Assembly (NCBI GenBank): GCA_000435635.1
Contig: FR882151.1
Span: 20,687 to 84,686 of the forward strand
Direction: 5' to 3'
DNA length: 64,000 nt
Source of the DNA: Prevotella sp. CAG:1320
Lineage (GTDB): Bacteria > Bacteroidota > Bacteroidia > Bacteroidales > Bacteroidaceae
Shown here: piece by piece, positions 1-64,000 of the stretch
How positions within the stretch are numbered: the first letter of the stretch is position 1
Layout: the number at the start of each line of letters is the position of its first letter
Program-made: the position numbers and the translations under genes
The notes under the pieces: model-generated
What the model saw: the letters and a program-made list of their open reading frames with translations, nothing else
Told to the model about the DNA's origin: nothing
The model's database searches: none

Positions 1-487
1 CCTCCCAGTCTATCAGGTTCTTGCTGCGGCGGCAGATGAAATGACCTCCGGACTGAGTATGGACATTGCCATAACTGGCATCGGTAGCCACCATATAATA
101 ATAGCCATCAGATGCCAAACACACCGAGGGATCGTGCACGTTGGCCAAGTTCCATGTCGCGTGACCATTCCAACTATTGTCAATACTGTTGACGTAACAG
201 TCATCATAGGTGGGAGCGGTCCAGTCCTCCAGCGTCTGGTTGTTCTCCAAGTAGGCTTGGGTGGCTATATAGTCGATGGCGCTGATATCCGTCCGGCTGC
301 TGTAGCTGGATCCTTCGCTTGTGCTGTAGCTCCATGCATCCTTGTCCCCGTCTTGGGAGAAATACATATTAGGAAAACTATAAGGGGATCGCGTCGGGCT
401 ATCTACCCTCTTGATGAGTATCTGCGCTTGCGCCCCCATTCCGGTCAATAGGCAAACAGAGATAAGTGAAAGTAATTTATGTTTCAT
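1..487 (-). CDS. Glycoside hydrolase family 43-like protein (N-terminal part, cut by window edge)
   Basis: The reading frame starts at the ATG on the minus strand at 487 and is still open at base 1, giving 162 residues. Residues 1-22 form a signal peptide ending in AQAQ. From about residue 118 the sequence HDPSVCLASDGYYYMVATD is the typical first blade of the GH43 five-bladed propeller; Asp119 would be the catalytic base. GH43 enzymes cleave alpha-L-arabinofuranosides or beta-xylosides. The gene is last of the visible leftward operon with the two SusC/SusD pairs, so it probably acts on the glycan these import. An unassigned insert of about 90 residues lies between the signal peptide and the first blade. 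Family assignment is fairly sure; subfamily and substrate cannot be told from this fragment. Confidence 0.75.
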   Translation of the reverse strand, partial: MKHKLLSLISVCLLTGMGAQAQILIKRVDSPTRSPYSFPNMYFSQDGDKDAWSYSTSEGSSYSSRTDISAIDYIATQAYLENNQTLEDWTAPTYDDCYVNSIDNSWNGHATWNLANVHDPSVCLASDGYYYMVATDASYGNVHTQSGGHFICRRSKNLIDWE

Positions 488-505
488 AGCGACACGTTTC
501 AAAGG

Positions 506-970
506 TTATTTTTTCATGAATTTAATGGCGGTGCCACCCACTTTCAAGACATAAACGCCCGAAGTGAGGTCGCCTATATTGAGCGTAGTTTGTGTGTCCG
601 CGGTGACCGTGCGCAATAAAACAGCACCCGTAAGGGAATAAACAACAACCTGCTGACCAGCGGCAGTGCCCGAGATGACAAGCTGGTCACCCATCACAGA
701 GGAAAGAGTGGGCACGTCCCCAGAGGGGCGCACGCTCTCAATGCCAGTCGGATCCAGCTGCACGAAGTCTATCCTTCCCGTTGTCACGGGGTCTCCTTGC
801 TTGAGCACGATGTCAAAAGTCTCGGGACTTGTGCCTCCCGCGCTAACCAAATAAGCCACGTTGCCCATCGGTATCACTTGCCCCGACGGAGTGATCATGC
901 ACCACACGTTGTCGGCCATGGCTATCGTGGCGGAGCAAAACATCAATAAGGTAATAATAAATTGTCTCAT
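506..970 (-). CDS. Small exported protein with type IX secretion C-terminal sorting domain
   Basis: 154 residues. Residues 1-19 are a signal peptide (hydrophobic FIITLLMFCSATIAMA). Residues about 20-85 form a small domain of unknown function containing VLKQGDP and DFVQLDPTGIE. From about residue 90 to the end the protein looks like a Por/type IX sorting domain: QQVVVYSLTGAVLLRT, then GVYVLKVGGTAIKFMKK, matching the usual terminal GxYxxKVG..xxKxxK pattern. It has no catalytic domain. It sits 18 bases after the GH43 gene's start and 75 bases beyond SusD2 in the same direction, so it is probably cotranscribed with the locus and displayed on the cell surface. Role unknown; a scaffold or carbohydrate-contact function would be speculation. 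Confidence 0.75.
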   Translation of the reverse strand: MRQFIITLLMFCSATIAMADNVWCMITPSGQVIPMGNVAYLVSAGGTSPETFDIVLKQGDPVTTGRIDFVQLDPTGIESVRPSGDVPTLSSVMGDQLVISGTAAGQQVVVYSLTGAVLLRTVTADTQTTLNIGDLTSGVYVLKVGGTAIKFMKK

Positions 971-1045
971 ATAGGGTTTTGTTTAGGTTAAAACAAGGAG
1001 CGAGACATTCCTTTAGAGGAATGCTCACTCCCTTATTTCATACGA

Positions 1046-2854
1046 TTAATTGCCTGAAGTTTCCCAGCCAGGGTTTTGCCCAAGGTTCGGACAACGCTTT
1101 ACCTCGTTCTCGGGGATGGGGAACAGATAGTTCTTTGGCACATTGAAAACGCGAGAATTCACGGTTTCCGCCAAGCCATAAGTGAATACTGGATTGTTGA
1201 CCACGTCATCACCAGTGATTCTCACGCCATAGAGATGGAGCAAGCTGGTGGAACTGTTAGTCGCGTCATAGATAGAACCTCCCTCGCCCGTGTGATTAGA
1301 GTATGCCATCCAGCGGGTCAAGTCGAAACGGCGATGGTCCTCAAATGACAACTCAATACGACGCTCATTGCGGATGCGCTCCAAGAGGGCTGCCTGTGTC
1401 AAGCCTGTATAATGGGGCATGCCGGCGCGGTCACGTATCTGGTTGATGTAAGTCTCCGCTGAACCAGTCTGGCCCGCCTCGCAATACGCCTCAGCGGCAT
1501 TGAGCAATATCTCGGTAAAGCGGAAGATGGGCCAAGCGTGGTTGAAAGTGGTAGGTGCCTTGCAAGAGATATTGTTGACAAACTTCTTCAGGTAATAGCC
1601 TGTATAGGTGCCGCCCATGGAAGAGCTGTAGTCAATTCCCGTGCCGCTGGTATTACTGCTCATATCAAGCTGACGCTCCTCTTCTTGGTCGGCACGTCCC
1701 CAAGTCATGTTATGATAGAAAACTATCTGTGACAAACGGGGGTCACGGTTCTCGTAGGGATGCTGCGGGTCATAGCCAGAGTCAGCGTCGCCGATCTTCT
1801 TACCGTCTATCGTCTCAAAGCAATCCACGAAATTCTGCGTAGGATTGGTACGGCCTGCCGCAGACCAACTGCCCGTGAAACCTACTGGAGCGAACACTTT
1901 CTCCACCTGGTTGGTAAACCAAACGGAACGGGAAAGGATGAATTCATCACTGTAAACAGGATTCTCCGTGAAGATATCATAATAATCCTCGTCGGGATTG
2001 CCTGTGTTCAACAACCCGTAAGGCCGAGACTGCTGGTTGTTCTTGTTGATGAAAGCCACAGCCGCATCTGCCGCGGCCTGCCAGAGCTGTTGCTCATTGT
2101 CACCGCTCTTGCGATAGAACTCTGAAGCGCGATAGAGACTGGCGCGGCTGATAAGAGCGTAAGCGGCGGCTCCGTTTACACGTCCCCAGTTACTTGCCTC
2201 GTTCGCATAACGGAAAGGCAGTACGTCTTTCACGGCATTGCATTCCTCGATGACCCAATCCAGTGCGTCCGCCTTGTTGGTGCGGGAAATATTCATGTCG
2301 CTCGTGAGGTCGAAAATGACAGCGTCCTCACCCATGCCTCCCAAAATGGGAGCGTCACCAAACCAGCATATCAAGTCAAAATGGAAAATAGCGCGAAGCA
2401 GACGAGCCTCCGCAATGTAACGATTGTAAAGCTGACTCTCGTCATCGCCAGTGACCGCATTACCAATCACACTCTCACGGGCGTTCCTTATAAACTGATT
2501 GCACTTACGAATACCATAAAGGTCTGTGTTCCAGAAGCCCAACAGGGGATGGTCAGCCGCCGTGTATCCGTCGCTACCTATCTTCGTGTAATAGTGCAAA
2601 CCCCAAGAGGTCACCGCATTGTCTGTCATGCAGTCACGGCTGGCACCAGTGAACTGGTCATCCGATAGCGGAGCGAAGCCATCGGGCAAGTTTGTATAGA
2701 TATTAGCCAGGAAGCCACGGGTCTCCGTAGCGTTGCCGAAGATCTTTTCCTGATCCATGCTCGCGTCATACTCCTTGTCCAAGTCGCAGCTGGTGAAAGT
2801 GAAGGCGCAGAGTGCTAACATCAAGCCAGATATGATTATCTTAGATATTTTCAT
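1046..2854 (-). CDS. SusD-family glycan-binding lipoprotein (SusD2)
   Basis: 602 residues. Lipoprotein signal with lipobox FTSC and lipidated Cys23, followed by the acidic DLDKEYD stretch that marks surface export in Bacteroidetes. The body has the SusD/RagB tetratricopeptide-like scaffold: YNRYIAEARLLRAIFHFDLICWFGDAPIL near residues 140-170 and the C-terminal hallmark of RIRNERRIELSFEDHRRFDLTRW near 490. SusD proteins cap a SusC porin and capture oligosaccharide at the surface. It follows SusC2 by 32 bases of AT-rich spacer. Second SusD of the locus; not closely similar to SusD1, so the two pairs may handle different fragments. Confidence 0.93.
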   Translation of the reverse strand: MKISKIIISGLMLALCAFTFTSCDLDKEYDASMDQEKIFGNATETRGFLANIYTNLPDGFAPLSDDQFTGASRDCMTDNAVTSWGLHYYTKIGSDGYTAADHPLLGFWNTDLYGIRKCNQFIRNARESVIGNAVTGDDESQLYNRYIAEARLLRAIFHFDLICWFGDAPILGGMGEDAVIFDLTSDMNISRTNKADALDWVIEECNAVKDVLPFRYANEASNWGRVNGAAAYALISRASLYRASEFYRKSGDNEQQLWQAAADAAVAFINKNNQQSRPYGLLNTGNPDEDYYDIFTENPVYSDEFILSRSVWFTNQVEKVFAPVGFTGSWSAAGRTNPTQNFVDCFETIDGKKIGDADSGYDPQHPYENRDPRLSQIVFYHNMTWGRADQEEERQLDMSSNTSGTGIDYSSSMGGTYTGYYLKKFVNNISCKAPTTFNHAWPIFRFTEILLNAAEAYCEAGQTGSAETYINQIRDRAGMPHYTGLTQAALLERIRNERRIELSFEDHRRFDLTRWMAYSNHTGEGGSIYDATNSSTSLLHLYGVRITGDDVVNNPVFTYGLAETVNSRVFNVPKNYLFPIPENEVKRCPNLGQNPGWETSGN

Positions 2855-2886
2855 GTTAATATATATTATAATATGTATCGTGGTGA

Positions 2887-5800
2887 TTAGAAACCTATAT
2901 TGACACCAAACGAGAAACTACGGGTTTTGGGATATGCCCAAATGTAGTTAGTTGGGTTCTCTGGGTCGAAACCATTGTCGAAGTGGCTCCAAGTGCAGAT
3001 GTTGTACGCGCTAAAGTAGAAACGGCACTTCGTCATGTAAATCTTAGCCAAGAGCTTCTTAGGCAAAGAATAGCCCACCTCGATATTGCGGAGTGACCAG
3101 AAGTTTCCGTTCTGCAACCAGATGTTGCTGGTATTGGCGGGATAGTTGCGGTCAATATCGCTAAACGTGGTAGAAAGACGAGGATACTTGGCATTGACAT
3201 TACGAGGGTCAGTTGGGTCATCCGTATAATAACCCCAAGTCTTGGTTACCTCATGGGTAGAAGTTCCACCCCATCCAAATCCGTAGTCCATATTCTCACG
3301 GCACTCTACAGTGCGGTTCAAATAAGCGGTGATGATGCAACGTGCGTCGAAACCGCCAATCTCGAAACCGAAGTTAAAGCTATGGAGCATCTCGGGAATC
3401 TTGCCATTGCCATAACCACTTGCCACCTGGTCGTAAGTATTGATGATACGGTCTCCATTGACATCCTTGAACACGGCATTACCCAGTTTGTAGTTACCAA
3501 ACGAACTATAGGGATATTTCTCAGGATGGTCAATAGCATCTTGGTGAGAGGTAGATATCAAATTGGGGTCTGATGCCCACTGATCGAGCAAGAACATGAA
3601 GTACTGTCCGATGCGCTTGCCTGTTTTAGCTTGATAAGCATAAGTAGGCTCCAACTCATCCATCTCGGTGATCTTGTTGGTGTTCCATGTCATGTTCCAC
3701 TCAAAGTGATATTTCAAGGGGCCCCAACTGTTTTTGTGTCCTAAGCGTATCTCGACACCACGAGTCTCAGCCTTGCCATAAGAGTCTTGGGCTGCGGTAA
3801 TACCCATCAAGGTAGGCACGGTGGAACGATCAACCAATATCTGTGAACGATACTCCTTGAAGATATCCACGCTACCATAGAGTTTCGACTTCCAGAAATC
3901 GAAATCGAGACCGAGGTTATACATCTTGCTCTTCTCCCAGATGTTGTTAGGATTGCCTGCGATATTCTCATAGGCTCCCTCAATATAACTCTGGCTGGTA
4001 CCGAAGTTATAACCACTACCCTCCGCATAGGTACTTTGGAAAGGATAACGATTGGTGTAAGAGCCATCATCGGCAATGGCAGCGGTCATGGCCTGACCAG
4101 CTTCACCATAAGAAAGACGCAACTTCAAAAGGCTGAGCGAACCATTTTCTCTATACTTGTCAAAGAGAGACTCCTCGCTGATAACCCAACCTAAACTTAC
4201 GCCAGGGAAAGTATCCCAACGATTGCTGGGGTCAAAGTTGTCTGAACCCATGTGGGATACGCTTGCGCTCAAGATGTAGCGGTTGTCATAAGCGTACATG
4301 GCTTGGGCGTTCCAGGACAAGTAGCGGAAAGAAGAGTTAGCGCCACGAACAGAATTCTGATAGTAACGGAAGAAAGCCTGTGCGTCCACCAAATGCTTGC
4401 CACCGAAAAGGTGGTTGTAAGACAGGCCGAAGCGAGTGTTGATGTTGTAGCTATACTGACGAGCGTTGGTAGAAGCATTGGGCAATGCCTTGTAAGTACG
4501 CACACGCTGGTAGGTATAGTCGTCCACGGACTGCACGTTACTATTCTCGAAGTCATAATAGTAGGTATTGATGTCTGCCTGTTGTACCTTTTGGAAAGTG
4601 TCATAAGCGTCAAAGCTGATGATGGCATTAGCCTTTAAACCTTGTAAACCTTTCACCTCTGGGAACAGCTCTCCGATATCTCCCGTCACGTTTGCGGTGG
4701 TGTAGAGATTGCGACGACGGTTTTGTTCCATACCGCGACCTGCAATCTGGGCGGCACCATTCTTGGAGTCGGAAGAAGTAGGCATGAAGAACTCGCCATT
4801 GGGACAGTAAACGGGATAGATAGGCAAGTTCTCGCCAGCGCCCCAAGTGAACAGGTTCCAAACATCAATACCTGGCTGCGTAATATTGTCGATACGGCCT
4901 CCCAAGTCAAGACCTACTGTCAAGAACTTGTTGACATTCAAATCCACATTCACGCGCAAATTGTAACGGTTCAGGGTCTCCTGGTTGTTATAGTCGCCCG
5001 TGTAGTTAGTCCACTTCTCGTCAAACATTCCCTCTTGACGCAGATAAGAGAAAGACACGTAGTAGCGGGCGCGGTCGGTACCACCACTCAACTGCAAGTT
5101 AGTACGATATTGTGGAGCCATGTCACGCAACATCACATCGTGCCAGTTGGTGTTGAAATAGTGGTACTTGTCCATACCTTCCAGTGTCTCGCCATTACAA
5201 ACTCTGCGGTATTGTTCCAGGTCATAATCTGAATACATGGGAGATAAACCATCCAGATATCTGGCTTGGTTCATGGTCAGGGCATAGTTATAAGAGTTCT
5301 GGCTCTCGGGGATGCCGGCAATGGTCTGGAAGCCAACCTCTTGAGTGAAATCTATCTTTAGCTTGCCAGCCTCGCCACGCTTGGTGGTCACCAAGATAAC
5401 ACCATTGGCACCACGCATACCATAAATAGCGGTAGCGGCGGCATCTTTCAAAACAGTGATGCTCTCAATAGGATAAGCGTCCAAAAAAGAAAGGTCACGC
5501 TCCACGTTGTCCACGATGACCAATGGAGAACGGGCATTTTCATTCATGGTACGAACACCACGAATATACATAGCGGTCTCACTCCATCCAGGCTCTGATT
5601 GTGCCTCGTAGGTCTCCACGCCATTCAACGTGGCGGTAAAGGCATTCTGCAATACTGTCACGGGATGTTTCTCCAATTCCTCACCAGATACCGTGGAAAT
5701 AGCTTCTGTCACCAGTTTCTTGGGCTTAGAGTTAAAAGCCACGGGCTGCAACTCGCTGTATTCATCAGTAGGCTGCATAGTAATGGTGAACTTTTCATTG

Positions 5801-6105
5801 TCAAACTCGGGCTTTACTCTTACATTGTCATAGCCCAAGAAAGTGACGAACAGCTCATCATCGGGAGCGATATTCTTAATGGTAAAGAAACCTCCCTCGT
5901 CAGTGAGCACCTTCTTGAATTCCTCACTGACATTGACATAGGCACCTGCGATTGGCTGGCCATCGCTATCTACCACACGGCCGTGTACGGTTTTCCCATC
6001 AGCGGCCCAGCCTGTAGCGCATGCACCTGTTAGGAGCGCAGCAAGAAATAGCCTTTTCGCACTCCGCTGGGTATATCGATTTAATGATTTCATGTTCATG
6101 GTCAT
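2887..6105 (-). CDS. SusC-family TonB-dependent outer-membrane transporter (SusC2)
   Basis: 1072 residues from the first ATG; later ATGs at 6099 and 6093 are equally plausible and 6093 gives a cleaner signal peptide. Order: signal peptide (to about residue 35), carboxypeptidase-regulatory-like beta-sandwich (about 38-125, GRVVDSDGQPIAGAYVNV), TonB plug (about 130-245) with the SusC signature LKDAAATAIYGMRGANG at 219-235, then a 22-stranded barrel ending in SFGVNIGF. It imports oligosaccharides bound by SusD2. Odd point: the stretch that normally reads EEVVVVGYG before the plug is replaced by LQPVAFNSKPKK, so the usual TonB-box-like motif is absent. It lies 43 bases after SusD1 in the same operon. 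Confidence 0.93.
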   Translation of the reverse strand: MTMNMKSLNRYTQRSAKRLFLAALLTGACATGWAADGKTVHGRVVDSDGQPIAGAYVNVSEEFKKVLTDEGGFFTIKNIAPDDELFVTFLGYDNVRVKPEFDNEKFTITMQPTDEYSELQPVAFNSKPKKLVTEAISTVSGEELEKHPVTVLQNAFTATLNGVETYEAQSEPGWSETAMYIRGVRTMNENARSPLVIVDNVERDLSFLDAYPIESITVLKDAAATAIYGMRGANGVILVTTKRGEAGKLKIDFTQEVGFQTIAGIPESQNSYNYALTMNQARYLDGLSPMYSDYDLEQYRRVCNGETLEGMDKYHYFNTNWHDVMLRDMAPQYRTNLQLSGGTDRARYYVSFSYLRQEGMFDEKWTNYTGDYNNQETLNRYNLRVNVDLNVNKFLTVGLDLGGRIDNITQPGIDVWNLFTWGAGENLPIYPVYCPNGEFFMPTSSDSKNGAAQIAGRGMEQNRRRNLYTTANVTGDIGELFPEVKGLQGLKANAIISFDAYDTFQKVQQADINTYYYDFENSNVQSVDDYTYQRVRTYKALPNASTNARQYSYNINTRFGLSYNHLFGGKHLVDAQAFFRYYQNSVRGANSSFRYLSWNAQAMYAYDNRYILSASVSHMGSDNFDPSNRWDTFPGVSLGWVISEESLFDKYRENGSLSLLKLRLSYGEAGQAMTAAIADDGSYTNRYPFQSTYAEGSGYNFGTSQSYIEGAYENIAGNPNNIWEKSKMYNLGLDFDFWKSKLYGSVDIFKEYRSQILVDRSTVPTLMGITAAQDSYGKAETRGVEIRLGHKNSWGPLKYHFEWNMTWNTNKITEMDELEPTYAYQAKTGKRIGQYFMFLLDQWASDPNLISTSHQDAIDHPEKYPYSSFGNYKLGNAVFKDVNGDRIINTYDQVASGYGNGKIPEMLHSFNFGFEIGGFDARCIITAYLNRTVECRENMDYGFGWGGTSTHEVTKTWGYYTDDPTDPRNVNAKYPRLSTTFSDIDRNYPANTSNIWLQNGNFWSLRNIEVGYSLPKKLLAKIYMTKCRFYFSAYNICTWSHFDNGFDPENPTNYIWAYPKTRSFSFGVNIGF

Positions 6106-6148
6106 ATTTGATTAGTCATGAGTCCTTATTATATATAATATGTGTATA

Positions 6149-7903
6149 TTACCATCCAGGATTGTTCTCGATACCCGTCTTCCAATACTCAGTCTCAGGG
6201 ATGGGATATAAGTACATGCGGTCCTCGAATACTCTTTGCTGGGCTATCTTGCGGGTATAGTTGCCGTTCTCATCCACATCTACACCATAAATAGGACGGG
6301 AAAGAGCCTCGGTAGCCACATTCCAACGACGAAGATCCCAACCGCGATGCTCCTCGAACGCCAACTCCACGGTACGCTCCTTGTGGATAAAATTGCGCAT
6401 CTCATCTTTGTGTTGCAAGTCGGGACGGTCTCTGTACAAGTCAATGTTCATTCCGACACGGCTACGCACTTGCTCCAACAGGTCGCAAACCTCCTCCGTG
6501 GGACCATTCACCTCGTTAAGAGCCTCTGCGTAGTTGAGCAATATCTCCGCATAGCGAATGATTATCCAGTTGCGATAAGATGTACCCGTATGATTGTTCT
6601 GCAGAATTACCTCTGGCATATATTTGCGCATGTAATAACCCGTAGGCGTGGCATTGGCGTTGCCTGTAGGATTATCGGCCATGCCCTCACGCACATCTAT
6701 CATCCTTCCACTCCAAGTCTGTCCATGGAAAAGGATAGAAGCGGTCAAACGAGGATCGCGATTCTCTGTGGGATGCGTGTCGTCATAATTCAAGGCCGTA
6801 TTGATTTGAGGCCTGTCATTGATATATACAGGAGCACCCGTAGCGTCATAAGAGAGGAAAGGAGAATTACCATCGGCCATATCATACATATCCACGAGGT
6901 TTTGCGAGGGGCAGTTACCACCATTACCGCCAGAACCCACTGGAGTATCATTGTTAAAACCGTAGGAACTCCAACCTTGGCTCACGTCGCTACGATAGAA
7001 AATTACCTCAGGATTACTTTCGGTATGGGCGTTGAGCAAGATTGCGTTGGTATAATTGGCCACATAGCTGCCTCCATCTGTATAGAGACGATAGTGGGAA
7101 CCATACGTATCGATAAATCTCTTCGTCTCGTCTGCTGCCTGCTTCCAGGTGATTCCTGACTCATCGGCGTAACGGGGACTGGCCATGTAGAGATAGATTC
7201 GGGAAAGCAAGGCACTGCAAATATCCTTATTGATACGGCCTTCATTACCCGAAAGATGGCTGGATTCATAATCCATCACCATATTCTCCGCTTGCCTCAA
7301 CTCATCAATAATGAAATCCACCACATACTCTTTCAGCGTGGGACGAGTGGTATAGCCCGACAACAAGTCGCCATCAGGGTCAAGCACCTCTTTCACGACG
7401 GGAATGGGACCATAACGCAAGAATAACTCCCAATAGAAGTAAGCGCGGAAGAACTTCGCCTCACCCTTGTACCACTCCTTGTGCAGCTCGTAGGTCTCTT
7501 GGGATTCGTCCGCTGCCTTTGGCACGGTCTCTATCGTGTCAAGCAACATATTGCACTTACGGATGCCACGATAATAGTGCTCCCAAGGATCTGTCAGTTC
7601 ATTGGCAGCCCCACTGGCATAGTAGTTACCGATATTGAAGGAGACACGGGTGCCACTGGAGGACATACTACACTCAGACAAGTCTGTAGCGGCGTCCAGC
7701 CAAGAGTTGTTGATGCGGCACTCTCCGTTTCTCAGGAAGTTGTACGTATCCAAGTGAAACTGCTCCATGGTCTTCCATTCGCTGAAGGTCTGCTCGCCAG
7801 TCAACTGGTTGCTAGGCTCCTTGTCCAGGAAGTCCTCGCAAGAGGTGAGCGTCGTGGCACCCAACAGCAAGAGGGCAGTTGAATATATGATAGCTTTTTT
7901 CAT
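6149..7903 (-). CDS. SusD-family glycan-binding lipoprotein (SusD1)
   Basis: 584 residues. Lipobox LTSC with Cys22, then EDFLDKEPSNQLT, the classic SusD start. SusD/RagB features: IRKCNMLLDTIETVP, EAKFFRAYFYWELFLRYGPIPVV near 170-190, and the C-terminal HKERTVELAFEEHRGWDLRRWN. Surface glycan capture for the partner SusC1, whose stop lies only 6 bases upstream. The family assignment is firm; the ligand is unknown, though the GH43 gene in the same operon points to an arabinose- or xylose-containing polymer. Confidence 0.93.
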   Translation of the reverse strand: MKKAIIYSTALLLLGATTLTSCEDFLDKEPSNQLTGEQTFSEWKTMEQFHLDTYNFLRNGECRINNSWLDAATDLSECSMSSSGTRVSFNIGNYYASGAANELTDPWEHYYRGIRKCNMLLDTIETVPKAADESQETYELHKEWYKGEAKFFRAYFYWELFLRYGPIPVVKEVLDPDGDLLSGYTTRPTLKEYVVDFIIDELRQAENMVMDYESSHLSGNEGRINKDICSALLSRIYLYMASPRYADESGITWKQAADETKRFIDTYGSHYRLYTDGGSYVANYTNAILLNAHTESNPEVIFYRSDVSQGWSSYGFNNDTPVGSGGNGGNCPSQNLVDMYDMADGNSPFLSYDATGAPVYINDRPQINTALNYDDTHPTENRDPRLTASILFHGQTWSGRMIDVREGMADNPTGNANATPTGYYMRKYMPEVILQNNHTGTSYRNWIIIRYAEILLNYAEALNEVNGPTEEVCDLLEQVRSRVGMNIDLYRDRPDLQHKDEMRNFIHKERTVELAFEEHRGWDLRRWNVATEALSRPIYGVDVDENGNYTRKIAQQRVFEDRMYLYPIPETEYWKTGIENNPGW

Positions 7904-7909
7904 GATGCT

Positions 7910-10900
7910 TTAGAACTTTAAGTTGATACCTATGTTGACGGTCTTCATGATAGGATAGCGGTTGGAGCCCTCGCTCTCGGGGTCTACCAAGTCATCCAGA
8001 TGATCCCATGTAATCAGGTTATTGGCGTTGATGAATATGCGAGCCTCGCTCATCCATGCGTGCTTAATCCATTTTGAGGGCAAGTTGTAAGAAATCTCGA
8101 TATTCTTCAAACGGAGGAACGCACCATTCTTCAAGAAGAAAGAGTTAACCTGCTGGTTGTGATTTCCCGCGGCGTCATAGTGGAGTAATGGATATGTAGC
8201 GTGAGCCAAGTTCCATTCCTCGCTCTGCGCGGGATTCCAACGTCCAAGATGATGTTCCTTCACTTTACCACCATCCACGAAAGCGTACATGGTTTCCGCG
8301 TCATAGTAACGAGACACATGGTCTACACCTGCGAAGAGCACGTTGAAGCCGATGCCTTTCCACTCACAGCCCAAACTGAGGGAGTAAGTATTCTCGGGCA
8401 CATTGCTATAGCCGATATAGGTCTGGTCGCGATCATCGATGAAACCATCGTTGTTCATATCTCGATACTTCAAGTCACCTACCTGTAGTTTGTCTGTATA
8501 GGTAGACTTAGGCAGGTCGGGATTGGCCAAGTCGGCGGAGGTGATAAATCCATCCACTACCAGTCCGAAATACTGGCCGATGGGGTGGCCTTCCTGCTTG
8601 CGGTAAGCGGTCTTCAATGCAGGCTCGTCCATGTCAAGGATTTCGTTGGCGGCATGGCTGAAGCTAAAGCCCACGTTGTAACGGAAATTCTTGCCTATGG
8701 TATTAGAGTGATGCAACTCTATCTCAAAACCTTCGTTCTTGGTCTCGCCAAGATTACCGGCCGCCATCACTACACCCACCCACTGGGGACGGGTTCCGTA
8801 AGTGGTCAAGATGTTATTACGACGCTCGTAGAAGTAATCCACGTTACCATAAAGCAGGCCATTCCAGAAGCTGAAGTCCACACCCACGTCATACTTATGG
8901 GCTTTTTCCCAAGTCACGTCATAATTGGGATACTGTGCCTCATAAATACCCGTCACGCCTGTGGTGCCGAAATAGTAGTCGTTGTTGATCTGGTTCCAGG
9001 TCTCCTCATACAGGAAGCGTTGCGTCACGCCATTCACCTGGTAAACGTCATTACCTACCTGACCGTAGCTGGCGCGTATCTTCAAGTTGTCAAGCCAAGT
9101 CTGGCTAGCTTTCTCCAGGAAACTCTCATTGGAGATGACCCAACCCAAGGAGAACGCGGGGAAGAAACCGAAACGGCGGCCGCGGCGGAAGTTCTCGGAA
9201 CCATTGTAACCGAAGTTCACCTCAGCCAGGTAACGATTGTCGTAGCCATAAGTGGCACGTCCCACGAGACCCATATACCTCTTGCGCAGGTCAGCCTGGT
9301 AGCGATAGTCATTCTGGTTATACAATATCATGGCAGTCACGTCGTGCTTGCCGAACTTACGGGCGTAGTTCAACTGCGCCTCCATATAGAGTTTGTAGGT
9401 AGAAGTCTGTCCATCGCCTGAGTATGCCAATTCTTCATCCTCATTGAACTGGTTGTAAGCGCTCAGTGAGGTGTAGTTGTTGCGGTCGTTCAACTCATAG
9501 GTGGCAAAGCCAGCCTTGAACTGACGATTGTAGAATGACTCATAGTCGAAAGACACCATACCTCGAGCGGAAAGACCTGGCGTCAACCAGTCCATCTTGT
9601 AATCCACAATGAAGTTGGTCTCGTTGATAGTATTGGTAGCGCGATAGAAACCCGCCTTGGCCAAACGAGCTACGGGGTTGTCTTGATACTGGGAACTACC
9701 CGCATAGAGATTGTGGGTCACGCCCGCCTCATCCGTGAACTGGTAGCTAACGGGGAATATCCAACCCGGGATGTGGTTGATATCATAGAATATCTGTGAG
9801 TAGGTTCCATCAAAAGCCTCGTTGGAGTTAGGGCCTTTACGCTCCTCGAAACGAGTACCGAAGTTCACGCTCACGGTCAAGTCCTTGGACATCAGGAAGT
9901 CCAAATTGGCGCGGAAACCGATACGGTTATAGCTTTGATTGCTCTTGTTGCCATAAACGTCCTCTGAGAAGTTCTTGAACAAGCCCTGTTGGTCATAGTA
10001 TTCAGCGGACACATAGTAACGCATGCGCTTTGTACCGCCTTGTACGTTCACGTTGTAACGCTGTGCTGGAGCGGAATTGCGAAGTACGGTATCATACCAG
10101 TCCACGTTAGGATAAAGCATGGCATCAATGCCGGAGAGCTGTCCCGCTACGCTCTTTTGGTACATGCTCAAGTCATAATCTGAATAAAGACCGCCCAGGC
10201 CATCATTTCTCCTGGCCTCATTATAGAGCAACACTGACTGGTAGGAGTCCAGATAAGTGTCCTCACGGGTAGGAGTCTGCCACTGCCAGTTGGCGGAAAG
10301 ACTCACCACGGGTTTTGCGTCAGTACCGCGTTTGGTGGTAATCAAGATGACGCCATTGGCACCGCGCACACCATAAACGGCAGTAGCGGAAGCGTCTTTC
10401 AATACGGAGATACTTTGGATATCATCAGGAGCTATCTGCGAGAACTCACGCTCTACTCCATCCACCATAATCAGCGGTTGGTTGTCGCCTGCGAAAGAGG
10501 CACGGCCACGGATATAAAGTTTCATGTCATCAGCACCAGGAGCACCCGAAGTCTGGGTAGTTACCAAACCCGTCACTTTACCGGAAAGGGCTTGGGAAAC
10601 GTTAGCGGCAGGGCTGTTGAGCAACTCCTTGTTGGAAATCTGGGAGATGGCACCTACCACGCTCTCTTTCTTCTGGTGGCCATAACCTACGACCACTACT
10701 TCTTCGATGGCCTGTGCGTCATCAAGCAACACGATGTGCAGTTGGCGTTGAGAGCCCACACGGATGTTCTGAGACTGGAAACCCACGTAAGTAACACGCA
10801 ACGTAGCCTTCTCGCTGTTCACGTCTATCTTGAAGTTTCCATCGAAATCAGTCACCACGCCATTAGTGGTTCCCGCTTCCATAATGGTTGCGCCAATAAT

Positions 10901-11032
10901 AGTCTCACCTGTATTGTCGACTACTTGACCGGTAATCGTTATCTTCCCACCCTCTTCCTGGGCTGACGCTCCTATGGAAAGGAGCATCAGCGAAAGGGTG
11001 AAGAATATTTTATGAAAAATACTATTGTTCAT
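7910..11032 (-). CDS. SusC-family TonB-dependent outer-membrane transporter (SusC1)
   Basis: 1040 residues. Signal peptide to about residue 25 (GASAQ), carboxypeptidase-regulatory-like domain about 30-105 (ITGQVVDNTGETIIGATIME), TonB-box-like EVVVVGYG at 111-118, plug with SusC signature LKDASATAVYGVRGANG at 211-227, then beta-barrel to a terminal Phe (NIGINLKF). It forms the first SusC/SusD pair with the gene 6 bases downstream. The preceding gene (LamG lipoprotein) ends 17 bases upstream, supporting one transcript. Confidence 0.95.
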   Translation of the reverse strand: MNNSIFHKIFFTLSLMLLSIGASAQEEGGKITITGQVVDNTGETIIGATIMEAGTTNGVVTDFDGNFKIDVNSEKATLRVTYVGFQSQNIRVGSQRQLHIVLLDDAQAIEEVVVVGYGHQKKESVVGAISQISNKELLNSPAANVSQALSGKVTGLVTTQTSGAPGADDMKLYIRGRASFAGDNQPLIMVDGVEREFSQIAPDDIQSISVLKDASATAVYGVRGANGVILITTKRGTDAKPVVSLSANWQWQTPTREDTYLDSYQSVLLYNEARRNDGLGGLYSDYDLSMYQKSVAGQLSGIDAMLYPNVDWYDTVLRNSAPAQRYNVNVQGGTKRMRYYVSAEYYDQQGLFKNFSEDVYGNKSNQSYNRIGFRANLDFLMSKDLTVSVNFGTRFEERKGPNSNEAFDGTYSQIFYDINHIPGWIFPVSYQFTDEAGVTHNLYAGSSQYQDNPVARLAKAGFYRATNTINETNFIVDYKMDWLTPGLSARGMVSFDYESFYNRQFKAGFATYELNDRNNYTSLSAYNQFNEDEELAYSGDGQTSTYKLYMEAQLNYARKFGKHDVTAMILYNQNDYRYQADLRKRYMGLVGRATYGYDNRYLAEVNFGYNGSENFRRGRRFGFFPAFSLGWVISNESFLEKASQTWLDNLKIRASYGQVGNDVYQVNGVTQRFLYEETWNQINNDYYFGTTGVTGIYEAQYPNYDVTWEKAHKYDVGVDFSFWNGLLYGNVDYFYERRNNILTTYGTRPQWVGVVMAAGNLGETKNEGFEIELHHSNTIGKNFRYNVGFSFSHAANEILDMDEPALKTAYRKQEGHPIGQYFGLVVDGFITSADLANPDLPKSTYTDKLQVGDLKYRDMNNDGFIDDRDQTYIGYSNVPENTYSLSLGCEWKGIGFNVLFAGVDHVSRYYDAETMYAFVDGGKVKEHHLGRWNPAQSEEWNLAHATYPLLHYDAAGNHNQQVNSFFLKNGAFLRLKNIEISYNLPSKWIKHAWMSEARIFINANNLITWDHLDDLVDPESEGSNRYPIMKTVNIGINLKF

Positions 11033-11049
11033 ATTCTTGAATTTAAAGG

Positions 11050-12963
11050 TTATTTAACCAAGGGGACTTTCAAGTAACAATTGGCGGGATCCATGGTGTA
11101 ATGTGAACCGTCGACTGTCAGGAACGCACGTATTGCTTGCGTTCCGTCACCACAAGTCTGATGATAGGTCTCGGTGAATACATGTCCATCTGTGCAAGTT
11201 GCGTTAGCGGCAAAGTTCACCTCTGCGCCAACCCGTTCGATGGTCATCTCCACTTGGGCGCCATTCATTTGTTGCGAGAAAGTAGAAACCCAATCTCCAT
11301 CATAGCCTACAAGTCCTATATTGGCCGCATTGTATGAGGCATCGCCCCACCCATAATTATCGGAGCGCAATACAAAATACTCTGCATAACCTGCGCCATC
11401 ACGCTCTGCGTCCGTAGTTACCACGGCCACCCAGTTATTCCATGTATTCGCACCACTGCCATAGTTAGTGAAATTCAGCACGAGCGTCTTTTCCACAGGA
11501 ATGGTGAAATAATCAGTGAAGGCACCCCACCAAGCAGTAGAGTTATCTGCATTACCTACCTCTATAGTGCTCACGTTTACGTTCTCCTTGACGTAGCAGT
11601 TATCCCAGTTCATCACGAGATAAGAGGCATCCACAGCCAAGAATGCACGAATCACGTCGCTTTCCTCGCCACAAGGTGCGCTAAAGCTTTCTTGATATAC
11701 CTTACCATTGGTGCAATGAGCCACAGCGGTCATAGTAACCTGGTTTCCTGCCCTGGCGATATCTATGTCTACAGTCGCTCCCTCCATGTCTTGACGGTAT
11801 GTTGTCCATTCCGCATCATTAGTCGGGTATCCAACACTCGTCCAAGTGCCCAATGTATAGGAGTCACCCCAACCATAGAGATCGGAACGCAACACCAGGT
11901 ACTCGACATAGCCAGCAGCAGCACGATCGGCATCGGTAGTAATGGCCAAATTCCAGTTATTCCAGTTGCCTTCGCCCGAAGTATGGTTTACAAATTGCAA
12001 ATGAAGCGTATTGTTTGCGGGGATACGGAAATAGTTACTCCACTCTGTCCACCATGCGGAAGAGCAATCCGGAGCGCCAATCTCATTGATTGGTTCGCCA
12101 ATGATGTACTCAAAGTTATCGCCTGCGCCACCACCTCCCTTGTTGGGCATAGCCCAGTCGCTGGCAATCATCTGGTTGCGGATAAACTTCACGTCGTCTA
12201 CCCACATCTCGCTCATGTTCACGTCGTCATCACCGGCTCCCTTACCTATATATATATTAGGTGCGGTGTTGAGAAAGTCAATCAAGGTCTTGTAAGAGAA
12301 AGTGGTGGACTCAACGCCGGAGGGAGTTGCGCCAGAGAGGCTCTTGTTGCCGTCCACGTAAAGCTGGTAGCCCTCTTCAGAGATTTGCAAGGCCACGAAG
12401 TGCCATCCGCCAGCGGGCAAGATACCCGTCTTGTAAGTAGCAGGGTCGTTCTCATTGAGATTCAAGGACTCCAGATTGCCTGGCTTAGTGTACCTCAACT
12501 GGCCATTGGCAGTAAGATAGAAGCGTTCAGCTCCTGCCTCGCCACTGCCAAAGGCAAGGACAGCCCCCGTGAGGTCATCCTCCACGGCAGGCTCTTCACC
12601 TTCCGCGACTTCTTGAGGAATGCCCGCGGTCTTCAACCAGAACGTGATGGCCGCTCCATTCTGCAGCTTCACGCCATTGAATGGATTCGCCATCACCGCA
12701 TAGCCGTTGGCATCGAGGTGAAGGACATTACTTCCGAGGTCAGCGTCTTCCACAGCCTCACACACATCGGCCTTGTCGGTGATGTCTCCCAAGTAAACGT
12801 CATCCGCACCATAATCAAAGGTGTAGGTGTTCACGACACTACGATCTGGGTACGTCTGGTTTCCCGCCTCGGGATCAGCATCACCCCAATCAGTACATGC
12901 CGTGAAGTTGAGAGCCAACAACACAGTACCGACACAAAGGAATAAAGATTTTAAAACCTTCAT
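11050..12963 (-). CDS. Surface lipoprotein: LamG-like domain plus two tandem copies of an unassigned domain
   Basis: 637 residues. Lipobox FTAC with Cys23, followed by acidic TDWGDADPEAG. Residues about 45-280 look like a concanavalin A/LamG jelly roll (GAAITFWLKTAG, GWHFVALQISEEGYQLYVDGN, IYIGKGAGDDDVNMSEMWVDDVKF). A glycine linker (NKGGGGAGDN) leads to two similar domains of about 173 residues each, about 289-461 and 462-637, sharing AWW, YF.IP, WNNW, TTDA.R, GY.EY.VLRSD.YGWGD, a pair of cysteines and IRAFL.VD. First gene of the operon. The aromatic-rich repeats suggest glycan binding, making this a candidate surface glycan-binding protein in the SusE/SusF role; that function is inference. 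I do not recognise the repeated domain. Confidence 0.8.
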   Translation of the reverse strand: MKVLKSLFLCVGTVLLALNFTACTDWGDADPEAGNQTYPDRSVVNTYTFDYGADDVYLGDITDKADVCEAVEDADLGSNVLHLDANGYAVMANPFNGVKLQNGAAITFWLKTAGIPQEVAEGEEPAVEDDLTGAVLAFGSGEAGAERFYLTANGQLRYTKPGNLESLNLNENDPATYKTGILPAGGWHFVALQISEEGYQLYVDGNKSLSGATPSGVESTTFSYKTLIDFLNTAPNIYIGKGAGDDDVNMSEMWVDDVKFIRNQMIASDWAMPNKGGGGAGDNFEYIIGEPINEIGAPDCSSAWWTEWSNYFRIPANNTLHLQFVNHTSGEGNWNNWNLAITTDADRAAAGYVEYLVLRSDLYGWGDSYTLGTWTSVGYPTNDAEWTTYRQDMEGATVDIDIARAGNQVTMTAVAHCTNGKVYQESFSAPCGEESDVIRAFLAVDASYLVMNWDNCYVKENVNVSTIEVGNADNSTAWWGAFTDYFTIPVEKTLVLNFTNYGSGANTWNNWVAVVTTDAERDGAGYAEYFVLRSDNYGWGDASYNAANIGLVGYDGDWVSTFSQQMNGAQVEMTIERVGAEVNFAANATCTDGHVFTETYHQTCGDGTQAIRAFLTVDGSHYTMDPANCYLKVPLVK

Positions 12964-13018
12964 GATACTTGTTTGTTTTAGGTTAATAGTTAATACTTTT
13001 GGCTTAACGTTATGCCCG

Positions 13019-13115
13019 CGAATTTAAATAAATCCTAATCCGGGGTGGTGGATAAAACGCATTTTCGGGTATACAAATCGTGAAATTATCCACCTAAACA
13101 CGAATTTCTACCACC
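13019..13115 (-). promoter_or_regulatory. Promoter and candidate operator of the SusC/SusD operon
   Basis: On the minus strand a -7-like element TAAATTCG lies at 13026-13019, upstream of the operon start at 12963; no good -33 element is seen, as expected for an activated promoter. Immediately upstream, the minus strand carries two partly repeated blocks, GGTAGAAATTCGTG (13112-13099) and GGTGGATAATTTCACG (13094-13079), about 18-20 bases apart, plus an inverted GGTGG/CCACC pair with 13045-13051. Repeats at this spacing are what an AraC-type dimer would bind. Binding by the regulator at 14046-16994 is inferred. Confidence 0.4.
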
Positions 13116-13279
13116 CTGTCCACGTGTGTGCGCAAACAGATTTTAACAAAGAATATAACTCCAACACTATCGCGCACAGAGGGCGTAAAGGTTGATTTAT
13201 GTCAATTTGAGGTGTATTTTTGGTTGCATCACCAAGCTTATCCATCCAGAAACGGCAAGAAAAGACATAAGCTCATATC

Positions 13280-13382
13280 AAGATAAGTTGTTTTGCCCAT
13301 CAAAACAACTTATCTTCAAAAGCAAAACAACTTGTTTTCCGAGACAATTCAAGTTGTTTTGATGAGCAAAACAACTTATTTC
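13280..13382. repeat. Tandem palindrome array A (5 units, 22-bp period)
   Basis: Five 15-bp units at 13280, 13302, 13324, 13346 and 13368, each followed by a 7-bp spacer. Unit 3, AAAACAACTTGTTTT, is a perfect odd palindrome with 7-bp arms. Unit 1 (AAGATAAGTTGTTTT) is not self-complementary on both arms but is the exact reverse complement of unit 2 (AAAACAACTTATCTT). Same palindrome family as arrays B and C. Lies 3' of the regulator gene and upstream of the operon promoter. Confidence 0.85.
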
Positions 13383-13783
13383 CTTAGCCGAAAAAGCGAA
13401 GGCGGAGCCAACAACTTTACGCTTGGCATGGATTGGGACAGAAGAAACACATGCACCAGCCCTATATATACATATTATATATATACGCGCGCGCGAATAG
13501 ATTAATCATCCATAGAAAGAAAACGCTATCCGCAAGCGACGCAACCAGCTGCGTGTTCCATGGCGCGATTTACGCAAAGCGCAGGGATAACGGGCCAGCA
13601 GAAAAACGGTGGGGCTATTCCAGGTTCAGTGGATTTTCAGTGGGGAATAATCAGTTCTTGCCTCGCGGTGCCCGGAATATGCGGAGGCGCTGTGGGCGAC
13701 GCGCATGGAAAAGAGGAAGAATGAATAAATAAATCTTGACAAAACCAGGATGGGGCTGGAGACGGCTTGGGCGCGAGGGAAAA

Positions 13784-13864
13784 CGCAACTAGTTACGTGG
13801 CCCCACGAAACTAGTTGCGATGGCCGGTGAAACTAGTTTCGTGACCCTTCGCAACTAGTTGCGT
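13784..13864. repeat. Tandem palindrome array G (4 units, 22-bp period)
   Basis: Four 15-bp units at 13784, 13806, 13828 and 13850 separated by 7-bp spacers. The core is ACTAGT with extended arms: CGCAACTAGTTGCG in unit 4, GAAACTAGTTTC in unit 3, mixed half-sites in units 1 and 2. It lies 181 bases beyond the stop codon of the regulator gene. Related in core sequence to array H. Confidence 0.85.
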
Positions 13865-14045
13865 TTCCCGCCGCCTGTACATGGGCTGTCTGGGGCTTTC
13901 GTTCCCGCAAGAGCGTGGAAGTAGGATTTTTTGACATTCTCCCGTGCGCCACTTGTCGCCACCTTGGCATCTCCTGTTACCCCATGATATTCCCACTGAG
14001 CAGGATAACGCCTGGAATCCAAGAGAAAAATCCCCTGGCGTTTCG

Positions 14046-16994
14046 CTACACTTTATAAGACGAGGGAGAGAAGCCGTATTCCTTGGTGAAACACCGCGTG
14101 AAATACTTCGGGTCATTAAAGCCCACGCGGTAGGCAATCTCGGAAACATGGCGGTTGGCGGTATTGTCTTCCAACATCTTCTTGGCCACGCTCAGTCGAT
14201 AGCTACGCATAAATTGGCTCACGGATGTTCCCGCCTCCGCATAGAGTTTCTTGTTGAGCGTAGCGCGGCTCATGTTCATGGCCGAGGCCAACTCCTGCAC
14301 GCCAAACTCCGAGTTGTCATAGTTGGCCTCCATCACTTTCATCAGCACTTCCATGAAAGGCTTGATTTTGCGGGCCACGTCTTTCCTGTCCTCCTCGGCG
14401 ATCTTGTCGCGGCTTTGGGTAAACAGTTTCTGGTTGTCCAGGATACTCTTGATGCGGAGTTGGAGTTTATCGGGTGCGTCACTCTCCATCAGCGCGGCTT
14501 GTATCGGGGTATAGAGCTTCTGCACTTCCCGTTGCCGTATTATCTCCAGCCTGCGTTTATAGAGATATGTTCCCAGGGCTATCAGCACCATGGCCAATAG
14601 CGTGAGGAACCACCAGCTCTTCCAGAAGTAGGGCGACACATGCACTCCGATGCTGGCATACTGCTCCTCGCCGCTGAGTCCGCAATTGTATTTCACTTCA
14701 AACTCGTAATCTCCCGAGGGCAAGGCAGTGTAGCGCACACTATGCTCACCCGAGGGCAATTGCGTCCATTCCTCTTCAAAGCCTTTCATGCGATAGCTGT
14801 AAGTGCCATGCATCTCTGAGCCATAGTTCAAGGCAGAGAAATCTATGGTAAACGAGCGATTGCTCTCCCCCAAGTTGACGCGCTTGGCGATGGAGATGTC
14901 CTGGTCCAAGTATTTCCCGGCATTCACCTCTTGGTTGTCCACGATCAATCGGGTAAAGGTAAGCTTTCCATGCCCTATCCCCTTGATGTCAATGCCCTTG
15001 ACTTCCGTGAGCCCTTGCTCTGAGCCCAGGTAAATAGTGCCATTGGGCGAGATGGCGGCACTGTTGTAATAAAACTGCGCGCAGGCCAATCCGTCATTTT
15101 CACCATAATTGGTGATGGCCCCCGTCTTGGTGTTGTACACAGAAAGACCGTTTTCGGTCGTTATCCAGAGCAGTCCCCTCTGGTCTGCCACGATACCTCT
15201 CACCATGTTATTGGCCAAGCCATGGTTGATTGTGATATTATGGAATCTCGGTTCACCGCCCTTTCCCCGTTCCATGCGGTAAAGGCCATAACCTCCGCTA
15301 CCCAGCCACAGGGTACCGTCAGCAGTCTGGCAAAAGGCCGTGATTTTCTCTTGCACGCCGCTTTTAGGGTCGTCCAGTTTCGTGCGGTAATGCTTCCAGT
15401 CGAATTTTCCCTTGATTTTGCGCTTCAGGTTGACTCTCACCACGCCCTCCAGGCATCCCATCCAAAGCTCACCGTCCTTGGTCACCAAGCTGCCTATGCA
15501 TCCTCTTATCTCCCTACAGCCCTCAAAGGGGTCCATCATCCGCCTGCCGCGGAAGTCGTAAAAGAAAAGACCGTCGTTGGTACCTATCCAAAGACCGTCG
15601 TTGATAGAATCGTAAGCCAAGGCACCCACAAAGCGAGTCAATCTGCGATAAGTCTCGTCCATGGCCAGGGGCGTAATCTCTCCCGGACGATTGAGCGGCA
15701 TATAGTTGACTCCTTGCGCCCACGTGCCTATCCATAACCCTCCTTTTTTATCGGCCGCCAAAGCCGCCACGCTGTTATGGGAAAGTCCGCTGTTCTGGGT
15801 AGTGTAATGGGTAAACAGCCCACTGCCAGGCTCCTTGCGATTGAGGCCGCCCTCTACGGTGCCCACCCACAGCGTGCCGTCAGGCTCCACGTACATGGCA
15901 TTCACGGCATTGCGGGAGAGGGAGCCAGGCTGGCTGTCTTGATGCGTATAGTTCACCAATTCCAACTGGCGGGGAGTAAGCTTCACGATGCCGCCCGACT
16001 CAGTGCCTACCCAGATCTGTCCGTGCTGGCAGAAAACGCAATTCACGAAGTTGCTGCTCAAGCGGTTTACGGGACTCAAGGTGTTCCATTGCGTAATATG
16101 CCCGCCATGCCTGACATCCAAAAGGGAGATTCCTCCCAAAGTGCCAACCATCAACCTGCCGTCAGGCGCGACGGCCAAGGTGCTGACAAAGCTGTGCAAC
16201 AACCCCGACGAAGCATCCCACCTGCGGCCGTCGCTGCAGAAAAGCCCCTCGTTGCTGGCAAACCACGTCTGTCCGCCAAAGCGCAATATGCAAGTGAGAA
16301 ACCTGCCCGTAGTCTCCGGGTAAAGAGAAGAGAGATTCCTGGCCAGCAGCTTTCCTCCGTGCGGTGTGATTTGCCATAGCTTGGAGTCATAATGAGTCCA
16401 CACGGAACCATCACCATTCACGTCGCAAAGCGCGATGTCGGGCGTATTGGAAGTCACGGGGCATTCCTCTATGCCCGTAATAACACCCTGCTCATCCATC
16501 AGCAGCCTGCGGATATATCGCTTGGTGGCTATCCAAAGCACGCCTTTGCTATCCAGGTAGTTCCTCATGCCTGGCTCGTTGAGGGCGCGCTCCAATCGCT
16601 GGCCCAGCTGAGGAGTCTTCGTGGGTGGGACAATTATCGTCATGGTGCGCAGGTCTATCACCTGGGTGCACTCATCGAAACTTACCCAAAGACGCTTATA
16701 CGGGTCTTCCACGACATTGCGGCAAGAGTTGCTACGCATGGAGAGACCTTGTCCTCCCGCGTACATATAGCGGTAGCCATAACCATCATAACGCGCCAGC
16801 CCGCCGCCCTGCGTGCAAATCCACACAAAGCCTTGGCTGTCTTCATAGATATCATCCACGAAGTTTGCGGGCAAACCCGTACTCATATCCAAGTAAGCCA
16901 AACTGTATTCCCCTATCGGCCTTGCCGTTGCCGAAACGGCCATGGTAAGCAAAGCCCACAACAGGCATCCTGTCCTGCGCGCGAAATTATTCAT
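14046..16994 (-). CDS. Membrane-bound sensor-regulator: beta-propeller, Y_Y_Y, transmembrane, AraC domain (no kinase)
   Basis: 982 residues from the ATG at 16994; the frame is open further upstream but only this start gives a signal peptide (CLLWALLTMAVSATA). Residues about 30-690 hold repeated two-component-regulator propeller motifs (LPANFVDDIYEDSQGFVWICTQGG, GTLWVGTVEGGLNR, GLLWITTENGLSVYN). A Y_Y_Y domain follows (about 712-790), one membrane span (about 792-811), about 85 charged residues likely to coil, and an AraC HTH domain (897-982, VSEIAYRVGFNDPKYFTRCF). Hybrid two-component regulators of this sensor type normally carry histidine kinase and receiver domains between span and HTH; both are missing here. 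It probably senses a periplasmic oligosaccharide and controls the SusC/SusD operon. -7 element TATATTTG at 17033-17026. Confidence 0.9.
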   Translation of the reverse strand: MNNFARRTGCLLWALLTMAVSATARPIGEYSLAYLDMSTGLPANFVDDIYEDSQGFVWICTQGGGLARYDGYGYRYMYAGGQGLSMRSNSCRNVVEDPYKRLWVSFDECTQVIDLRTMTIIVPPTKTPQLGQRLERALNEPGMRNYLDSKGVLWIATKRYIRRLLMDEQGVITGIEECPVTSNTPDIALCDVNGDGSVWTHYDSKLWQITPHGGKLLARNLSSLYPETTGRFLTCILRFGGQTWFASNEGLFCSDGRRWDASSGLLHSFVSTLAVAPDGRLMVGTLGGISLLDVRHGGHITQWNTLSPVNRLSSNFVNCVFCQHGQIWVGTESGGIVKLTPRQLELVNYTHQDSQPGSLSRNAVNAMYVEPDGTLWVGTVEGGLNRKEPGSGLFTHYTTQNSGLSHNSVAALAADKKGGLWIGTWAQGVNYMPLNRPGEITPLAMDETYRRLTRFVGALAYDSINDGLWIGTNDGLFFYDFRGRRMMDPFEGCREIRGCIGSLVTKDGELWMGCLEGVVRVNLKRKIKGKFDWKHYRTKLDDPKSGVQEKITAFCQTADGTLWLGSGGYGLYRMERGKGGEPRFHNITINHGLANNMVRGIVADQRGLLWITTENGLSVYNTKTGAITNYGENDGLACAQFYYNSAAISPNGTIYLGSEQGLTEVKGIDIKGIGHGKLTFTRLIVDNQEVNAGKYLDQDISIAKRVNLGESNRSFTIDFSALNYGSEMHGTYSYRMKGFEEEWTQLPSGEHSVRYTALPSGDYEFEVKYNCGLSGEEQYASIGVHVSPYFWKSWWFLTLLAMVLIALGTYLYKRRLEIIRQREVQKLYTPIQAALMESDAPDKLQLRIKSILDNQKLFTQSRDKIAEEDRKDVARKIKPFMEVLMKVMEANYDNSEFGVQELASAMNMSRATLNKKLYAEAGTSVSQFMRSYRLSVAKKMLEDNTANRHVSEIAYRVGFNDPKYFTRCFTKEYGFSPSSYKV

Positions 16995-17025
16995 ACACCC
17001 GTCCTTCCAATGTCTTTCACGAACG

Positions 17026-17125
17026 CAAATATACAAAAAAAATGTTACATGATAAACTCGCGCGCGAAAATTACCCATATTTTTTCGCCAAGGAATTTGT
17101 TTCCCGCGTTTTTTGCGTATATTCG
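17026..17125. promoter_or_regulatory. Divergent promoters of regulator (minus) and patatin gene (plus)
   Basis: Minus strand: -7 element TATATTTG at 17033-17026, 32 bases before the regulator start. Plus strand: TTTG at 17096-17099 and TATATTCG at 17118-17125, 18 bases apart, the spacing of the Bacteroidetes -33/-7 pair. Initiation near 17132 would make the ATG at 17133 almost leaderless, which favours a later start at 17145 or 17151 for the patatin gene. Confidence 0.5.
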
Positions 17126-17144
17126 CGTAAACATGCCCCCTGCC

Positions 17145-19232
17145 ATGAACATGACAAAGAAATACCTACTCACCATGACGGCCGCCTGGACGCTAGCCAT
17201 CATTCCTGCCCTGTCGGCCCCACGGATAACCGATAACCGCTCCATTTCCCATTCCGACACCCTGCGAAACCGTCCGCGGGTCGCCGTGGTATTGTCGGGG
17301 GGAGGGGCCAAAGGCATGGCACACATTGGCGTACTCAAGGTATTGGAACGGGCGGGTATTCCCGTGGACATTATCACTGGCACTTCCATGGGCTCCATTG
17401 TTGGCGCGCTCTATGCCGTAGGCTGGAACGCGGAAAGGCTGGATTCGCTCGTCAGGGGACAAGACTGGAGTTTTTTGCTCTCCGATCGGGACGATTATTA
17501 CTCGCAAAACCTGCTCAACCGTGACCGGCAAGCCACTTACTTTCTCTCCAAGGCCATCACGCTGCAGAAAGGAAAAGTGGGAAATGAGGCCGGAGGACTG
17601 GTAGAGGGAAAGAACCTGAAGAAGCTATTCACCCACCTGACGGCAGGCTACGCGGACTCCATGGACTTCCGACAGTTGCCCATCCCCTATGCTTGCGTGG
17701 CCACAGACATCGTGGACTACTCGGAATACGTATTCCACTCAGGCACACTGCCCGAGGCCATGCGCTCCAGCATGGCCATTCCCGCCGTGTTTACCCCTGT
17801 GCGCATCGGCCAGCACGTATTGGTGGACGGCGGACTGCGTAACAACTATCCCGCCGATATAGCCCGGGAAATGGGAGCGGACTACATCATCGGCTCCACG
17901 GTGCAAGCCCCCGAGCGTTCGGCTGAGGATTTGCTCACGGGCAGCGGCATACTGGGACATATCATTGACGTGAACTGCAAGAACAAGTTCGAGGAAAACA
18001 TCGCCATCACGGACGTGCCGATATGGACAAACACCAAAGGCTTCAGCGCGGCCAGTTTCAGCGAGGCAGCCATCGACAGCCTGATAAAACTGGGGGAGAA
18101 AGCCGCCATGGCCCATTGGGAAGAGCTTTTGGCGCTGAAACGAAAAATGGGACTTACCGAGGATTATTCCCCCTCCAGACCCACTTTGCGAGCGGAAGCC
18201 GCCCTGCCACTCGACTTCAGCGACGAGGCGGAAGAGGCCCGCCCCGCACATGACATCTTGCGGGGAAGCATCGCGCTACGTTTCGACAGCGAGGAAAAAG
18301 TGGCCGCGCAGCTCAACGGAGTCTACTCCTCGTCACGGAGACCCATAGACGCTGAGCTGACCATCAGGCTGGGGCAACGATTCGTGAGCACCGCTTCCGT
18401 CAGGTGGAAACCCAAGCGATTTGCCTTGTTGGGACTGACCTACAGCTATGAATACAATGATTTGGACATCCATGATGAGGGAATCCGCAGTTTCAGCTTC
18501 ACCTACAACCGCCACCACGCCCATCTAGGCATCATCGGGGCAAGCATCCGCAACCTGGCGTTCGACGCCAACATCGCATGGGACTATTATCATGTGGGGC
18601 GCTTGCTGGCCTCCGACCCATCCACAAGCGCACGCCCTTTCAAGGATGAACACTTCTTCAGCTATCACGCACAATTGCGTTACGACTCCGAAGACATGCC
18701 CGTATTCCCCTCCCGCGGAGCGAAATTCCAAGCGGAGTACGCCTACTTCACCGATGACTTCGCCTCCTACCAAGGGCATAGCGGCTTCAGTGAACTGAGA
18801 GGACATTGGCGCATGTCATTTCCCGTCAGCTCCAAGTTTACCATCAGGCCCATGGTGTACGGGCGTATGCTCTTTGGCGGCGAGATTCCTATAGTACGAA
18901 GCAACTGCCTTGGAGGCTATTGGTTCGGCCACTTGGTAGAGCAGCAGATGCCTTTCGCTGGCGTGGTGAGCCTTGAAGACATGCAACGCCATTTCTTGGC
19001 GGGAAGTGTCACGGGACAATTCCGCCTTTTCCGCAACCACTATGTGCTTGGCAACGCCTCTTTGGGCTTCCACTCCGAGAAACCAAGAGATTTGCTGAGC
19101 GAAAAACCATACATTGGCGGTGAACTGGCCTATTTCTATCACACGATGTTCGGCCCGCTGGGAGCCTCCGTGGGATACAGTAACTTGACTGACAAAGTGG
19201 CATTCTACGTCAACCTGGGCTTTGAGTTCTGA
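17145..19232 (+). CDS. Patatin-like phospholipase with outer-membrane barrel (PlpD-like)
   Basis: 695 residues from the ATG at 17145; 17133 and 17151 are alternatives. Signal peptide ends near ALSA. The patatin domain (about 45-290) has the oxyanion loop GGGAKG at 52-57, nucleophile Ser81 in GTSMG and catalytic Asp228 in VDGGLRNNYP. The C-terminal half (about 400-695) reads as an Omp85/BamA-like surface-antigen barrel (RYDSEDMPVFPSRGAKFQAEYAYF, ending VNLGFEF). A POTRA-like segment probably links them (RPAHDILRGSIALRF). Such proteins are known as type Vd autotransporter relatives; they hydrolyse phospholipid acyl esters. Single-gene unit reading away from the regulator. Confidence 0.9.
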   Translation: MNMTKKYLLTMTAAWTLAIIPALSAPRITDNRSISHSDTLRNRPRVAVVLSGGGAKGMAHIGVLKVLERAGIPVDIITGTSMGSIVGALYAVGWNAERLDSLVRGQDWSFLLSDRDDYYSQNLLNRDRQATYFLSKAITLQKGKVGNEAGGLVEGKNLKKLFTHLTAGYADSMDFRQLPIPYACVATDIVDYSEYVFHSGTLPEAMRSSMAIPAVFTPVRIGQHVLVDGGLRNNYPADIAREMGADYIIGSTVQAPERSAEDLLTGSGILGHIIDVNCKNKFEENIAITDVPIWTNTKGFSAASFSEAAIDSLIKLGEKAAMAHWEELLALKRKMGLTEDYSPSRPTLRAEAALPLDFSDEAEEARPAHDILRGSIALRFDSEEKVAAQLNGVYSSSRRPIDAELTIRLGQRFVSTASVRWKPKRFALLGLTYSYEYNDLDIHDEGIRSFSFTYNRHHAHLGIIGASIRNLAFDANIAWDYYHVGRLLASDPSTSARPFKDEHFFSYHAQLRYDSEDMPVFPSRGAKFQAEYAYFTDDFASYQGHSGFSELRGHWRMSFPVSSKFTIRPMVYGRMLFGGEIPIVRSNCLGGYWFGHLVEQQMPFAGVVSLEDMQRHFLAGSVTGQFRLFRNHYVLGNASLGFHSEKPRDLLSEKPYIGGELAYFYHTMFGPLGASVGYSNLTDKVAFYVNLGFEF

Positions 19233-19321
19233 CCCTCTGGTGCATCCTTCGCAAGACGGTTCTCTGGCACACCCGCAGGGGGCAAAGCCTTTCCTCCCTT
19301 CTAACACACACTAACTAAAAT

Positions 19322-19495
19322 CGGTTTAAAGCCTATCAAAGTCCTTTTAAGGCTATTATAAACCGCATTCCACGTCGTGAAATATGTATTCCACGTCGTG
19401 GAATAGCTGTTTCACGTCGTGGAATAGCTATTTCACGACGTGGAACAGATTTAAGAGTAGTACAACTTCAAGTTTATAGCAGTTTAAACCGATTT
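19322..19495. repeat. Inverted flanks around palindrome array E
   Basis: AAATCGGTTTAAA at 19318-19330 is repeated inverted as TTTAAACCGATTT at 19483-19495, bracketing array E. The left flank itself folds: CGGTTTAAAGCC near 19322 opposes GGCTATTATAAACCG ending at 19366. The whole 19318-19495 segment could form a large stem with the array in its loop. It follows the patatin gene by about 85 bases; it may be a terminator or a small non-autonomous element. Confidence 0.5.
19367..19447. repeat. Tandem palindrome array E (4 units, 21-bp period)
   Basis: Four 15-bp units beginning about 19369, 19390, 19411 and 19432 with 6-bp spacers TATGTA, TAGCTG, TAGCTA. Unit 2, TTCCACGTCGTGGAA, is a perfect odd palindrome. 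Unit 1 (TTCCACGTCGTGAAA) and unit 4 (TTTCACGACGTGGAA) are exact reverse complements although neither is self-palindromic. Located 3' of the patatin gene. Confidence 0.85.
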
Positions 19496-19554
19496 TATAT
19501 AGCGTGTGCTTGAGGGAATCCTAAAAGCCAAGGAATAATGTCATGGCAATACCA

Positions 19555-19700
19555 CCTGCCGGCGATGTACACATCGCCGCTACAATTTTATGGTCAACAC
19601 GATTCGCGAGGATACGTGCCTGCCGAGACGCAAGCAAGCAGAAAACAAGCGATGGGAACCTCTAATCACCCGTAGCGACGATGTGTACATCGTCGGCAAG
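19555..19700. repeat. Two inverted copies of the ATGTACACAT hairpin element
   Basis: Copy 1 (19555-19583): hairpin GGCGATGTACACATCGCC with flanks CCTGCC and GCTAC. Copy 2 (19672-19700), on the opposite strand: GACGATGTACACATCGTC with flanks CTTGCC and GCTAC. The G-C pair of copy 1 is replaced by A-T in copy 2 on both arms. About 35 bases after copy 1 are also shared with copy 3 at 20486. A REP-like or small mobile element is likely. Confidence 0.65.
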
Positions 19701-19869
19701 CAAGTTTGCACACTGCGGGGGTACGGCATAAACTTGTTACCTTGCGGATTGCCGAGACACGAATACACGTTCATTACGATTCTTGCTTGTATGTATCTTT
19801 CCCCATCGCCTTTCATTAAGCCCGCATTAAAATAACATGAATGGATGATGGATATATTCTTTTTTTTAT

Positions 19870-19877
19870 TACATTTG
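19870..19877 (+). promoter_or_regulatory. -7 promoter element TACATTTG
   Basis: Matches the Bacteroidetes TAnnTTTG consensus and lies 18 bases before the ATG at 19896, implying a very short leader of about 12 bases for the small exported protein. Confidence 0.45.
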
Positions 19878-19895
19878 CAAAAAATATTCGGTTTC

Positions 19896-20312
19896 ATGGT
19901 TAGACTACTTACTGTCATAGTCGCGTGTTTCTTATCGCTCACGATAATGTCACAAGGAGACTTGCCTTGTGAAAACAAGAAATCGCTCATAATCAAATTA
20001 AGCCACATTTGCAGGTATCCCGCAAAACTCCAAGATGGTAATCAAGAAGCGTTTGTCGCCATAGAGTACAAAACTAATAAAGATGGCAAGATAACAAAAA
20101 GAAGGCTCGTTTTCTGCAATAACAGGAAATTCAGGAAAACTACATTGAGAGCATTTGACAGTTTTAAAAACATTCAAATGAGCACGGCAGAGAAAACCGA
20201 CACCATTTATTTCCAATATAAAATACAGGGTTCTTCCACTCCCATTCACCCTCTAACAGACATCACCGTGATAGGCTATGGCTCTGCCGACCAACCTACG
20301 TTAATGAAATGA
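19896..20312 (+). CDS. Small exported protein with TonB-C-like fold
   Basis: 138 residues from the ATG at 19896; this start is chosen because the promoter element at 19870 excludes the earlier in-frame ATG at 19845. A signal peptide spans residues 1 to about 20 (LLTVIVACFLSLTIMS). The body, with YPAKLQDGNQEAFVAIEYKT, NKDGKITKRRLVF and a run of small beta/alpha segments, resembles the TonB C-terminal domain used by many Bacteroidetes periplasmic proteins, but no transmembrane anchor or proline-rich linker is present. The end reads PLTDITVIGYGSADQPT. Function unknown. The gene is bracketed by copies of the ATGTACACAT hairpin element, so it may have moved with them. Confidence 0.6.
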   Translation: MVRLLTVIVACFLSLTIMSQGDLPCENKKSLIIKLSHICRYPAKLQDGNQEAFVAIEYKTNKDGKITKRRLVFCNNRKFRKTTLRAFDSFKNIQMSTAEKTDTIYFQYKIQGSSTPIHPLTDITVIGYGSADQPTLMK

Positions 20313-20485
20313 TCCTTGGGAATAGGGTCTGCTCACCAAAAGAGCCATATCTATTTGCTTGAAAATCGTGAGTTCGAAGAATTATATAAAGGAAAGACGC
20401 TATCACCTCCAATGTAGTAGCGCATATTTGCGTCTCGCCAAGCAGGATTGTCAATACTTATGTGACTTATCGCCGAGCAATCTCA

Positions 20486-20548
20486 CTTGCCGGCGATGTA
20501 CACATCGCCGCTACAAATTCATGGTCTACACGATTCACGAGGAAACGT
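20486..20548 (+). repeat. Third copy of the ATGTACACAT hairpin element
   Basis: CTTGCC, then hairpin GGCGATGTACACATCGCC (20492-20509), then GCTAC, followed by about 34 bases closely matching those after copy 1 (compare 19585-19618 with 20515-20548). The preserved flank shows the repeat unit is longer than the hairpin. Confidence 0.65.
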
Positions 20549-20579
20549 GGGACTGAAGAAATATCATGGTAAACAGTTG

Positions 20580-20810
20580 GGAAGAGAAGGGCTTCGAAGA
20601 AGTCCAGGTATACTTAACCGCATGTGGGAAGCCTCGAAGAGGTTTCCCGCTTGCGGATAATGGGGCATCCACACATCCTATGGGGCCTCGAAGAGGTCCA
20701 GCCGCCCCAGTACTGCTTGGCAGATATTCACGTCGGGTATTCCTGGACCTCTTCGAGAAGAGATACCCTCAGTTAAGCATGCCCGGACTTCTTCGAAGCC
20801 CTTTTCCTCA
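20580..20810. repeat. Nested inverted-repeat element with TTCGAAG cores
   Basis: Outer arms are an exact 19-bp inverted repeat, AAGGGCTTCGAAGAAGTCC at 20587-20605 and its complement at 20785-20803. Inner arms are a 14-bp inverted repeat at 20687-20700 and 20744-20757 (CTCGAAGAGGTCCA and complement). A further CCTCGAAGAGG occurs at about 20632-20642. No transposase or coding frame is inside. It lies between convergent genes and could be a MITE-like element or a bidirectional terminator. Confidence 0.6.
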
Positions 20811-20894
20811 CCTTTGTGGTATCAATTACCGAGCACAATATTTCCACCACACTTATATTTCTGACGACAGCACCTGCCATGACTTGGTGCGGAG

Positions 20895-21332
20895 CTAACG
20901 CTTCAGGAAAAACCTGACCAGCAGGAAATTGACGGGCACGCAGACGCAAAACATGGGAATGGGAGCCCACTGCTTGCTGATGCCCAACAACAAGAAGAGG
21001 TTAAGCGTAAGCATTTGCAGGGAGTAATTGACCACGTGGCTGAAGAGAAAACCCGCACCACGGCGGGCATTGGCCTTCACCCGAAAAGTGAAACGGGTGG
21101 AAGCGATGAAATTGTAAATGAAACTCACCACGTAGCCTATGGTCATGGCCACGGTGGAGAGCGTATGCGTGCCAGCCTCTACGTCCCAATGGATGGCCAA
21201 GCGAAGCAGCAACCAGTAAATGAAATACTGTAGGAGCGTAGCGGTGACACCCACGATGCCGAAGCGCACTACCTCGCCTAGTTGTTGGCGACGCTTATCG
21301 CCTAAATGGTTTATAATGTCCTTCATCGGCAT
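20895..21332 (-). CDS. GtrA-family membrane protein
   Basis: 145 residues with four predicted membrane spans (FGIVGVTATLLQYFIYWLLL, VAMTIGYVVSFIYNFIASTRFTF, VNYSLQMLTLNLFLLLG, PMFCVCVPVNFLLVRFF). The motif YVVSFIYNFIASTRFTFR is typical of GtrA proteins, which are thought to move or hand over polyprenyl-phosphate-linked sugars. Its start overlaps the HAD phosphatase gene by 38 bases; a start at 21326 would shorten this slightly. Last gene of the nine-gene leftward operon, next to UbiA and HAD genes, suggesting handling of a lipid-linked pentose. Confidence 0.88.
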   Translation of the reverse strand: MPMKDIINHLGDKRRQQLGEVVRFGIVGVTATLLQYFIYWLLLRLAIHWDVEAGTHTLSTVAMTIGYVVSFIYNFIASTRFTFRVKANARRGAGFLFSHVVNYSLQMLTLNLFLLLGISKQWAPIPMFCVCVPVNFLLVRFFLKR

Positions 21333-21915
21333 AACTCAACAATTCCCTGTCGCCACGGCTGTCGCCATAGGCAATAATAAAGTATCGCTCACGGGGAGCG
21401 GACAATATCGCCCGCAGGCGATTGACTTTCTCGGAGCCATAGCAGTTGGCGGTAAGGAAACGCCCTGTGAGCAGGCCATCCCTTGTTTCCACTTGCGTAC
21501 ACAGGAAAACAATGTCCTTTCCATCGTCCATCGCCTCGAAAAAGGGGCGCACCCAGTTCTCCACGCTCGCGCTGATGACCACCACCCTGTTTCCGCCAGC
21601 CAACAAGGAATGAAGAGAAGTCCTGGCCCGTGGTCTTATCAGATGTCCATCGCTGGCGGCAAAGTCACGGCAATGGCGATTGAACTCCTCCAAAGACATG
21701 CCCCTAAACAAATGGGAGAACACCCGCTGCTTCACCACCCAATTGGGATAGAGCCTCAACTTCATGGCCACTAGCTGGGGACTGAACCGCAAGAGCGTCA
21801 TGAACAACTTAAACCCTCCATGTACGTAGGCGATAAAAGCCAAGAGCGTGTCATGGCTGGTCAGCGTACCATCAAAGTCGAAGCAATAGAGCCGTTTCTT
21901 ATCCATTGTATTCAT
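21295..21915 (-). CDS. HAD-IB family phosphatase
   Basis: 206 residues, soluble. Motif I is FDFDGTLTS with nucleophile Asp13 and Asp15; motif II is VVVISAS near residue 113; motif III/IV is AYGDSRGDRELL near the C-terminus. A cap insertion lies between motifs I and II, as in the SerB-like IB subgroup. The gene starts 4 bases after the UbiA prenyltransferase stop. In mycobacteria an equivalent pairing (DPPR synthase plus phosphatase) makes decaprenyl-phosphoryl-ribose, so this enzyme is a candidate for removing the 5-phosphate from a polyprenyl-phosphoryl-pentose phosphate. Family sure, substrate inferred. Confidence 0.85.
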   Translation of the reverse strand: MNTMDKKRLYCFDFDGTLTSHDTLLAFIAYVHGGFKLFMTLLRFSPQLVAMKLRLYPNWVVKQRVFSHLFRGMSLEEFNRHCRDFAASDGHLIRPRARTSLHSLLAGGNRVVVISASVENWVRPFFEAMDDGKDIVFLCTQVETRDGLLTGRFLTANCYGSEKVNRLRAILSAPRERYFIIAYGDSRGDRELLSYADEGHYKPFRR

Positions 21916-21918
21916 TGA

Positions 21919-22803
21919 CTACAACACATATATCACCAAGGCAAACGACAACGCCCAGGCCAAGATGATAAGTTGAATGGTACGGTCATGCGTCACTACT
22001 TGCGTGGGGTCTCCGCTCTTGCGGTCAACCACGGCTATCTGGATATAACGCAACAGGCCCAAAAGCACGAAGATAGTCGTAAGATAAAGATAGGGAGACT
22101 GGAAACGATTCACCACCTCAGGACTGACGGTATACATCACATAGCACACCAAAGTGACCGAAGCGGTAATGGTAATGGCCTGGTTGATGAACACCAGGTT
22201 GTAACGACTTGTGTTCTTTCGGGGCGCTTTCCCTGTCTCGTTCATGCGCCAGACATCATCATGCCTCTTGGCGAAAGCCATGAAGAGCGCCACGAGAAAA
22301 GTCATGAGCACCAGCCAATGACTAGGCACTACACCCGTGGCCTCGCCACCTGCCAAGATGCGTAACACAAAGCCAAAGGAAACCACGCACACATCAAGAA
22401 TGGAATACAGCTTTAACACCAAGCAATAAGCGATATTCAGCAGCCAATAGAGAACGATCACCACCATCACGTTCCACCCGTGGGCAGGCAGCAAAAGCAA
22501 CGAGGCCATGGAAAGAATGAACAACACTGCCATCAAGATATAACCCTGACGGATAGAGACTTGCCCCGAGGCAATGGGACGATGGCACTTCTCGGGGTGC
22601 TGGCGGTCTGCCTCCATGTCGATGATGTCATTGAGACAATAGATGGATGAGGCGGCGAGGCAAAACGCCACGAAAGTGACAAAGGCCGAAAGCAAATCGG
22701 AAGCCACCATCAAATTGCCCCCAAAAAACATAGGCATGAATACGAAAAAATTCTTAATCCATTGCTTGGGGCGTATGAGGGAAAACATTTTCATCATTTT
22801 CAT
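21919..22803 (-). CDS. UbiA-family prenyltransferase, decaprenyl-phosphate phosphoribosyltransferase-like
   Basis: 294 residues from the ATG at 22803 (the frame continues 21 codons upstream but would overlap the preceding gene). The first Asp-rich motif is NDIIDMEADRQHP at 58-70; the second region reads LDVCVVSFGFVLRILAGG, the form seen in phosphoribosyl-transferring UbiA enzymes rather than ubiquinone or heme ones. About eight to nine membrane spans. Likely reaction: phosphoribosyl diphosphate plus polyprenyl phosphate to polyprenyl-phosphoryl-ribose 5-phosphate. Followed immediately by the HAD phosphatase and GtrA genes, consistent with a lipid-linked pentofuranose pathway; no DprE-type epimerase is seen nearby. 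Confidence 0.85.
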   Translation of the reverse strand: MKMMKMFSLIRPKQWIKNFFVFMPMFFGGNLMVASDLLSAFVTFVAFCLAASSIYCLNDIIDMEADRQHPEKCHRPIASGQVSIRQGYILMAVLFILSMASLLLLPAHGWNVMVVIVLYWLLNIAYCLVLKLYSILDVCVVSFGFVLRILAGGEATGVVPSHWLVLMTFLVALFMAFAKRHDDVWRMNETGKAPRKNTSRYNLVFINQAITITASVTLVCYVMYTVSPEVVNRFQSPYLYLTTIFVLLGLLRYIQIAVVDRKSGDPTQVVTHDRTIQLIILAWALSFALVIYVL

Positions 22804-22819
22804 TTCTTGAATGAGAAGA

Positions 22820-23842
22820 TTAACGCAAAGAAGCGGGCAAACAGGCCGTAAGACGCCCACGCACAAACGCCATGGCCTTGCTCAACAGCCAAGCCGCGGG
22901 CAACGTGATAACCGCACAGGAGAGGAAAGTAGGCCAATAAGTCCAACCCAACGGCTCAAGATAAGCCAACACGAAATGGCTATGTATCAGATAGGCCTCC
23001 AGGCTCAAGGCACCCACAAAACCGAGCGCATTGTTACACCACTGAGGCAAACGGCGAAACACCCTATTAAGCACCAGCACCGAAGTCACCGTCAAGGGAA
23101 TATAAAGCATGCGCTCGATAAAAAGGGGAAATTCACCATGGCGCACTTGTTCCAAGAAGACGCAAGAGGCCAACGTCATAACGAAGAGCAAAAGAATCAT
23201 CCAAATGCCCGCGCCATCCACGGTAGCCTTGCGACGCACCATCTCTCCCATGTTGATGCCAATAAAAAAGATGGGCACCCGACTCCAAAAAATCTCCAGG
23301 TGTCCTACCGCTTGATGGATAGGCGTAACCCACTGCACGAGCACACACCACACGACCATGGCCACAGGCAACCAACGATAGATGGGATGACGACGTATCA
23401 ACTCCATGTAAGCGGGAGCGAAAAGATAAAGCATCATCGTAGCGGGAATATACCAGAAAGTCAGCTCATCGTGCAACCAGAAATCCCAGTTAATGGTGAT
23501 ATCGAGTACCAAGTCGAGCCAGGCAAACCAATCACCGCCATGAAAACGGGGAATATAATAAAGGCACGCTATCAAAAGCCACGCGGGATAGACACGCAAA
23601 TAACGCCGCATGAGAAAATGGCGGAAAGAAGGGGTCTTCATCCAAGAAAACCATAGACCCACACCGCTGAGAAACAAGAATATGTCCACCCCGATATTAC
23701 CCATACGGCGCAAGCCAAAGAAAGGGTCAAAACGTGGCAAACCTACATGGAAAAGAATGATGATAAGCATGGCGACACCCATCTGTTGCGCCCGGAAACG
23801 ACTGATGTTGGCCAATTCTATGTCTTTGATGTTCAATCTCAT
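22820..23842 (-). CDS. Integral membrane acyltransferase (acyltransferase-3-like)
   Basis: 340 residues, about ten membrane spans. Features of the acyltransferase-3 family: MRLNIKDIELANISRFRAQQMGVAMLIIILFHV at the N-terminus with His in the first span, GVDIFLFLSGVGLWFSW, and RRYLRVYPAWLL. Such enzymes transfer acetyl or other acyl groups to surface polysaccharides or lipids. Its start overlaps the stop of the other acyltransferase gene by 4 bases, so they are translationally coupled. Acceptor unknown. Confidence 0.8.
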   Translation of the reverse strand: MRLNIKDIELANISRFRAQQMGVAMLIIILFHVGLPRFDPFFGLRRMGNIGVDIFLFLSGVGLWFSWMKTPSFRHFLMRRYLRVYPAWLLIACLYYIPRFHGGDWFAWLDLVLDITINWDFWLHDELTFWYIPATMMLYLFAPAYMELIRRHPIYRWLPVAMVVWCVLVQWVTPIHQAVGHLEIFWSRVPIFFIGINMGEMVRRKATVDGAGIWMILLLFVMTLASCVFLEQVRHGEFPLFIERMLYIPLTVTSVLVLNRVFRRLPQWCNNALGFVGALSLEAYLIHSHFVLAYLEPLGWTYWPTFLSCAVITLPAAWLLSKAMAFVRGRLTACLPASLR

Positions 23843-24972
23843 TTCATCGAAGGATTAGGAATACGTTTCATCAGTTGCATGAAAACCCACGCCAAACAGA
23901 GGCTGGCAATGACATAGAGCAGAAGCCCCGTGTAAGTATCCCCTTGCCTGCTGATGGGAATGAATATCTTGCGGGTAATGGGATGGCACACAAAAAGTGC
24001 CGCGCTAATGCTACCCAACCACTCTAAACCCCAAGAGCAGGAGCGGACAAAACGAGACGATGCCGCGTCGGTAAGCAATTTGACAAGGCCTATACAGCTG
24101 GCGCAAACCATCACAGGCACAAATGTCCAGGTGACAAAGCCGAGGCTCATCAGATATACCAGCACCAAGGAAACCACGAAAAGACAGGCATCCCACTGCA
24201 CTTGGCTACCTGGCCCTCGCCAAGAGAGCACATACCGCTCATAGCGAGCCGCCAGCAATCCCATACCAAAGGGCAACATGCCTCCCATGAAGTTATACCG
24301 ATATCTATTGAGAGACTCGCTTTCAGGGGAAAGACAGAGTTGCAAGGCTACACACAACACCATCAAAGCCACCGTCACTCCCCAATGGCGACGATAAAGT
24401 AAAAGGCGGTAGACGATATACAACTGTAGCATCAAGCCGAAAAACCAATAAGGACCAGGCCATATCTGGCGGTCGGGGGTGGGCAAGAGATTGTTGAACA
24501 TGCCCAGTTGGGCCACTATCTTCAGCACGTCATAATGCCAGCGACCAGGCGTGATAGCGTCAACCATGGTGAAAGCCACAAAGCCCACTATCATCATCTT
24601 GAAGAGCTTAAGGAAGTGGTAACGCAGAAAACGGAACGTCCCTGTCCCCCTCTCCCTGAGAGAAACATTTTCATGCGCGACGGGCATGGAAGGCATGACT
24701 CGTTCATATTTTTTCACCAGTCCGTAAGCACTCAGGAAAAGAAAAACGGGTACGCCATAATGGCCAAAGAAAGAGAGCAGGTGCAGCAACAAATTCGCGT
24801 CGGGATGTATCAACACCTGGTTAAACCAGTCAACATTACGCTGAAAGAACTGATACTCATTCTCCTTGACGATGGGGCCAAGCCAATGGGCATAATTATG
24901 CAGGAAAATACCCGCGATTGCCAAGCCTCGCAAGGCATTGCACTCCGCCCTAGACAACAACTCCTCTTTCAT
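23839..24972 (-). CDS. Integral membrane acyltransferase (acyltransferase-3-like)
   Basis: 377 residues, about ten membrane spans. N-terminal SRAECNALRGLAIAGIFLHNYAHW carries the Arg and His of the family, followed by GVPVFLFLSAYGLVKKYE. It differs clearly from the neighbouring acyltransferase, so the pair are distant paralogs. Overlaps the upstream phosphoethanolamine-transferase-like gene by 4 bases (ATGA). Probably modifies a cell-envelope glycan or lipid A together with its neighbours. Confidence 0.8.
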   Translation of the reverse strand: MKEELLSRAECNALRGLAIAGIFLHNYAHWLGPIVKENEYQFFQRNVDWFNQVLIHPDANLLLHLLSFFGHYGVPVFLFLSAYGLVKKYERVMPSMPVAHENVSLRERGTGTFRFLRYHFLKLFKMMIVGFVAFTMVDAITPGRWHYDVLKIVAQLGMFNNLLPTPDRQIWPGPYWFFGLMLQLYIVYRLLLYRRHWGVTVALMVLCVALQLCLSPESESLNRYRYNFMGGMLPFGMGLLAARYERYVLSWRGPGSQVQWDACLFVVSLVLVYLMSLGFVTWTFVPVMVCASCIGLVKLLTDAASSRFVRSCSWGLEWLGSISAALFVCHPITRKIFIPISRQGDTYTGLLLYVIASLCLAWVFMQLMKRIPNPSMK

Positions 24973-26795
24973 AGCTTCTTGCCTTTTTGACGCAGATGTT
25001 CATCCCTGAGTTTGTCGTAATCGGTCTTTCCCTTCAATATCCTAGGCCGTTTCTCGTCATACTTGGGGCTCAATATATTATAACGCTCCTGATACCACGG
25101 AGTATGGATGCCCGCCAAATAAAGCAACAAATGGGGCAGAGCGTCTGTCATGTAGCGGCGGTTACGCGCAGCCACTATCTGTTGGTATATTTCCGGATGG
25201 TTCTTGATATAGGTATGGGAACAATATATCCAGAAAGGCACCTCAAACTCATAGTGGGCCAAAGGCCAATCTATCTCGGCCGAATGGTTGCGGCAGATGA
25301 AACCGCGGTTCTCCTCATAGCATTCCTCCCCATGATCCGGCATATAGATGACAATAGCGTCTTGGTCGCTATAGCGCTTGATAATCTGGTAGACCACGGA
25401 GTCATTATAGAGAGTGGCATTATCATAATAACTAAGCACCTGACGCTGGCGCGCGGACAATTCCGGACGTTCCTCCTCGTATTGGCTTGCCCAAAAATGT
25501 GACTGTTCACGAGGATAGCGTTGGCGATAGTTCACATGCTGCCCTATCAAATGGAAAATGGTGAGATTATGTTTCCCCTCTTCCTTACGCCAATTCCGAT
25601 CATAGTCCTCCAATAACTGGGCATCATACGTGAAAAGCTGTGTATTACGAGTATCAAACTGCAAGTCGCTTAGCTCCGGGTCATTGAGGAAGAAGCCGCC
25701 ACTGAAGTCATAGACTGCCTGTTTGGCCTTAGGCAAGTATTGATTGGTAAGGAAAGTGACATGATAGCCCGCCTTTCGGAAAAGCTCGGGAAAGAGCGGA
25801 TAGTCACACCATTCTCCCTTCTGGCCTATCACATGGGTGGAAAACACATTCTTGAACACGAAGCTGGTAAGGTTCCAGCAAGAAACCACATCGGTGAAAG
25901 GCACTAAAAGCCCCGTCTTTTGCAAAGCCACCTGCCATGGAGTGGTTTCCTTGAAATAGCCATAAAGCTGGGAATGGTTTTTGGCGAAACTTTCTCCTAT
26001 GATAAGCACTATCTGTGGCGAACGATACGAACAACTATCCACAGTTACTTTTTGTGCCGTCTCGAAAAGCACTTCAATTTGCTTTGCCGCCAAGGAATTG
26101 GCATAGAGACTAAACGCCAAGCGATGAACTGGCGTATAGAGAACGGCATGATGGGCATCCGTAAGAATGTGCTCCACCTCCCCGATATTAGAACCTGTCA
26201 TCAGTTTGTGAGTGGCGACCTTGTTGGACCAGCCTAACCATACGGCCAAGACAATAATCACCAAAGTGAAAAAGCCCAAAACGGGACGAGCCACATCGAC
26301 AATCTCTTTGCGTAAGCGGACGTGAGAAAGAAAAATCTTGTGAATGAAGAACAGGGCTATATGCACCAAGATGAGCAAAAGCACCCAACCTACATCACTG
26401 AAGATGACATTGGGGGAAAGACAAGAAGAAAGAAAGTCGCCCGCTTCTCGCGTATTAGTCTCTCCCACCAGCATCAGCATGGAAGGGTTGAGCGTGGAGT
26501 CAAAACTCACAAAACAATACAAATCGGCCAAGGCCGTGAAGTATAGCAATATATAAAGAGGTATGCGCAACCAAAACCTCACCTTACGGGGAATCAAGGC
26601 CAACACCACACATACCAAATAAATGTCAAGGAAAAGCTCGACAAAAAGATTATCATACAACTCGCCATTGCGGGGCAAAGTACAAACAGCGCTAATCACG
26701 CCGAGCAAATACATGAAGACAAAGAAGTTGGGATTTCGCCTAATAGGCTCAAACAACCAGCCCAACACGCTTCCGATGGGATTTCTCTTTCTCAT
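24969..26795 (-). CDS. Phosphoethanolamine transferase-like membrane sulfatase-fold protein
   Basis: 608 residues. Five N-terminal membrane spans (about 22-40, 50-70, 75-95, 133-153, 170-190) precede a periplasmic alkaline-phosphatase-like domain from about 255. The nucleophile motif reads LIIGESFAKNHSQLYGY with Ser269 where EptA-type enzymes have Thr (GET). Metal-binding residues appear in IVIYMPDHGEECYE and FHLIGQHVNYRQRYP. The family moves phosphoethanolamine from phosphatidylethanolamine to lipid A or glycans. It lies 7 bases after nadD in the same operon. Confidence 0.85.
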   Translation of the reverse strand: MRKRNPIGSVLGWLFEPIRRNPNFFVFMYLLGVISAVCTLPRNGELYDNLFVELFLDIYLVCVVLALIPRKVRFWLRIPLYILLYFTALADLYCFVSFDSTLNPSMLMLVGETNTREAGDFLSSCLSPNVIFSDVGWVLLLILVHIALFFIHKIFLSHVRLRKEIVDVARPVLGFFTLVIIVLAVWLGWSNKVATHKLMTGSNIGEVEHILTDAHHAVLYTPVHRLAFSLYANSLAAKQIEVLFETAQKVTVDSCSYRSPQIVLIIGESFAKNHSQLYGYFKETTPWQVALQKTGLLVPFTDVVSCWNLTSFVFKNVFSTHVIGQKGEWCDYPLFPELFRKAGYHVTFLTNQYLPKAKQAVYDFSGGFFLNDPELSDLQFDTRNTQLFTYDAQLLEDYDRNWRKEEGKHNLTIFHLIGQHVNYRQRYPREQSHFWASQYEEERPELSARQRQVLSYYDNATLYNDSVVYQIIKRYSDQDAIVIYMPDHGEECYEENRGFICRNHSAEIDWPLAHYEFEVPFWIYCSHTYIKNHPEIYQQIVAARNRRYMTDALPHLLLYLAGIHTPWYQERYNILSPKYDEKRPRILKGKTDYDKLRDEHLRQKGKKL

Positions 26796-26802
26796 GTCTT
26801 AT

Positions 26803-27399
26803 CTATTTTATGTTCTTATAATAGCTTATTACGTCTCGTTCTATCGCTGGCGGCACCATACCCGTGATGGAGAGACCAGAACGCACCCGCTGCCTGACCT
26901 GCGTACTGCTGATATCTATCAAGGGGGTGGGCGCCAAAGTCACTCCCTTAGGCAAACTTTCTGGAATTATTTCTGTCCCTTTGCGAGGATAAACCAGCAA
27001 CCTGAATGTCCGCAATATATCCTCATGACGATACCAATTGGGGAAAATCCGCCAGTTATCACTACCTATAAGCAACACCCAATCCACCAAAGGATAGCGT
27101 TCTCGCAAAACCTGCAATGTATTCCATGTATAAGAAGGACGGGGAAGATGAAACTCCAAGTCACACACTCGCAAGCCCCGCTCGCCCTCTACAGCTTTTT
27201 GCGCCAAGCGCAAACGTATCTCATCAGACAACAATTGACCACTATCGGCTTTCAATGGATTAAGCGGCGACACCATCAGCCACACCTCATCCAAAAGATG
27301 TCTCCCGAGAAGTTGGCGGGCCAATGTGACATGACCCATGTGGATGGGGTTAAAGCTTCCACCATATATCCCAATGGTCTTGCGCTCCATACTTTCCAC
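26803..27399 (-). CDS. nadD: Nicotinate-nucleotide adenylyltransferase
   Basis: 198 residues. The nucleotidyltransferase signature GIYGGSFNPIHMGHV lies at about 10-24 and the C-terminal ISSTQVRQRVRSG motif near 165. It makes nicotinic acid adenine dinucleotide from nicotinate mononucleotide and ATP, the step before NAD synthetase. Length fits the family (about 190-215). A second ATG at 27390 (MERKTIG) is possible. It follows gmk by 11 bases. Confidence 0.95.
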   Translation of the reverse strand: MESMERKTIGIYGGSFNPIHMGHVTLARQLLGRHLLDEVWLMVSPLNPLKADSGQLLSDEIRLRLAQKAVEGERGLRVCDLEFHLPRPSYTWNTLQVLRERYPLVDWVLLIGSDNWRIFPNWYRHEDILRTFRLLVYPRKGTEIIPESLPKGVTLAPTPLIDISSTQVRQRVRSGLSITGMVPPAIERDVISYYKNIK

Positions 27400-27410
27400 A
27401 CCTTTATATT

Positions 27411-27983
27411 CTAGTCATCAAGGAAATCTTTTACCAAGCGATAAACTTCTTGCTCCGCGGTCTCCAAGTCATCATTTACAACAACCTTGTCAAATCGCGG
27501 GGCAAATGAAAGCTCATAGTCGGCTTTGGCCAATCTTTGCTCTATCACCTCGGGAGCGTCAGTAGCCCTGCCTTCTAACCGTTTGCGCAGTTCTTCCAAC
27601 GAGGGAGGTTGAATAAAGAGGCTCAAAGCCCGCTCTCCATAAAAACGCTTGATATTGAGCGCGCCTTTCACGTCCACGTCGAAGACCACCGTCTGGCCTG
27701 CCTCCAATTGGCGTTCCACTTGTGATTTCAGCGTGCCATAGAAACGGTCGGCATATACCTCCTCATATTCCAGGAACTCTCCCCGGGCTATCTTCTCGCG
27801 GAACTCCTCGGGGGAGATGAAGAAGTATTCCACGCCATCACGCTCCGTACCGCGAGGCGCACGACTCGTGCAACTCACCGAGAAGGCCAAGCGCAACTCT
27901 GGATGTTCACGCATAAGCCAATTCACTATCGTACTTTTCCCCGACCCCGAAGGGGCACTGAATACCAAGAGTTTGTTCGCCAT
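27411..27983 (-). CDS. gmk: Guanylate kinase
   Basis: 190 residues. P-loop SAPSGSGKSTIV at about 9-20, followed by the GMP-binding TSRAPRGTERDGVEYFF and EYEEVYADRFYGT segments. Phosphorylates GMP to GDP. Its start lies 1 base after the yicC stop; the yicC-gmk-nadD order is common in Bacteroidetes. Confidence 0.97.
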   Translation of the reverse strand: MANKLLVFSAPSGSGKSTIVNWLMREHPELRLAFSVSCTSRAPRGTERDGVEYFFISPEEFREKIARGEFLEYEEVYADRFYGTLKSQVERQLEAGQTVVFDVDVKGALNIKRFYGERALSLFIQPPSLEELRKRLEGRATDAPEVIEQRLAKADYELSFAPRFDKVVVNDDLETAEQEVYRLVKDFLDD

Positions 27984-27984
27984 C

Positions 27985-28863
27985 TTACAATACGTTGAGT
28001 ACTTGCTCCTTGATTTGCTCCAATTCGTCTTTCATCTTGACCACGATGTTCTGCATCTCGGCCTGGTTGCTCTTCGAACCCGTGGTGTTAATCTCACGCC
28101 CCATCTCTTGCGCTATAAAGCCAAGTTTCTTGCCTACACCACGTCCCGTTTCCTCCATGGTCTCACGGAAATATTTCAGGTGGTTGGCAAGACGTTGCTT
28201 TTCTTCGCTGATATCAAGCTTCTCTATATAATAAATAAGCTCTTGCTCCAAACGGCTCTTGTCATAATCCACCTCAGGTATCTTTTCCAAACTCTTTACG
28301 ATATTCGAGCGAATCTTTTCCACCCGAGATTTCTCTAAAGGCTCAAGACTGACGAGTAAACGCTCTATGTTGTCTAATTTCTCATGGAATTTCTTGGCTA
28401 ACGCCACACCTTCCTGCTTGCGGAAAGCTATCAAATTATCCAGTGCCTCCTGGATGGCCTGCGCCACCACATTCCATTCCTCCTCCGCCAGCTCTTCCAC
28501 ATCTGCCTTAGCCAATACATCTGGCATACGCAACAAAGAAGCATACCAATCTGTCGGCTCAGGAATACCTGTCTTCTGGGAAATCGCCTTCAATTGCCTG
28601 TAATAGTTGTCCACCAACGCCTCGTTGATTGGGGTTGCACTCACAGCCTCATCTTTCTCTATCCAAATGGAAAAATCTATTTTACCTCGTTCCAGCCTTT
28701 GGGAAAGGGTCTTGCGGATGTCCATTTCTTTCTCTCTGTATAAAGGGGCAATCCTAGTGGAGAGATCCAAAGACTTACCGTTCAGCGATCTCACTTCAAC
28801 ATTTATCTTCTTCTCGTTATAAGTGAGCACTGCCTTTCCGAAGCCGGTCATTGACTGTATCAT
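27985..28863 (-). CDS. yicC: YicC-family endoribonuclease-like protein
   Basis: 292 residues from the ATG at 28863, chosen because MIQSMTGFGKAVL is the conserved family start; nine further upstream codons are open but lack resemblance. The C-terminal DUF1732 block reads SRLEQELIYYIEKLDISEEKQRL, with GKKLGFIAQEMGREINTTGSKS and the terminal KDELEQIKEQVLNVL. E. coli YicC is an endoribonuclease. First gene of the nine-gene leftward operon, divergent from tsaB. Confidence 0.92.
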   Translation of the reverse strand: MIQSMTGFGKAVLTYNEKKINVEVRSLNGKSLDLSTRIAPLYREKEMDIRKTLSQRLERGKIDFSIWIEKDEAVSATPINEALVDNYYRQLKAISQKTGIPEPTDWYASLLRMPDVLAKADVEELAEEEWNVVAQAIQEALDNLIAFRKQEGVALAKKFHEKLDNIERLLVSLEPLEKSRVEKIRSNIVKSLEKIPEVDYDKSRLEQELIYYIEKLDISEEKQRLANHLKYFRETMEETGRGVGKKLGFIAQEMGREINTTGSKSNQAEMQNIVVKMKDELEQIKEQVLNVL

Positions 28864-28917
28864 AGTTTCTTTCGCGTTAAATTTCTGCAAAAGTACAAAA
28901 AAATACGGGAAAATAAG

Positions 28918-28925
28918 TAACTTTG
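28918..28925 (+). promoter_or_regulatory. -7 promoter element TAACTTTG of the tsaB operon
   Basis: Perfect TAnnTTTG match, 29 bases before the tsaB ATG in the 91-base divergent gap with yicC. Confidence 0.55.
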
Positions 28926-28954
28926 CACTTTATTTAATTAGTTATTTGTTTTTT

Positions 28955-29644
28955 ATGGCGATTGTCAATATAGAAACAAGCACACAAATATGTTCGGTAG
29001 CGGTGAGCCACCATGGGACGTGCGTCTTCAACAAGGAAGACCATAGCGGACCAAACCACGCTGTCAGCCTGGGTACATTCATTGACGAGGCTTTGGCTTT
29101 TTTGGACAACAACGACTTGAGGCTTGACGCGGTAGCGGTAAGTTGCGGTCCTGGTTCCTACACGGGGCTGCGCATTGGCGTAAGCATGGCAAAAGGCATT
29201 TGCTATGGCCGTTCCGTAAAACTGATTGGCATCCCTACGCTAGAAATATTAGCAGTGCCGGTTCTGTTGAGCGACATGGAAATGGAAGACAACGCATTGA
29301 TAGTGCCCATGCTCGACGCACGCAGAATGGAAGTCTATGCCCAAGTGCTGGACAGGGGACTGCGAGAAATAAGGCCTATCCAAGCAGATGTCGTGGACGA
29401 GCATACCTATCAGGAATACCTGGAGCAAGGCCCTGTCTACTTCTTCGGCAATGGCGCGGAGAAATGCATGGAAACCATACAACATCCCAATGCCCATTTC
29501 ATCAAAGGCATAAAACCATTGGCCAAAAACATGTTCCCCTTGGCAGAAAAGAGACTGGCGCAAGGTAAATTTGAGGATGTGGCCTACTTCGTGCCTTTCT
29601 ACCTGAAAGATTTCATCGCCAAGACACCAAGAAAATTATTATAA
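28955..29644 (+). CDS. tsaB: tRNA threonylcarbamoyladenosine biosynthesis protein TsaB
   Basis: 229 residues from the ATG at 28955, placed by the promoter element at 28918. MAIVNIETSTQICSVAV opens the ASKHA fold and the segment AVSCGPGSYTGLRIGVSMAKG is the family signature. TsaB partners TsaD and TsaE to make t6A37 in ANN-decoding tRNAs. First gene of a seven-gene rightward operon; the next gene follows 8 bases later. Confidence 0.95.
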   Translation: MAIVNIETSTQICSVAVSHHGTCVFNKEDHSGPNHAVSLGTFIDEALAFLDNNDLRLDAVAVSCGPGSYTGLRIGVSMAKGICYGRSVKLIGIPTLEILAVPVLLSDMEMEDNALIVPMLDARRMEVYAQVLDRGLREIRPIQADVVDEHTYQEYLEQGPVYFFGNGAEKCMETIQHPNAHFIKGIKPLAKNMFPLAEKRLAQGKFEDVAYFVPFYLKDFIAKTPRKLL

Positions 29645-29652
29645 CACGAAAC

Positions 29653-30249
29653 ATGAATATAGAAGGACTGGATTACAATACGCTACGCGACCGGTTGATA
29701 TTACCAGAATATGGACGGGAAGTGCAAAAGATGGTAGAATACGCCATCACCATTCCTGACAGGGAAGAACGACTGAAGTGCGCAAAGTCCATTATTTCCA
29801 TTATGGACAGAATGTCTCCAGAAGGAAAGAACACAGAAGACCATGAGCGCAAGCTATGGGATCACCTGGCCATCATGAGCAACTTCCAGCTGGACATAGA
29901 CTACCCTTATGACGTGAGTGAAGCCACCAGCATGGCAAAGAAGCCCAGCCCCATCCCCTACCCTATGTGCAAAATACCCGTGCGCCATTATGGGGTCTTG
30001 GTGTTTGAGCTTTTCGAGAAGCTGAAGTCCATGTCTCCTGGCGAGGAGCGCGATGAACTGGCAAAGATTACCGCCAACCAAATGAAACGCGACCTATACA
30101 TGTGGAGCCACGGGGCAGCCGATGACGAAAAGGTAGCCTCCGACTTGGCTCGTTTCACAGACGGGAAAATACAGCTAGACTTGGAAACTTTCAAGTTTGA
30201 CAAGATAGTGGAAACCGAGACAGCCTCCAAGAACAAGAAGAAAAAATAA
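29653..30249 (+). CDS. DUF4290 protein
   Basis: 198 residues, no signal peptide or membrane span. MNIEGLDYNTLRDRLILPEYGREVQKMVEYAI and the block SNFQLDIDYPYDVSE are typical of DUF4290, a family confined to Bacteroidetes and almost always next to murA, as here (4-base gap). The C-terminus is lysine-rich (SKNKKKK). Predicted mostly helical. Function unknown; the neighbourhood suggests a housekeeping or cell-wall role. Confidence 0.88.
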   Translation: MNIEGLDYNTLRDRLILPEYGREVQKMVEYAITIPDREERLKCAKSIISIMDRMSPEGKNTEDHERKLWDHLAIMSNFQLDIDYPYDVSEATSMAKKPSPIPYPMCKIPVRHYGVLVFELFEKLKSMSPGEERDELAKITANQMKRDLYMWSHGAADDEKVASDLARFTDGKIQLDLETFKFDKIVETETASKNKKKK

Positions 30250-30253
30250 GCCT

Positions 30254-31564
30254 ATGGAGTCATTCATCATAGAGGGTGGGCATCCTTTATCGGGAACCAT
30301 CCACCCCCAAGGCGCGAAAAACGAGGCACTGGAAGTAATATGCGCCGCCATATTGACCAGTGAGCCTGTGCGCATCAAAAACGTGCCTGACATCCTGGAC
30401 GTGAACAACCTCATCAAGCTATTGCAGGATATTGGAGTGAAAGTGACCCGCAATGGCAGGCATGACTACACTTTTCAAAGTGATGAATTGGACTTAACCT
30501 ACCTGGACAGCATAGATTTCGTGCGCAAGTGTGCCTCATTAAGGGGCAGCGTACTGATGTTTGGTCCATTGTTGGGGCGCTTTGGCAGGGCTACCATCTC
30601 CAAACCTGGAGGCGACAAGATTGGGCGTCGCAGGCTTGACACCCATTTTTTGGGTTTCAAGTATCTTGGCGCGAACTTCGTACATGATAGTACCCGTGAT
30701 GTTTACCAGATAGAAGGTCATCATTTGAAAGGATGCTACATGTTACTGGACGAAGCCTCCATTACCGGAACGGCCAATATCATTATGGCAGCGGTATTGA
30801 CCGAAGGCACCACCACCATCTATAACGCCGCGTGCGAGCCCTATATCCAACAACTCTGCCATTTGCTCAACGCTATGGGCGCACGTATCAGCGGCATAGG
30901 CAGCAACTTGTTGACCATCGTAGGGGTAAAACAATTACATGGCGCGACCCACACCATATTGCCCGACATGATAGAGGTAGGGTCTTTCATTGGCATGGCC
31001 GCCATGTGCGGGCAAGGAATCAGAGTGAAAGACGTTTCCGTGCGCAACCTGGGAATCATTCCCGACTCATTCCGCCGATTGGGCGTGCAGATAGAAGTGG
31101 AAGGAGACGACCTCTTCATTCCAGCGCAAGACCATTATGAAATAGCCTCATTCATAGACGGCACCATCATGACATTGTCTGACGCGCCATGGCCTGGGCT
31201 TACGCCAGACTTGCTTTCTGTCCTGCTGGTAGTGGCCACACAGGCGAGAGGCAGCGTACTCTTCCACCAAAAGATGTTCGAGAGTCGCCTCTTTTTCGTG
31301 GACAAACTGATAGACATGGGGGCGCAAATCATCCTCTGTGACCCCCATCGTGCAGTGGTAGTGGGGCATGACCACCAAAAGAAACTGAGGGCGGGCAGGA
31401 TGACCAGTCCCGATATCCGTGCGGGTATCGCGCTGCTAATAGCGGCCATGAGCGCAGACGGCACCAGCCGCATCGCCAACATCGCCCAAATAGACCGAGG
31501 ATACGAAGACATAGAGAACCGGCTCAACCAATTAGGAGCCAAGATTGTTCGTGTAGATGATTAA
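30254..31564 (+). CDS. murA: UDP-N-acetylglucosamine 1-carboxyvinyltransferase
   Basis: 436 residues, the family's usual length. N-terminal GGHPLSGTIHPQGAKNEAL, substrate-binding CASLRGSVLMFGPLLGRFG, and TEGTTTIYNAACEPYIQ identify MurA, which adds enolpyruvate to UDP-GlcNAc as the first committed peptidoglycan step. The active-site loop reads SKPGGDKIGRRRLD: Asp121 replaces the usual Cys (Cys115 in E. coli). Cys-to-Asp MurA enzymes are active but not alkylated by fosfomycin. Its end overlaps rimM by 8 bases. Confidence 0.97.
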   Translation: MESFIIEGGHPLSGTIHPQGAKNEALEVICAAILTSEPVRIKNVPDILDVNNLIKLLQDIGVKVTRNGRHDYTFQSDELDLTYLDSIDFVRKCASLRGSVLMFGPLLGRFGRATISKPGGDKIGRRRLDTHFLGFKYLGANFVHDSTRDVYQIEGHHLKGCYMLLDEASITGTANIIMAAVLTEGTTTIYNAACEPYIQQLCHLLNAMGARISGIGSNLLTIVGVKQLHGATHTILPDMIEVGSFIGMAAMCGQGIRVKDVSVRNLGIIPDSFRRLGVQIEVEGDDLFIPAQDHYEIASFIDGTIMTLSDAPWPGLTPDLLSVLLVVATQARGSVLFHQKMFESRLFFVDKLIDMGAQIILCDPHRAVVVGHDHQKKLRAGRMTSPDIRAGIALLIAAMSADGTSRIANIAQIDRGYEDIENRLNQLGAKIVRVDD

Positions 31565-32078
31565 GCCAGAGGACGTATACAAAATAGGGAAACTCGGGAA
31601 ACCACACGGGGTAAAAGGTGAAATATCATTTATGTTTGACGATGACGTGTTCGACGCCACCGACTGCGACTATCTCGTGCTGGACATGGAAGGCATCTTG
31701 GTGCCTTTCTTCCTGGAGGAATACCGCTTCAAGAGCAATGAGACCGCACTGGTGAAATTTGAGGGCATCGACAGCCAGGAGCGGGCCAGGGAGTTAACTG
31801 GTCACAAGGTGTACTTCCCCCGACATCTGGCGGAAGAACAGGAGTCGGCCTCGTGGGCGGAAATCATAGGCTATCGGCTAATCGACGACAAAGACGGGAA
31901 GCCAGTTGGCACCATCCGCTCGGTGGATGACGCTACGGTAAACATTCTTTTTGAAGTGGAAACACCCGATAACCACATACTATTAGTACCCGCCCCAGAA
32001 GAACTGATTACGGCGATAAACAAGCAAAAACGGGAAATCACGATAGCTGTTCCCGATGGACTATTGAATTTGAACTGA
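31557..32078 (+). CDS. rimM: 16S rRNA processing protein RimM
   Basis: 173 residues. N-terminal YKIGKLGKPHGVKGEISFMF is the RimM signature; a PRC-barrel domain follows (WAEIIGYRLIDDKDGKPVGTIRSVDD, about 100-170). Assists 30S head maturation by binding S19. Overlaps the 3' end of murA and is followed by dxr after 3 bases. Confidence 0.95.
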   Translation: MIKPEDVYKIGKLGKPHGVKGEISFMFDDDVFDATDCDYLVLDMEGILVPFFLEEYRFKSNETALVKFEGIDSQERARELTGHKVYFPRHLAEEQESASWAEIIGYRLIDDKDGKPVGTIRSVDDATVNILFEVETPDNHILLVPAPEELITAINKQKREITIAVPDGLLNLN

Positions 32079-32081
32079 AAT

Positions 32082-33242
32082 ATGAAACAGCAAATATGCA
32101 TACTCGGCTCCACTGGCAGCATCGGCACGCAAGCACTCGATGTCATCAGGCAGCACGCTGACCGCTATGAAGTATACTGCCTCACCGCCAACAACAGCGT
32201 GGAGAAGCTGGCCGGGCAAGCCAGGGAATTCCATCCCGCGGCAGTGGTCATCGCCAACGAAGCCCACTACGACAAGCTGAAAGACTTGTTGACAGACTTG
32301 CCCGACATCAAGGTGTACGCGGGGGAGAAAGCCCTGGAGGAAATCGTGGAGGCAGAACCCATAGATATGGTATTGGCCTCGATGGTGGGCTTCGCGGGCC
32401 TGCCCTCCACCATCAAGGCTATCAAGGCCGGCAAGAAGATATGCCTGGCCAATAAAGAAACGCTGGTCGTGGCAGGAGAGCTGATACTCCAACTGGCGCA
32501 AGAGCACCACGCTCCCATCCTGCCCGTGGACAGCGAGCACTCAGCCATCTTCCAGTGCCTAGTGGGCGAGGAGCGAAACGAGATAGACAAAATATTGCTC
32601 ACCTGCTCGGGAGGACCCTTTCGCAAGTATTCCCAAGAACAATTACTCACCGTAACGGCCGCTGACGCATTGCGCCATCCCACGTGGAACATGGGGGCGA
32701 AAATCACCATCGACTCCGCCACGCTGATGAACAAGGGCTTCGAGGTGATGGAGGCCAAGTGGCTCTTCGGCGTGCCCGCCGAGAAGATAGAGGTACTCAT
32801 CCATCCGCAGAGCATCATCCACAGTGCCGTGCAATACGTGGATGGCGCAGTAAAGGCGCAACTGGGCGTGCCCGACATGCGCTTACCTATCCAATACGCG
32901 TTCTCTTTCCCTGAGCGGCTGAGCCTGCAAGGCGAGCGGTTGAACCTGTATGAACATCCGCTGGAGTTCTTCCGCCCCGACCTGGAGAAGTTCAGGTGCC
33001 TGGCCCTGGCCTATGAAGCCATCAAGCGGGGAGGAAACATGCCCTGCATACTCAACGCCGCCAACGAAGTGGTAAACGAGGGCTTCCGCAAGGGAGCCTG
33101 CACGTTCCCGCGGATGGCGGACATCATAGAGCGCACCATGGCGTGCGCCACCTATGACGCCCTGCCCGACTACGAGGTATACCTAAACACTGACGCGGAG
33201 GCAAGGCGCAAGGCCAAAGAAATCATGAACCAAGCAAAATAG
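32082..33242 (+). CDS. dxr: 1-deoxy-D-xylulose 5-phosphate reductoisomerase
   Basis: 386 residues. NADPH-binding LGSTGSIGTQALDVIRQH at about 6-23, the metal and substrate motif PVDSEHSAIFQCL near 148, LTCSGGPFRKYS and GAKITIDSATLMNKGFEVMEAKWLF near 205-230. Converts DXP to MEP in isoprenoid synthesis, feeding uppS elsewhere in this window. Followed by rseP after 8 bases. Confidence 0.97.
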   Translation: MKQQICILGSTGSIGTQALDVIRQHADRYEVYCLTANNSVEKLAGQAREFHPAAVVIANEAHYDKLKDLLTDLPDIKVYAGEKALEEIVEAEPIDMVLASMVGFAGLPSTIKAIKAGKKICLANKETLVVAGELILQLAQEHHAPILPVDSEHSAIFQCLVGEERNEIDKILLTCSGGPFRKYSQEQLLTVTAADALRHPTWNMGAKITIDSATLMNKGFEVMEAKWLFGVPAEKIEVLIHPQSIIHSAVQYVDGAVKAQLGVPDMRLPIQYAFSFPERLSLQGERLNLYEHPLEFFRPDLEKFRCLALAYEAIKRGGNMPCILNAANEVVNEGFRKGACTFPRMADIIERTMACATYDALPDYEVYLNTDAEARRKAKEIMNQAK

Positions 33243-33250
33243 AGTAAGAC

Positions 33251-34642
33251 ATGGAAATATTCCTGATTAGGGCATTGCAATTCATATTGGCAATATCCCT
33301 GCTGGTGCTCCTCCACGAGGGAGGCCACTTCTTCTTCTCCAAGCTCTTCGGCGTGCGTGTCGAGAAGTTCTTCATCTTCTTCGACCCATCCATAGGGAAG
33401 TGGAACGGCAGCCTGTTCCGCTTCAAGCCACGCAAGAGCGACACCACCTATGGTATTGGATGGCTGCCGCTGGGCGGATACTGCAAGATATCGGGCATGG
33501 TGGACGAGAGCCTGGACATGGAACAGATGAAGAAGCCGGCGCAGCCGTGGGAGTTCCGCAGCAAGCCCGCCTGGCAACGGCTGCTCATCATGGTGGGTGG
33601 CGTGCTGATGAACTTCATCGTGGCGTTTCTCATCTACGCCATGATACTCTTCTATTGGGGAGACAGCTATATCGCCACCAAAGACATGACGCTGGGCATG
33701 AAGTTCAACGCCGACGCGAAGGCACTGGGCTTCCAAGACCACGACATACTGCTGGGCACCGACCTCGGCGCGTTCAAGGACTATAGCGCCGACATGTTCA
33801 GAGACCTGGCCGAGGCCAAGCGGGTGGACGTGCTGAGGAACGGCAAGCAGGTAAGCATAGCCCTGCCAGGCGACCTGAACCTGCTGGACATGCTGAAGGC
33901 GGAGCCCCGGTTCGTGGAACCGTTCTATCCCTTGGAAGTGGATAGCGTATTAGAGAAGACGCCCGCCGCCACCATAGGACTGAAGAAGGGAGACCAGATA
34001 CTCTCCATCAACGGCAAGGCGGTGGACTCCTTCAACGAGTTCAGCAATGAGCTGGGACGGCTGGAGGACATCATGAGCACCTCCTCCACCAGGGCGGACA
34101 GCCTGAAGACCAGAGCCGTGACGCTGACCGTGAAGCGGGCGGGAACGGCCAAGACCGACACGCTGCAGACCACGCTGACCCCGGAACTGAAGCTGGGCTT
34201 CTCGCCCACGAACGTATTAGCCTCCTACAAGGTCACCCACCTGAGCTACAGCTTCTGGGAGAGCTTCCCCGCGGGCATACAGTATGGCTACAACGTGTTG
34301 GCGGGCTACGTAGGAGACCTGAAATACCTGTTCAGCTCCGACGGCGTGAAGAGCCTGGGCGGCTTCGGCGCCATCGGCAGCATGTTCCCCGCGCAGTGGG
34401 ACTGGTACATGTTCTGGAAGATGACGGCCTTCCTCAGCATCATCCTGGCCTTCATGAACATCTTGCCCATCCCCGCGCTGGACGGAGGCTACGTGCTCTT
34501 CCTGCTGCTGGAGATGATTACCCGCCGCAAGTTCAGCGACGAGTTCATGGAGAAGGCCGTCACCGTGGGCTTCTTCCTGCTGCTGGCCTTGATGGTGGTG
34601 GCCAACCTCAACGACGTGCTGCGCTGGATAGGCTTGATGTAA
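33251..34642 (+). CDS. rseP: Site-2 intramembrane metalloprotease RseP
   Basis: 463 residues. Zinc site HEGGH at 22-26 in the first span and the second motif NILPIPALDGGYVLF near 400-415. A PDZ-like region lies about 220-300 (GLKKGDQILSINGKAVDSF). Three to four spans. Cleaves membrane-anchored anti-sigma factors and signal-peptide remnants within the inner membrane. The dxr-rseP pairing is conserved in many bacteria. Confidence 0.95.
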   Translation: MEIFLIRALQFILAISLLVLLHEGGHFFFSKLFGVRVEKFFIFFDPSIGKWNGSLFRFKPRKSDTTYGIGWLPLGGYCKISGMVDESLDMEQMKKPAQPWEFRSKPAWQRLLIMVGGVLMNFIVAFLIYAMILFYWGDSYIATKDMTLGMKFNADAKALGFQDHDILLGTDLGAFKDYSADMFRDLAEAKRVDVLRNGKQVSIALPGDLNLLDMLKAEPRFVEPFYPLEVDSVLEKTPAATIGLKKGDQILSINGKAVDSFNEFSNELGRLEDIMSTSSTRADSLKTRAVTLTVKRAGTAKTDTLQTTLTPELKLGFSPTNVLASYKVTHLSYSFWESFPAGIQYGYNVLAGYVGDLKYLFSSDGVKSLGGFGAIGSMFPAQWDWYMFWKMTAFLSIILAFMNILPIPALDGGYVLFLLLEMITRRKFSDEFMEKAVTVGFFLLLALMVVANLNDVLRWIGLM

Positions 34643-34689
34643 GGACGGCGAGGGAGTCAACAAGAGACACATATTATATATAATGTATA

Positions 34690-34715
34690 GAGGCGGGGCT
34701 GGAAAGTCCCGCCTC
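34690..34715 (+). terminator. Strong GNRA-capped hairpin between rseP and the BASS transporter
   Basis: An 11-bp stem, GAGGCGGGGCT with AGTCCCGCCTC (one G-U pair), closed by loop GGAA. No T-tract follows, so it is more likely an RNA-stability or attenuating hairpin than a full terminator. It lies 16 bases before the next ATG at 34732. Confidence 0.5.
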
Positions 34716-34731
34716 ATAAGCGAAAGGTAAA

Positions 34732-35697
34732 ATGAAATCAAGGGTAATCAGATTTGTCAAGGACTGGACGCTCCCCATCTCCATCGGCCTGGGGTCGGCC
34801 ATCTACCTGGTGTTCTCCCACATCCGCTCGCTGGACGGGCTCACCTCGGGGCTGGAGCCATTCTGGGAGATGTGCCTGCCGTTTTGCACCTTCTGGGTGC
34901 TCTACGTCACGTTCTGCAAGGTGGACTTCCACAAGATGCGCCCCGCCAGGTGGCACTTCCTCGTGCTGCTGGCGCAGTTCCTGATAGTGGCCGCCATCGT
35001 GTCGCTCACCTATTTCCTGGAGCTGTCCGGCAATACGAGGCTGCTGATGGAGAGCCTGCTGGCCTGCGCCATCAGCCCCGTGGCCACGGCAGCTCCCGTG
35101 GTGACACAGAAGCTGGGCGGCAACCTGGAGGAGATGACCGCCTGCGCCTTCCTTTCCAACATCCTCTCGGCGGTGCTCATCCCCGTGAGCTTCACCCTGA
35201 TCAGCGACAACCAGGAGATCACCTTCCTGCAGGGCGTGGGCAAGATATCGGCCGACGTGGCCCTGGTGTTGCTGCTGCCCCTGGCCTGCGCCTACGTGAC
35301 GAAGCACTACCTGCATGGACTCCACCGCCGCGTGGTGGGCGTGAGAGACCTGGCCTACTACCTGTGGTGCGTCAACCTGGTGCTCGTGTCGGGCATCACG
35401 GTGAGGAACATCGCCAACGCACCCACCTCGGGTCCCTTCCTGCTGCTCATCGCCGCGGCCGTGATGATGGCCTGCGCGCTGCTCTTCTGGCTGGGAAGGA
35501 CGCTGGGCAAGCCGTTCAATGCGTCGGTGAACGGCGGGCAGGCACTGATGCAGAAGAACACGGCCTTCGCCATCTGGGTGGCCAACACCTATCTGAATCC
35601 GCTCTCAGCCGTAGGCCCAGGCTGCTACATCCTATGGCAGAACATCGTGAACAGCGTGGAGATATGGGCGCACGGCAGGCAGGCCAACCGCTCTTGA
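34732..35697 (+). CDS. BASS-family (bile acid:sodium symporter-like) membrane transporter
   Basis: 321 residues, nine to ten membrane spans. The segments ESLLACAISPVATAAPVVTQKLGG and GQALMQKNTAFAIWVANTYLNP correspond to the two crossed-helix motifs of the BASS/SBF fold. Substrate unknown; bacterial members carry bile acids, pantoate or other organic anions. It follows rseP by 89 bases with a hairpin between, and is strikingly rich in G+C at third positions compared with genes before 30 kb. Confidence 0.75.
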   Translation: MKSRVIRFVKDWTLPISIGLGSAIYLVFSHIRSLDGLTSGLEPFWEMCLPFCTFWVLYVTFCKVDFHKMRPARWHFLVLLAQFLIVAAIVSLTYFLELSGNTRLLMESLLACAISPVATAAPVVTQKLGGNLEEMTACAFLSNILSAVLIPVSFTLISDNQEITFLQGVGKISADVALVLLLPLACAYVTKHYLHGLHRRVVGVRDLAYYLWCVNLVLVSGITVRNIANAPTSGPFLLLIAAAVMMACALLFWLGRTLGKPFNASVNGGQALMQKNTAFAIWVANTYLNPLSAVGPGCYILWQNIVNSVEIWAHGRQANRS

Positions 35698-35706
35698 CTC
35701 CCGCGA

Positions 35707-36141
35707 CTACCGATGCCCTCGCTCCTTGAGGGCGCATTTGCCGCAGATCCCCTTCACTACATAGCTCACGGCCCGCCGCTGATATTCCCCGGGCAGGGGG
35801 ATGTCGGGGATGGCTATACCCTCCAGGCAGGTAAGCTCGTGGCACCGCTCACAATAGAAGTGAGGATGCAAGTCGTCGTCCTCGCTGGCGTGGCCGGCGC
35901 GGCACAGCTCGTAGCTCACCACGCCCTCGTTGCCCTCCACCACGTGCACCAGCCCGTGCTCCCTGAAGAGCGTCAGCACGCGGTAGACGCTCGACTTGTC
36001 CATGGTCAATATCCCGCGCTCCAGCTCCATGAGCGAGAGCGGCCTGCGCTCGCGGTCCAGCTCCCTGGCCACCAACAGCCGGTTGGCCGTGGGCTTCACG
36101 CCGTGGCGCGAGAGCAGGGTGATGATATCCGTCGCTTCCAT
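35707..36141 (-). CDS. Fur-family transcriptional regulator
   Basis: 144 residues from the ATG at 36141 (MEATDIITLLSRHG); 45 upstream codons are open but unlike the family. Winged helix about 5-80 (KSSVYRVLTLFREHGLVHVV), then a metal domain with HPHFYCERCHELTCLEG and the C-terminal GICGKCALKER, giving the structural Cys4 zinc site. Could be Fur, Zur or PerR; the sequence alone does not say which. Convergent with the transporter (9-base gap) and divergent from the DUF6080 genes, with palindrome array F in between. Confidence 0.9.
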   Translation of the reverse strand: MEATDIITLLSRHGVKPTANRLLVARELDRERRPLSLMELERGILTMDKSSVYRVLTLFREHGLVHVVEGNEGVVSYELCRAGHASEDDDLHPHFYCERCHELTCLEGIAIPDIPLPGEYQRRAVSYVVKGICGKCALKERGHR

Positions 36142-36295
36142 CTTCGTTGTCGTTGGTTCTCTGCCGCGAAGATAGACATTCTTTCCCACAAAGAGGTACC
36201 GGGACGGAAAAAACTCACCTTCCGCCCCAAGAATGGGTAAGGAGACCTGCGACCTAGGAACTGCAGAGGTGGGCATTCGTCCACGGCCAGGAGGA

Positions 36296-36383
36296 GAATC
36301 ATCTTAGTCTTTTCCAGGAATCATCTTACTCTATTCCCAGAATCATCTAAGACTATTCCTAGAATCATCTAAGATGATTCCCC
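36296..36383. repeat. Tandem palindrome array F (4 units, 22-bp period)
   Basis: Units begin at 36296, 36318, 36340 and 36362, all starting GAATCATCT. Unit 4, GAATCATCTAAGATGATTC, is a perfect 19-bp odd palindrome; units 1-3 keep the left arm and have degenerate right arms. The left 12 bases of unit 1 (GAATCATCTTAG) pair exactly with the right 12 of unit 4. The only array lying between two gene starts; the 19-bp size also matches a Fur box. Confidence 0.85.
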
Positions 36384-36469
36384 ACCTCCCTGGGACATAC
36401 CTCGCGGCAAGGCAGAGCGCTGATGACGAAAAAGCGGAAGATTTGTTTTGCGTTGTCTTCGAATTGTAG

Positions 36470-36477
36470 TAACTTTG
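36470..36477 (+). promoter_or_regulatory. Promoter of the DUF6080 operon
   Basis: TAACTTTG with TTTTG ending at 36450, 19 bases apart. It lies 24 bases before the ATG at 36501. Confidence 0.55.
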
Positions 36478-36500
36478 CCGCCATGTAAACATCCCCCAAG

Positions 36501-37856
36501 ATGACCAACCCGTTCAAGATATTCCTGATAAAGAAAGAGGAGCGGTGGCTGGCGGCCACCATCCTGCTGGTGTTCGTCGCCCTGCAAGCCCTGTTCATCG
36601 CCAGCGAGTACCGCTGGTACACCATGGGCGCGCCAGGCGGCTTCTGGAGCATTTTCACCAAGCACTACCGCATGTCGGGCTACGACTGCTGGTCGTGGAT
36701 CACCATCTCCGGCATGCGCATCCACTTCGAGACCATCCGCCATCCGCTCTACCTCACGTTCCTCTACCCCATGCACTTGGTGGACAAGTGGCTGATGGAG
36801 ACGTTCGACTACAACTTCGCCGTCTACTTCATGGCCGTCATCCTGCTCTTCTCCACGGTCTACGCGGCCATCTTCATCTACCGCACGCTGCGGGAGAACA
36901 TGGAGCTGAGGCGCCTGGACGCGTCGCTGCTCACGCTCTTCCTCTTTTCGTTCGCCCACGTGATGGTGCCCGCCATCTGCCCCGACCACTTCGTCATCTC
37001 GCTCATGCTGCTCTCGATGACCATCTACATCGCCAGCAAGAAGATGAAGCGGGGCATCCTCTTCAAGCCCTGGCAGTCGTGCGTGCTGATGGTGTTCACC
37101 GCGGGCATGGCCACCTCCAACGGGGTGAAGACCATCCTGGCCGGCCTCTTCGCCAACGGCAAGCGCTTCTTCACGCCCCGCAACCTCTTCTTCGGCATCG
37201 CCCTGCCCATACTCATCATCCTGGGCATACAGCAGTCGCAATACTACGCCCTGGAGGTGCCGCAGCAGAAGGTAATCGCCAACATAGAGCAGGCCAACCT
37301 GGAGAAAGACTCCGTGAAGGTGACCCAGCACGAGCAAGAGCGCAACGCCTGGCTGAAAGCCCACAACGGGCAGCCCGCGGGCGACGGCCCCATCACCAAG
37401 CTCATGGACGTGTCCACGCCAAGAATGGCCACGCTGGTGGAGAACTTCTTCGGCGAGTCAATACAACTACACCAGCAATACTTGCTGAAAGACGTGATGC
37501 ACGACCGCCCCATCTTCGTGCACTACGACTGGCTGGTCAATTACCTGGTGGAAATCATCATTGTGCTGCTGTTCATCACGGGCGTTGCCTGGGGTTGGCG
37601 AGAAAGGCTGATGTGGATGCTCCTGTCCTGGTTCGCCTGCGACGTGACGCTCCACCTGGTCATGGGCTTCGCCATCAACGAGGTATACATCATGACCGCA
37701 GGCTGGGCTTTCATCATCCCGCTCTCCATAGGCTTCATGGCCCGCGGCCTGCGCCCCCGCCCGCTCAGCTGGCTCAGGCTGCTGGTGGGCGCGCTCACCG
37801 CCTACCTGTGGCTCTACAACGGCGGGCAGCTCGTCTACTACCTGCTCACCCTATAA
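36501..37856 (+). CDS. DUF6080-type polytopic membrane protein (copy 1)
   Basis: 451 residues, about ten membrane spans. A short cytoplasmic start with KKEERW, first-loop residues IRHPLYLTFLYPMHL, and PDHFVISLMLLSMTIYIASKKMKRG. A soluble loop of about 80 residues (260-340) ends in LVENFFGESIQLHQQYLL. The size, large loop and paired gene with a glycosyltransferase make a GT-C-like glycosyltransferase plausible, but no catalytic residues can be assigned. It matches what I know as DUF6080 in Bacteroidales. Tandem paralog follows 12 bases later. Confidence 0.7.
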   Translation: MTNPFKIFLIKKEERWLAATILLVFVALQALFIASEYRWYTMGAPGGFWSIFTKHYRMSGYDCWSWITISGMRIHFETIRHPLYLTFLYPMHLVDKWLMETFDYNFAVYFMAVILLFSTVYAAIFIYRTLRENMELRRLDASLLTLFLFSFAHVMVPAICPDHFVISLMLLSMTIYIASKKMKRGILFKPWQSCVLMVFTAGMATSNGVKTILAGLFANGKRFFTPRNLFFGIALPILIILGIQQSQYYALEVPQQKVIANIEQANLEKDSVKVTQHEQERNAWLKAHNGQPAGDGPITKLMDVSTPRMATLVENFFGESIQLHQQYLLKDVMHDRPIFVHYDWLVNYLVEIIIVLLFITGVAWGWRERLMWMLLSWFACDVTLHLVMGFAINEVYIMTAGWAFIIPLSIGFMARGLRPRPLSWLRLLVGALTAYLWLYNGGQLVYYLLTL

Positions 37857-37868
37857 CCGTCACCGAAA

Positions 37869-39314
37869 ATGCTTAGAAGAGTATTCGACATATTCCGAGT
37901 CCGCAAGGAGGAGCGATGGCCCGCCCTGGCCTGGCTGCTGATGATAGTGGCCACCAACGCCCTGGTGGTGGCGCGCCACTGGGCGCAGTTCTCCCAGGTG
38001 GTGGACAACTACCACTCACTGGTCATCAAGCAGTTCCACCTCTCGGGCTTCGACCCGCTCACCTACGCCCTGGTGACCGACTGGTCGCCCGCCTACAACA
38101 TCTATCGCCACCCGCTGCTGGCCTTCTTCATGTACGTGCCCTACGCCATCAACCATGGCCTCATCGCCCTCACGGGCACCAACTGCGCCACCATCGTGGT
38201 GGCGGCCTTCGTGGTGTTCAGCGCCTTCTACGCCCTGCTGCTCCTCTTCCGCGTGTTCAGGGAAGTGCTGGAGCTCAATTACTTCGACTCCTGCGCCCTG
38301 GTGTTCCTCACCTACTCCTTCGGCTACGTGATGGTGGCCTCCTGCGCCCCCGACCACTTCGTGCTCTCCATGATGCTACTCATTCTGACCGTCTACGTCA
38401 GCGGCCGCAAGATGCAGAAGGGGAAACCCTACACCATCTGGCAGACCGTCCTGTTCTTCTTCCTCACGGCGGGCATCTCACTCAACAACGGCATCAAGGT
38501 CTTCCTGGCCAACATGCTCACCAACGTGAGGAAGTTCTTCCGCCCCGCCAACCTCATCTTCGCCATCATTCTGCCCGCCGCCTTGCTGTGGCTGGTGGCC
38601 CGCGTAGAATGGCGACACTACGAGTATCCGCGCTTCCACGCCCGCCAGGTGGCCAAGGTGAAGAAAGCGAAAGCGGAGAAAGAGGCCGTCTACCGCATGG
38701 TGAGAGACACCATACAAGACACGAGCTCCTTCGCCATAGACCAAGCCGTGAAGCGGGAAATGCAGGAGCGAGCCTGGGAGAAATTCCAGCGCAGGCAGAA
38801 GTTGCCCTCCGTAGCCCATGCCGGCAAGCCCATGGGCAAGGGGGAGTTCAGCCAGTGGACAGACATGACCACCGACCGCTGGGCATCGCTGGTGGAGAAC
38901 GTCTTCGGGGAGTCCATACAGCTGCACACCGACCACCTCCTGGGAGACACCCTGATAGGACGGCCCGTGTTCGTGAAATATAGTTACTGGGCCAACTACG
39001 CCGTGGAGGCCGTGGTGGCCGCCCTCTTCCTGTTGGGCGTTTGGTTCGGGCGGCGCGCCCGTTTCCTGTGGCTATGCCTCTCGTTCTTCCTGTTCGACAT
39101 GCTCATCCACTTCGTCTTGGGCTTCGGGCTCAACGAGATTTACATCATGAGCCCCCACTTCCTCTTCGTCATTCCCGTGGCCATCGCCTACCTCCTGCTC
39201 CAGGCCAAAGGCAGCCGCTGGCACCGCCCGCTGTCGTGGCTCTGCGCCCTGTTGGCCGCGGGACTTACCATCTATAATGGCTCCCTGCTCGTCCAATATC
39301 TCGTCACGCCATGA
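37869..39314 (+). CDS. DUF6080-type polytopic membrane protein (copy 2)
   Basis: 481 residues. Paralog of the preceding gene with the same landmarks: RVRKEERW start, IYRHPLLAFFMYVPYAINHG, APDHFVLSMMLLILTVYVSGRKMQKG, and LVENVFGESIQLHTDHLLGD after a longer, lysine-rich loop (about 250-350). Duplication is old: the loops differ greatly while the membrane motifs PDHF and FGESIQLH are kept, marking them as functionally constrained. Its stop overlaps the GT2 start by 4 bases. Confidence 0.7.
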   Translation: MLRRVFDIFRVRKEERWPALAWLLMIVATNALVVARHWAQFSQVVDNYHSLVIKQFHLSGFDPLTYALVTDWSPAYNIYRHPLLAFFMYVPYAINHGLIALTGTNCATIVVAAFVVFSAFYALLLLFRVFREVLELNYFDSCALVFLTYSFGYVMVASCAPDHFVLSMMLLILTVYVSGRKMQKGKPYTIWQTVLFFFLTAGISLNNGIKVFLANMLTNVRKFFRPANLIFAIILPAALLWLVARVEWRHYEYPRFHARQVAKVKKAKAEKEAVYRMVRDTIQDTSSFAIDQAVKREMQERAWEKFQRRQKLPSVAHAGKPMGKGEFSQWTDMTTDRWASLVENVFGESIQLHTDHLLGDTLIGRPVFVKYSYWANYAVEAVVAALFLLGVWFGRRARFLWLCLSFFLFDMLIHFVLGFGLNEIYIMSPHFLFVIPVAIAYLLLQAKGSRWHRPLSWLCALLAAGLTIYNGSLLVQYLVTP

Positions 39315-40270
39315 ACAAGCCCAGCGTTTCCGTAGTGATATGCACCTACAACGGAGCGAAGTACCTGCGAGAGCAGCTTGACTCCATCCTGCGGCAAGAT
39401 TACCCCGCGGCGGAAATCATCGCGCAAGACGACGCTTCCACCGACGGGACGATGGACATCCTTTCAGACTACGCACGACGCTATCCCCAACTGAAAGTAT
39501 TCCGCAACGCTTCCTCCCTGGGCGTGAACCGCAACTTCTTCTCCGCCATGCGCCGCGCCACAGGTGACTACATCGCCATCTCCGACCAGGACGACCGCTG
39601 GCTGCCCAACAAGCTCAGCGCGCAACTCCAGGCCATCGGAGACAAGTTGCTCTGCGCTTGCCATTCCCGCCCCTTCAGCGACAATGGCGCCTACGCCCAC
39701 TATGACCCCCGACTGCCCAACACCAGCCTGATACGACTGCTCTTCAACAGCCTGCCTGGCCACACGCTCCTCTTTCGCAAGGAGCTGCTGACCGACATCA
39801 TGCCGCGGGACAACGAACTCTACCACGTGTCCTACTACGACGTGGCGCTCTGCCTGGCGGCGGCAGCCAAAGACAGCATCGCCTTTGCCGACGAGGCCTT
39901 GGTAGACCACCGTCGCCACACTTCCGCGGCGACTTACAGCGACTTCCACCACAGCTTGCCCGGCGTGGGCAACTTCCTCTACATCCTCTTTTGGAGCCTG
40001 CGCCACTATCGCCAGGTTCGCCCCAAGGCTTGCCGCTACTGGCACGCTCGCCTGGCTTACCTCTCCGCCATCCCCGCGGAGACAGAAGTACACCAGGAGG
40101 CCATCCGCCTGCTCCAATTGGAACTGCGGCCTGGCCCCTGGGCAGCCCTCCAGTTGCAACGTCACCTCCTCCGCAATCGCCACCGCCTTTTCCACACTCC
40201 AGGCTCCAGTCCCGTGAAGTGGGTACGCGCCGCCCTCTATCCCCTCATGCAATACTATGTATACAGGTAG
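39311..40270 (+). CDS. Family 2 glycosyltransferase
   Basis: 319 residues. GT-A fold start SVSVVICTYNGAKYLREQLDSILRQ, nucleotide-binding DDASTDGT, and acidic motif ISDQDDRWLPNKL near 93-105, the rhamnosyltransferase-like form of GT2. No membrane span. Translationally coupled to DUF6080 copy 2 and close to glf, so it probably adds a sugar, possibly galactofuranose or rhamnose, during surface polysaccharide assembly. The C-terminal 80 residues are arginine- and leucine-rich helices likely to touch the membrane. Confidence 0.88.
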   Translation: MNKPSVSVVICTYNGAKYLREQLDSILRQDYPAAEIIAQDDASTDGTMDILSDYARRYPQLKVFRNASSLGVNRNFFSAMRRATGDYIAISDQDDRWLPNKLSAQLQAIGDKLLCACHSRPFSDNGAYAHYDPRLPNTSLIRLLFNSLPGHTLLFRKELLTDIMPRDNELYHVSYYDVALCLAAAAKDSIAFADEALVDHRRHTSAATYSDFHHSLPGVGNFLYILFWSLRHYRQVRPKACRYWHARLAYLSAIPAETEVHQEAIRLLQLELRPGPWAALQLQRHLLRNRHRLFHTPGSSPVKWVRAALYPLMQYYVYR

Positions 40271-40316
40271 AAAAGTGGTTCATATCAGGCCAAACCAAAA
40301 AAATATCCGCAAAACA

Positions 40317-40347
40317 CTTGCGGTCTCAAAGAAAAAGCGTATCTTTG
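40317..40347 (+). promoter_or_regulatory. Promoter of glf
   Basis: -33 TTG at about 40318-40320 and -7 TATCTTTG at 40340-40347 with 19 bases between; the ATG is at 40394. Confidence 0.55.
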
Positions 40348-40393
40348 CGGAACAACGAAAAGCATCCACTATCGGATTAACCCTGAATAGCAC

Positions 40394-41524
40394 ATGAAAA
40401 GTTATGATTACCTAATTGTTGGCTCTGGACTCTATGGAGCCACTTTCGCCCATTTAGCACGAAAGATGGGCAAGAAATGCTTAGTTATCGACAAGCGCCC
40501 CCACTTGGGAGGAAACATCTATTGTGAGAACGTGGAAGGCATCAACGTACACAAGTACGGCGCCCACATCTTCCACACCAGCGACAAACGTGTATGGGAT
40601 TTCGTCAACGGCATCGTTGAGTTCAACCGCTACACCAATTCCCCCGTGGCCAACTACAAAGGAAAACTCTACAACCTGCCGTTCAACATGAACACCTTCT
40701 GGCAGATGTGGGGAGTCACCACGCCTAAGGAAGCGCACGAGAAGCTGGAAGAACAGCGCGCGGAAGCCCAAGCCAAGATGTTGGCGGAAGGCATCATCGA
40801 GCCTCGCAACCTGGAAGAGCAAGCCCTGATGCTGATAGGCAAGGACATCTATGAGCGGCTCATCAAAGGCTACACCGAGAAACAGTGGGGCCGCAAGTGC
40901 TCCGAGCTGCCCGCCTTCATCATCAAGCGGCTGCCCGTAAGGCTGGTGTTCGACAACAACTACTTCAACGACAAATACCAAGGCATCCCCGTCGGCGGAT
41001 ACAACAAGCTGACTGAAGGGCTGCTGGAAGGAGTGGAGACCCGCGTGGGCGTAGACTTCTTCGAGGACAGGAGCTTCTGGGAAAGCCAAGCCGATCGAAT
41101 CGTCTTCACGGGAAAGATAGACGAGTTCTTCGGCTATGACCATGGCAAACTGGAATACCGCACCGTCAACTTTGAGCAAGAGATACTTGACACGCCCAAC
41201 TACCAGGGCAACGCCGTGGTGAACTATACCGAACGGGAAGTGCCCTACACCCGCGTCATAGAGCACAAGCACTTCGAGATGTTCGGCCAAGAGGTCTACG
41301 ACTGCCCCACGACCGTCATCTCCCGAGAATACTCCGTGGAATGGCAAGACGGCATGGAGCCCTATTACCCCGTAAACGACAAGCGCAACTCCACGCTCTA
41401 CGCCAAATACAAGGCCGAGGCCGACCGCAAGAAAAACGTCATCTTCGGTGGCCGCCTGGCGGAATACAAGTATTACGACATGGCGCCCATCATCCAGCAA
41501 GTGCTCAACCGCTTCCCTGAGTGA
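40394..41524 (+). CDS. glf: UDP-galactopyranose mutase
   Basis: 376 residues, the usual length. FAD-binding YDYLIVGSGLYGATFAHLA at 4-22, then DKRPHLGGNIYCENVEGINVHKYGAHIFHT, and the flavin/substrate region FTGKIDEFFGYDHGKLEYRT. Interconverts UDP-galactopyranose and UDP-galactofuranose, a donor for O-antigen, capsule or other galactofuranose glycans. Own promoter at 40317-40347, but it follows the GT2 gene by 123 bases in the same direction. Confidence 0.96.
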   Translation: MKSYDYLIVGSGLYGATFAHLARKMGKKCLVIDKRPHLGGNIYCENVEGINVHKYGAHIFHTSDKRVWDFVNGIVEFNRYTNSPVANYKGKLYNLPFNMNTFWQMWGVTTPKEAHEKLEEQRAEAQAKMLAEGIIEPRNLEEQALMLIGKDIYERLIKGYTEKQWGRKCSELPAFIIKRLPVRLVFDNNYFNDKYQGIPVGGYNKLTEGLLEGVETRVGVDFFEDRSFWESQADRIVFTGKIDEFFGYDHGKLEYRTVNFEQEILDTPNYQGNAVVNYTEREVPYTRVIEHKHFEMFGQEVYDCPTTVISREYSVEWQDGMEPYYPVNDKRNSTLYAKYKAEADRKKNVIFGGRLAEYKYYDMAPIIQQVLNRFPE

Positions 41525-41723
41525 CCTGGGCGTAGGCGGGAAATGCCAAGATACCACCTCCCTGGCTTGTCAACTTGCGCACGCGGTCCCCGCGACATTC
41601 CCGCCGCCCTCGCTTTTCCGCCCTGCCAGCCAGGGAAACACACATAAGTAAATTGAATGATTCACATAAATGACTTGGCCGATCCACTTACGTGGATCGG
41701 CCAATGTTATCTATATTCATTTC

Positions 41724-41826
41724 AAGACAACTTGATTTGCTCATGAAAACAACTTGTTTTCCTTGCGAAAATAACTTGTTTTCATGGGCAAAATAACTTA
41801 AATTGAAAAACAAATCAACTTGATTT
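41724..41826. repeat. Tandem palindrome array B (5 units, 22-bp period)
   Basis: Five 15-bp units at 41724, 41746, 41768, 41790 and 41812 with exact 7-bp spacers. Unit 2 is AAAACAACTTGTTTT, identical to unit 3 of array A. Unit 5 (AAATCAACTTGATTT) is also a perfect odd palindrome with changed arms, the change matched on both sides. Lies about 200 bases 3' of glf. Confidence 0.85.
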
Positions 41827-41849
41827 CCTTTACCCCCTCTATCCAACCC

Positions 41850-41903
41850 AAGACATTCCAATTCTTTCCGCTTCTCGCAAAATGGAAAGAAACGGAATGT
41901 CTT
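41850..41903. terminator. Long interrupted hairpin 3' of glf
   Basis: Arms AAGACATTCC/GGAATGTCTT (10 bp) and TTCTTTCC/GGAAAGAA (8 bp) separated by a 2x2 internal loop, 14-base terminal loop, followed on the plus strand by ATTTCTTGTTAT. Could terminate a long glf transcript or be part of an RNA; direction is not certain. Confidence 0.45.
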
Positions 41904-42022
41904 ATTTCTTGTTATCTGGCAAATGCGCCTTTCCGCCACCGGAAGCACATCCCAGCCAACGGAGAAGATAAGGGAGAAAAAGGTATTATTATTGCTTGCG
42001 GAGAGAAACTCTAGTATCTCCC

Positions 42023-42108
42023 CAGTACCAACTAAGTGAAACTGCAGTACCAGCATAAGTGGTACTGGAGTACCAACTAGCTGGTACTGGGGTTGAAGTA
42101 GTACTGCA
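42023..42108. repeat. Tandem palindrome array D (4 imperfect units, ~23-bp period)
   Basis: Repeated inverted half-sites AGTACCA and TGGTACT; palindrome centres fall near 42033, 42056, 42079 and 42102. Best unit: AGTACCAACTAGCTGGTACT (42070-42089), near-perfect. Looser than the other arrays but with the same spacing and unit number. Lies between convergent genes, 70% of the way from glf to cysS. Confidence 0.65.
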
Positions 42109-42445
42109 TTTCAAGAGGAATAGCATCGTGCTCTGGTTACAATGAAACTTGAGATCGAAGAATTACAATATCTGAAAATGGCACTTCCGCTTCCAAGACA
42201 CAGCGCATTCTTGCGTTTCGGCAAGCCAAGCAGCGTAACAAAACAACTTGTGAAAATGGGAACAAGGACATAAAACAAGCATATTCTTCCAAGATTATCA
42301 TTATTTTACACGATTTCCAGGAAAAATTAATAATTTTGCAAACAACGCATTCAAAACGGCAAAATCGTCAATGTGAATAAAGGCGAGTGGGACAAAGGTA
42401 GAACCACAGATTCTGTAAATGCGTTCAAAAAGTGCGAGACAAGAA

Positions 42446-42471
42446 AAGGAAGCCTCCGAAGAGACTTCCTT
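42446..42471 (-). terminator. cysS terminator
   Basis: On the minus strand AAGGAAG and CTTCCTT pair around a 12-base loop and are followed by TTCTTGTCT. Position, 33 bases past the cysS stop, fits an intrinsic terminator. Confidence 0.55.
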
Positions 42472-42503
42472 GACGTGTATTGTATAACCACTAAAAGAAT
42501 CGG

Positions 42504-44000
42504 CTATTTGTTTAACTTCCAGGTAACGCCGTCCTTGGTGTCTTTCACCTCGAAGCCCGCCTGGGCCAACGCGTCACGTATCTGGTCACTGGTAGCCCAA
42601 TCTTTCTCGGCCTTTGCCTTGGCACGCAAGCTGAGCACCATGTCCACCACCTTGCCGTAAGCTTCCTCCCTTGCGTCATTGTTGGCAGCACGTTCGCTTT
42701 TCAGGCCTAGCAGGTCGAAAGCGAAGAGATGGAAGGTATCCGTCAGCTTCCGCAGCACCTCAGCGGTGACAGTCGCCTTGTGATCCAGCAAGTTGTTGAC
42801 CACGTGGCAAGCCTCAAAAAGGTAGCTGATGATCAGTTGGGTCTGCAAGTCATCGTTCATCGCGTCATAGCAACGCTGGGGCAAAGCGCTGACGAAATCT
42901 TCCGTTTCCTTGTCTGTCTGCTGGGAGACGGGCAGTCTTTCCAAGTCGGCAATGGCATTCATCAGCCGTTCCAGTCCCTTTTGGCTGGCCTGCAAAGCGT
43001 CATTGGAGAAGTCTACCGTGCTGCGATAGTGGGCTGAGAGCATGAAGAAACGTATGGTCATGGGCGAATAGGCCTGGGAGAGCAACGGGTGCTCACCCTT
43101 GAAGAACTGCTCCAGGGTGATGAAGTTGCCCAGGCTCTTGCCCATCTTCTGCCCATTGATGGTGAGCATATTGTTGTGCATCCAGTATCTCACCATGGGT
43201 TCTCCTTGGGCTGCCACGGCTTGCGCTATCTCGCATTCATGATGGGGAAACACCAAGTCCATGCCACCGCCATGGATGTCGAACTGCTTGCCCAGGTATT
43301 TCCTGCCCATGGCGGTACACTCGCAATGCCATCCCGGGAAGCCGTCTCCCCAAGGACTTGGCCAACGCATGATATGCTCGGGTGTAGCTTTCTTCCACAA
43401 GGCAAAGTCAGCCTGATGGCGTTTCTCGCCCACGCCAGCCAAAGTACGGCTTTCGTTAATGACGTTCTCTAAGGAACGACCCGAAAGCACGCCATAGTGA
43501 TGGTCTTGGTTGTACTTCTCTATATCAAAATAAACGCTGCCGTTGCTCTCATAGGCATAACCATTGGCCAATATCTGGCTCACGAGCTGCTCTTGCTCAA
43601 TGATATGACCCGTGGCGTGAGGCTCTATGGAGGGCGGCAAGACGTTAAGCGCCCGCATGGCGGCGTGGTAGCGGTTAGTATAGTACTGCGCCACCTCCAT
43701 AGGCTCCAGCTGCTCCAGCCGGGCTTTCTTCTCTATCTTGTCATCGCCCTCGTCGGCATCATGTTCCATATGGCCTACGTCTGTGATGTTCCTCACATAG
43801 CGCACCTTGTAACCTAAATGCTTCAGGTAACGGAAAAGCACGTCGAAGGTGACAGCGGGACGGGCGTGGCCCAAATGGGGGTCGCCATAAACAGTGGGGC
43901 CACATACATACATCCCCACATGGGGAGCATGCAGGGGGACAAAACGCTCCTTGGCACGCTTGAGCGTATTATATAAGACTAGATTCTGTTCCATATCCAT
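42504..44000 (-). CDS. cysS: Cysteinyl-tRNA synthetase
   Basis: 498 residues; a start at 43994 is equally possible. Class I signature with zinc-binding Cys: [19 protein letters not shown] (HxGH form HLGH) near 27-45, [17 protein letters not shown] with further zinc ligands near 215, [10 protein letters not shown], and the KMSKS motif as KMGKSLGNF near 280. Charges tRNA-Cys. Monocistronic, promoter TACCTTTG at 44037-44030. Confidence 0.97.
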
Positions 44001-44117
44001 GTGCGATTGATGGGTATTCGTTTATCGCGCAAAGGTAATGCAATTCCGCGAATAATCAAAATAAAAGACAGGAGATTTTACTGTTCGCCCTTCCAAAAGG
44101 CATAGCAACAGTAAAGG

Positions 44118-44258
44118 ATAAGAAAATCCGCTTCCCACAACAACTGGCGGGAAGCGGATACGCACGAAATGAAAACTGCCTCACGGCAGCGCTTTTTAAA
44201 GATTGATTCTTTTTCCGCATCCCTCTTTATGTCGCTTCATATTAGAGAGGATATGCTA
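44118..44258 (-). ncRNA. Candidate small RNA upstream of cysS
   Basis: A minus-strand -7 element TATCTTTG lies at 44274-44267. About 100 bases downstream on that strand come hairpin CTGCC/GGCAG followed by TTTTCATTT, and then a 10-bp stem TCCGCTTCCC/GGGAAGCGGA (44158-44149 with 44137-44128) followed by TTTTCTT, an intrinsic-terminator shape. The span of about 140 bases with its own promoter and terminator before the cysS promoter suggests a stand-alone RNA. It matches no RNA family I know. Confidence 0.35.
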
Positions 44259-44542
44259 ATCGATGGCAAAGATAACATTATTTGTTCGAACTTCTACCCC
44301 CCCCCCTGTTAAGATTGGTTAACCCGTGAGCATTTTAACCCTTGTTGATGTAAAATCAACACTTTTTGAGAATTTGCCTCATTCACCACCCCGCAAATCA
44401 CTTCAAATGGGCATTCAGTCGTGAGTCGAAAACGGTCTCAGGCAACAATACCAGAAGCACTAAACAACCTTAAAAAAATAAATTTTATTTGATAAATCGC
44501 ATAATAATAGCCCTAAAGGGACTGTTTTCGGATATTTCTCCG

Positions 44543-44550
44543 TAAATTTG
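44543..44550 (+). promoter_or_regulatory. -7 promoter element TAAATTTG of the envelope operon
   Basis: Perfect TAnnTTTG match 31 bases before the DUF6242 gene start at 44582. Confidence 0.5.
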
Positions 44551-44581
44551 CACGCAAAATAAAAATATTGTATAACGCATA

Positions 44582-46006
44582 ATGAGAAATAAGCTTCAGG
44601 TTTTCATCCTGTTGATTTCAATGGCATGGATAGCTAGCTCCTGCCTGGATGACAACGAATACGAATATGAATACCCCAACGACACTGCCATCACGGCTTT
44701 CTCGCTGGGCACAGTGGATAGATATGTGCACACCCTTTCCTCAAAAGGCGAAGACAGCGTCTACACGGAAGACGTGGACGGCAGCGAATACAAGTTCTAC
44801 ATTGACCAGGTAAAAAAGATAATCTACAACCCAGACTCCTTGCCTAAAGGCTGTGACGCCACACGCATATTGGCTACCATCAGTTCCAAGAACAGCGGAG
44901 TCATCGGCATCAAGGACACGAAGAGTGACTCCATCGCCGCCTATTCCAGCAGTGACTCCATAGACTTCTCCGTACCACGGGAGATAAGAGCCTACAACGT
45001 GATAGGCACCGCCTACTCCGCCTATACCGTCACCGTGAATGTACACAAGGAAGACCCAGACTCCTTTGGCTGGCATACCTTGGCGCAAAACAACGCTGAG
45101 TTGGCGGCATTAGCCCAGGCAAAAGCCGTGAGCGTGAACGAGCGGATATATTTGTTTGGCATAGATGCCACGAACAACTTGCACATCTATGCCACAAACA
45201 TCACGGACGGAGTGGAATGGGAAGAAGTAACGCCCGATGTTTCCCTCTCCCCTAACGCCTGCCAAAATGCCATCAGCTTTAACGGCTACATTTATACTTT
45301 GACCAATGGCATGAATACTTTGACCAATGACATGACAGGCACCAACTTGATGCGTTCCGTTGACGCCAAGACTTGGGAAACCGTAAAGACCGCCACCGGG
45401 CTCACTTGTTTGGCCGGGGCCAGTTCCCGCTACCTATATGCCTTGACACCCACGGGCATCTCCGTGTCGAAAGACGAGGGGTTCACCTGGGAGGCCGAGC
45501 CAATAGATACAGACGCCACATTCCTGCCCAGCGCGGAGATAAGCTTAGCCTATACGGAGAACTTGGTGAACGAGGAAACGGAGCACCTGTTGCTTATGGG
45601 AAGGCCAGCCGCCAGCGCAGGACAAGAATCCTCCACGGTATGGACCAAGGTGCAAGAATACGCGGAAGGTTCGGAAAACCAACCTTGGAGCTACGTGGTC
45701 TATGACCGAGGCGACAAATTCAAGGCTCCTTATGGCCGCCAGTTCTTGGCCACGGCCTATAGAGGTGGCTTTGAGGCACTACATTGCGACTCCGACAGCC
45801 TGTTGGTGTCCATGGACAAAGGCATCACTTGGCGCAAAGACTCAGTGGGTCTGCCCACGGGCTTCAATGGCGCACGTAACTTCGCTTTCGTCAAGGACGA
45901 ACAGAACTACCTGTGGATTATCAACATAGACGGAGTGGGAAGCGCCTGGAAAGGCCGCCACAATTCCGAGGGATGGATTAAAGAGGAGACCGCCTTCGAG
46001 AACTGA
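44582..46006 (+). CDS. DUF6242-type exported lipoprotein
   Basis: 474 residues. Lipobox ASSC near residue 21, followed by LDDNEYEYEYPND, an acidic start that suggests surface or outer-membrane lipidation. N-terminal Ig-like region (to about 150) then kelch/BNR-like propeller segments (ISFNGYIYTLTNGM, RSVDAKTWETV, VSKDEGFTWEAEP, VSMDKGITWRKDS). Matches what I know as DUF6242, found beside DUF6089, uppS and bamA in Bacteroidales. Function unknown; context suggests envelope assembly. First gene of a ten-gene rightward operon. Confidence 0.78.
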   Translation: MRNKLQVFILLISMAWIASSCLDDNEYEYEYPNDTAITAFSLGTVDRYVHTLSSKGEDSVYTEDVDGSEYKFYIDQVKKIIYNPDSLPKGCDATRILATISSKNSGVIGIKDTKSDSIAAYSSSDSIDFSVPREIRAYNVIGTAYSAYTVTVNVHKEDPDSFGWHTLAQNNAELAALAQAKAVSVNERIYLFGIDATNNLHIYATNITDGVEWEEVTPDVSLSPNACQNAISFNGYIYTLTNGMNTLTNDMTGTNLMRSVDAKTWETVKTATGLTCLAGASSRYLYALTPTGISVSKDEGFTWEAEPIDTDATFLPSAEISLAYTENLVNEETEHLLLMGRPAASAGQESSTVWTKVQEYAEGSENQPWSYVVYDRGDKFKAPYGRQFLATAYRGGFEALHCDSDSLLVSMDKGITWRKDSVGLPTGFNGARNFAFVKDEQNYLWIINIDGVGSAWKGRHNSEGWIKEETAFEN

Positions 46007-46042
46007 TCGCTATACATTATATATTATATATAAGGTGTAGAC

Positions 46043-46729
46043 ATGCGTAAATTATTCTTCTCACTCCTTGCGTTCCTTACCGTCGCGCCTCTCTATGCGC
46101 AAGACGAAACGGAGTATCGCATGGAGATAGGAGTAGGCGCAGGCGTGGTAAGCTATGAGGGAGACTTCAATGGCAGCATCGTGAGCAACATGCAACCCGC
46201 AGGGGCAATCGTGGCCCGCTATGTGTTCAATCCCTACATGGGGCTGAAGTTGTCCGCCAGTTATGGCAAGCTGAAAGGTTCTTCCGCTGACGTGGAAACC
46301 TACCTGCCCGACTATGCGGAGGCCGAGACTCCCTATGAGTTCAGCCACACGCTGTGGGATACCAGCTTAGTGTATGAATACAACTTCTGGCCTTACGGAA
46401 CGGGACGAGACTACCGCGGGAGCAAGCGTCTCACGCCTTTTGTCTTCGCGGGACTGGGAGCCACCATGGTCACAGGAGGCGAGAAAAACGTCTTTACGGC
46501 CAATATCCCCTTGGGGTTAGGCCTGAAATACAAAATAGGAGAAAGACTGAACCTGGGTATTGAATGGGCCATGCACTTCTCCCTGAGCGATAAACTGGAC
46601 GGTGTGGAAGATCCTTATGGCGTAAAAAGCACAGGCATCTTCAAGAACACCGACTGCTACTCAGCGCTGATGCTGTCCCTCACTTACAGTTTCAGTCCCA
46701 AATGCGCAAATTGCAACAAAGACTATTAA
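46043..46729 (+). CDS. DUF6089-type outer-membrane beta-barrel protein
   Basis: 228 residues. Signal peptide to about residue 20 ([13 protein letters not shown]), then an eight-stranded-barrel-like pattern ([74 protein letters not shown]) ending [17 protein letters not shown]. Typical DUF6089, conserved directly upstream of uppS and bamA, so probably linked to outer-membrane biogenesis. Stop and uppS start share the sequence TAATG. Confidence 0.85.
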
Positions 46730-47463
46730 TGGAACAATTAGATAATAACAACATCCCGCGCCATATCGCCATCATCATGGACGGCAATGGCAGATGGGCG
46801 GCAGAGCGAGGCAAGGAGCGTAGCTATGGCCACCAGGCGGGCGTGGAGACCGTGCGCAGGATTACAGCCGAGTGCACCAAGTTGGGCGTGGAATACCTCA
46901 CGCTCTATACTTTCTCCACGGAGAACTGGAACAGACCTTCCCAAGAAGTAGCCGCTTTGATGGGATTGGTGCTCTCCTCGCTGGAGGACGAAATATTCAT
47001 GAAGAATAACGTGCGCTTCCGTGTCATCGGAGACATGGCAAGACTTCCCAAGGAGGTACAGGCCAAGTTGGAAGAGACTATGGAGCACACGGCCAATAAT
47101 AGTGCCATGACCATGGTGGTGGCACTGAGCTACTCTTCCCGTTGGGAGATAACCGACACCATGCGGCATTTGGCGGAGGAAGTGAAGGACGGACTGCTGC
47201 GCCCCGAGGACATCACGGAAGAGTCCATTAGCCGACGGCTGGCCACCGCTTTCATGCCCGACCCCGACCTGCTGATACGAACAGGCGGAGAATTGCGCAT
47301 ATCCAACTACCTGCTTTGGCAGATAGCCTACACTGAGTTGTATTTCTGTGATACCTATTGGCCGGACTTCTATGAGGAAGACCTTCACAAGGCCATAGCG
47401 AGTTACCAACGACGCCAGCGCAGATTTGGCAAAACGGAAGCCCAAGTGGAATCTAATCAATAA
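46729..47463 (+). CDS. uppS: Isoprenyl transferase (undecaprenyl diphosphate synthase)
   Basis: 244 residues from the ATG at 46729, which overlaps the upstream stop by one base; an in-frame ATG at 46702 is less likely since [16 protein letters not shown] should lie near the start. Signature Asp in [12 protein letters not shown], then [13 protein letters not shown] and [23 protein letters not shown]. Makes the C55 carrier for peptidoglycan and O-antigen synthesis. Confidence 0.96.
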
Positions 47464-47469
47464 GTGAAC

Positions 47470-50097
47470 ATGACAAAGGTGATGAAACCTATCAATAAAA
47501 TAATAGCGCTAGGAGCGTTCATGCTGGCCACGCTAACAGCAAACGCGCAAGAGAAAATCGTAAACCCCGACATCTCGTATGCCGGTACGCCAAGAACCTT
47601 GATTGTGGGCGGCATCAACGTATCGGGCATAGAGGGATATGAAGACTACGTACTCTCTGGCATCTCCAACCTCACCGTGGGACAAGAAATCTCCGTGCCA
47701 GGCGATGAGATAACCGATGCCGTGAAACGTTATTGGAAGAATGGACTCTTCTCTAACGTGACCATAGCCATCGACTCTATCGTGGGCAACAAAGTATACC
47801 CACACATTTATCTTACCGCACGCCCCCGTGTGTCTGATATCAATTATTTTGGATTAAAGAAAAGCGAGCGTGAGGACATGGAGACCAAGCTGGGACTGCT
47901 GAAGGGCAGCCAGCTCACCCCCAACATGCTAGACCGTGCCAAGATATTGGCCAAGAAATATTTCGATGACAAAGGTTTCAAGAACGCCGAGATAAATATT
48001 GTGCAAAGAGATGACGTGGCGGAAAAGAATCACGTGATACTGGATGTCATCGTAGACAAGAAAGAAAAGATAAAGGTACGCCACATCATCATAGAGGGCA
48101 ATGACCAGCTAAGTGACAAAAAGATAAAAGGAGGCTTTTTCACCAAAGGCGCTTTCTCCAAGACCCACGAGGCGGGCAAGTTCGCCAATATCTTCAAATC
48201 TAAGAAGTTCACCCCCGAGCGTTGGAAAGAAGACAAACAGAAACTCATCGAGAAATACAATGAGCTAGGTTTCCGCGACGCACGCATCGTAGATGACAGT
48301 ATCTCTAACCACGACGAGAAACATGTCAATGTATACGTCAAGGTAGATGAAGGCAAGAAATATTTCCTGCGCAACATCACTTGGGTGGGCAACACCGTAT
48401 ATCCCACAGACTACTTGAACAGTGTGTTGGGCATGAAGAAAGGAGATGTTTACAACCAGAAGCTGCTCAACAAGCGACTTGTAGATGACGAGGATGCCGT
48501 GGGCAACAACTACTGGAACAATGGTTACCTCTTTTACCAACTGCATCCCACAGAGGTCAATATCGTGGGCGACTCCATAGACTTGGAAATGCGCATCATT
48601 GAGGGTCAGCAAGCCCACATCAGCCGTGTACGCATCAATGGCAATAACCGTCTCTATGAGAACGTTGTACGCCGTGAGTTGCGCACGAAACCTGGAGACC
48701 TCTTTTCCAAGGATGCCTTGATGCGTTCCGCCCGTGAATTAGCTTCCATGGGACATTTCGACGCGGAACAGGTAGAACCCGATGTAGTGCCCAACTACGA
48801 AGACGGAACCGTGGACATCAACTGGAACCTGGTGCAAAAGAGCAATGACCAGATAGAGTTCTCGCTAGGTTGGGGTCAAACGGGCGTGATAGGCCGTATC
48901 GGTTTGAAACTGAACAACTTCTCCATGCGCAATCTCTTCAACAAAAACAAAGAACATCGTGGCATCTTGCCAATCGGTGATGGTGAGGTATTGAGCTTGG
49001 GAGCGCAAACCAACGGTTCTTATTACCAAAGCTACAACATCAGCTATTCCACCAACTGGTTTGGCGGGAAGCGACCCGTACAGTTCAGCGTAGGCGCATA
49101 CTACAGCAAGCAAACTGACGTGAACAGCAATTACTACAACAACGCCTACATGTATAATTATTACAACTACTTGTACGGCTATGGCAGCAGTTACGTCAAT
49201 AGTTATGAAAACTATTATGACCCTGACAAATACGTGAAATTGCTTGGTGTAAGCCTGGGATGGGGTAAGCGCCTGCGCTGGCCCGATGACTACTTCCAGC
49301 TATCCGTCATGTTGTCTTACCAGCGATATATCTTGAAGAACTGGCGTTACTTCTTGATGACAGATGGTACAGCCAACAACCTGAACCTGAGCATATCACT
49401 CAATCGAATCTCCACAGATAACCAACTCTACCCACGCCGTGGCTCTGAATTTGAGGCAAGTGTCACCATCACTCCGCCTTGGAGCATGTGGGACAACAAG
49501 GATTACGAGCACCTGGCCACTAATCCACAATCGGCCAACTACTCCGCAGAACAAAGCGAGAAGTATAAATGGATAGAATACCATAAGTGGAAGTTCCGCG
49601 CCCGTACTTATACGGCACTCTCTGGCGGACAGAAGTGCTTCGTGTTGATGACACGTGTTGAACTGGGCTTGCTCGGCAGCTACAATAAGCACAAGAAATC
49701 ACCTTTCGAGACCTACTATATGGGTGGTGACGGTATGAGCGGCTATTCTTCCAGCTATGCGGAAGAGACCATCGGCTTACGTGGTTACGACAATGGCGCA
49801 TTGACTCCCTATGGTTATGAAGGCTATGCCTATGACCGTTTCACGTTGGAGTTGCGCTATCCCTTCCTGCTAGGCAATACCACAATCTATGGCCTGACCT
49901 TCCTGGAGGCTGGTAACGCCTGGAATGACACCAAGGATTTCAATCCTTTCGACATGAAACGCTCGGCGGGAGTTGGTGTGCGTATCTACTTGCCAATGGT
50001 GGGCTTGATGGGTATCGACTGGGCTTACGGCTTCGACAAGGTGTTCGGCACCAAGGGAGGCAGCCAGTTCCACTTTATCCTGGGACAGGAATTCTAA
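47470..50097 (+). CDS. bamA: Outer-membrane assembly factor BamA
   Basis: 875 residues from the ATG at 47470; a GTG directly after the uppS stop at 47464 is an alternative. Signal peptide to about residue 27 (TLTANAQ). Five POTRA domains follow (about 45-430; e.g. VSGIEGYEDYVLSGISNLTVGQ, ISRVRINGNNRLYENVVRRELRTKPGDLFS), then the barrel (about 440-875) with the lid-loop motif GLRGYDNG near 773. An unusual Tyr/Asn-rich stretch (about residues 551-588) sits in an early barrel loop. Inserts outer-membrane proteins. Followed by skp genes as usual. Confidence 0.97.
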   Translation: MTKVMKPINKIIALGAFMLATLTANAQEKIVNPDISYAGTPRTLIVGGINVSGIEGYEDYVLSGISNLTVGQEISVPGDEITDAVKRYWKNGLFSNVTIAIDSIVGNKVYPHIYLTARPRVSDINYFGLKKSEREDMETKLGLLKGSQLTPNMLDRAKILAKKYFDDKGFKNAEINIVQRDDVAEKNHVILDVIVDKKEKIKVRHIIIEGNDQLSDKKIKGGFFTKGAFSKTHEAGKFANIFKSKKFTPERWKEDKQKLIEKYNELGFRDARIVDDSISNHDEKHVNVYVKVDEGKKYFLRNITWVGNTVYPTDYLNSVLGMKKGDVYNQKLLNKRLVDDEDAVGNNYWNNGYLFYQLHPTEVNIVGDSIDLEMRIIEGQQAHISRVRINGNNRLYENVVRRELRTKPGDLFSKDALMRSARELASMGHFDAEQVEPDVVPNYEDGTVDINWNLVQKSNDQIEFSLGWGQTGVIGRIGLKLNNFSMRNLFNKNKEHRGILPIGDGEVLSLGAQTNGSYYQSYNISYSTNWFGGKRPVQFSVGAYYSKQTDVNSNYYNNAYMYNYYNYLYGYGSSYVNSYENYYDPDKYVKLLGVSLGWGKRLRWPDDYFQLSVMLSYQRYILKNWRYFLMTDGTANNLNLSISLNRISTDNQLYPRRGSEFEASVTITPPWSMWDNKDYEHLATNPQSANYSAEQSEKYKWIEYHKWKFRARTYTALSGGQKCFVLMTRVELGLLGSYNKHKKSPFETYYMGGDGMSGYSSSYAEETIGLRGYDNGALTPYGYEGYAYDRFTLELRYPFLLGNTTIYGLTFLEAGNAWNDTKDFNPFDMKRSAGVGVRIYLPMVGLMGIDWAYGFDKVFGTKGGSQFHFILGQEF

Positions 50098-50122
50098 ACG
50101 AGAAAATGTTTAACATATAAAT

Positions 50123-50647
50123 ATGCAGAGGATGAAAAAAGTAATCACCTTATGCGCCTTCGCGCTATTGGCCATCTCTGCCCAAGCGCAGAAATTCGCC
50201 TTGATAGACATGGAGTACATCTTGAGCAACATGCCCGCCTATGAGCGTGCCAACGAGCAGCTGCAACAGTCCAGCAAGAAGTGGCAAGCCGAGGTAGAAG
50301 CACTTAACAACGAGGCGAGCACCATGTACAAGAACTACCAAAACGAGGTGGTCTTCCTCTCAGAGCAACAGAAGAAAGACCGCCAGCAGGCCATCATGGA
50401 AAAAGAAAAAGAGGCCAGCGAGCTAAAGAGAAAATACTTTGGCCCTGAAGGTGAGCTTTTCAAGAAACGCGAAAGCTTAATGGGGCCTATACAAGAGGAT
50501 ATATACAACACCGTAAAGGAAATCTCCGAGCAACGCGGTTATTCCCTTGTGATAGACAGGGCGAGCGACAATGGCATTATCTATGGCAATCCAAGAATAG
50601 ACATTAGCAACGAAGTGCTCATAAAATTAGGTTATTTCAATAATTAG
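50123..50647 (+). CDS. OmpH/Skp-family periplasmic chaperone (copy 1)
   Basis: 174 residues. Signal peptide ends SAQAQ near residue 22, then KFALIDMEYILSNMPAYERANEQL and a long coiled coil (about 45-120, EEQQKKDRQQAIMEKEKEASELKR). C-terminal beta segment GYSLVIDRASDNGIIYG. Trimeric Skp grips unfolded outer-membrane proteins on the way to BamA, encoded 25 bases upstream. Confidence 0.92.
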   Translation: MQRMKKVITLCAFALLAISAQAQKFALIDMEYILSNMPAYERANEQLQQSSKKWQAEVEALNNEASTMYKNYQNEVVFLSEQQKKDRQQAIMEKEKEASELKRKYFGPEGELFKKRESLMGPIQEDIYNTVKEISEQRGYSLVIDRASDNGIIYGNPRIDISNEVLIKLGYFNN

Positions 50648-50650
50648 TTG

Positions 50651-50658
50651 TATATTTG
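50651..50658 (+). promoter_or_regulatory. Internal promoter element TATATTTG
   Basis: Lies in the 78-base gap between skp copies 1 and 2, 68 bases before the copy 2 ATG; suggests copies 2 and 3 can be transcribed separately. Confidence 0.45.
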
Positions 50659-50725
50659 CAGCGGTTATAATTCCCTTAGAGGAATGCCCTGACAGTAATC
50701 AAATCATTAAAACCATAAACAAGAA

Positions 50726-51217
50726 ATGAAAAAACTTATCTTAATGTTGATGCTCATCGCACCACTTTCAGTGTTCGCGCAGAAGTTCGGACACATCAAT
50801 TCCCAGGAGATCATGGCCCAGATGCCTGAGTTCATCAAGGCTCGCGGGGACATCGAGGCTCAAGCAAAGCAATACGAGAATGACCTCAAGTCAATGCAAG
50901 ATGAGCTTACCAGGAAAAGTGATGAGTATGAGAAGGGCAAGAGCACTATGAACGCCACAGCCCAGCAGCAGAAGGAGCAGGAACTGCAGCAGCTCTACCA
51001 GAAGATTCAGCAAGCTTACCAAGACAACCAGCAGGCGCTGGCTCAAAAGCAGCAAGAGCTGATGCAGCCCATCACCACCAAGCTGGTGAACGCCATCAAG
51101 GCTGTAGGCGACAAGGGTGGATATGTATACATCATGGACCTTTCGGCTGGCATTCCCTATATCAGCACTACGCTGAGCAAGGATGTAACGGCTGAGGTCA
51201 AGGCCCAGCTCCAGTAA
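50726..51217 (+). CDS. OmpH/Skp-family periplasmic chaperone (copy 2)
   Basis: 163 residues. Signal peptide (LILMLMLIAPLSVFAQ), KFGHINSQEIMAQMPEFIKARGDIEAQ, a glutamine-rich coiled coil (about 55-115, many QQKEQELQQ-type repeats), and GYVYIMDLSAGIPYIS. Paralog of copy 1 with its own internal promoter. Confidence 0.92.
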   Translation: MKKLILMLMLIAPLSVFAQKFGHINSQEIMAQMPEFIKARGDIEAQAKQYENDLKSMQDELTRKSDEYEKGKSTMNATAQQQKEQELQQLYQKIQQAYQDNQQALAQKQQELMQPITTKLVNAIKAVGDKGGYVYIMDLSAGIPYISTTLSKDVTAEVKAQLQ

Positions 51218-51221
51218 TGGC

Positions 51222-51728
51222 ATGATGAGAAAAGCCATCCTCACGCTATCTATAATGCTGCTGCCGCTCCTAGCTAGCGCGCAGCAGCTTCGTTTTGGTT
51301 ACTTCAGTTATCAAGAGGTTTTCAAGTCCATGGCGGGCTATTCCATCGCCATGAAACATATCGATGACCTCAAGAAACAATATGACGCGGAAATGAAGCG
51401 GGTCGAGGAGGAATTCAACAAGAAATACGAGGAGTTCCTCGATGGGCAAAAAGATTTCGCCCCCTCCATCCGCGAGAAACGACAGGCAGAGCTACAAGAA
51501 ATGATGGAAAAGAACATCGCCTTCAAGCAGGAGGCCAGAAGACTCATCAAGCAGGCCGAGGAGGAGGCCTTGGCCCCGCTGAAGGAGAAACTCAACGCCA
51601 CGCTCACGGCCGTGGGAAAGGAGAAGGGCTACGCCTTCATCTTCAACACCGACAACAACTCCCTGCCCTACGTCAATGAACTCATGGGCGAAAACATCAA
51701 CGCCCTGCTCACGGAGAAACTGAAATGA
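51222..51728 (+). CDS. OmpH/Skp-family periplasmic chaperone (copy 3)
   Basis: 168 residues; start may be one codon later at 51225. Signal peptide ends LLASAQQ, then RFGYFSYQEVFKSMAGYSIAMKHIDDLKKQYDAEM and a charged coiled coil (about 55-125), ending KGYAFIFNTDNNSLPYVNE. Starts 4 bases after copy 2 and overlaps murI by 4 bases. Most divergent of the three. Confidence 0.9.
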   Translation: MMRKAILTLSIMLLPLLASAQQLRFGYFSYQEVFKSMAGYSIAMKHIDDLKKQYDAEMKRVEEEFNKKYEEFLDGQKDFAPSIREKRQAELQEMMEKNIAFKQEARRLIKQAEEEALAPLKEKLNATLTAVGKEKGYAFIFNTDNNSLPYVNELMGENINALLTEKLK

Positions 51729-52570
51729 CATTACCGTCAGCGCCAGGCCCTATAGGTGTCTTCGACTCCGGATATGGCGGACTGACCATTTTGCATGGTA
51801 TTCGCCAGTTGTTGCCCCAATATGATTATATCTACTTGGGCGACAATGCCCGCGCCCCTTATGGTAGCCGTTCTTTCGACATCGTGTATCGTTTTACCCG
51901 CCAAGCCGTCATCAAGTTGTTTGATATGGGGTGCCACTTGGTGATATTGGGATGCAATACCGCGTCGGCCAAGGCCTTGCGCTCTATCCAGCAAAGAGAC
52001 TTGCCCCAGCTAGACCCCAACCGCCGGGTGCTGGGAGTGATTAGGCCTACGGCAGAGGTGATAGGCCAACTCACCACGACACGCCACGTAGGCCTGCTCG
52101 CCACGGAGGGAACCGTGAAAAGCCACAGCTATGAGCTGGAGATAGGCAAGTTTTGGCCAGATATAAAAGTAAGTGGCGTAGCGTGCCCGTTTTGGGTGCC
52201 GCTGGTGGAATACAATGAGGCCGACAGCCCTGGGGCGGATTATTTCGTAAAGAAGCGCATCGACGAGCTGATGCGCCTAGACCCGGACATCGACGCGATG
52301 ATATTGGGATGCACCCACTACCCGCTCCTGATGCCGAAGATATTGAAATACGCACAGCCTGGCGTACGGGTGGTAGCGCAAGGAGACTATGTGGCGGAAA
52401 GCCTCAAAGACTACCTGAAGCGTCACAAAGAAATAGACGACAAATGCTCCAGAGGAGGGCAATGCACCTATTACACCACCGAGAATCCCGAGAAGTTCAA
52501 GGAGTGCGCCCGCGTTTTCCTGCGTGAGGACGTGCTCGTAAGCCAACTAGACCTAACAAATATACAGTGA
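51725..52570 (+). CDS. murI: Glutamate racemase
   Basis: 281 residues. GVFDSGYGGLTILHGI near 12-27, DNARAPYGSR, and the two catalytic cysteines in VILGCNTASA (about 80) and MILGCTHYPLLMP (about 196). Makes D-glutamate for peptidoglycan. Overlaps skp copy 3 by 4 bases; rbfA follows after 4 bases. Confidence 0.96.
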   Translation: MTLPSAPGPIGVFDSGYGGLTILHGIRQLLPQYDYIYLGDNARAPYGSRSFDIVYRFTRQAVIKLFDMGCHLVILGCNTASAKALRSIQQRDLPQLDPNRRVLGVIRPTAEVIGQLTTTRHVGLLATEGTVKSHSYELEIGKFWPDIKVSGVACPFWVPLVEYNEADSPGADYFVKKRIDELMRLDPDIDAMILGCTHYPLLMPKILKYAQPGVRVVAQGDYVAESLKDYLKRHKEIDDKCSRGGQCTYYTTENPEKFKECARVFLREDVLVSQLDLTNIQ

Positions 52571-52574
52571 CACC

Positions 52575-52910
52575 ATGCAAGAAACCAGACAAAACCGCAT
52601 AGCGAGGCTGCTGCAAAAAGAGCTCGCGTTGATATTCCAGTCACAAACACGCATGACCCACGGGGTAATGGTAAGCGTTACCCGCGCCCGTGTCAGTCCA
52701 GACCTGAGCATTTGCACCGCCTACCTGAGCATTTTCCCCTCGGAGAAAAGCGAGGAGATACTTACCAACATCAAGGCCAACGAGAAATCCATCCGCTACG
52801 AGCTGGGTACCAAGGTGCGCAATCAATTGAGGATAATCCCCGAGTTGCGTTTCTTCCTCGACGACAGTCTCGACTACCTGGAGCATATCGATGAGTTGCT
52901 GAAGAAATAA
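52575..52910 (+). CDS. rbfA: Ribosome-binding factor A
   Basis: 111 residues. ETRQNRIARLLQKELALIFQ start, VSVTRARVSPDLSICTAYLSIFPSEKSEEIL and RNQLRIIPELRFFLDDSLDYLEHIDELL, the KH-like RbfA fold. Helps 30S maturation. Followed by the FtsX-like gene after 3 bases. Confidence 0.95.
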   Translation: MQETRQNRIARLLQKELALIFQSQTRMTHGVMVSVTRARVSPDLSICTAYLSIFPSEKSEEILTNIKANEKSIRYELGTKVRNQLRIIPELRFFLDDSLDYLEHIDELLKK

Positions 52911-52913
52911 GCA

Positions 52914-54143
52914 ATGAATTTCCCCCTCTTCGTCGCCCGCCGCTACCTCTTCTCCCGCAAGAGCACCCATGCCATCAACGTGATAAGCGCCATCTCCGTC
53001 ATAGGTGTGGCGGTAGCTACGATGGCCTTGGTCATCGTGCTCAGCGTTTTCAATGGCTTCCATGACTTGGTGGCTTCACTCTTCACCAACTTTGACCCGC
53101 AACTGGAAGTTGTCCCCACCAAGGGAAAGACGGCCGCCAGCAACGACCCCATACTTACTCAAATAAGGCAACTGCCACAGGTGGACGTAGCCACGGAGAG
53201 CGTGGAAGACCAAGCGTTGGCCGTTTACCACGACAAACAAGCGATGGTTACCGTGAAGGGAGTAGAGGACAACTTCGCGGAACTTTCCCATATCAACGAA
53301 ATCCTATATGGCGACGGTGAGTTCTCACTTCATGCCGCCAACCTGCAATATGGCACTCCCGGACTGCAACTGGCCTACAACCTGGGGCTAAGCGCAGCGT
53401 GGGAGGGCAATCTCTATATCTTCGCCCCAAAGCGGGAAGGCCAACTGGACATGGCTAACCCCACGCAAGGCTTCGTGGTAGACTCGCTCATCACGTCGGG
53501 CGTGGTATTCAACGTGAAGCAAGCGAAATATGACCGCGACTATATCCTCACCTCCATCTCCTTCGCCCGCAACCTCTTCGACCTGCAAGGCCGCCTTACC
53601 TCCTTGGAATTGAGGCTTAAACCAGGAAGCGACCTAGACGCGGTGAAAGCGGAAATGCAATCCATTGCGGGGGACAAGTTCCGCGTGATGGATCGCTTCG
53701 AGCAGCAAGAAGACACCTTCCGCATCATGTCCATCGAAAAGCTGATGGCCTACATCTTCCTCACTTTCATCCTGGTGGTGGCCTGCTTCAACATCGTAGG
53801 CTCCCTCTCCATGCTCATCATCGACAAGAAAGACGACGTGGTAACGCTCCGCAACCTGGGAGCCAGCGACCACCAGATAGTGCGCGTGTTCCTCTTCGAA
53901 GGCAGGATGATATCCGCCATGGGAGCCGTCATTGGCGTAGCCCTTGGCCTGCTGCTCTGCTGGCTGCAGCAAGAGTTCGGCTTCGTGTCACTGGGCGAGA
54001 GCGAGGGCACCTTCATCATCAACGCCTATCCCGTAAGCGTTCACTATACCGACGTACTCCTTGTCTTCCTCACGGTCATCGCCGTGGGATGGCTCTCCGT
54101 TTGGTATCCCGTGCGGTATCTCAGCAAGCGCTTGCTGGACTAG
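52914..54143 (+). CDS. FtsX-like ABC permease (LolC/LolE-type)
   Basis: 409 residues. N-terminal FVARRYLFSRKSTHAINVISAISVIGVAVATMALVIVLSVFNGF contains the first span; a large periplasmic domain (about 50-265) precedes three C-terminal spans (LMAYIFLTFILVVACFNIVGSLSMLI, GRMISAMGAVIGVALGLLLCWL, TDVLLVFLTVIAVGWLSVWYPV). The KDDVVTLRNLGASDHQIVRVFLFEG coupling segment is typical. Likely extracts lipoproteins from the inner membrane with an ATPase encoded elsewhere. Last gene of the envelope operon. Confidence 0.92.
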   Translation: MNFPLFVARRYLFSRKSTHAINVISAISVIGVAVATMALVIVLSVFNGFHDLVASLFTNFDPQLEVVPTKGKTAASNDPILTQIRQLPQVDVATESVEDQALAVYHDKQAMVTVKGVEDNFAELSHINEILYGDGEFSLHAANLQYGTPGLQLAYNLGLSAAWEGNLYIFAPKREGQLDMANPTQGFVVDSLITSGVVFNVKQAKYDRDYILTSISFARNLFDLQGRLTSLELRLKPGSDLDAVKAEMQSIAGDKFRVMDRFEQQEDTFRIMSIEKLMAYIFLTFILVVACFNIVGSLSMLIIDKKDDVVTLRNLGASDHQIVRVFLFEGRMISAMGAVIGVALGLLLCWLQQEFGFVSLGESEGTFIINAYPVSVHYTDVLLVFLTVIAVGWLSVWYPVRYLSKRLLD

Positions 54144-54178
54144 TCCTTTACGTAACCCTTTCAAACCCATCTCCTTAC

Positions 54179-54259
54179 AAAACAAGTTATTTTGCCCACG
54201 AAAACAAGTTGTTTTCCTTGGCAAATCAAGTTGTTTTCCTTGGCAAAATAACTTGTTTT
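54179..54259. repeat. Tandem palindrome array C (4 units, 22-bp period)
   Basis: Four 15-bp units at 54179, 54201, 54223 and 54245 with 7-bp spacers (GCCCACG, CCTTGGC, CCTTGGC). Unit 2, AAAACAAGTTGTTTT, is perfectly palindromic. Unit 1 (AAAACAAGTTATTTT) and unit 4 (AAAATAACTTGTTTT) are exact reverse complements. Begins 36 bases after the permease stop. Confidence 0.87.
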
Positions 54260-54424
54260 CAAATTGAGCTCGCCATTCCTCCGCACGTAAGATAGAGTCT
54301 TCCCTCTTGACCCCATGAAAAAATCCCCGTGAGATCAAGGCAAATGACAAGAAAATTCAATACAATACATCATTTTTCGACAACCACGCAAAAAGATTTC
54401 ACCTATATTTTGTATCTTCGCGGC

Positions 54425-54700
54425 AGAACAAGACTAAACAGATATAAAGCCACGAAGAAACCCTAGCGGTATGTTACGTAACGTGCACATAACATCATGG
54501 TCTTTTGCCCAAAGCTTTCGACGCCTTGAGCGAAGTAGTCATGTGTATGCGTTTAGCGCTTCATGTACTGCCGACATGGGATTTCCCCGACCTCACACGC
54601 ATAGTTAATTCCCTTTGGGCAATTCAGATAAAACCCATTGGAAGTATAAGTAAGCACGATGTAGTTGGAAGTTCCTTGCCGGAAAAATCCAACTATTTTT
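54425..54700 (+). ncRNA. Candidate structured RNA ending in a terminator hairpin
   Basis: A -7-like TATCTTCG lies just upstream. TTGCCCAAAG (54505-54514) pairs with CTTTGGGCAA (54613-54622), enclosing 98 bases with an inner hairpin AGTA..CATG/CATGTACT (54534-54569) capped by GCG/CGC and a small GGG/CCC hairpin. A second hairpin TAGTTGGA/TCCAACTA (54662-54669 with 54687-54694) is followed by six T. Closing stem, open internal bubble and apical hairpin recall 6S-like RNAs, but I cannot confirm this; it may instead be a leader controlling the gene at 54724. Confidence 0.35.
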
Positions 54701-54723
54701 TATGCTTAAAAGAGGAAAACACT

Positions 54724-55134
54724 ATGCCTGCGAACAAAAACGCCCTGATAAGATATAGAACCATAGACAATTGCCTGAGAAACAGGTACAGAAGATGGAC
54801 ACTTGACGACCTTGTGCAAGCCTGCTGTGACGCACTCTACGACATGGAGGGCATCAAAAAAGGCGTGTGCGCCAGAACCGTACAGATGGACATGCAAATC
54901 ATGAGGTCTGAAAAGCTGGGCTACAATGCCCCCATCGAAGTATATGACAAGATATATTATAGATATGCCGACCCTGATTACTCTATCTCAGATATGCCTT
55001 TGTCTATAGAGGATTGCAAACTGCTGAAAAAAGCCATCACCTTATTGTCGGAAAACAACAGGGAAAAGACCGAGACTATCGAAGTGCTGGAAAAGGTAAA
55101 AGCAAGGCTAAGGTCCATCCTTAGCTACGTGTAA
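54724..55134 (+). CDS. Short HTH protein related to the N-terminus of WYL-domain regulators
   Basis: 136 residues from the ATG at 54724. ALIRYRTIDNCLRNRYRRWTLDDLVQACCDALYDMEGIKKGVCARTVQMDMQIMRSEKLGYNAPIEVYDKIYYRYADPDYSI closely follows the N-terminal winged-helix part of Bacteroidales WYL regulators, which are usually about 300-350 residues. Here the chain stops after a short helix (CKLLKKAITLLSENN.. to LSYV) without WYL domain. Either a naturally short regulator or a remnant. The terminator-like hairpin just upstream could attenuate it. Confidence 0.7.
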   Translation: MPANKNALIRYRTIDNCLRNRYRRWTLDDLVQACCDALYDMEGIKKGVCARTVQMDMQIMRSEKLGYNAPIEVYDKIYYRYADPDYSISDMPLSIEDCKLLKKAITLLSENNREKTETIEVLEKVKARLRSILSYV

Positions 55135-55368
55135 TCCCATTCCCGTAACGCTACGCTGGCGAGAAGCCTGCGTGAAGTTGGTAGAGGAATGGGCATTCAT
55201 CGTACGCATATATAATAATGTCCACGTGCGCATACAAAAAGGTGCATCGTGTTCCCTCTTGCCCAACTCGTTCTAATAGATTGATTGGGGAGGTAAAACC
55301 GAATCGATCATTAGACTGCAAAAGGTTTCGTTTCCACTGAAAGGGGAAATCATAAAAGATTCCATAAG

Positions 55369-55441
55369 CGGAGCCTCGTGGAGTCGAACCACGTTGTCGG
55401 GATTTTCAGTCCCGCGCATACACCAAGTCTGCCAAAGCTCC
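55369..55441 (-). tRNA. tRNA-Phe (GAA)
   Basis: Acceptor GGAGCTT pairs with AGGCTCC; anticodon stem CGGGA/TCCCG with loop CTGAAAA, anticodon GAA; T arm CGTGG/CCACG with TTCGACT loop. The discriminator appears to be G rather than the usual A. CCA not encoded. Part of a three-tRNA cluster. Confidence 0.9.
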
Positions 55442-55448
55442 TTGCAAG

Positions 55449-55523
55449 TGATGAGGGCGGGAGGCGAACCCGCAACCTGATGCTTCGTAGGCACCCGCTC
55501 TTGTTCCATTGAGCTACCCCACC
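55449..55523 (-). tRNA. tRNA-Arg (ACG)
   Basis: Acceptor GGTGGGG pairs with CCTCATC (two G-U pairs); anticodon stem GGTGC/GCATC with loop CTACGAA, anticodon ACG (A34 would become inosine); T arm GCGGG/CCCGC. Discriminator A. Seven bases from tRNA-Phe. Confidence 0.92.
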
Positions 55524-55531
55524 AGGATAGC

Positions 55532-55617
55532 GGAAGCAGAAGGATTCGAACCTTCGAGACCTTTCACGGTCTAGCACGTTAGCGGTGTGCTGGTTTCAAC
55601 CACTCACCCATACTTCC
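55532..55617 (-). tRNA. tRNA-Ser (GCT) with C at position 33
   Basis: 86 bases, class II. Acceptor GGAAGTA/TGCTTCC, D stem GGT/ACC, variable arm GACC/GGTC, T arm GAAGG/CCTTC with TTCGAAT. The anticodon loop reads CCGCTAA, so anticodon GCT is preceded by C instead of the near-universal U33, and the top anticodon-stem pair is A-C. All other arms are intact. Confidence 0.85.
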
Positions 55618-55749
55618 TTTGTTTTGACATCGCGAAGATAGAAAGGGTGAGCGCAACCTTTTTTCGTAGCACGAAAAATTTTATAAAATCGCTTTGGATT
55701 ATAGGTCTTTTTTGCTAAATTCGTGGAAAAATCAATGAAAGGGTGCGGC

Positions 55750-56040
55750 ATGAATATACTAAAACCGATTATCATTTGCCTTGTGCTTGTAGCTTTAGAA
55801 CCCATAACGCTATATGCCCAAGAGAATATTGCCAAGGGACAGGCTGGCTATCTCTCCATTCACGACAAGACCAAAGGATTGAAACTGGGGGGCAAGGCAC
55901 AAGTACGACCTCTACAGGCGGCGATGGTATACGGTGCCCATACGGATGCCGGCACCCGCGGGCAGGCCACTAAGACCCATGAGAAGATGATACTAGTCTC
56001 GAAGGGCTACGAAACTAGTTTCATTGACCTTCGAGACTAG
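55750..56040 (+). CDS. Small exported hypothetical protein
   Basis: 96 residues from the ATG at 55750 (an earlier ATG at 55723 is possible). A signal peptide is clear: ILKPIIICLVLVALEPITLYAQ. The mature part, ENIAKGQAGYLSIHDKTKGLKLGGKAQVRPLQAAM, matches no family I know. The last 18 codons run into palindrome array H, so the natural C-terminus may have been lost when the array arose, or the gene is a remnant. The codon use before the array looks like ordinary coding sequence, but confidence is limited. Confidence 0.4.
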   Translation: MNILKPIIICLVLVALEPITLYAQENIAKGQAGYLSIHDKTKGLKLGGKAQVRPLQAAMVYGAHTDAGTRGQATKTHEKMILVSKGYETSFIDLRD

Positions 56041-56068
56041 TATCGCAGCCCTTCGAGACTAATATCCT
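55988..56068. repeat. Tandem palindrome array H (4 units, 22-bp period)
   Basis: Four 15-bp units at 55988, 56010, 56032 and 56054 with spacers AGGGCTA, TGACCTT, AGCCCTT. Core ACTAGT as in array G. Unit 2 has the perfect palindrome GAAACTAGTTTC. Unit 1 (GATACTAGTCTC core) and unit 3 (GAGACTAGTATC) are exact reverse complements. Ends 14 bases before the M28 peptidase stop codon on the opposite strand. Confidence 0.85.
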
Positions 56069-56081
56069 TGTTAGGGAGTGC

Positions 56082-57116
56082 CTACTCCTCCGTGTAGAGC
56101 ACTTGTATGACGGTCTGCCCCACAGCCCGCAAAGTGTTCTTGTCTATGTGGTCCATATTGTCACTGACCGTGTGCCACGTGGGGCCAAAGGAACTCTGCT
56201 GGCAGTCGGGATAATAGGGCACGATGTCGATGGTGGGTATCTTGGCGTTCTCGTTGACGGGAATATGGTCATCCGTCACCATGCCTCCCGCCTCGCGGGG
56301 GAAATAGCTGCCGCAGTCCACCTGGCGGGCAGCCCGCCACACTTTCTTCACTATTTCCGGCGCGTACTGCAAGGACATGCCCTCCTGGTAGAAGCGTGCG
56401 CCTTGGCCTCCCACCATGTCCAGCAGGATGCCGTAGCGAGCCTCGTAGCCCTGGGGCAGGTTCTTGCTCCAGTATTGCGCCCCCAGTGCCCATGAGTTGC
56501 CATCATCAGGCGTATCGCTCCAACTAGGCGTTCCCCAGTCTTCCGCGTCAAAGCACACGAAGTCCACACCCAAGTCTCCTTGCCCAGGCTTCTCGGCAGA
56601 CGAACGCAACAAGCGAGCTATCTCCAGCATCACGGCCACGCCACTGGCCCCGTCGTTAGCTCCCATGATGGGTTTGCGCCAATTGGCGCTATCGGGGTCG
56701 TTGTCTGCCCAGGGCCGGGAATCATAGTGGGCGCAAAGCAATATACGGGTGGTCGCCTCCGGACGATAGGATGCCATGATGTTACGTGCCTTCAGCGTGG
56801 TACCGTCGTAACCCTTGAGGTCCGCACGCTGCTCCACCACCTCGCAGCCATAGGAACGAAACTTGTCAGCTATCCAGTCGGCACACTGGTCGTGCGCCTC
56901 TGTATTCATGGAGCGGTAACCAAAGTCGCATTGGACGGCGCAAAAAGCATAAGCCGAGTCGGCATTGAACGTGGGGCCAACGGGATTGACTTTCTCCGCC
57001 TCCTCCATCTCAGCCACTTGAGAGGTATCACCGCTCATGGACTTCCATGCCCAAAAGCCACCCGCCAACGCCGCCACAACGACAGCGGTTGCCACTATCT
57101 TCATCTTGGTTTTCAT
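56082..57116 (-). CDS. M28-family zinc peptidase / glutaminyl cyclase-like protein
   Basis: 344 residues from the ATG at 57116, which overlaps the upstream stop (ATGA). One N-terminal membrane span or signal anchor (IVATAVVVAALAGGFWAW). Zinc ligands in LLCAHYDSRPWAD, MGANDGASGVAVMLE and CFDAEDWG, plus WHTVSDNMDHID near the C-terminus. The short, compact form fits glutaminyl-peptide cyclotransferase-like M28 members of Bacteroidetes. Probably periplasmic. Cotranscribed with the C26-M19 fusion, suggesting peptide or gamma-glutamyl turnover. Confidence 0.88.
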   Translation of the reverse strand: MKTKMKIVATAVVVAALAGGFWAWKSMSGDTSQVAEMEEAEKVNPVGPTFNADSAYAFCAVQCDFGYRSMNTEAHDQCADWIADKFRSYGCEVVEQRADLKGYDGTTLKARNIMASYRPEATTRILLCAHYDSRPWADNDPDSANWRKPIMGANDGASGVAVMLEIARLLRSSAEKPGQGDLGVDFVCFDAEDWGTPSWSDTPDDGNSWALGAQYWSKNLPQGYEARYGILLDMVGGQGARFYQEGMSLQYAPEIVKKVWRAARQVDCGSYFPREAGGMVTDDHIPVNENAKIPTIDIVPYYPDCQQSSFGPTWHTVSDNMDHIDKNTLRAVGQTVIQVLYTEE

Positions 57117-58903
57117 CTTGGTTGTTGATTTCTCTTGTTTTGTACTTGCTCCATCACACGCAGCCAATTGCCACCCCATATCAGGGCAATATCCCGCTCG
57201 CTATATCGCTTGCGCAACAAGCGGATGGTGAAATTAATGGCCTCGGAAGCGTCAGCGAAACCGCTCACTCCTCCATCTCCGTCAAAATCGGTACCTAAAC
57301 CCACGTGCTCGATACCCATCACCTGGATGGCATGCTCCAAATGGGCTACGGCATCCTCTATGGTAGCCGTGCCATTTTGGCGCAGGAATCCGTGATAGAG
57401 CGTGGTTTGCGCCACGCCGCCAGACTTAGCGAGCGCACGGAGTTGCTCATCGGAAAGATTGCGCGGCACGTCGCAAAGCGACTTGCAATTGGAGTGGCTG
57501 CAGACAATGGGCAACTCGCTCACCCGCATGGCATCGTAGAAGCTCTCCTCGCTGGCGTGGCTCAAGTCCACCATGACGCCCTGCCTGTTCATCTCTTTCA
57601 CCACCCGCGCCCCAAAATCGCTTAACCCACGATGGGTCTTCTCGCCTCTTGCGCTATCGCAGATATCATTGTCGCCATTATGACAAAGCGTGATGTAAAC
57701 TATACCCCGTCGGGCGAAATGGGCGATATTGGAAAGACTGCCCTCCAATGCCAAACCGTTCTCTATGCCCAGCATGACGCTCTTGCGCCCCCGCCGTTTG
57801 TTGGCATACAACTCAGCGGGCGTACGGGCGATACTTACATGGTCGGGATAGGAGGAAGTGACACGCTCTATCTCGTCGAATATCAAATCCGCATAGGCTT
57901 TCGGGGAGATGCCGTCAACGTACTTTTCCCCGCCATTGATTTTGCGGTAGTCTACCTTATCGGCAAAACGTTCTCCCGCCTTGGGCTGCGGCAGATAAGC
58001 CACCATCGTCACGGCATCCAACTTGCCCTCCGTCATCTTGTGGAGGTCTACCAGCACCCTGGTGTCTCGCCGCTCAAAATGGATGCCCTGGGGGAAGAAC
58101 ATAGGCGTATCGCAATGGGAGTCGAGTGTCAGTACTTGGCGATGCAGCTCCTTGGCCTGGGCAAATTCCCTGGCCCGCTCCACCAACCAGCGGAAAAGGG
58201 GCTGTCCATCTTCCCCTAGCCACTCGGGATGCCATTGAACGCCTATGATGGACTTTCCGTCATGGCTCTCCATGGCCTCTATCGTACCATCCACCGCCTT
58301 GGCGGTTACCCAGAAACAACTCCCTGGATCGCTCACCGCCTGATGGTGGAAGCTGTTGACAAAGATGTTTTCTCTTTGGTAAAGGTCACGCAAGACAGAA
58401 CCATCCATGAGCTGAACCGTGTGGGTAGGCTCCGAGCGGTCTGCGTCTTGGTCATGCTTGACGCTCACCTGGATATCTTGCGCCACTTTCCCACCCAAGG
58501 CAATGGCCAAGGTTTGTATGCCCCGACAGATGCCCAGCATGGGTATCTGCCGTTGGAAAGCCAAGCGAGCCATGACCAGCTCCGCCTCGTCGCGCTCCTT
58601 ATTAATATGGTGTAACCGGGGGATAGGCTCCTCCCCATACCATAAAGGGTTATGGTCTCCACCGCCAGTGAACACCAACGCGTCTATACGGTCTAAAGTG
58701 TCAACGATAACCCTGGGCTCTGTCACGGGAGGTATCAACACAGGAACACCGCCAGCCGCTACTATCTGCTGATGGTAAACAGCTCGCAGTGTTACGTCTA
58801 TGTCTGAAAAATTACCCGTAAGACCAACCACGGGTCGGTGGTTGGTCGCAGGAGGAGTCGTGTGGAGACAATCCAAGCATGACCCTAGGTCAAATGCCGC
58901 CAT
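57113..58903 (-). CDS. Fusion of class I glutamine amidotransferase-like (C26) hydrolase and M19 dipeptidase
   Basis: 596 residues. Residues about 22-245 form a C26/PuuD-like domain with nucleophile Cys126 in LGICRGIQ and His225/Glu227 in VQWHPEW. After a short linker, residues about 258-590 form a renal-dipeptidase-like M19 domain: HxD motif DSHCDTP (261-267), GIENGLAL, VDLSHASEESF, VCSHSNCKSLC, and GLGTDFDGDG. Metal ligands appear complete. The two activities together could hydrolyse gamma-glutamyl amides and then dipeptides. No signal peptide is evident. Two genes downstream and upstream are packed within 3 bases. Confidence 0.88.
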   Translation of the reverse strand: MAAFDLGSCLDCLHTTPPATNHRPVVGLTGNFSDIDVTLRAVYHQQIVAAGGVPVLIPPVTEPRVIVDTLDRIDALVFTGGGDHNPLWYGEEPIPRLHHINKERDEAELVMARLAFQRQIPMLGICRGIQTLAIALGGKVAQDIQVSVKHDQDADRSEPTHTVQLMDGSVLRDLYQRENIFVNSFHHQAVSDPGSCFWVTAKAVDGTIEAMESHDGKSIIGVQWHPEWLGEDGQPLFRWLVERAREFAQAKELHRQVLTLDSHCDTPMFFPQGIHFERRDTRVLVDLHKMTEGKLDAVTMVAYLPQPKAGERFADKVDYRKINGGEKYVDGISPKAYADLIFDEIERVTSSYPDHVSIARTPAELYANKRRGRKSVMLGIENGLALEGSLSNIAHFARRGIVYITLCHNGDNDICDSARGEKTHRGLSDFGARVVKEMNRQGVMVDLSHASEESFYDAMRVSELPIVCSHSNCKSLCDVPRNLSDEQLRALAKSGGVAQTTLYHGFLRQNGTATIEDAVAHLEHAIQVMGIEHVGLGTDFDGDGGVSGFADASEAINFTIRLLRKRYSERDIALIWGGNWLRVMEQVQNKRNQQPR

Positions 58904-58905
58904 GA

Positions 58906-59367
58906 TTAATCTATGATGACAGGTATCTCGCGCTTGATGCTTTGCTCCAGGGAGATGAGCGTCTCGGTGGAGACCACTCCGGGAATGGATTGCAATTTAT
59001 TGTTGAGCAAATCCATGAGTTGCTCGTTATCTTTCGCGTAAAGCTTCAACAGCATCGTGTAAGGCCCCGTAGTGAAATGGCATTCCACGACTTCCTCAAT
59101 GTTCATCAGCCGCTCCACCACTTTCTTGTACATGCTGCCTCGCTCCAGGTTGATACCCACATAAGTGCAAGAAGCGTAACCAAGGCTCTTTGGGTTTACG
59201 TCAAAGCCGCTGCCCATGATGGCTCCTATTTTAATAAGGTGTTGTACACGCTGGTGAATAGCCGCCCTGGATACGCCACATTCCGCTGCCACGTCCTTGA
59301 AAGGGATACGTGCGTTCTTCGAGAGAATGCTGAGTATCTGCTTATCGAGCTTGTCAATTTTCTCCAT
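58906..59367 (-). CDS. Lrp/AsnC-family transcriptional regulator
   Basis: 153 residues. N-terminal HTH (LDKQILSILSKNARIPFKDVAAECGVSRAAIHQRVQHL, about 6-45) and C-terminal RAM domain (about 70-150; EEVVECHFTTGPYTMLLKLYAKD). Such proteins respond to amino acids. It is the first gene of the leftward trio with the C26-M19 fusion and M28 peptidase (3-base gap), so it may control peptide use. Promoter TATATTTG at 59414-59407. Confidence 0.93.
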   Translation of the reverse strand: MEKIDKLDKQILSILSKNARIPFKDVAAECGVSRAAIHQRVQHLIKIGAIMGSGFDVNPKSLGYASCTYVGINLERGSMYKKVVERLMNIEEVVECHFTTGPYTMLLKLYAKDNEQLMDLLNNKLQSIPGVVSTETLISLEQSIKREIPVIID

Positions 59368-59406
59368 AAGTTCGTAGATTTATAGTTAATTCCTTTAATT
59401 TGGTAG

Positions 59407-59414
59407 CAAATATA
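59407..59414 (-). promoter_or_regulatory. -7 promoter element TATATTTG of the Lrp operon
   Basis: Minus-strand match to TAnnTTTG, 40 bases before the start at 59367. Confidence 0.5.
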
Positions 59415-59441
59415 GTAATTATAAATGATACCATCAACAAA

Positions 59442-59471
59442 ATGCACGAAAATCTTTCGACTTTCGTGCAT
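59442..59471 (-). terminator. Hairpin between FKBP cluster and Lrp operon
   Basis: Perfect 10-bp inverted repeat ATGCACGAAA / TTTCGTGCAT around a 10-base loop, about 97 bases beyond the last FKBP gene; probable terminator of the leftward FKBP transcript. Confidence 0.55.
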
Positions 59472-59567
59472 CATGTAAGTTATTTTAAGACTTTTGGGCT
59501 AAATTCCCCCTAAAAAGCAATCCCACATTAAGGGAAGCCACGGAGATATTGACCCATGGCATAAACA

Positions 59568-60464
59568 CTACTTCTTCTCCACTTGCCCCGTTTTTTCCTG
59601 CGTCTTCTGTCTAGGCGTAAGTGGCTCTGGTTTCGTAGGAGGATTCACGATGCTCTTTAATTCCATGGTGAAAACAAGCGTGGAATAAGGAGGTATCTGT
59701 CCGCTCTGGCGGGAGCCGTAAGCCAGCTCCTGCGGGATGTAGACTTCCCACTTGCTGCCCACGGGCATCAAGGTAAGTGCCTCCGCCCAACCTTTAATGA
59801 GGTGTTTCAGCCTGAATTTGTCCGACTCCTCATTATGCTTGGCCGTGGAATCAAATACTGTGCCGTCTATCAACCGACCCTCATATACCACTTCCACCTC
59901 ATCCTCGGCAGTGGGAACCGGACCATTGCCTTTCACGAGCACCTTATATTGCAATCCACTGGCGGTGGTCTGCACGCCTGGTTTCTTGGCATTGGCCTCC
60001 AACCACTCCCTGCCAGGAGCGGCCATCAGGCTATCCAGATATCGCATGGCATCCCGCTGGGTAAAGATATCGTGGTCTTTCAACAACATGGCGGTAAATC
60101 CCTGATGGAAAATATCCTCCTCTATGGAATCTCCCGTGGACTTGAGGCGGTTTCTCATGCTGGGCAAAATGCGTTGCTCTACCATCTGGGCTATCTGCAT
60201 GCCCACAATATAAGCCGTGCCCTTGGGGTCGTTTGCCACTTTTATCCCCTCCAGGTAACCTCTCACGAAGTCAGCCATGTAGGCGGTGTCTACGCTATAG
60301 CTTTGTTGCACATAGGGAATGAGTCCCTCCGTGGAGCAAGCACCCGCGGCATAACTCAAAGAGTCAGACTCCGAGGCCAATGTCACCGCTCCATCCGCCT
60401 TCTGCGCTCTACAAAAAGAAGCACTCGCCATGAAGACGAGTGCCCATATCATCAGTTTTCTCAT
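59568..60464 (-). CDS. FKBP-type peptidyl-prolyl isomerase, periplasmic
   Basis: 298 residues from the ATG at 60464 (60473 possible). Cleavable signal peptide (LMIWALVFMASASFCRAQ). FKBP-N helical dimerisation domain about 35-165, FKBP catalytic domain about 175-275 with ASGLQYKVLVKGNG, VVYEGRLIDGTVFDST, KHLIKGWAEAL and VYIPQELAYGSR. The tail is Pro/Lys-rich (PTKPEPLTPRQKTQEKTGQVEKK). Third of three consecutive FKBP genes. A folding helper for exported proteins. Confidence 0.92.
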   Translation of the reverse strand: MRKLMIWALVFMASASFCRAQKADGAVTLASESDSLSYAAGACSTEGLIPYVQQSYSVDTAYMADFVRGYLEGIKVANDPKGTAYIVGMQIAQMVEQRILPSMRNRLKSTGDSIEEDIFHQGFTAMLLKDHDIFTQRDAMRYLDSLMAAPGREWLEANAKKPGVQTTASGLQYKVLVKGNGPVPTAEDEVEVVYEGRLIDGTVFDSTAKHNEESDKFRLKHLIKGWAEALTLMPVGSKWEVYIPQELAYGSRQSGQIPPYSTLVFTMELKSIVNPPTKPEPLTPRQKTQEKTGQVEKK

Positions 60465-60479
60465 ATCTGTCAATGAAGA

Positions 60480-61361
60480 TTACCTCTTGGCGTTAGCCTT
60501 GATCAACTCAATCTTGAAGATAAGCACGGAGAAAGGCTTGATGTCGGCACCTTGCTGACGAGGGCCATAAGCCAGCTCTTGGGGAATATATACCTCCCAT
60601 ACAGAGCCCTCAGGCATGTGGGTCAAAGCCTCGCTCCATCCCTTGATGACCTGGTTTGCGCGCATCTTGGCGCTTTCCTTACGCTTGTAGGAGCTGTCAA
60701 ACACCTTTCCTTCCAAGGTACGACCCTCATAATTCACCTCTACCAAAGAGGTATCCTTAGGCATCTCACCCTTGCCTTCCTTGATTACCTTATATTGTAC
60801 ACCAGAGGGGAGAGTCACCACGCCAGCCTTCTTCTTGTTCTCCGCCAAGAATTTCTCGCCGGCTTTCTTGTTGTCACCATACTGCTCCTCCATGCTCTTA
60901 GCCTTGATTTCCTGCATCAAGCGCTGAGCGGTGTAGGCAGCCTGGTCCAACGTCATCAGGCCTTCCTCGCCCTTGACACCGGTGATGAAAGCGGCCATGT
61001 AATTCTTCATGGAGATGGTCTTGGTGGAATCTTCACCGAAAACCTCGTGATTGATACCCTTAATCATCATGCCTCCAACCTGCTGGCCAATCTGTATACC
61101 GGCATAGTAAGCGGTTTTCTTCTTGTCATCACCCGCATTGACACCGTCGTTCAAACCACGGATAAATTCGTCTATATAAGCGGTATCCACGCCCAAGCGC
61201 ATCACGATGTAATCCCTCAGACCTTGCGTTTGGGACAAACCGAGCGCATAGCTCATCGTATCAATGTCGGTCTTCAAGTTTGCCTTGGGAGTAGAATTGC
61301 CACAACCCACGAAAGTGGCAGCGGCTAAAGCCATAAAGGCTCCGATAATTAACTTTCTCAT
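60480..61361 (-). CDS. FKBP-type peptidyl-prolyl isomerase, lipoprotein
   Basis: 293 residues from the ATG at 61361; 13 earlier codons are open but would spoil the signal. Lipobox FVGC with Cys20, then GNSTPKANLKTDIDTMSYALGLSQTQ. FKBP-N about 35-170, catalytic FKBP about 180-285 (LPSGVQYKVIKEGKGEMP, VNYEGRTLEGKVFDSSYKR, VYIPQELAYGPRQQGADIKPFS). Second of the three FKBP genes; membrane-anchored in contrast to its neighbours. Confidence 0.92.
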   Translation of the reverse strand: MRKLIIGAFMALAAATFVGCGNSTPKANLKTDIDTMSYALGLSQTQGLRDYIVMRLGVDTAYIDEFIRGLNDGVNAGDDKKKTAYYAGIQIGQQVGGMMIKGINHEVFGEDSTKTISMKNYMAAFITGVKGEEGLMTLDQAAYTAQRLMQEIKAKSMEEQYGDNKKAGEKFLAENKKKAGVVTLPSGVQYKVIKEGKGEMPKDTSLVEVNYEGRTLEGKVFDSSYKRKESAKMRANQVIKGWSEALTHMPEGSVWEVYIPQELAYGPRQQGADIKPFSVLIFKIELIKANAKR

Positions 61362-61401
61362 TGTTGTTGTTCGTTTTATTGTCTTTATTTGTTTTTCCAA
61401 C

Positions 61402-62007
61402 TTATTTTACGGCTATCAACTCCACGTCAAACACCAAAGCCGCATAGGGAGGTATCGACGCGCCCGCTCCGTTAGCTCCATAACCCAGTTGATAGGGGAT
61501 GAAGAAACGATACTTGGCACCTTCCTGCATCAGTTGCAGCCCCTCCGTCCATCCAGCGATCACGCCGTTCAAGGGGAACGTAGCCGTTTGGCCTCTCTTA
61601 TAAGAACTGTCGAATATAGTGCCGTCTATCAGCGTGCCCTCGTAATGACATTCCACCTGGTCTGTTGCCTTGGGCTTCTTGCCGTTGCCATCACGCAACA
61701 CTTGGTATTGCAGTCCGCTGGGCAGGGTGATAACGCCCTCCTTCTTGCCATTCTCCGCCAAGAAGTTCTCGCCTGCCACCTTCGCCGCCTTACCTTTCTC
61801 CTCGGCCGCCGCTCTCTGCTTGGCCTCCTGCTCTGCGAAGAACTGCTGCACGAGTTTTTGAGCCTCGCTATCACTCACCTGCAATGAATTGCCCGCTATT
61901 ACATCCTTGATGGCTTGGGAAAAATCGTCAATGTCCAAGCTTGTGGCACCCATTTGGGCCAACTGCCTGCCAATGCCAAGACCCAAGGCGTAGCTTACTT
62001 TATCCAT
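61402..62007 (-). CDS. FKBP-type peptidyl-prolyl isomerase, no signal peptide
   Basis: 201 residues. Starts directly with the dimerisation domain (MDKVSYALGLGIGRQLAQMG), so it is probably cytoplasmic. Helical linker rich in Ala/Glu/Lys (about 60-90), then FKBP domain (LPSGLQYQVLRDGNGKKP, CHYEGTLIDGTIFDSSYKRG, FFIPYQLGYGANGAGASIPPYA). First of the three FKBP genes, with promoter TAACTTTG at 62061-62054. Confidence 0.93.
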   Translation of the reverse strand: MDKVSYALGLGIGRQLAQMGATSLDIDDFSQAIKDVIAGNSLQVSDSEAQKLVQQFFAEQEAKQRAAAEEKGKAAKVAGENFLAENGKKEGVITLPSGLQYQVLRDGNGKKPKATDQVECHYEGTLIDGTIFDSSYKRGQTATFPLNGVIAGWTEGLQLMQEGAKYRFFIPYQLGYGANGAGASIPPYAALVFDVELIAVK

Positions 62008-62053
62008 AAATAATCCGTAATTGTTGTAAGGTGTTCTGTATTAAAAACGGGTG

Positions 62054-62111
62054 CAAAGTTAATACTTTTTCTTTTATACAGAAGTTATTTGCGGAAAAAT
62101 TGCTAATTTTG
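62054..62111. promoter_or_regulatory. Divergent promoters of FKBP cluster and sirtuin
   Basis: Minus strand TAACTTTG at 62061-62054 for the FKBP genes; plus strand TAATTTTG at 62104-62111, 22 bases before the sirtuin ATG. Confidence 0.5.
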
Positions 62112-62133
62112 TGTATTCTTAATACCTTAGACT

Positions 62134-62850
62134 ATGAAGAAGATCGTATTCTTGACTGGAGCTGGCATGTCCGTGGAGAGCGGCTTCAAGACTTTCAGGG
62201 GCAACGATGGCCTATGGGAAAACTACCCCGTGGAGCAAGTGGCCTCACATGAGGGATGGGAAGCGAACCCCACATTAGTGACCAACTTCTATAACATGTT
62301 GCGCAAGAAACTCTACGCGGCAAAGCCTAATGAGGGACATCGACTGATACACGAGCTGGAACGGAAGTACGACGTGACCGTGGTGACGCAAAACGTGGAC
62401 AACCTGCACGAAAAGGCTGGTTCCTCCAAGGTAATCCATCTGCACGGAGAGCTGACTAAAGTATGCTCTTCCCGAGACCCTTACGATGAACGTTTTATCC
62501 AAGAGTTGCCAGAAGACAATTGCGAAGTGGCACCTGGCACATTAGCGGAAGACGGCAGTTTGCTGCGTCCTTTCATCGTATTCTTTGGCGAAAGCGTTCC
62601 CATGATGATGCCTGCCACAGAAGAGGCAAGAAGGGCGGACCTCTTTGTCATCATCGGCACCTCGCTCAACGTCTATCCCGCCGCGGGCTTGCTGCAATAC
62701 ACCAAGCCTGGCACGCCCATCTACCTGATAGACCCCAGCCCTGTGGCCACCACCCATGGACTAAGAGAAGTAGTCCATATCCGCAAAGGCGCCAGCGAGG
62801 GCATGAGAGAACTGATGGAAACAATCGCCTCACAAACCAACAACGATTAA
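62134..62850 (+). CDS. Sirtuin-family NAD-dependent protein deacylase
   Basis: 238 residues. NAD-binding VFLTGAGMSVESGFKTFRG (5-23), TQNVDNLHEKAG (86-96 region) and catalytic His104 in HLHGE, then FVIIGTSLNVYPAAGLL. Bacterial CobB-like size. The zinc module is incomplete: only Cys111 and Cys130 remain of the four cysteines, so the fold there must be stabilised otherwise. Removes acetyl or longer acyl groups from lysines. Followed after 11 bases by the nucleoside kinase gene. Confidence 0.92.
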   Translation: MKKIVFLTGAGMSVESGFKTFRGNDGLWENYPVEQVASHEGWEANPTLVTNFYNMLRKKLYAAKPNEGHRLIHELERKYDVTVVTQNVDNLHEKAGSSKVIHLHGELTKVCSSRDPYDERFIQELPEDNCEVAPGTLAEDGSLLRPFIVFFGESVPMMMPATEEARRADLFVIIGTSLNVYPAAGLLQYTKPGTPIYLIDPSPVATTHGLREVVHIRKGASEGMRELMETIASQTNND

Positions 62851-62861
62851 ACCTCTTCACT

Positions 62862-64000
62862 ATGAGACAAGCACTTCAAATAAGATGCAAGAACAATGGC
62901 CAAACACTTACGGTACCCGTAGGCAGCTCTTTGGCCGAGATATACGAGCAATCGGGACTACGGTTACAATATGGCCCTATCAACGCCAAGGTGAACAACA
63001 AAGTGGAAGGCATGCACTACCGGGTATACAACAACAAAGACGTAGAATATCAAGACCTTTACACCTCATCCGGCTCCCGGTCTTATACCCGCACGCTTTT
63101 CTTCGTACTCTGCAAGGCGGTAAACGACATCTATCCCAACAGCACCTGCGTCATAGACATCCCTGTGTCAAAAGGCTATTACGTCAACCTGGACATCGAC
63201 CATCCCGTGGGACTGGAAGACGTTGACAAATTACGCAAGCGCATGCAGGAAATCATCGATGCCAACCTGCCCGTCAGACGGCACGTAGTACCTACCCAGG
63301 ATGCCATCAACCTGTTTCGGGAAAAAGGGGATATTCCCAAGGTAAGGCTGCTCGAAAGCGTTGGGGCGCTTTACACCACTTATTACCAAATAGAAGACTA
63401 CGTGGACTTTTATTATGGCTCCCTGCTCACCCACACGGGCAAACTCTATCTCTTTGGATTGGAGAAATACTACGATGGATTGCTCTTGCGCATTCCCTCA
63501 CTGAAAAACCCAGGCGTATTGGGCGAGATGACCCGTCAGGATAAAATGTTTGACATCTTCCTCGAACATCATCGCTGGCAGAAAATATTGGGCATACGCA
63601 CCGTGGGAGACTTCAATGCCGCCATCAACGAGGGGCAAGGCAGCATGGTGGTCAACGTGAGCGAGGCTTTGCAGGAAAAGAAGATTGCCCGTATCGCGGA
63701 CGAAATCGCCAATCGTAAGGGCGTGAAACTAGTATTGTTGGCTGGGCCTTCATCGTCGGGCAAGACCACCACCTGCAAACGACTTAGCATCCAGTTGCTC
63801 ACCAACGGCATCAAACCCTTGCAAATCTCACTCGACGATTACTTCGTAGACAGGGAGAAAACACCGCTCGGCGAGAATGGGGAGTATGATTACGAAAGCC
63901 TTTATGCCCTCAACTTGCCCCTGCTCAACGAACAATTCAACGCGCTTTTCCGTGGCGAAGAGGTGGAATTGCCCCATTACAATTTCCAGTTGGGAAAGAG
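62862..64000 (+). CDS. Nucleoside kinase (uridine kinase-like), cut by window edge
   Basis: 379 residues visible from the ATG at 62862; open at base 64000. N-terminal TGS/threonyl-tRNA-synthetase-like region (about 1-200; GQTLTVPVGSSLAEIYEQSG, PVGLEDVDKLRKRMQEII, with HPVG near 107) precedes a P-loop kinase domain: LLAGPSSSGKTTTCKRLS from about 291, ISLDDYFVDREKTP near 325. Bacteroidetes members are about 550 residues and phosphorylate nucleosides such as uridine. About one third of the gene is missing. Confidence 0.88.
   Translation, partial: MRQALQIRCKNNGQTLTVPVGSSLAEIYEQSGLRLQYGPINAKVNNKVEGMHYRVYNNKDVEYQDLYTSSGSRSYTRTLFFVLCKAVNDIYPNSTCVIDIPVSKGYYVNLDIDHPVGLEDVDKLRKRMQEIIDANLPVRRHVVPTQDAINLFREKGDIPKVRLLESVGALYTTYYQIEDYVDFYYGSLLTHTGKLYLFGLEKYYDGLLLRIPSLKNPGVLGEMTRQDKMFDIFLEHHRWQKILGIRTVGDFNAAINEGQGSMVVNVSEALQEKKIARIADEIANRKGVKLVLLAGPSSSGKTTTCKRLSIQLLTNGIKPLQISLDDYFVDREKTPLGENGEYDYESLYALNLPLLNEQFNALFRGEEVELPHYNFQLGK

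What the first reader, a model, noticed from the sequence alone, without database searches (positions are those of the whole stretch)
13280..56068. A dispersed family of tandem palindrome arrays with a shared 21-23 bp geometry
Eight intergenic arrays (A 13280, G 13784, E 19369, F 36296, B 41724, D 42023, C 54179, H 55988) each hold four or five palindromic units of about 15 bp separated by 6-7 bp, so unit centres repeat every 21-23 bp, about two helical turns. The sequences differ between arrays (AAAACAACTTGTTTT in A, B, C; ACTAGT cores in G and H; TTCCACGTCGTGGAA in E; GAATCATCTAAGATGATTC in F; AGTACCA/TGGTACT in D), yet spacing and unit number are kept. Conserved geometry with changing sequence suggests a structural or pairing function rather than one fixed protein site. 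All arrays are outside recognised genes and all but F lie beyond at least one gene's 3' end. I know of no described element with this form.
Basis: seen in the sequence. Interest (0 to 1): 0.82.

Follow-up and report, generated by a model that had tools for sequence, protein, structure and literature searches.

The report
Helix-phased palindrome arrays in Bacteroidales
Between the genes of bacteria related to Prevotella and Bacteroides lie short rows of mirror-image DNA repeats whose letters differ between species while their spacing stays at 21 or 22 bases, which hints at a job tied to DNA shape rather than to one fixed sequence.

Summary
The eight arrays are there. A, B, C and G are clear runs of palindromes in exact 22-bp steps, E in 21-bp steps; H is good, D and F weak. 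Random sequence of like composition gives almost none. The pattern reaches beyond the window: in 81 Bacteroidales loci and in samples of four genomes, intergenic tandem repeats of period 22 far exceed neighbouring periods. 53 of 80 such arrays have palindromic units (4 expected; 34 of 58 without one genome rich in a single family). That genome has 255 exact copies of its unit; a loosened spaced pair is absent from 119 genomes of its genus. The region beside one homologous gene in Bacteroides relatives holds arrays of different sequence. Arm changes are compensated (68 versus 35 expected) without G·T preference, so the symmetry looks DNA-level. Arrays are mildly enriched between convergent genes and, clearly in one genome and weakly in three, avoid lying close together; the window does not. 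The REP, BrickBuilt and Rfam tests made were not met; MITE-like arms flank some arrays only. Best reading: helically phased DNA-topology or nucleoprotein elements, working like E. coli BIMEs but held to geometry more than sequence. Function is inferred. Sequence-blind tandem duplication without host function is a serious rival.

The parts
13280..13382 (.). Array A: five 15-bp units (family AAAACAACTTGTTTT) with 7-bp spacers, 22-bp steps
   Evidence: permutation p 0.0033
13784..13864 (.). Array G: four 14-bp units (CGMRACTAGTYKCG) with 8-bp spacers, 22-bp steps
   Evidence: p 0.0033
19368..19446 (.). Array E: four 15-bp units (TTCCACGWCGTGGAA) with 6-bp spacers, 21-bp steps
   Evidence: p 0.0033; same unit and period 21 in three other genomes
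19297..19330 (+). left outer arm of the larger inverted repeat round array E
   Evidence: 34 nt, 82% complementary to 19483-19516
19483..19516 (+). right outer arm of the larger inverted repeat round array E
36295..36382 (.). Array F: four 22-bp direct repeats, only the last a full palindrome (GAATCATCTAAGATGATTC)
   Evidence: palindromy of the array as a whole not significant
41724..41826 (.). Array B: five units of family AAAACAACTTGTTTT, 22-bp steps
   Evidence: p 0.0033
42023..42108 (.). Array D: AGTACCA/TGGTACT units, two complete, 22.5-bp steps
   Evidence: not in the permutation test
54179..54260 (.). Array C: four units of family AAAACAAGTTGTTTT, 22-bp steps
   Evidence: p 0.0166
55988..56067 (.). 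Array H: four 14-bp ACTAGT-centred units (last decayed), 22-23.5-bp steps; the whole array is also a 34-nt-arm inverted repeat
   Evidence: not in the permutation test

Best explanation
SHOWN: these are members of a class of intergenic elements found in Prevotellaceae and Bacteroides genomes. Each is a run of about 3 to 20 short units, most of them palindromic, placed two helical turns apart (21 or 22 bp). A genome holds several unit families; some are dispersed to a few or to more than a hundred places, some were seen once in what was sampled, and families differ between species. INFERRED mechanism: they work as double-stranded DNA platforms. Each palindrome is a two-fold symmetric site for a dimeric or junction-recognising nucleoid protein, or a short cruciform that takes up negative supercoiling. 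The 22-bp register puts every site on the same face of the helix, so bound subunits stack into one cooperative complex. The arrays would act as BIME-like topology or domain elements spread along the chromosome at roughly 15-30 kb, more often where convergent genes meet. Because geometry matters more than letters, sequences turn over fast by local tandem duplication and occasional dispersal of a successful unit. The protein is not identified.
For: Period 22 stands alone: 29 intergenic arrays at lag 22 (1 coding), 13 at lag 21, 3 at lag 23, 0-4 at each of lags 24-40 in 81 loci. Pooled deep samples give 84 at lag 22, 15 at 21, 0 at 23. Palindromy: 53 of 80 period-22 arrays at p<0.05; 19 of 22 in G001, 34 of 58 elsewhere. 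Compensatory double changes 68 against 35.5 (sd 4.3, maximum 48 in 200 shuffles), and without G001 62 against 32.2 (maximum 43). On the presumed sense strand G·T 34 against A·C 42, without G001 28 against 37: no RNA wobble preference. Register: one composite array in G003 changes palindrome family in exact 22-bp register on one side (44, 44) and is off by 2.5 bp on the other; two other composite arrays gave no clear measure. The Bacteroides unit, searched with free gaps, gives 73 of 75 listed forward-strand places at exactly 22 and 2 at 21. Turnover: different arrays beside the same gene in Bacteroides relatives. Spacing: G001 32 intervals, mean 16.9 kb, CV 0.40 against 1.11 simulated (0 of 2000 as low), 1 interval under 5 kb against 13.1 expected. 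G328, with about six unit families by eye in 11 arrays, CV 0.51 against 1.01, p 0.007. Convergent regions 16 against 7.1 expected, divergent 19 against 27.1. A BIME impedes supercoil diffusion in E. coli (passage of PMC6907758).
Against: No protein, binding or transcript data. Regular spacing is strong only in G001. Under a stricter null (one array per intergenic region) it is p 0.04 for the CV in G328, where intervals under 7 kb are not depleted (1 against 1.4); in G005 and G003 intervals under 7 kb are depleted at p 0.02 and 0.10 but the CV is not low (p 0.82, 0.34). The 41-bp class of G005 is not regularly spaced (CV 0.97). The window contradicts it: A-G 0.5 kb, B-D 0.3 kb, C-H 1.8 kb apart. 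27 of 80 period-22 arrays are not significantly palindromic. Compensated changes could come from mutational correction of quasi-palindromes (recalled) instead of selection, and units of one array share ancestry. Arrays come and go between genomes 86-92% alike in the flanking gene. E. coli topological barriers are reported as placed at random (passage of PMC6907758).
Confidence: 0.38

Rival explanations
1. Ruler-driven minisatellites without host function: a replication or repair process (for example hairpin nicking and fill-in at a fixed distance, or strand slippage over an extruded palindrome) duplicates local palindromes in steps of about 22 bp. Palindromy is kept by templated correction, and arrays arise and vanish neutrally in non-coding DNA.
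For: Array sequences differ beside the same gene between related genomes. Occurrence rises with intergenic length: 2 of 217 regions of 100-200 bp, 14 of 39 of 600-900 bp. No position-conserved slot: 12 of 71 upstream of the homologue of window 44582-46006. A second fixed period, 41 bp, exists in H. marshii.
Against: A neutral process does not explain over-dispersion in G001, convergent enrichment, or 255 dispersed copies of one unit in G001. No such 22-bp ruler is known to me in other bacteria; 20 of the 148 other Bacteroidia genomes, sampled at up to 20 kb each (340 kb), had one lag-22 row, a heptamer artefact, and 50 kb of E. coli had none.
Confidence: 0.3
2. Non-autonomous mobile palindromes (REP- or MITE-like) moved by an unidentified transposase, with target immunity giving the spacing.
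For: 255 exact copies of one unit in G001, none in 7 other genomes, and a loosened 22-bp-spaced pair in 0 of 119 other genomes of its genus. Array E has outer inverted arms. The L069 Bacteroides array lies between inverted arms of 126 nt, 83% complementary, in a stretch that recurs in G008 and relatives.
Against: Of 44 G001 array ends, none shows a conserved flank beyond about 10 nt, except two neighbours on C10 that share their flank and look like a local duplication. Y1 transposase PF01797 is found in 5 of 8 genomes, and the only G001 match has no copy of the palindrome in its 2,989-bp locus. Spacing is also somewhat regular between different families in G328, which family-specific immunity would not give.
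Confidence: 0.18
3. Operator arrays of several different dimeric regulators, each family being the site of its own protein.
For: The E unit recurs in other species at its own period 21. The spaced GAAAC pair is found in 9 of 60 Bacteroides-genus genomes. Units recur within a genome: by eye about 10 of 16 arrays in the G005 sample and 8 of 11 in G328 share a unit with another array. Tandem palindromic operators are known, for example MetJ (recalled).
Against: About 6 of 16 arrays in G005 and 3 of 11 in G328 have a unit seen once in the 400 kb sampled (by eye). No shared neighbouring gene among the E-family loci. Arrays do not prefer promoters; divergent regions are depleted.
Confidence: 0.08
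4. RNA-level hairpins: tandem intrinsic terminators or mRNA 3'-end stabilisers.
For: Most window arrays lie beyond a gene 3' end; mild convergent enrichment; T-rich outer ends in many G001 arrays.
Against: No G·T over A·C preference on the presumed sense strand (34 against 42). 19 of 84 arrays lie between divergent genes. No Rfam match in what was scanned.
Confidence: 0.06

Closest known systems
BIME / REP elements (E. coli and other bacteria)
   Same: Dispersed extragenic palindromes in clusters, often beyond gene 3' ends, species-specific, high copy; BIMEs are candidate supercoil barriers (passage of PMC6907758)
   Different: Most REPs fall into GTAG- or CGTC-tagged sequence families, GTAG ones often near RAYT transposase genes (abstract and passages of PMC3733652). 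Here units of many sequences keep a fixed 21/22-bp step, no constant tag stands at the unit foot, and no RAYT link was seen in G001
BrickBuilt minisatellite-MITE of Porphyromonas gingivalis
   Same: Intergenic, dispersed tandem repeats of 23 nt in a Bacteroidales genome (PMC4596501: abstract, parts 1-2 of 9 and section 8)
   Different: One sequence family with leader, tail and small terminal inverted repeats; no match to its consensus in the window (up to 3 mismatches) or exactly in 298 loci
PINSR, the 188-bp Prevotella intermedia group repeat
   Same: 177 and 184 intergenic copies in two strains, no terminal inverted repeats, lineage-specific (PMC4755523: abstract and passages)
   Different: Described as one 188-bp sequence; whether it is itself a 22-bp array could not be tested because the consensus is in a figure
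Replication-initiator iterons (phage lambda O sites, Rep_3 plasmid iterons; recalled)
   Same: Several palindromic or direct sites about 22 bp apart, on one helix face
   Different: One origin with its own initiator gene; here many chromosomal arrays. No match for the G001 and A/B/C pairs in viral contigs, array C in plasmids, or array A in phages; other families were not searched there

Membership tests
REP/BIME | short extragenic palindromes in high copy | tested here: met
   G001: 255 exact copies; 22-bp arrays counted in intergenic DNA
REP/BIME | GTAG or CGTC tag at one end of the palindrome | tested here: not met
   G001: GTAG or its complement in 13 of 61 spacers, so not a constant tag; CGTC only inside the loop. 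Other units read by eye. Definition
REP/BIME | linked RAYT (Y1_Tnp) gene flanked by the palindrome | tested here: not met
   PF01797 in 5 of 8 genomes; the G001 match lacks the palindrome in its 2,989-bp locus. Flanks of the other 8 matches were not checked
BrickBuilt | 23-nt consensus AGAYCATARTATCCTCTCRTRTG | tested here: not met
   window, up to 3 mismatches; 298 loci, exact only
MITE | terminal inverted repeats round each copy | tested here: inconclusive
   absent at 44 G001 array ends; present round array E and the L069 array
MITE | target-site duplication | tested here: inconclusive
   no clean filled/empty pair found
Intrinsic terminator / RNA hairpin | RNA-type pairing (G-U tolerated) and placement after genes | tested here: not met
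   G·T 34 against A·C 42; 19 of 84 in divergent regions
Known structured RNA | Rfam covariance-model match | tested here: not met
   window only tRNAs; 16 Bacteroides loci nothing at a gathering score except tRNA; 140 kb of G003/G001 none
Iteron array | two-helical-turn spacing of several sites | tested here: met
Iteron array | adjacent initiator gene or origin | not tested
   no gene-by-gene search was made
PINSR | 188-bp consensus | not testable with these tools
   consensus only in a figure

The most novel reading that the evidence does not exclude
A class of bacterial chromosome element defined by geometry instead of sequence: palindromes set every 21-22 bp (and every 41 bp in one species), in arrays placed at domain-scale distances, that one structure-recognising protein or supercoil-driven extrusion reads regardless of letters, so each species writes the same signal with different words.
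Probability: 0.2. Interest if true: 0.92.

Novelty: new variant of a known kind. Interest (0 to 1): 0.66.

Why it matters
If the inference holds, Prevotella and Bacteroides have an undescribed, abundant chromosome element whose information is largely spacing and symmetry. That would give a direct handle on how these bacteria organise or insulate their DNA, and it would explain why homology searches miss it, since families differ between species. It also makes a testable question of whether symmetry is kept by selection or by mutation.

Tried and rejected
REP/RAYT: not supported for G001. BrickBuilt: consensus not found. FopS small-RNA family of Bacteroides: different in kind (passages of PMC11697453). 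Phage or plasmid origin and iteron decoys: no match for the two families tried. Position-conserved slot upstream of the homologue of window 44582-46006: 12 of 71, in line with intergenic length. Shared neighbour gene as a driver for the E family: none. Complementary spacers as a general rule: only window A of 13 arrays at p<0.05. Clean insertion junction in Bacteroides: not found. Window A/B/C unit as a spaced pair in 16 near relatives: 0 of 16. A strict E-type pair: 2 of 299 genomes. H. marshii unit pair: 1 of 149 class genomes, H. marshii itself. The inverted-repeat step inside the script printed nothing for all 21 sequences and probably failed; the repeat finder later showed 126-nt arms at L069. 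One paper search asking for all five terms returned nothing.

Rows dropped before counts: coding arrays; overlapping lags of one array; one search kept 87 of 112 arrays (at least 62% paired arms; numbers before and after); one search kept 13 arrays with at least four good units; spacing tests used lags 22/44 plus the G001 core, so window E, D and H were not in them; the L001-L080 loci all come from one locus (uppS), so they are not a random genome sample, and 30 of the 81 sequences held a 21-23- or 43/44-lag array. G001 stretches were chosen from contigs known to hold copies. Gene names (uppS and others) are recalled from sequence unless a Pfam call is cited; genes were called by a home-made codon model. 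Unit families and 'different sequence' were judged by eye.

Full report
WHAT IS IN THE WINDOW. The window is a Bacteroidales (Prevotellaceae-like) chromosome piece: its UppS-like protein (name recalled) is 74-79% identical to the best 15 loci, all Prevotellaceae. All eight arrays exist. TRF finds seven, and a sequence-blind palindrome-chain scan finds A, B, C, E and G far above 40 Markov controls. Steps are exactly 22 bp in A, G, B and C and 21 bp in E. A, B and C share one unit (13 matches, 0.11 expected); G and H share another (7 of 8 matches lie in them). F is mainly a direct repeat and D is half decayed. Array E has outer inverted arms. As single strands all eight fold better than 200 shuffles each (z -4.2 to -11.1), and A, E and H, the three looked at, are long fold-backs as wholes.

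NOT A CURIOSITY OF ONE WINDOW. I compared tandem-repeat periods in 81 sequences (80 loci and the window; 1.40 Mb, 213 kb intergenic by a home-made codon-model gene caller). Lag 22 gives 29 intergenic and 1 coding array; lag 21 gives 13, lag 23 gives 3, lags 24-40 give 0-4 each. Raised short periods (14, 16, 9) are a separate matter. In deep samples of four genomes plus the window the pooled counts are 84 at lag 22, 15 at 21, 0 at 23 and 2 at 20. A column-permutation test finds palindromic units in 53 of 80 period-22 arrays at p<0.05, 3 of 15 at period 21 and 1 of 2 at period 23. G001, mostly one family, gives 19 of 22; the rest 34 of 58. Twenty of the 148 other Bacteroidia genomes handled, up to 20 kb each (340 kb), gave one lag-22 row, a heptamer artefact, and 50 kb of E. 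coli gave none. So the class seems concentrated in Prevotellaceae and Bacteroides; the controls are small.

SEQUENCE TURNOVER, GEOMETRY KEPT. In G001 (Prevotella sp. RGIG10252, 4.0 Mb) TTTGGTTCGTCCAAAC occurs 133 + 122 times, the reversed-pattern control 0 times, and 7 other genomes have none. A 22-bp-spaced pair with the loop freed hits only G001 among 120 genomes of its genus. G003 has several unit families and composite arrays; one of three switches family in exact register on one side and is off by 2.5 bp on the other, the other two gave no clear measure. H. marshii (G005) has several families at 22 bp, some recurring and about 6 of 16 arrays with a unit seen once in 400 kb (by eye), and a second class of 18 arrays with period 41 in a smaller number of unit families, several shared by two arrays. 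In Bacteroides a spaced GAAACYNNRGTTTC pair is found in 9 of 60 genomes; with gaps left free, 73 of the 75 forward-strand places listed are at 22 bp and 2 at 21 (more matches existed than were listed, and pairs of one array are not independent). The region upstream of the gene next to the L069 array, in 19 other genomes (up to 1,100 bp looked at, 419 in one; the gene on the far side was checked only in G308), holds arrays in five (G296 and G343 alike, G328, G331, G341), giving four sequences unlike each other and unlike L069, and none in 14. The E unit recurs at period 21 in G280, G229 and G346, with one half-like case in G250, at unrelated places; one further G229 match, L293, centres on a different 22-bp array. 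The window's A/B/C pair was not found in 16 near relatives, though G003 has a unit of like shape (AAATTAACTTAATTT).

WHAT THE ANATOMY SAYS ABOUT MECHANISM. Arm positions that change in one unit tend to be compensated: 68 double changes against 35.5 (sd 4.3) in shuffles, and 62 against 32.2 without G001. Related units share ancestry, and templated correction of quasi-palindromes (recalled) could do the same, so this shows that symmetry is maintained, not why. Mismatches on the presumed sense strand show no G·T excess (34 against 42 A·C; 28 against 37 without G001). That speaks for DNA-level symmetry. Placement: 16 arrays between convergent genes against 7.1 expected, 19 divergent against 27.1, 49 tandem against 49.8; the 41-bp class has 8 of 18 convergent against 2.9. 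Most of 44 G001 array ends run into unrelated DNA within about 10 nt, many T-rich outwards; two neighbours on C10 share a flank. Array E and the L069 array, in contrast, sit between longer inverted arms. No Rfam family fits in what was scanned.

SPACING ALONG THE CHROMOSOME. In G001 the 32 intervals average 16.9 kb with CV 0.40; the same number placed at random in intergenic space gives 1.11, and none of 2000 simulations was as low. A null with at most one array per intergenic region gives 0.86, again with none as low. Other genomes are weaker. G328 has CV 0.51 (p 0.007; 0.04 under the stricter null) but no depletion of short intervals under that null. G005 has 0 of 15 intervals under 7 kb (4.2 expected, p 0.0045; 0.02) but no low CV. 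G003 has 0 of 10 (2.6 expected, p 0.035; 0.10) and no low CV. Three L loci with two arrays say nothing either way. The window goes against it: three pairs of different-family arrays lie 0.3-1.8 kb apart. Other-period arrays in G001 and G003 (CV 0.97 and 2.24) and the 41-bp class of G005 (0.97) are not over-dispersed.

INTERPRETATION. The two-turn register, kept symmetry, lack of RNA signature, intergenic and mildly convergent placement and, in G001, domain-scale spacing fit best with DNA platforms for a nucleoid or topology function, in the way proposed for BIMEs (passage of PMC6907758). The steps not shown are that anything binds, that topology changes, and that cells care. The strongest rival is a sequence-blind duplication process with a 22-bp ruler and no function; fast turnover and dependence on intergenic length fit it well. 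Mobility by an unknown transposase with target immunity could explain G001 alone.

RELATION TO WHAT IS KNOWN. Works like: BIMEs. Member of: no tested family. A constant REP tag and a RAYT link were tested in G001 and not met (definition from passages). The BrickBuilt consensus was not found. MITE ends are absent in G001 but arms exist round E and L069. PINSR could not be tested. Searches of the open-access library listed no description of fixed-period palindrome arrays in Bacteroidales; the lists were cut (20 of 47 and 15 of 939 papers shown) and subscription papers are not held, so this is not proof of absence in print. Lambda O and Rep_3 iterons, MetJ operators and quasi-palindrome correction are cited from recall.

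Noticed in passing
G005 (Hoylesella marshii) C1:1-400000, L130-L149: A second class of 18 tandem arrays with period 41 bp, mostly palindromic by eye, in a smaller number of unit families, some shared by two arrays.
   Followed up: partly
L069:19283-19819 and copies in L224-L243: In Bacteroides the L069 GAAAC array sits between 126-nt inverted arms rich in TGTCAC/GTGACA; the stretch recurs in the genome and in related species.
   Followed up: partly
L027, L041, L049, L050, L056 and Bacteroidia samples (e.g. L171): Heptamer-type repeats (periods 7, 14, 21, 28, 35) such as AGTTAAG occur in intergenic DNA and are a separate phenomenon.
   Followed up: no
window 55723-56040: A 105-aa ORF with a signal-peptide-like start runs into array H; no Pfam match, so it may be a truncated or spurious gene.
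   Followed up: partly
window A (13280-13382), B (41724-41826), H (55988-56067): Spacers as well as units are partly reverse-complementary (A GCCCATC/GATGAGC, B GCTCATG/CATGGGC, H), helping to make the whole array a long fold-back; not general among the 13 arrays tested.
   Followed up: yes
window 13300-13900, 41700-42110, 54180-56070: Each A/B/C-family array has an array of another family within 0.3-1.8 kb (A with G, B with D, C with H).
   Followed up: no
G001 C10 near 13.7 and 15.1 kb (L115): Two neighbouring arrays share their left flank, which looks like a local segmental duplication.
   Followed up: no
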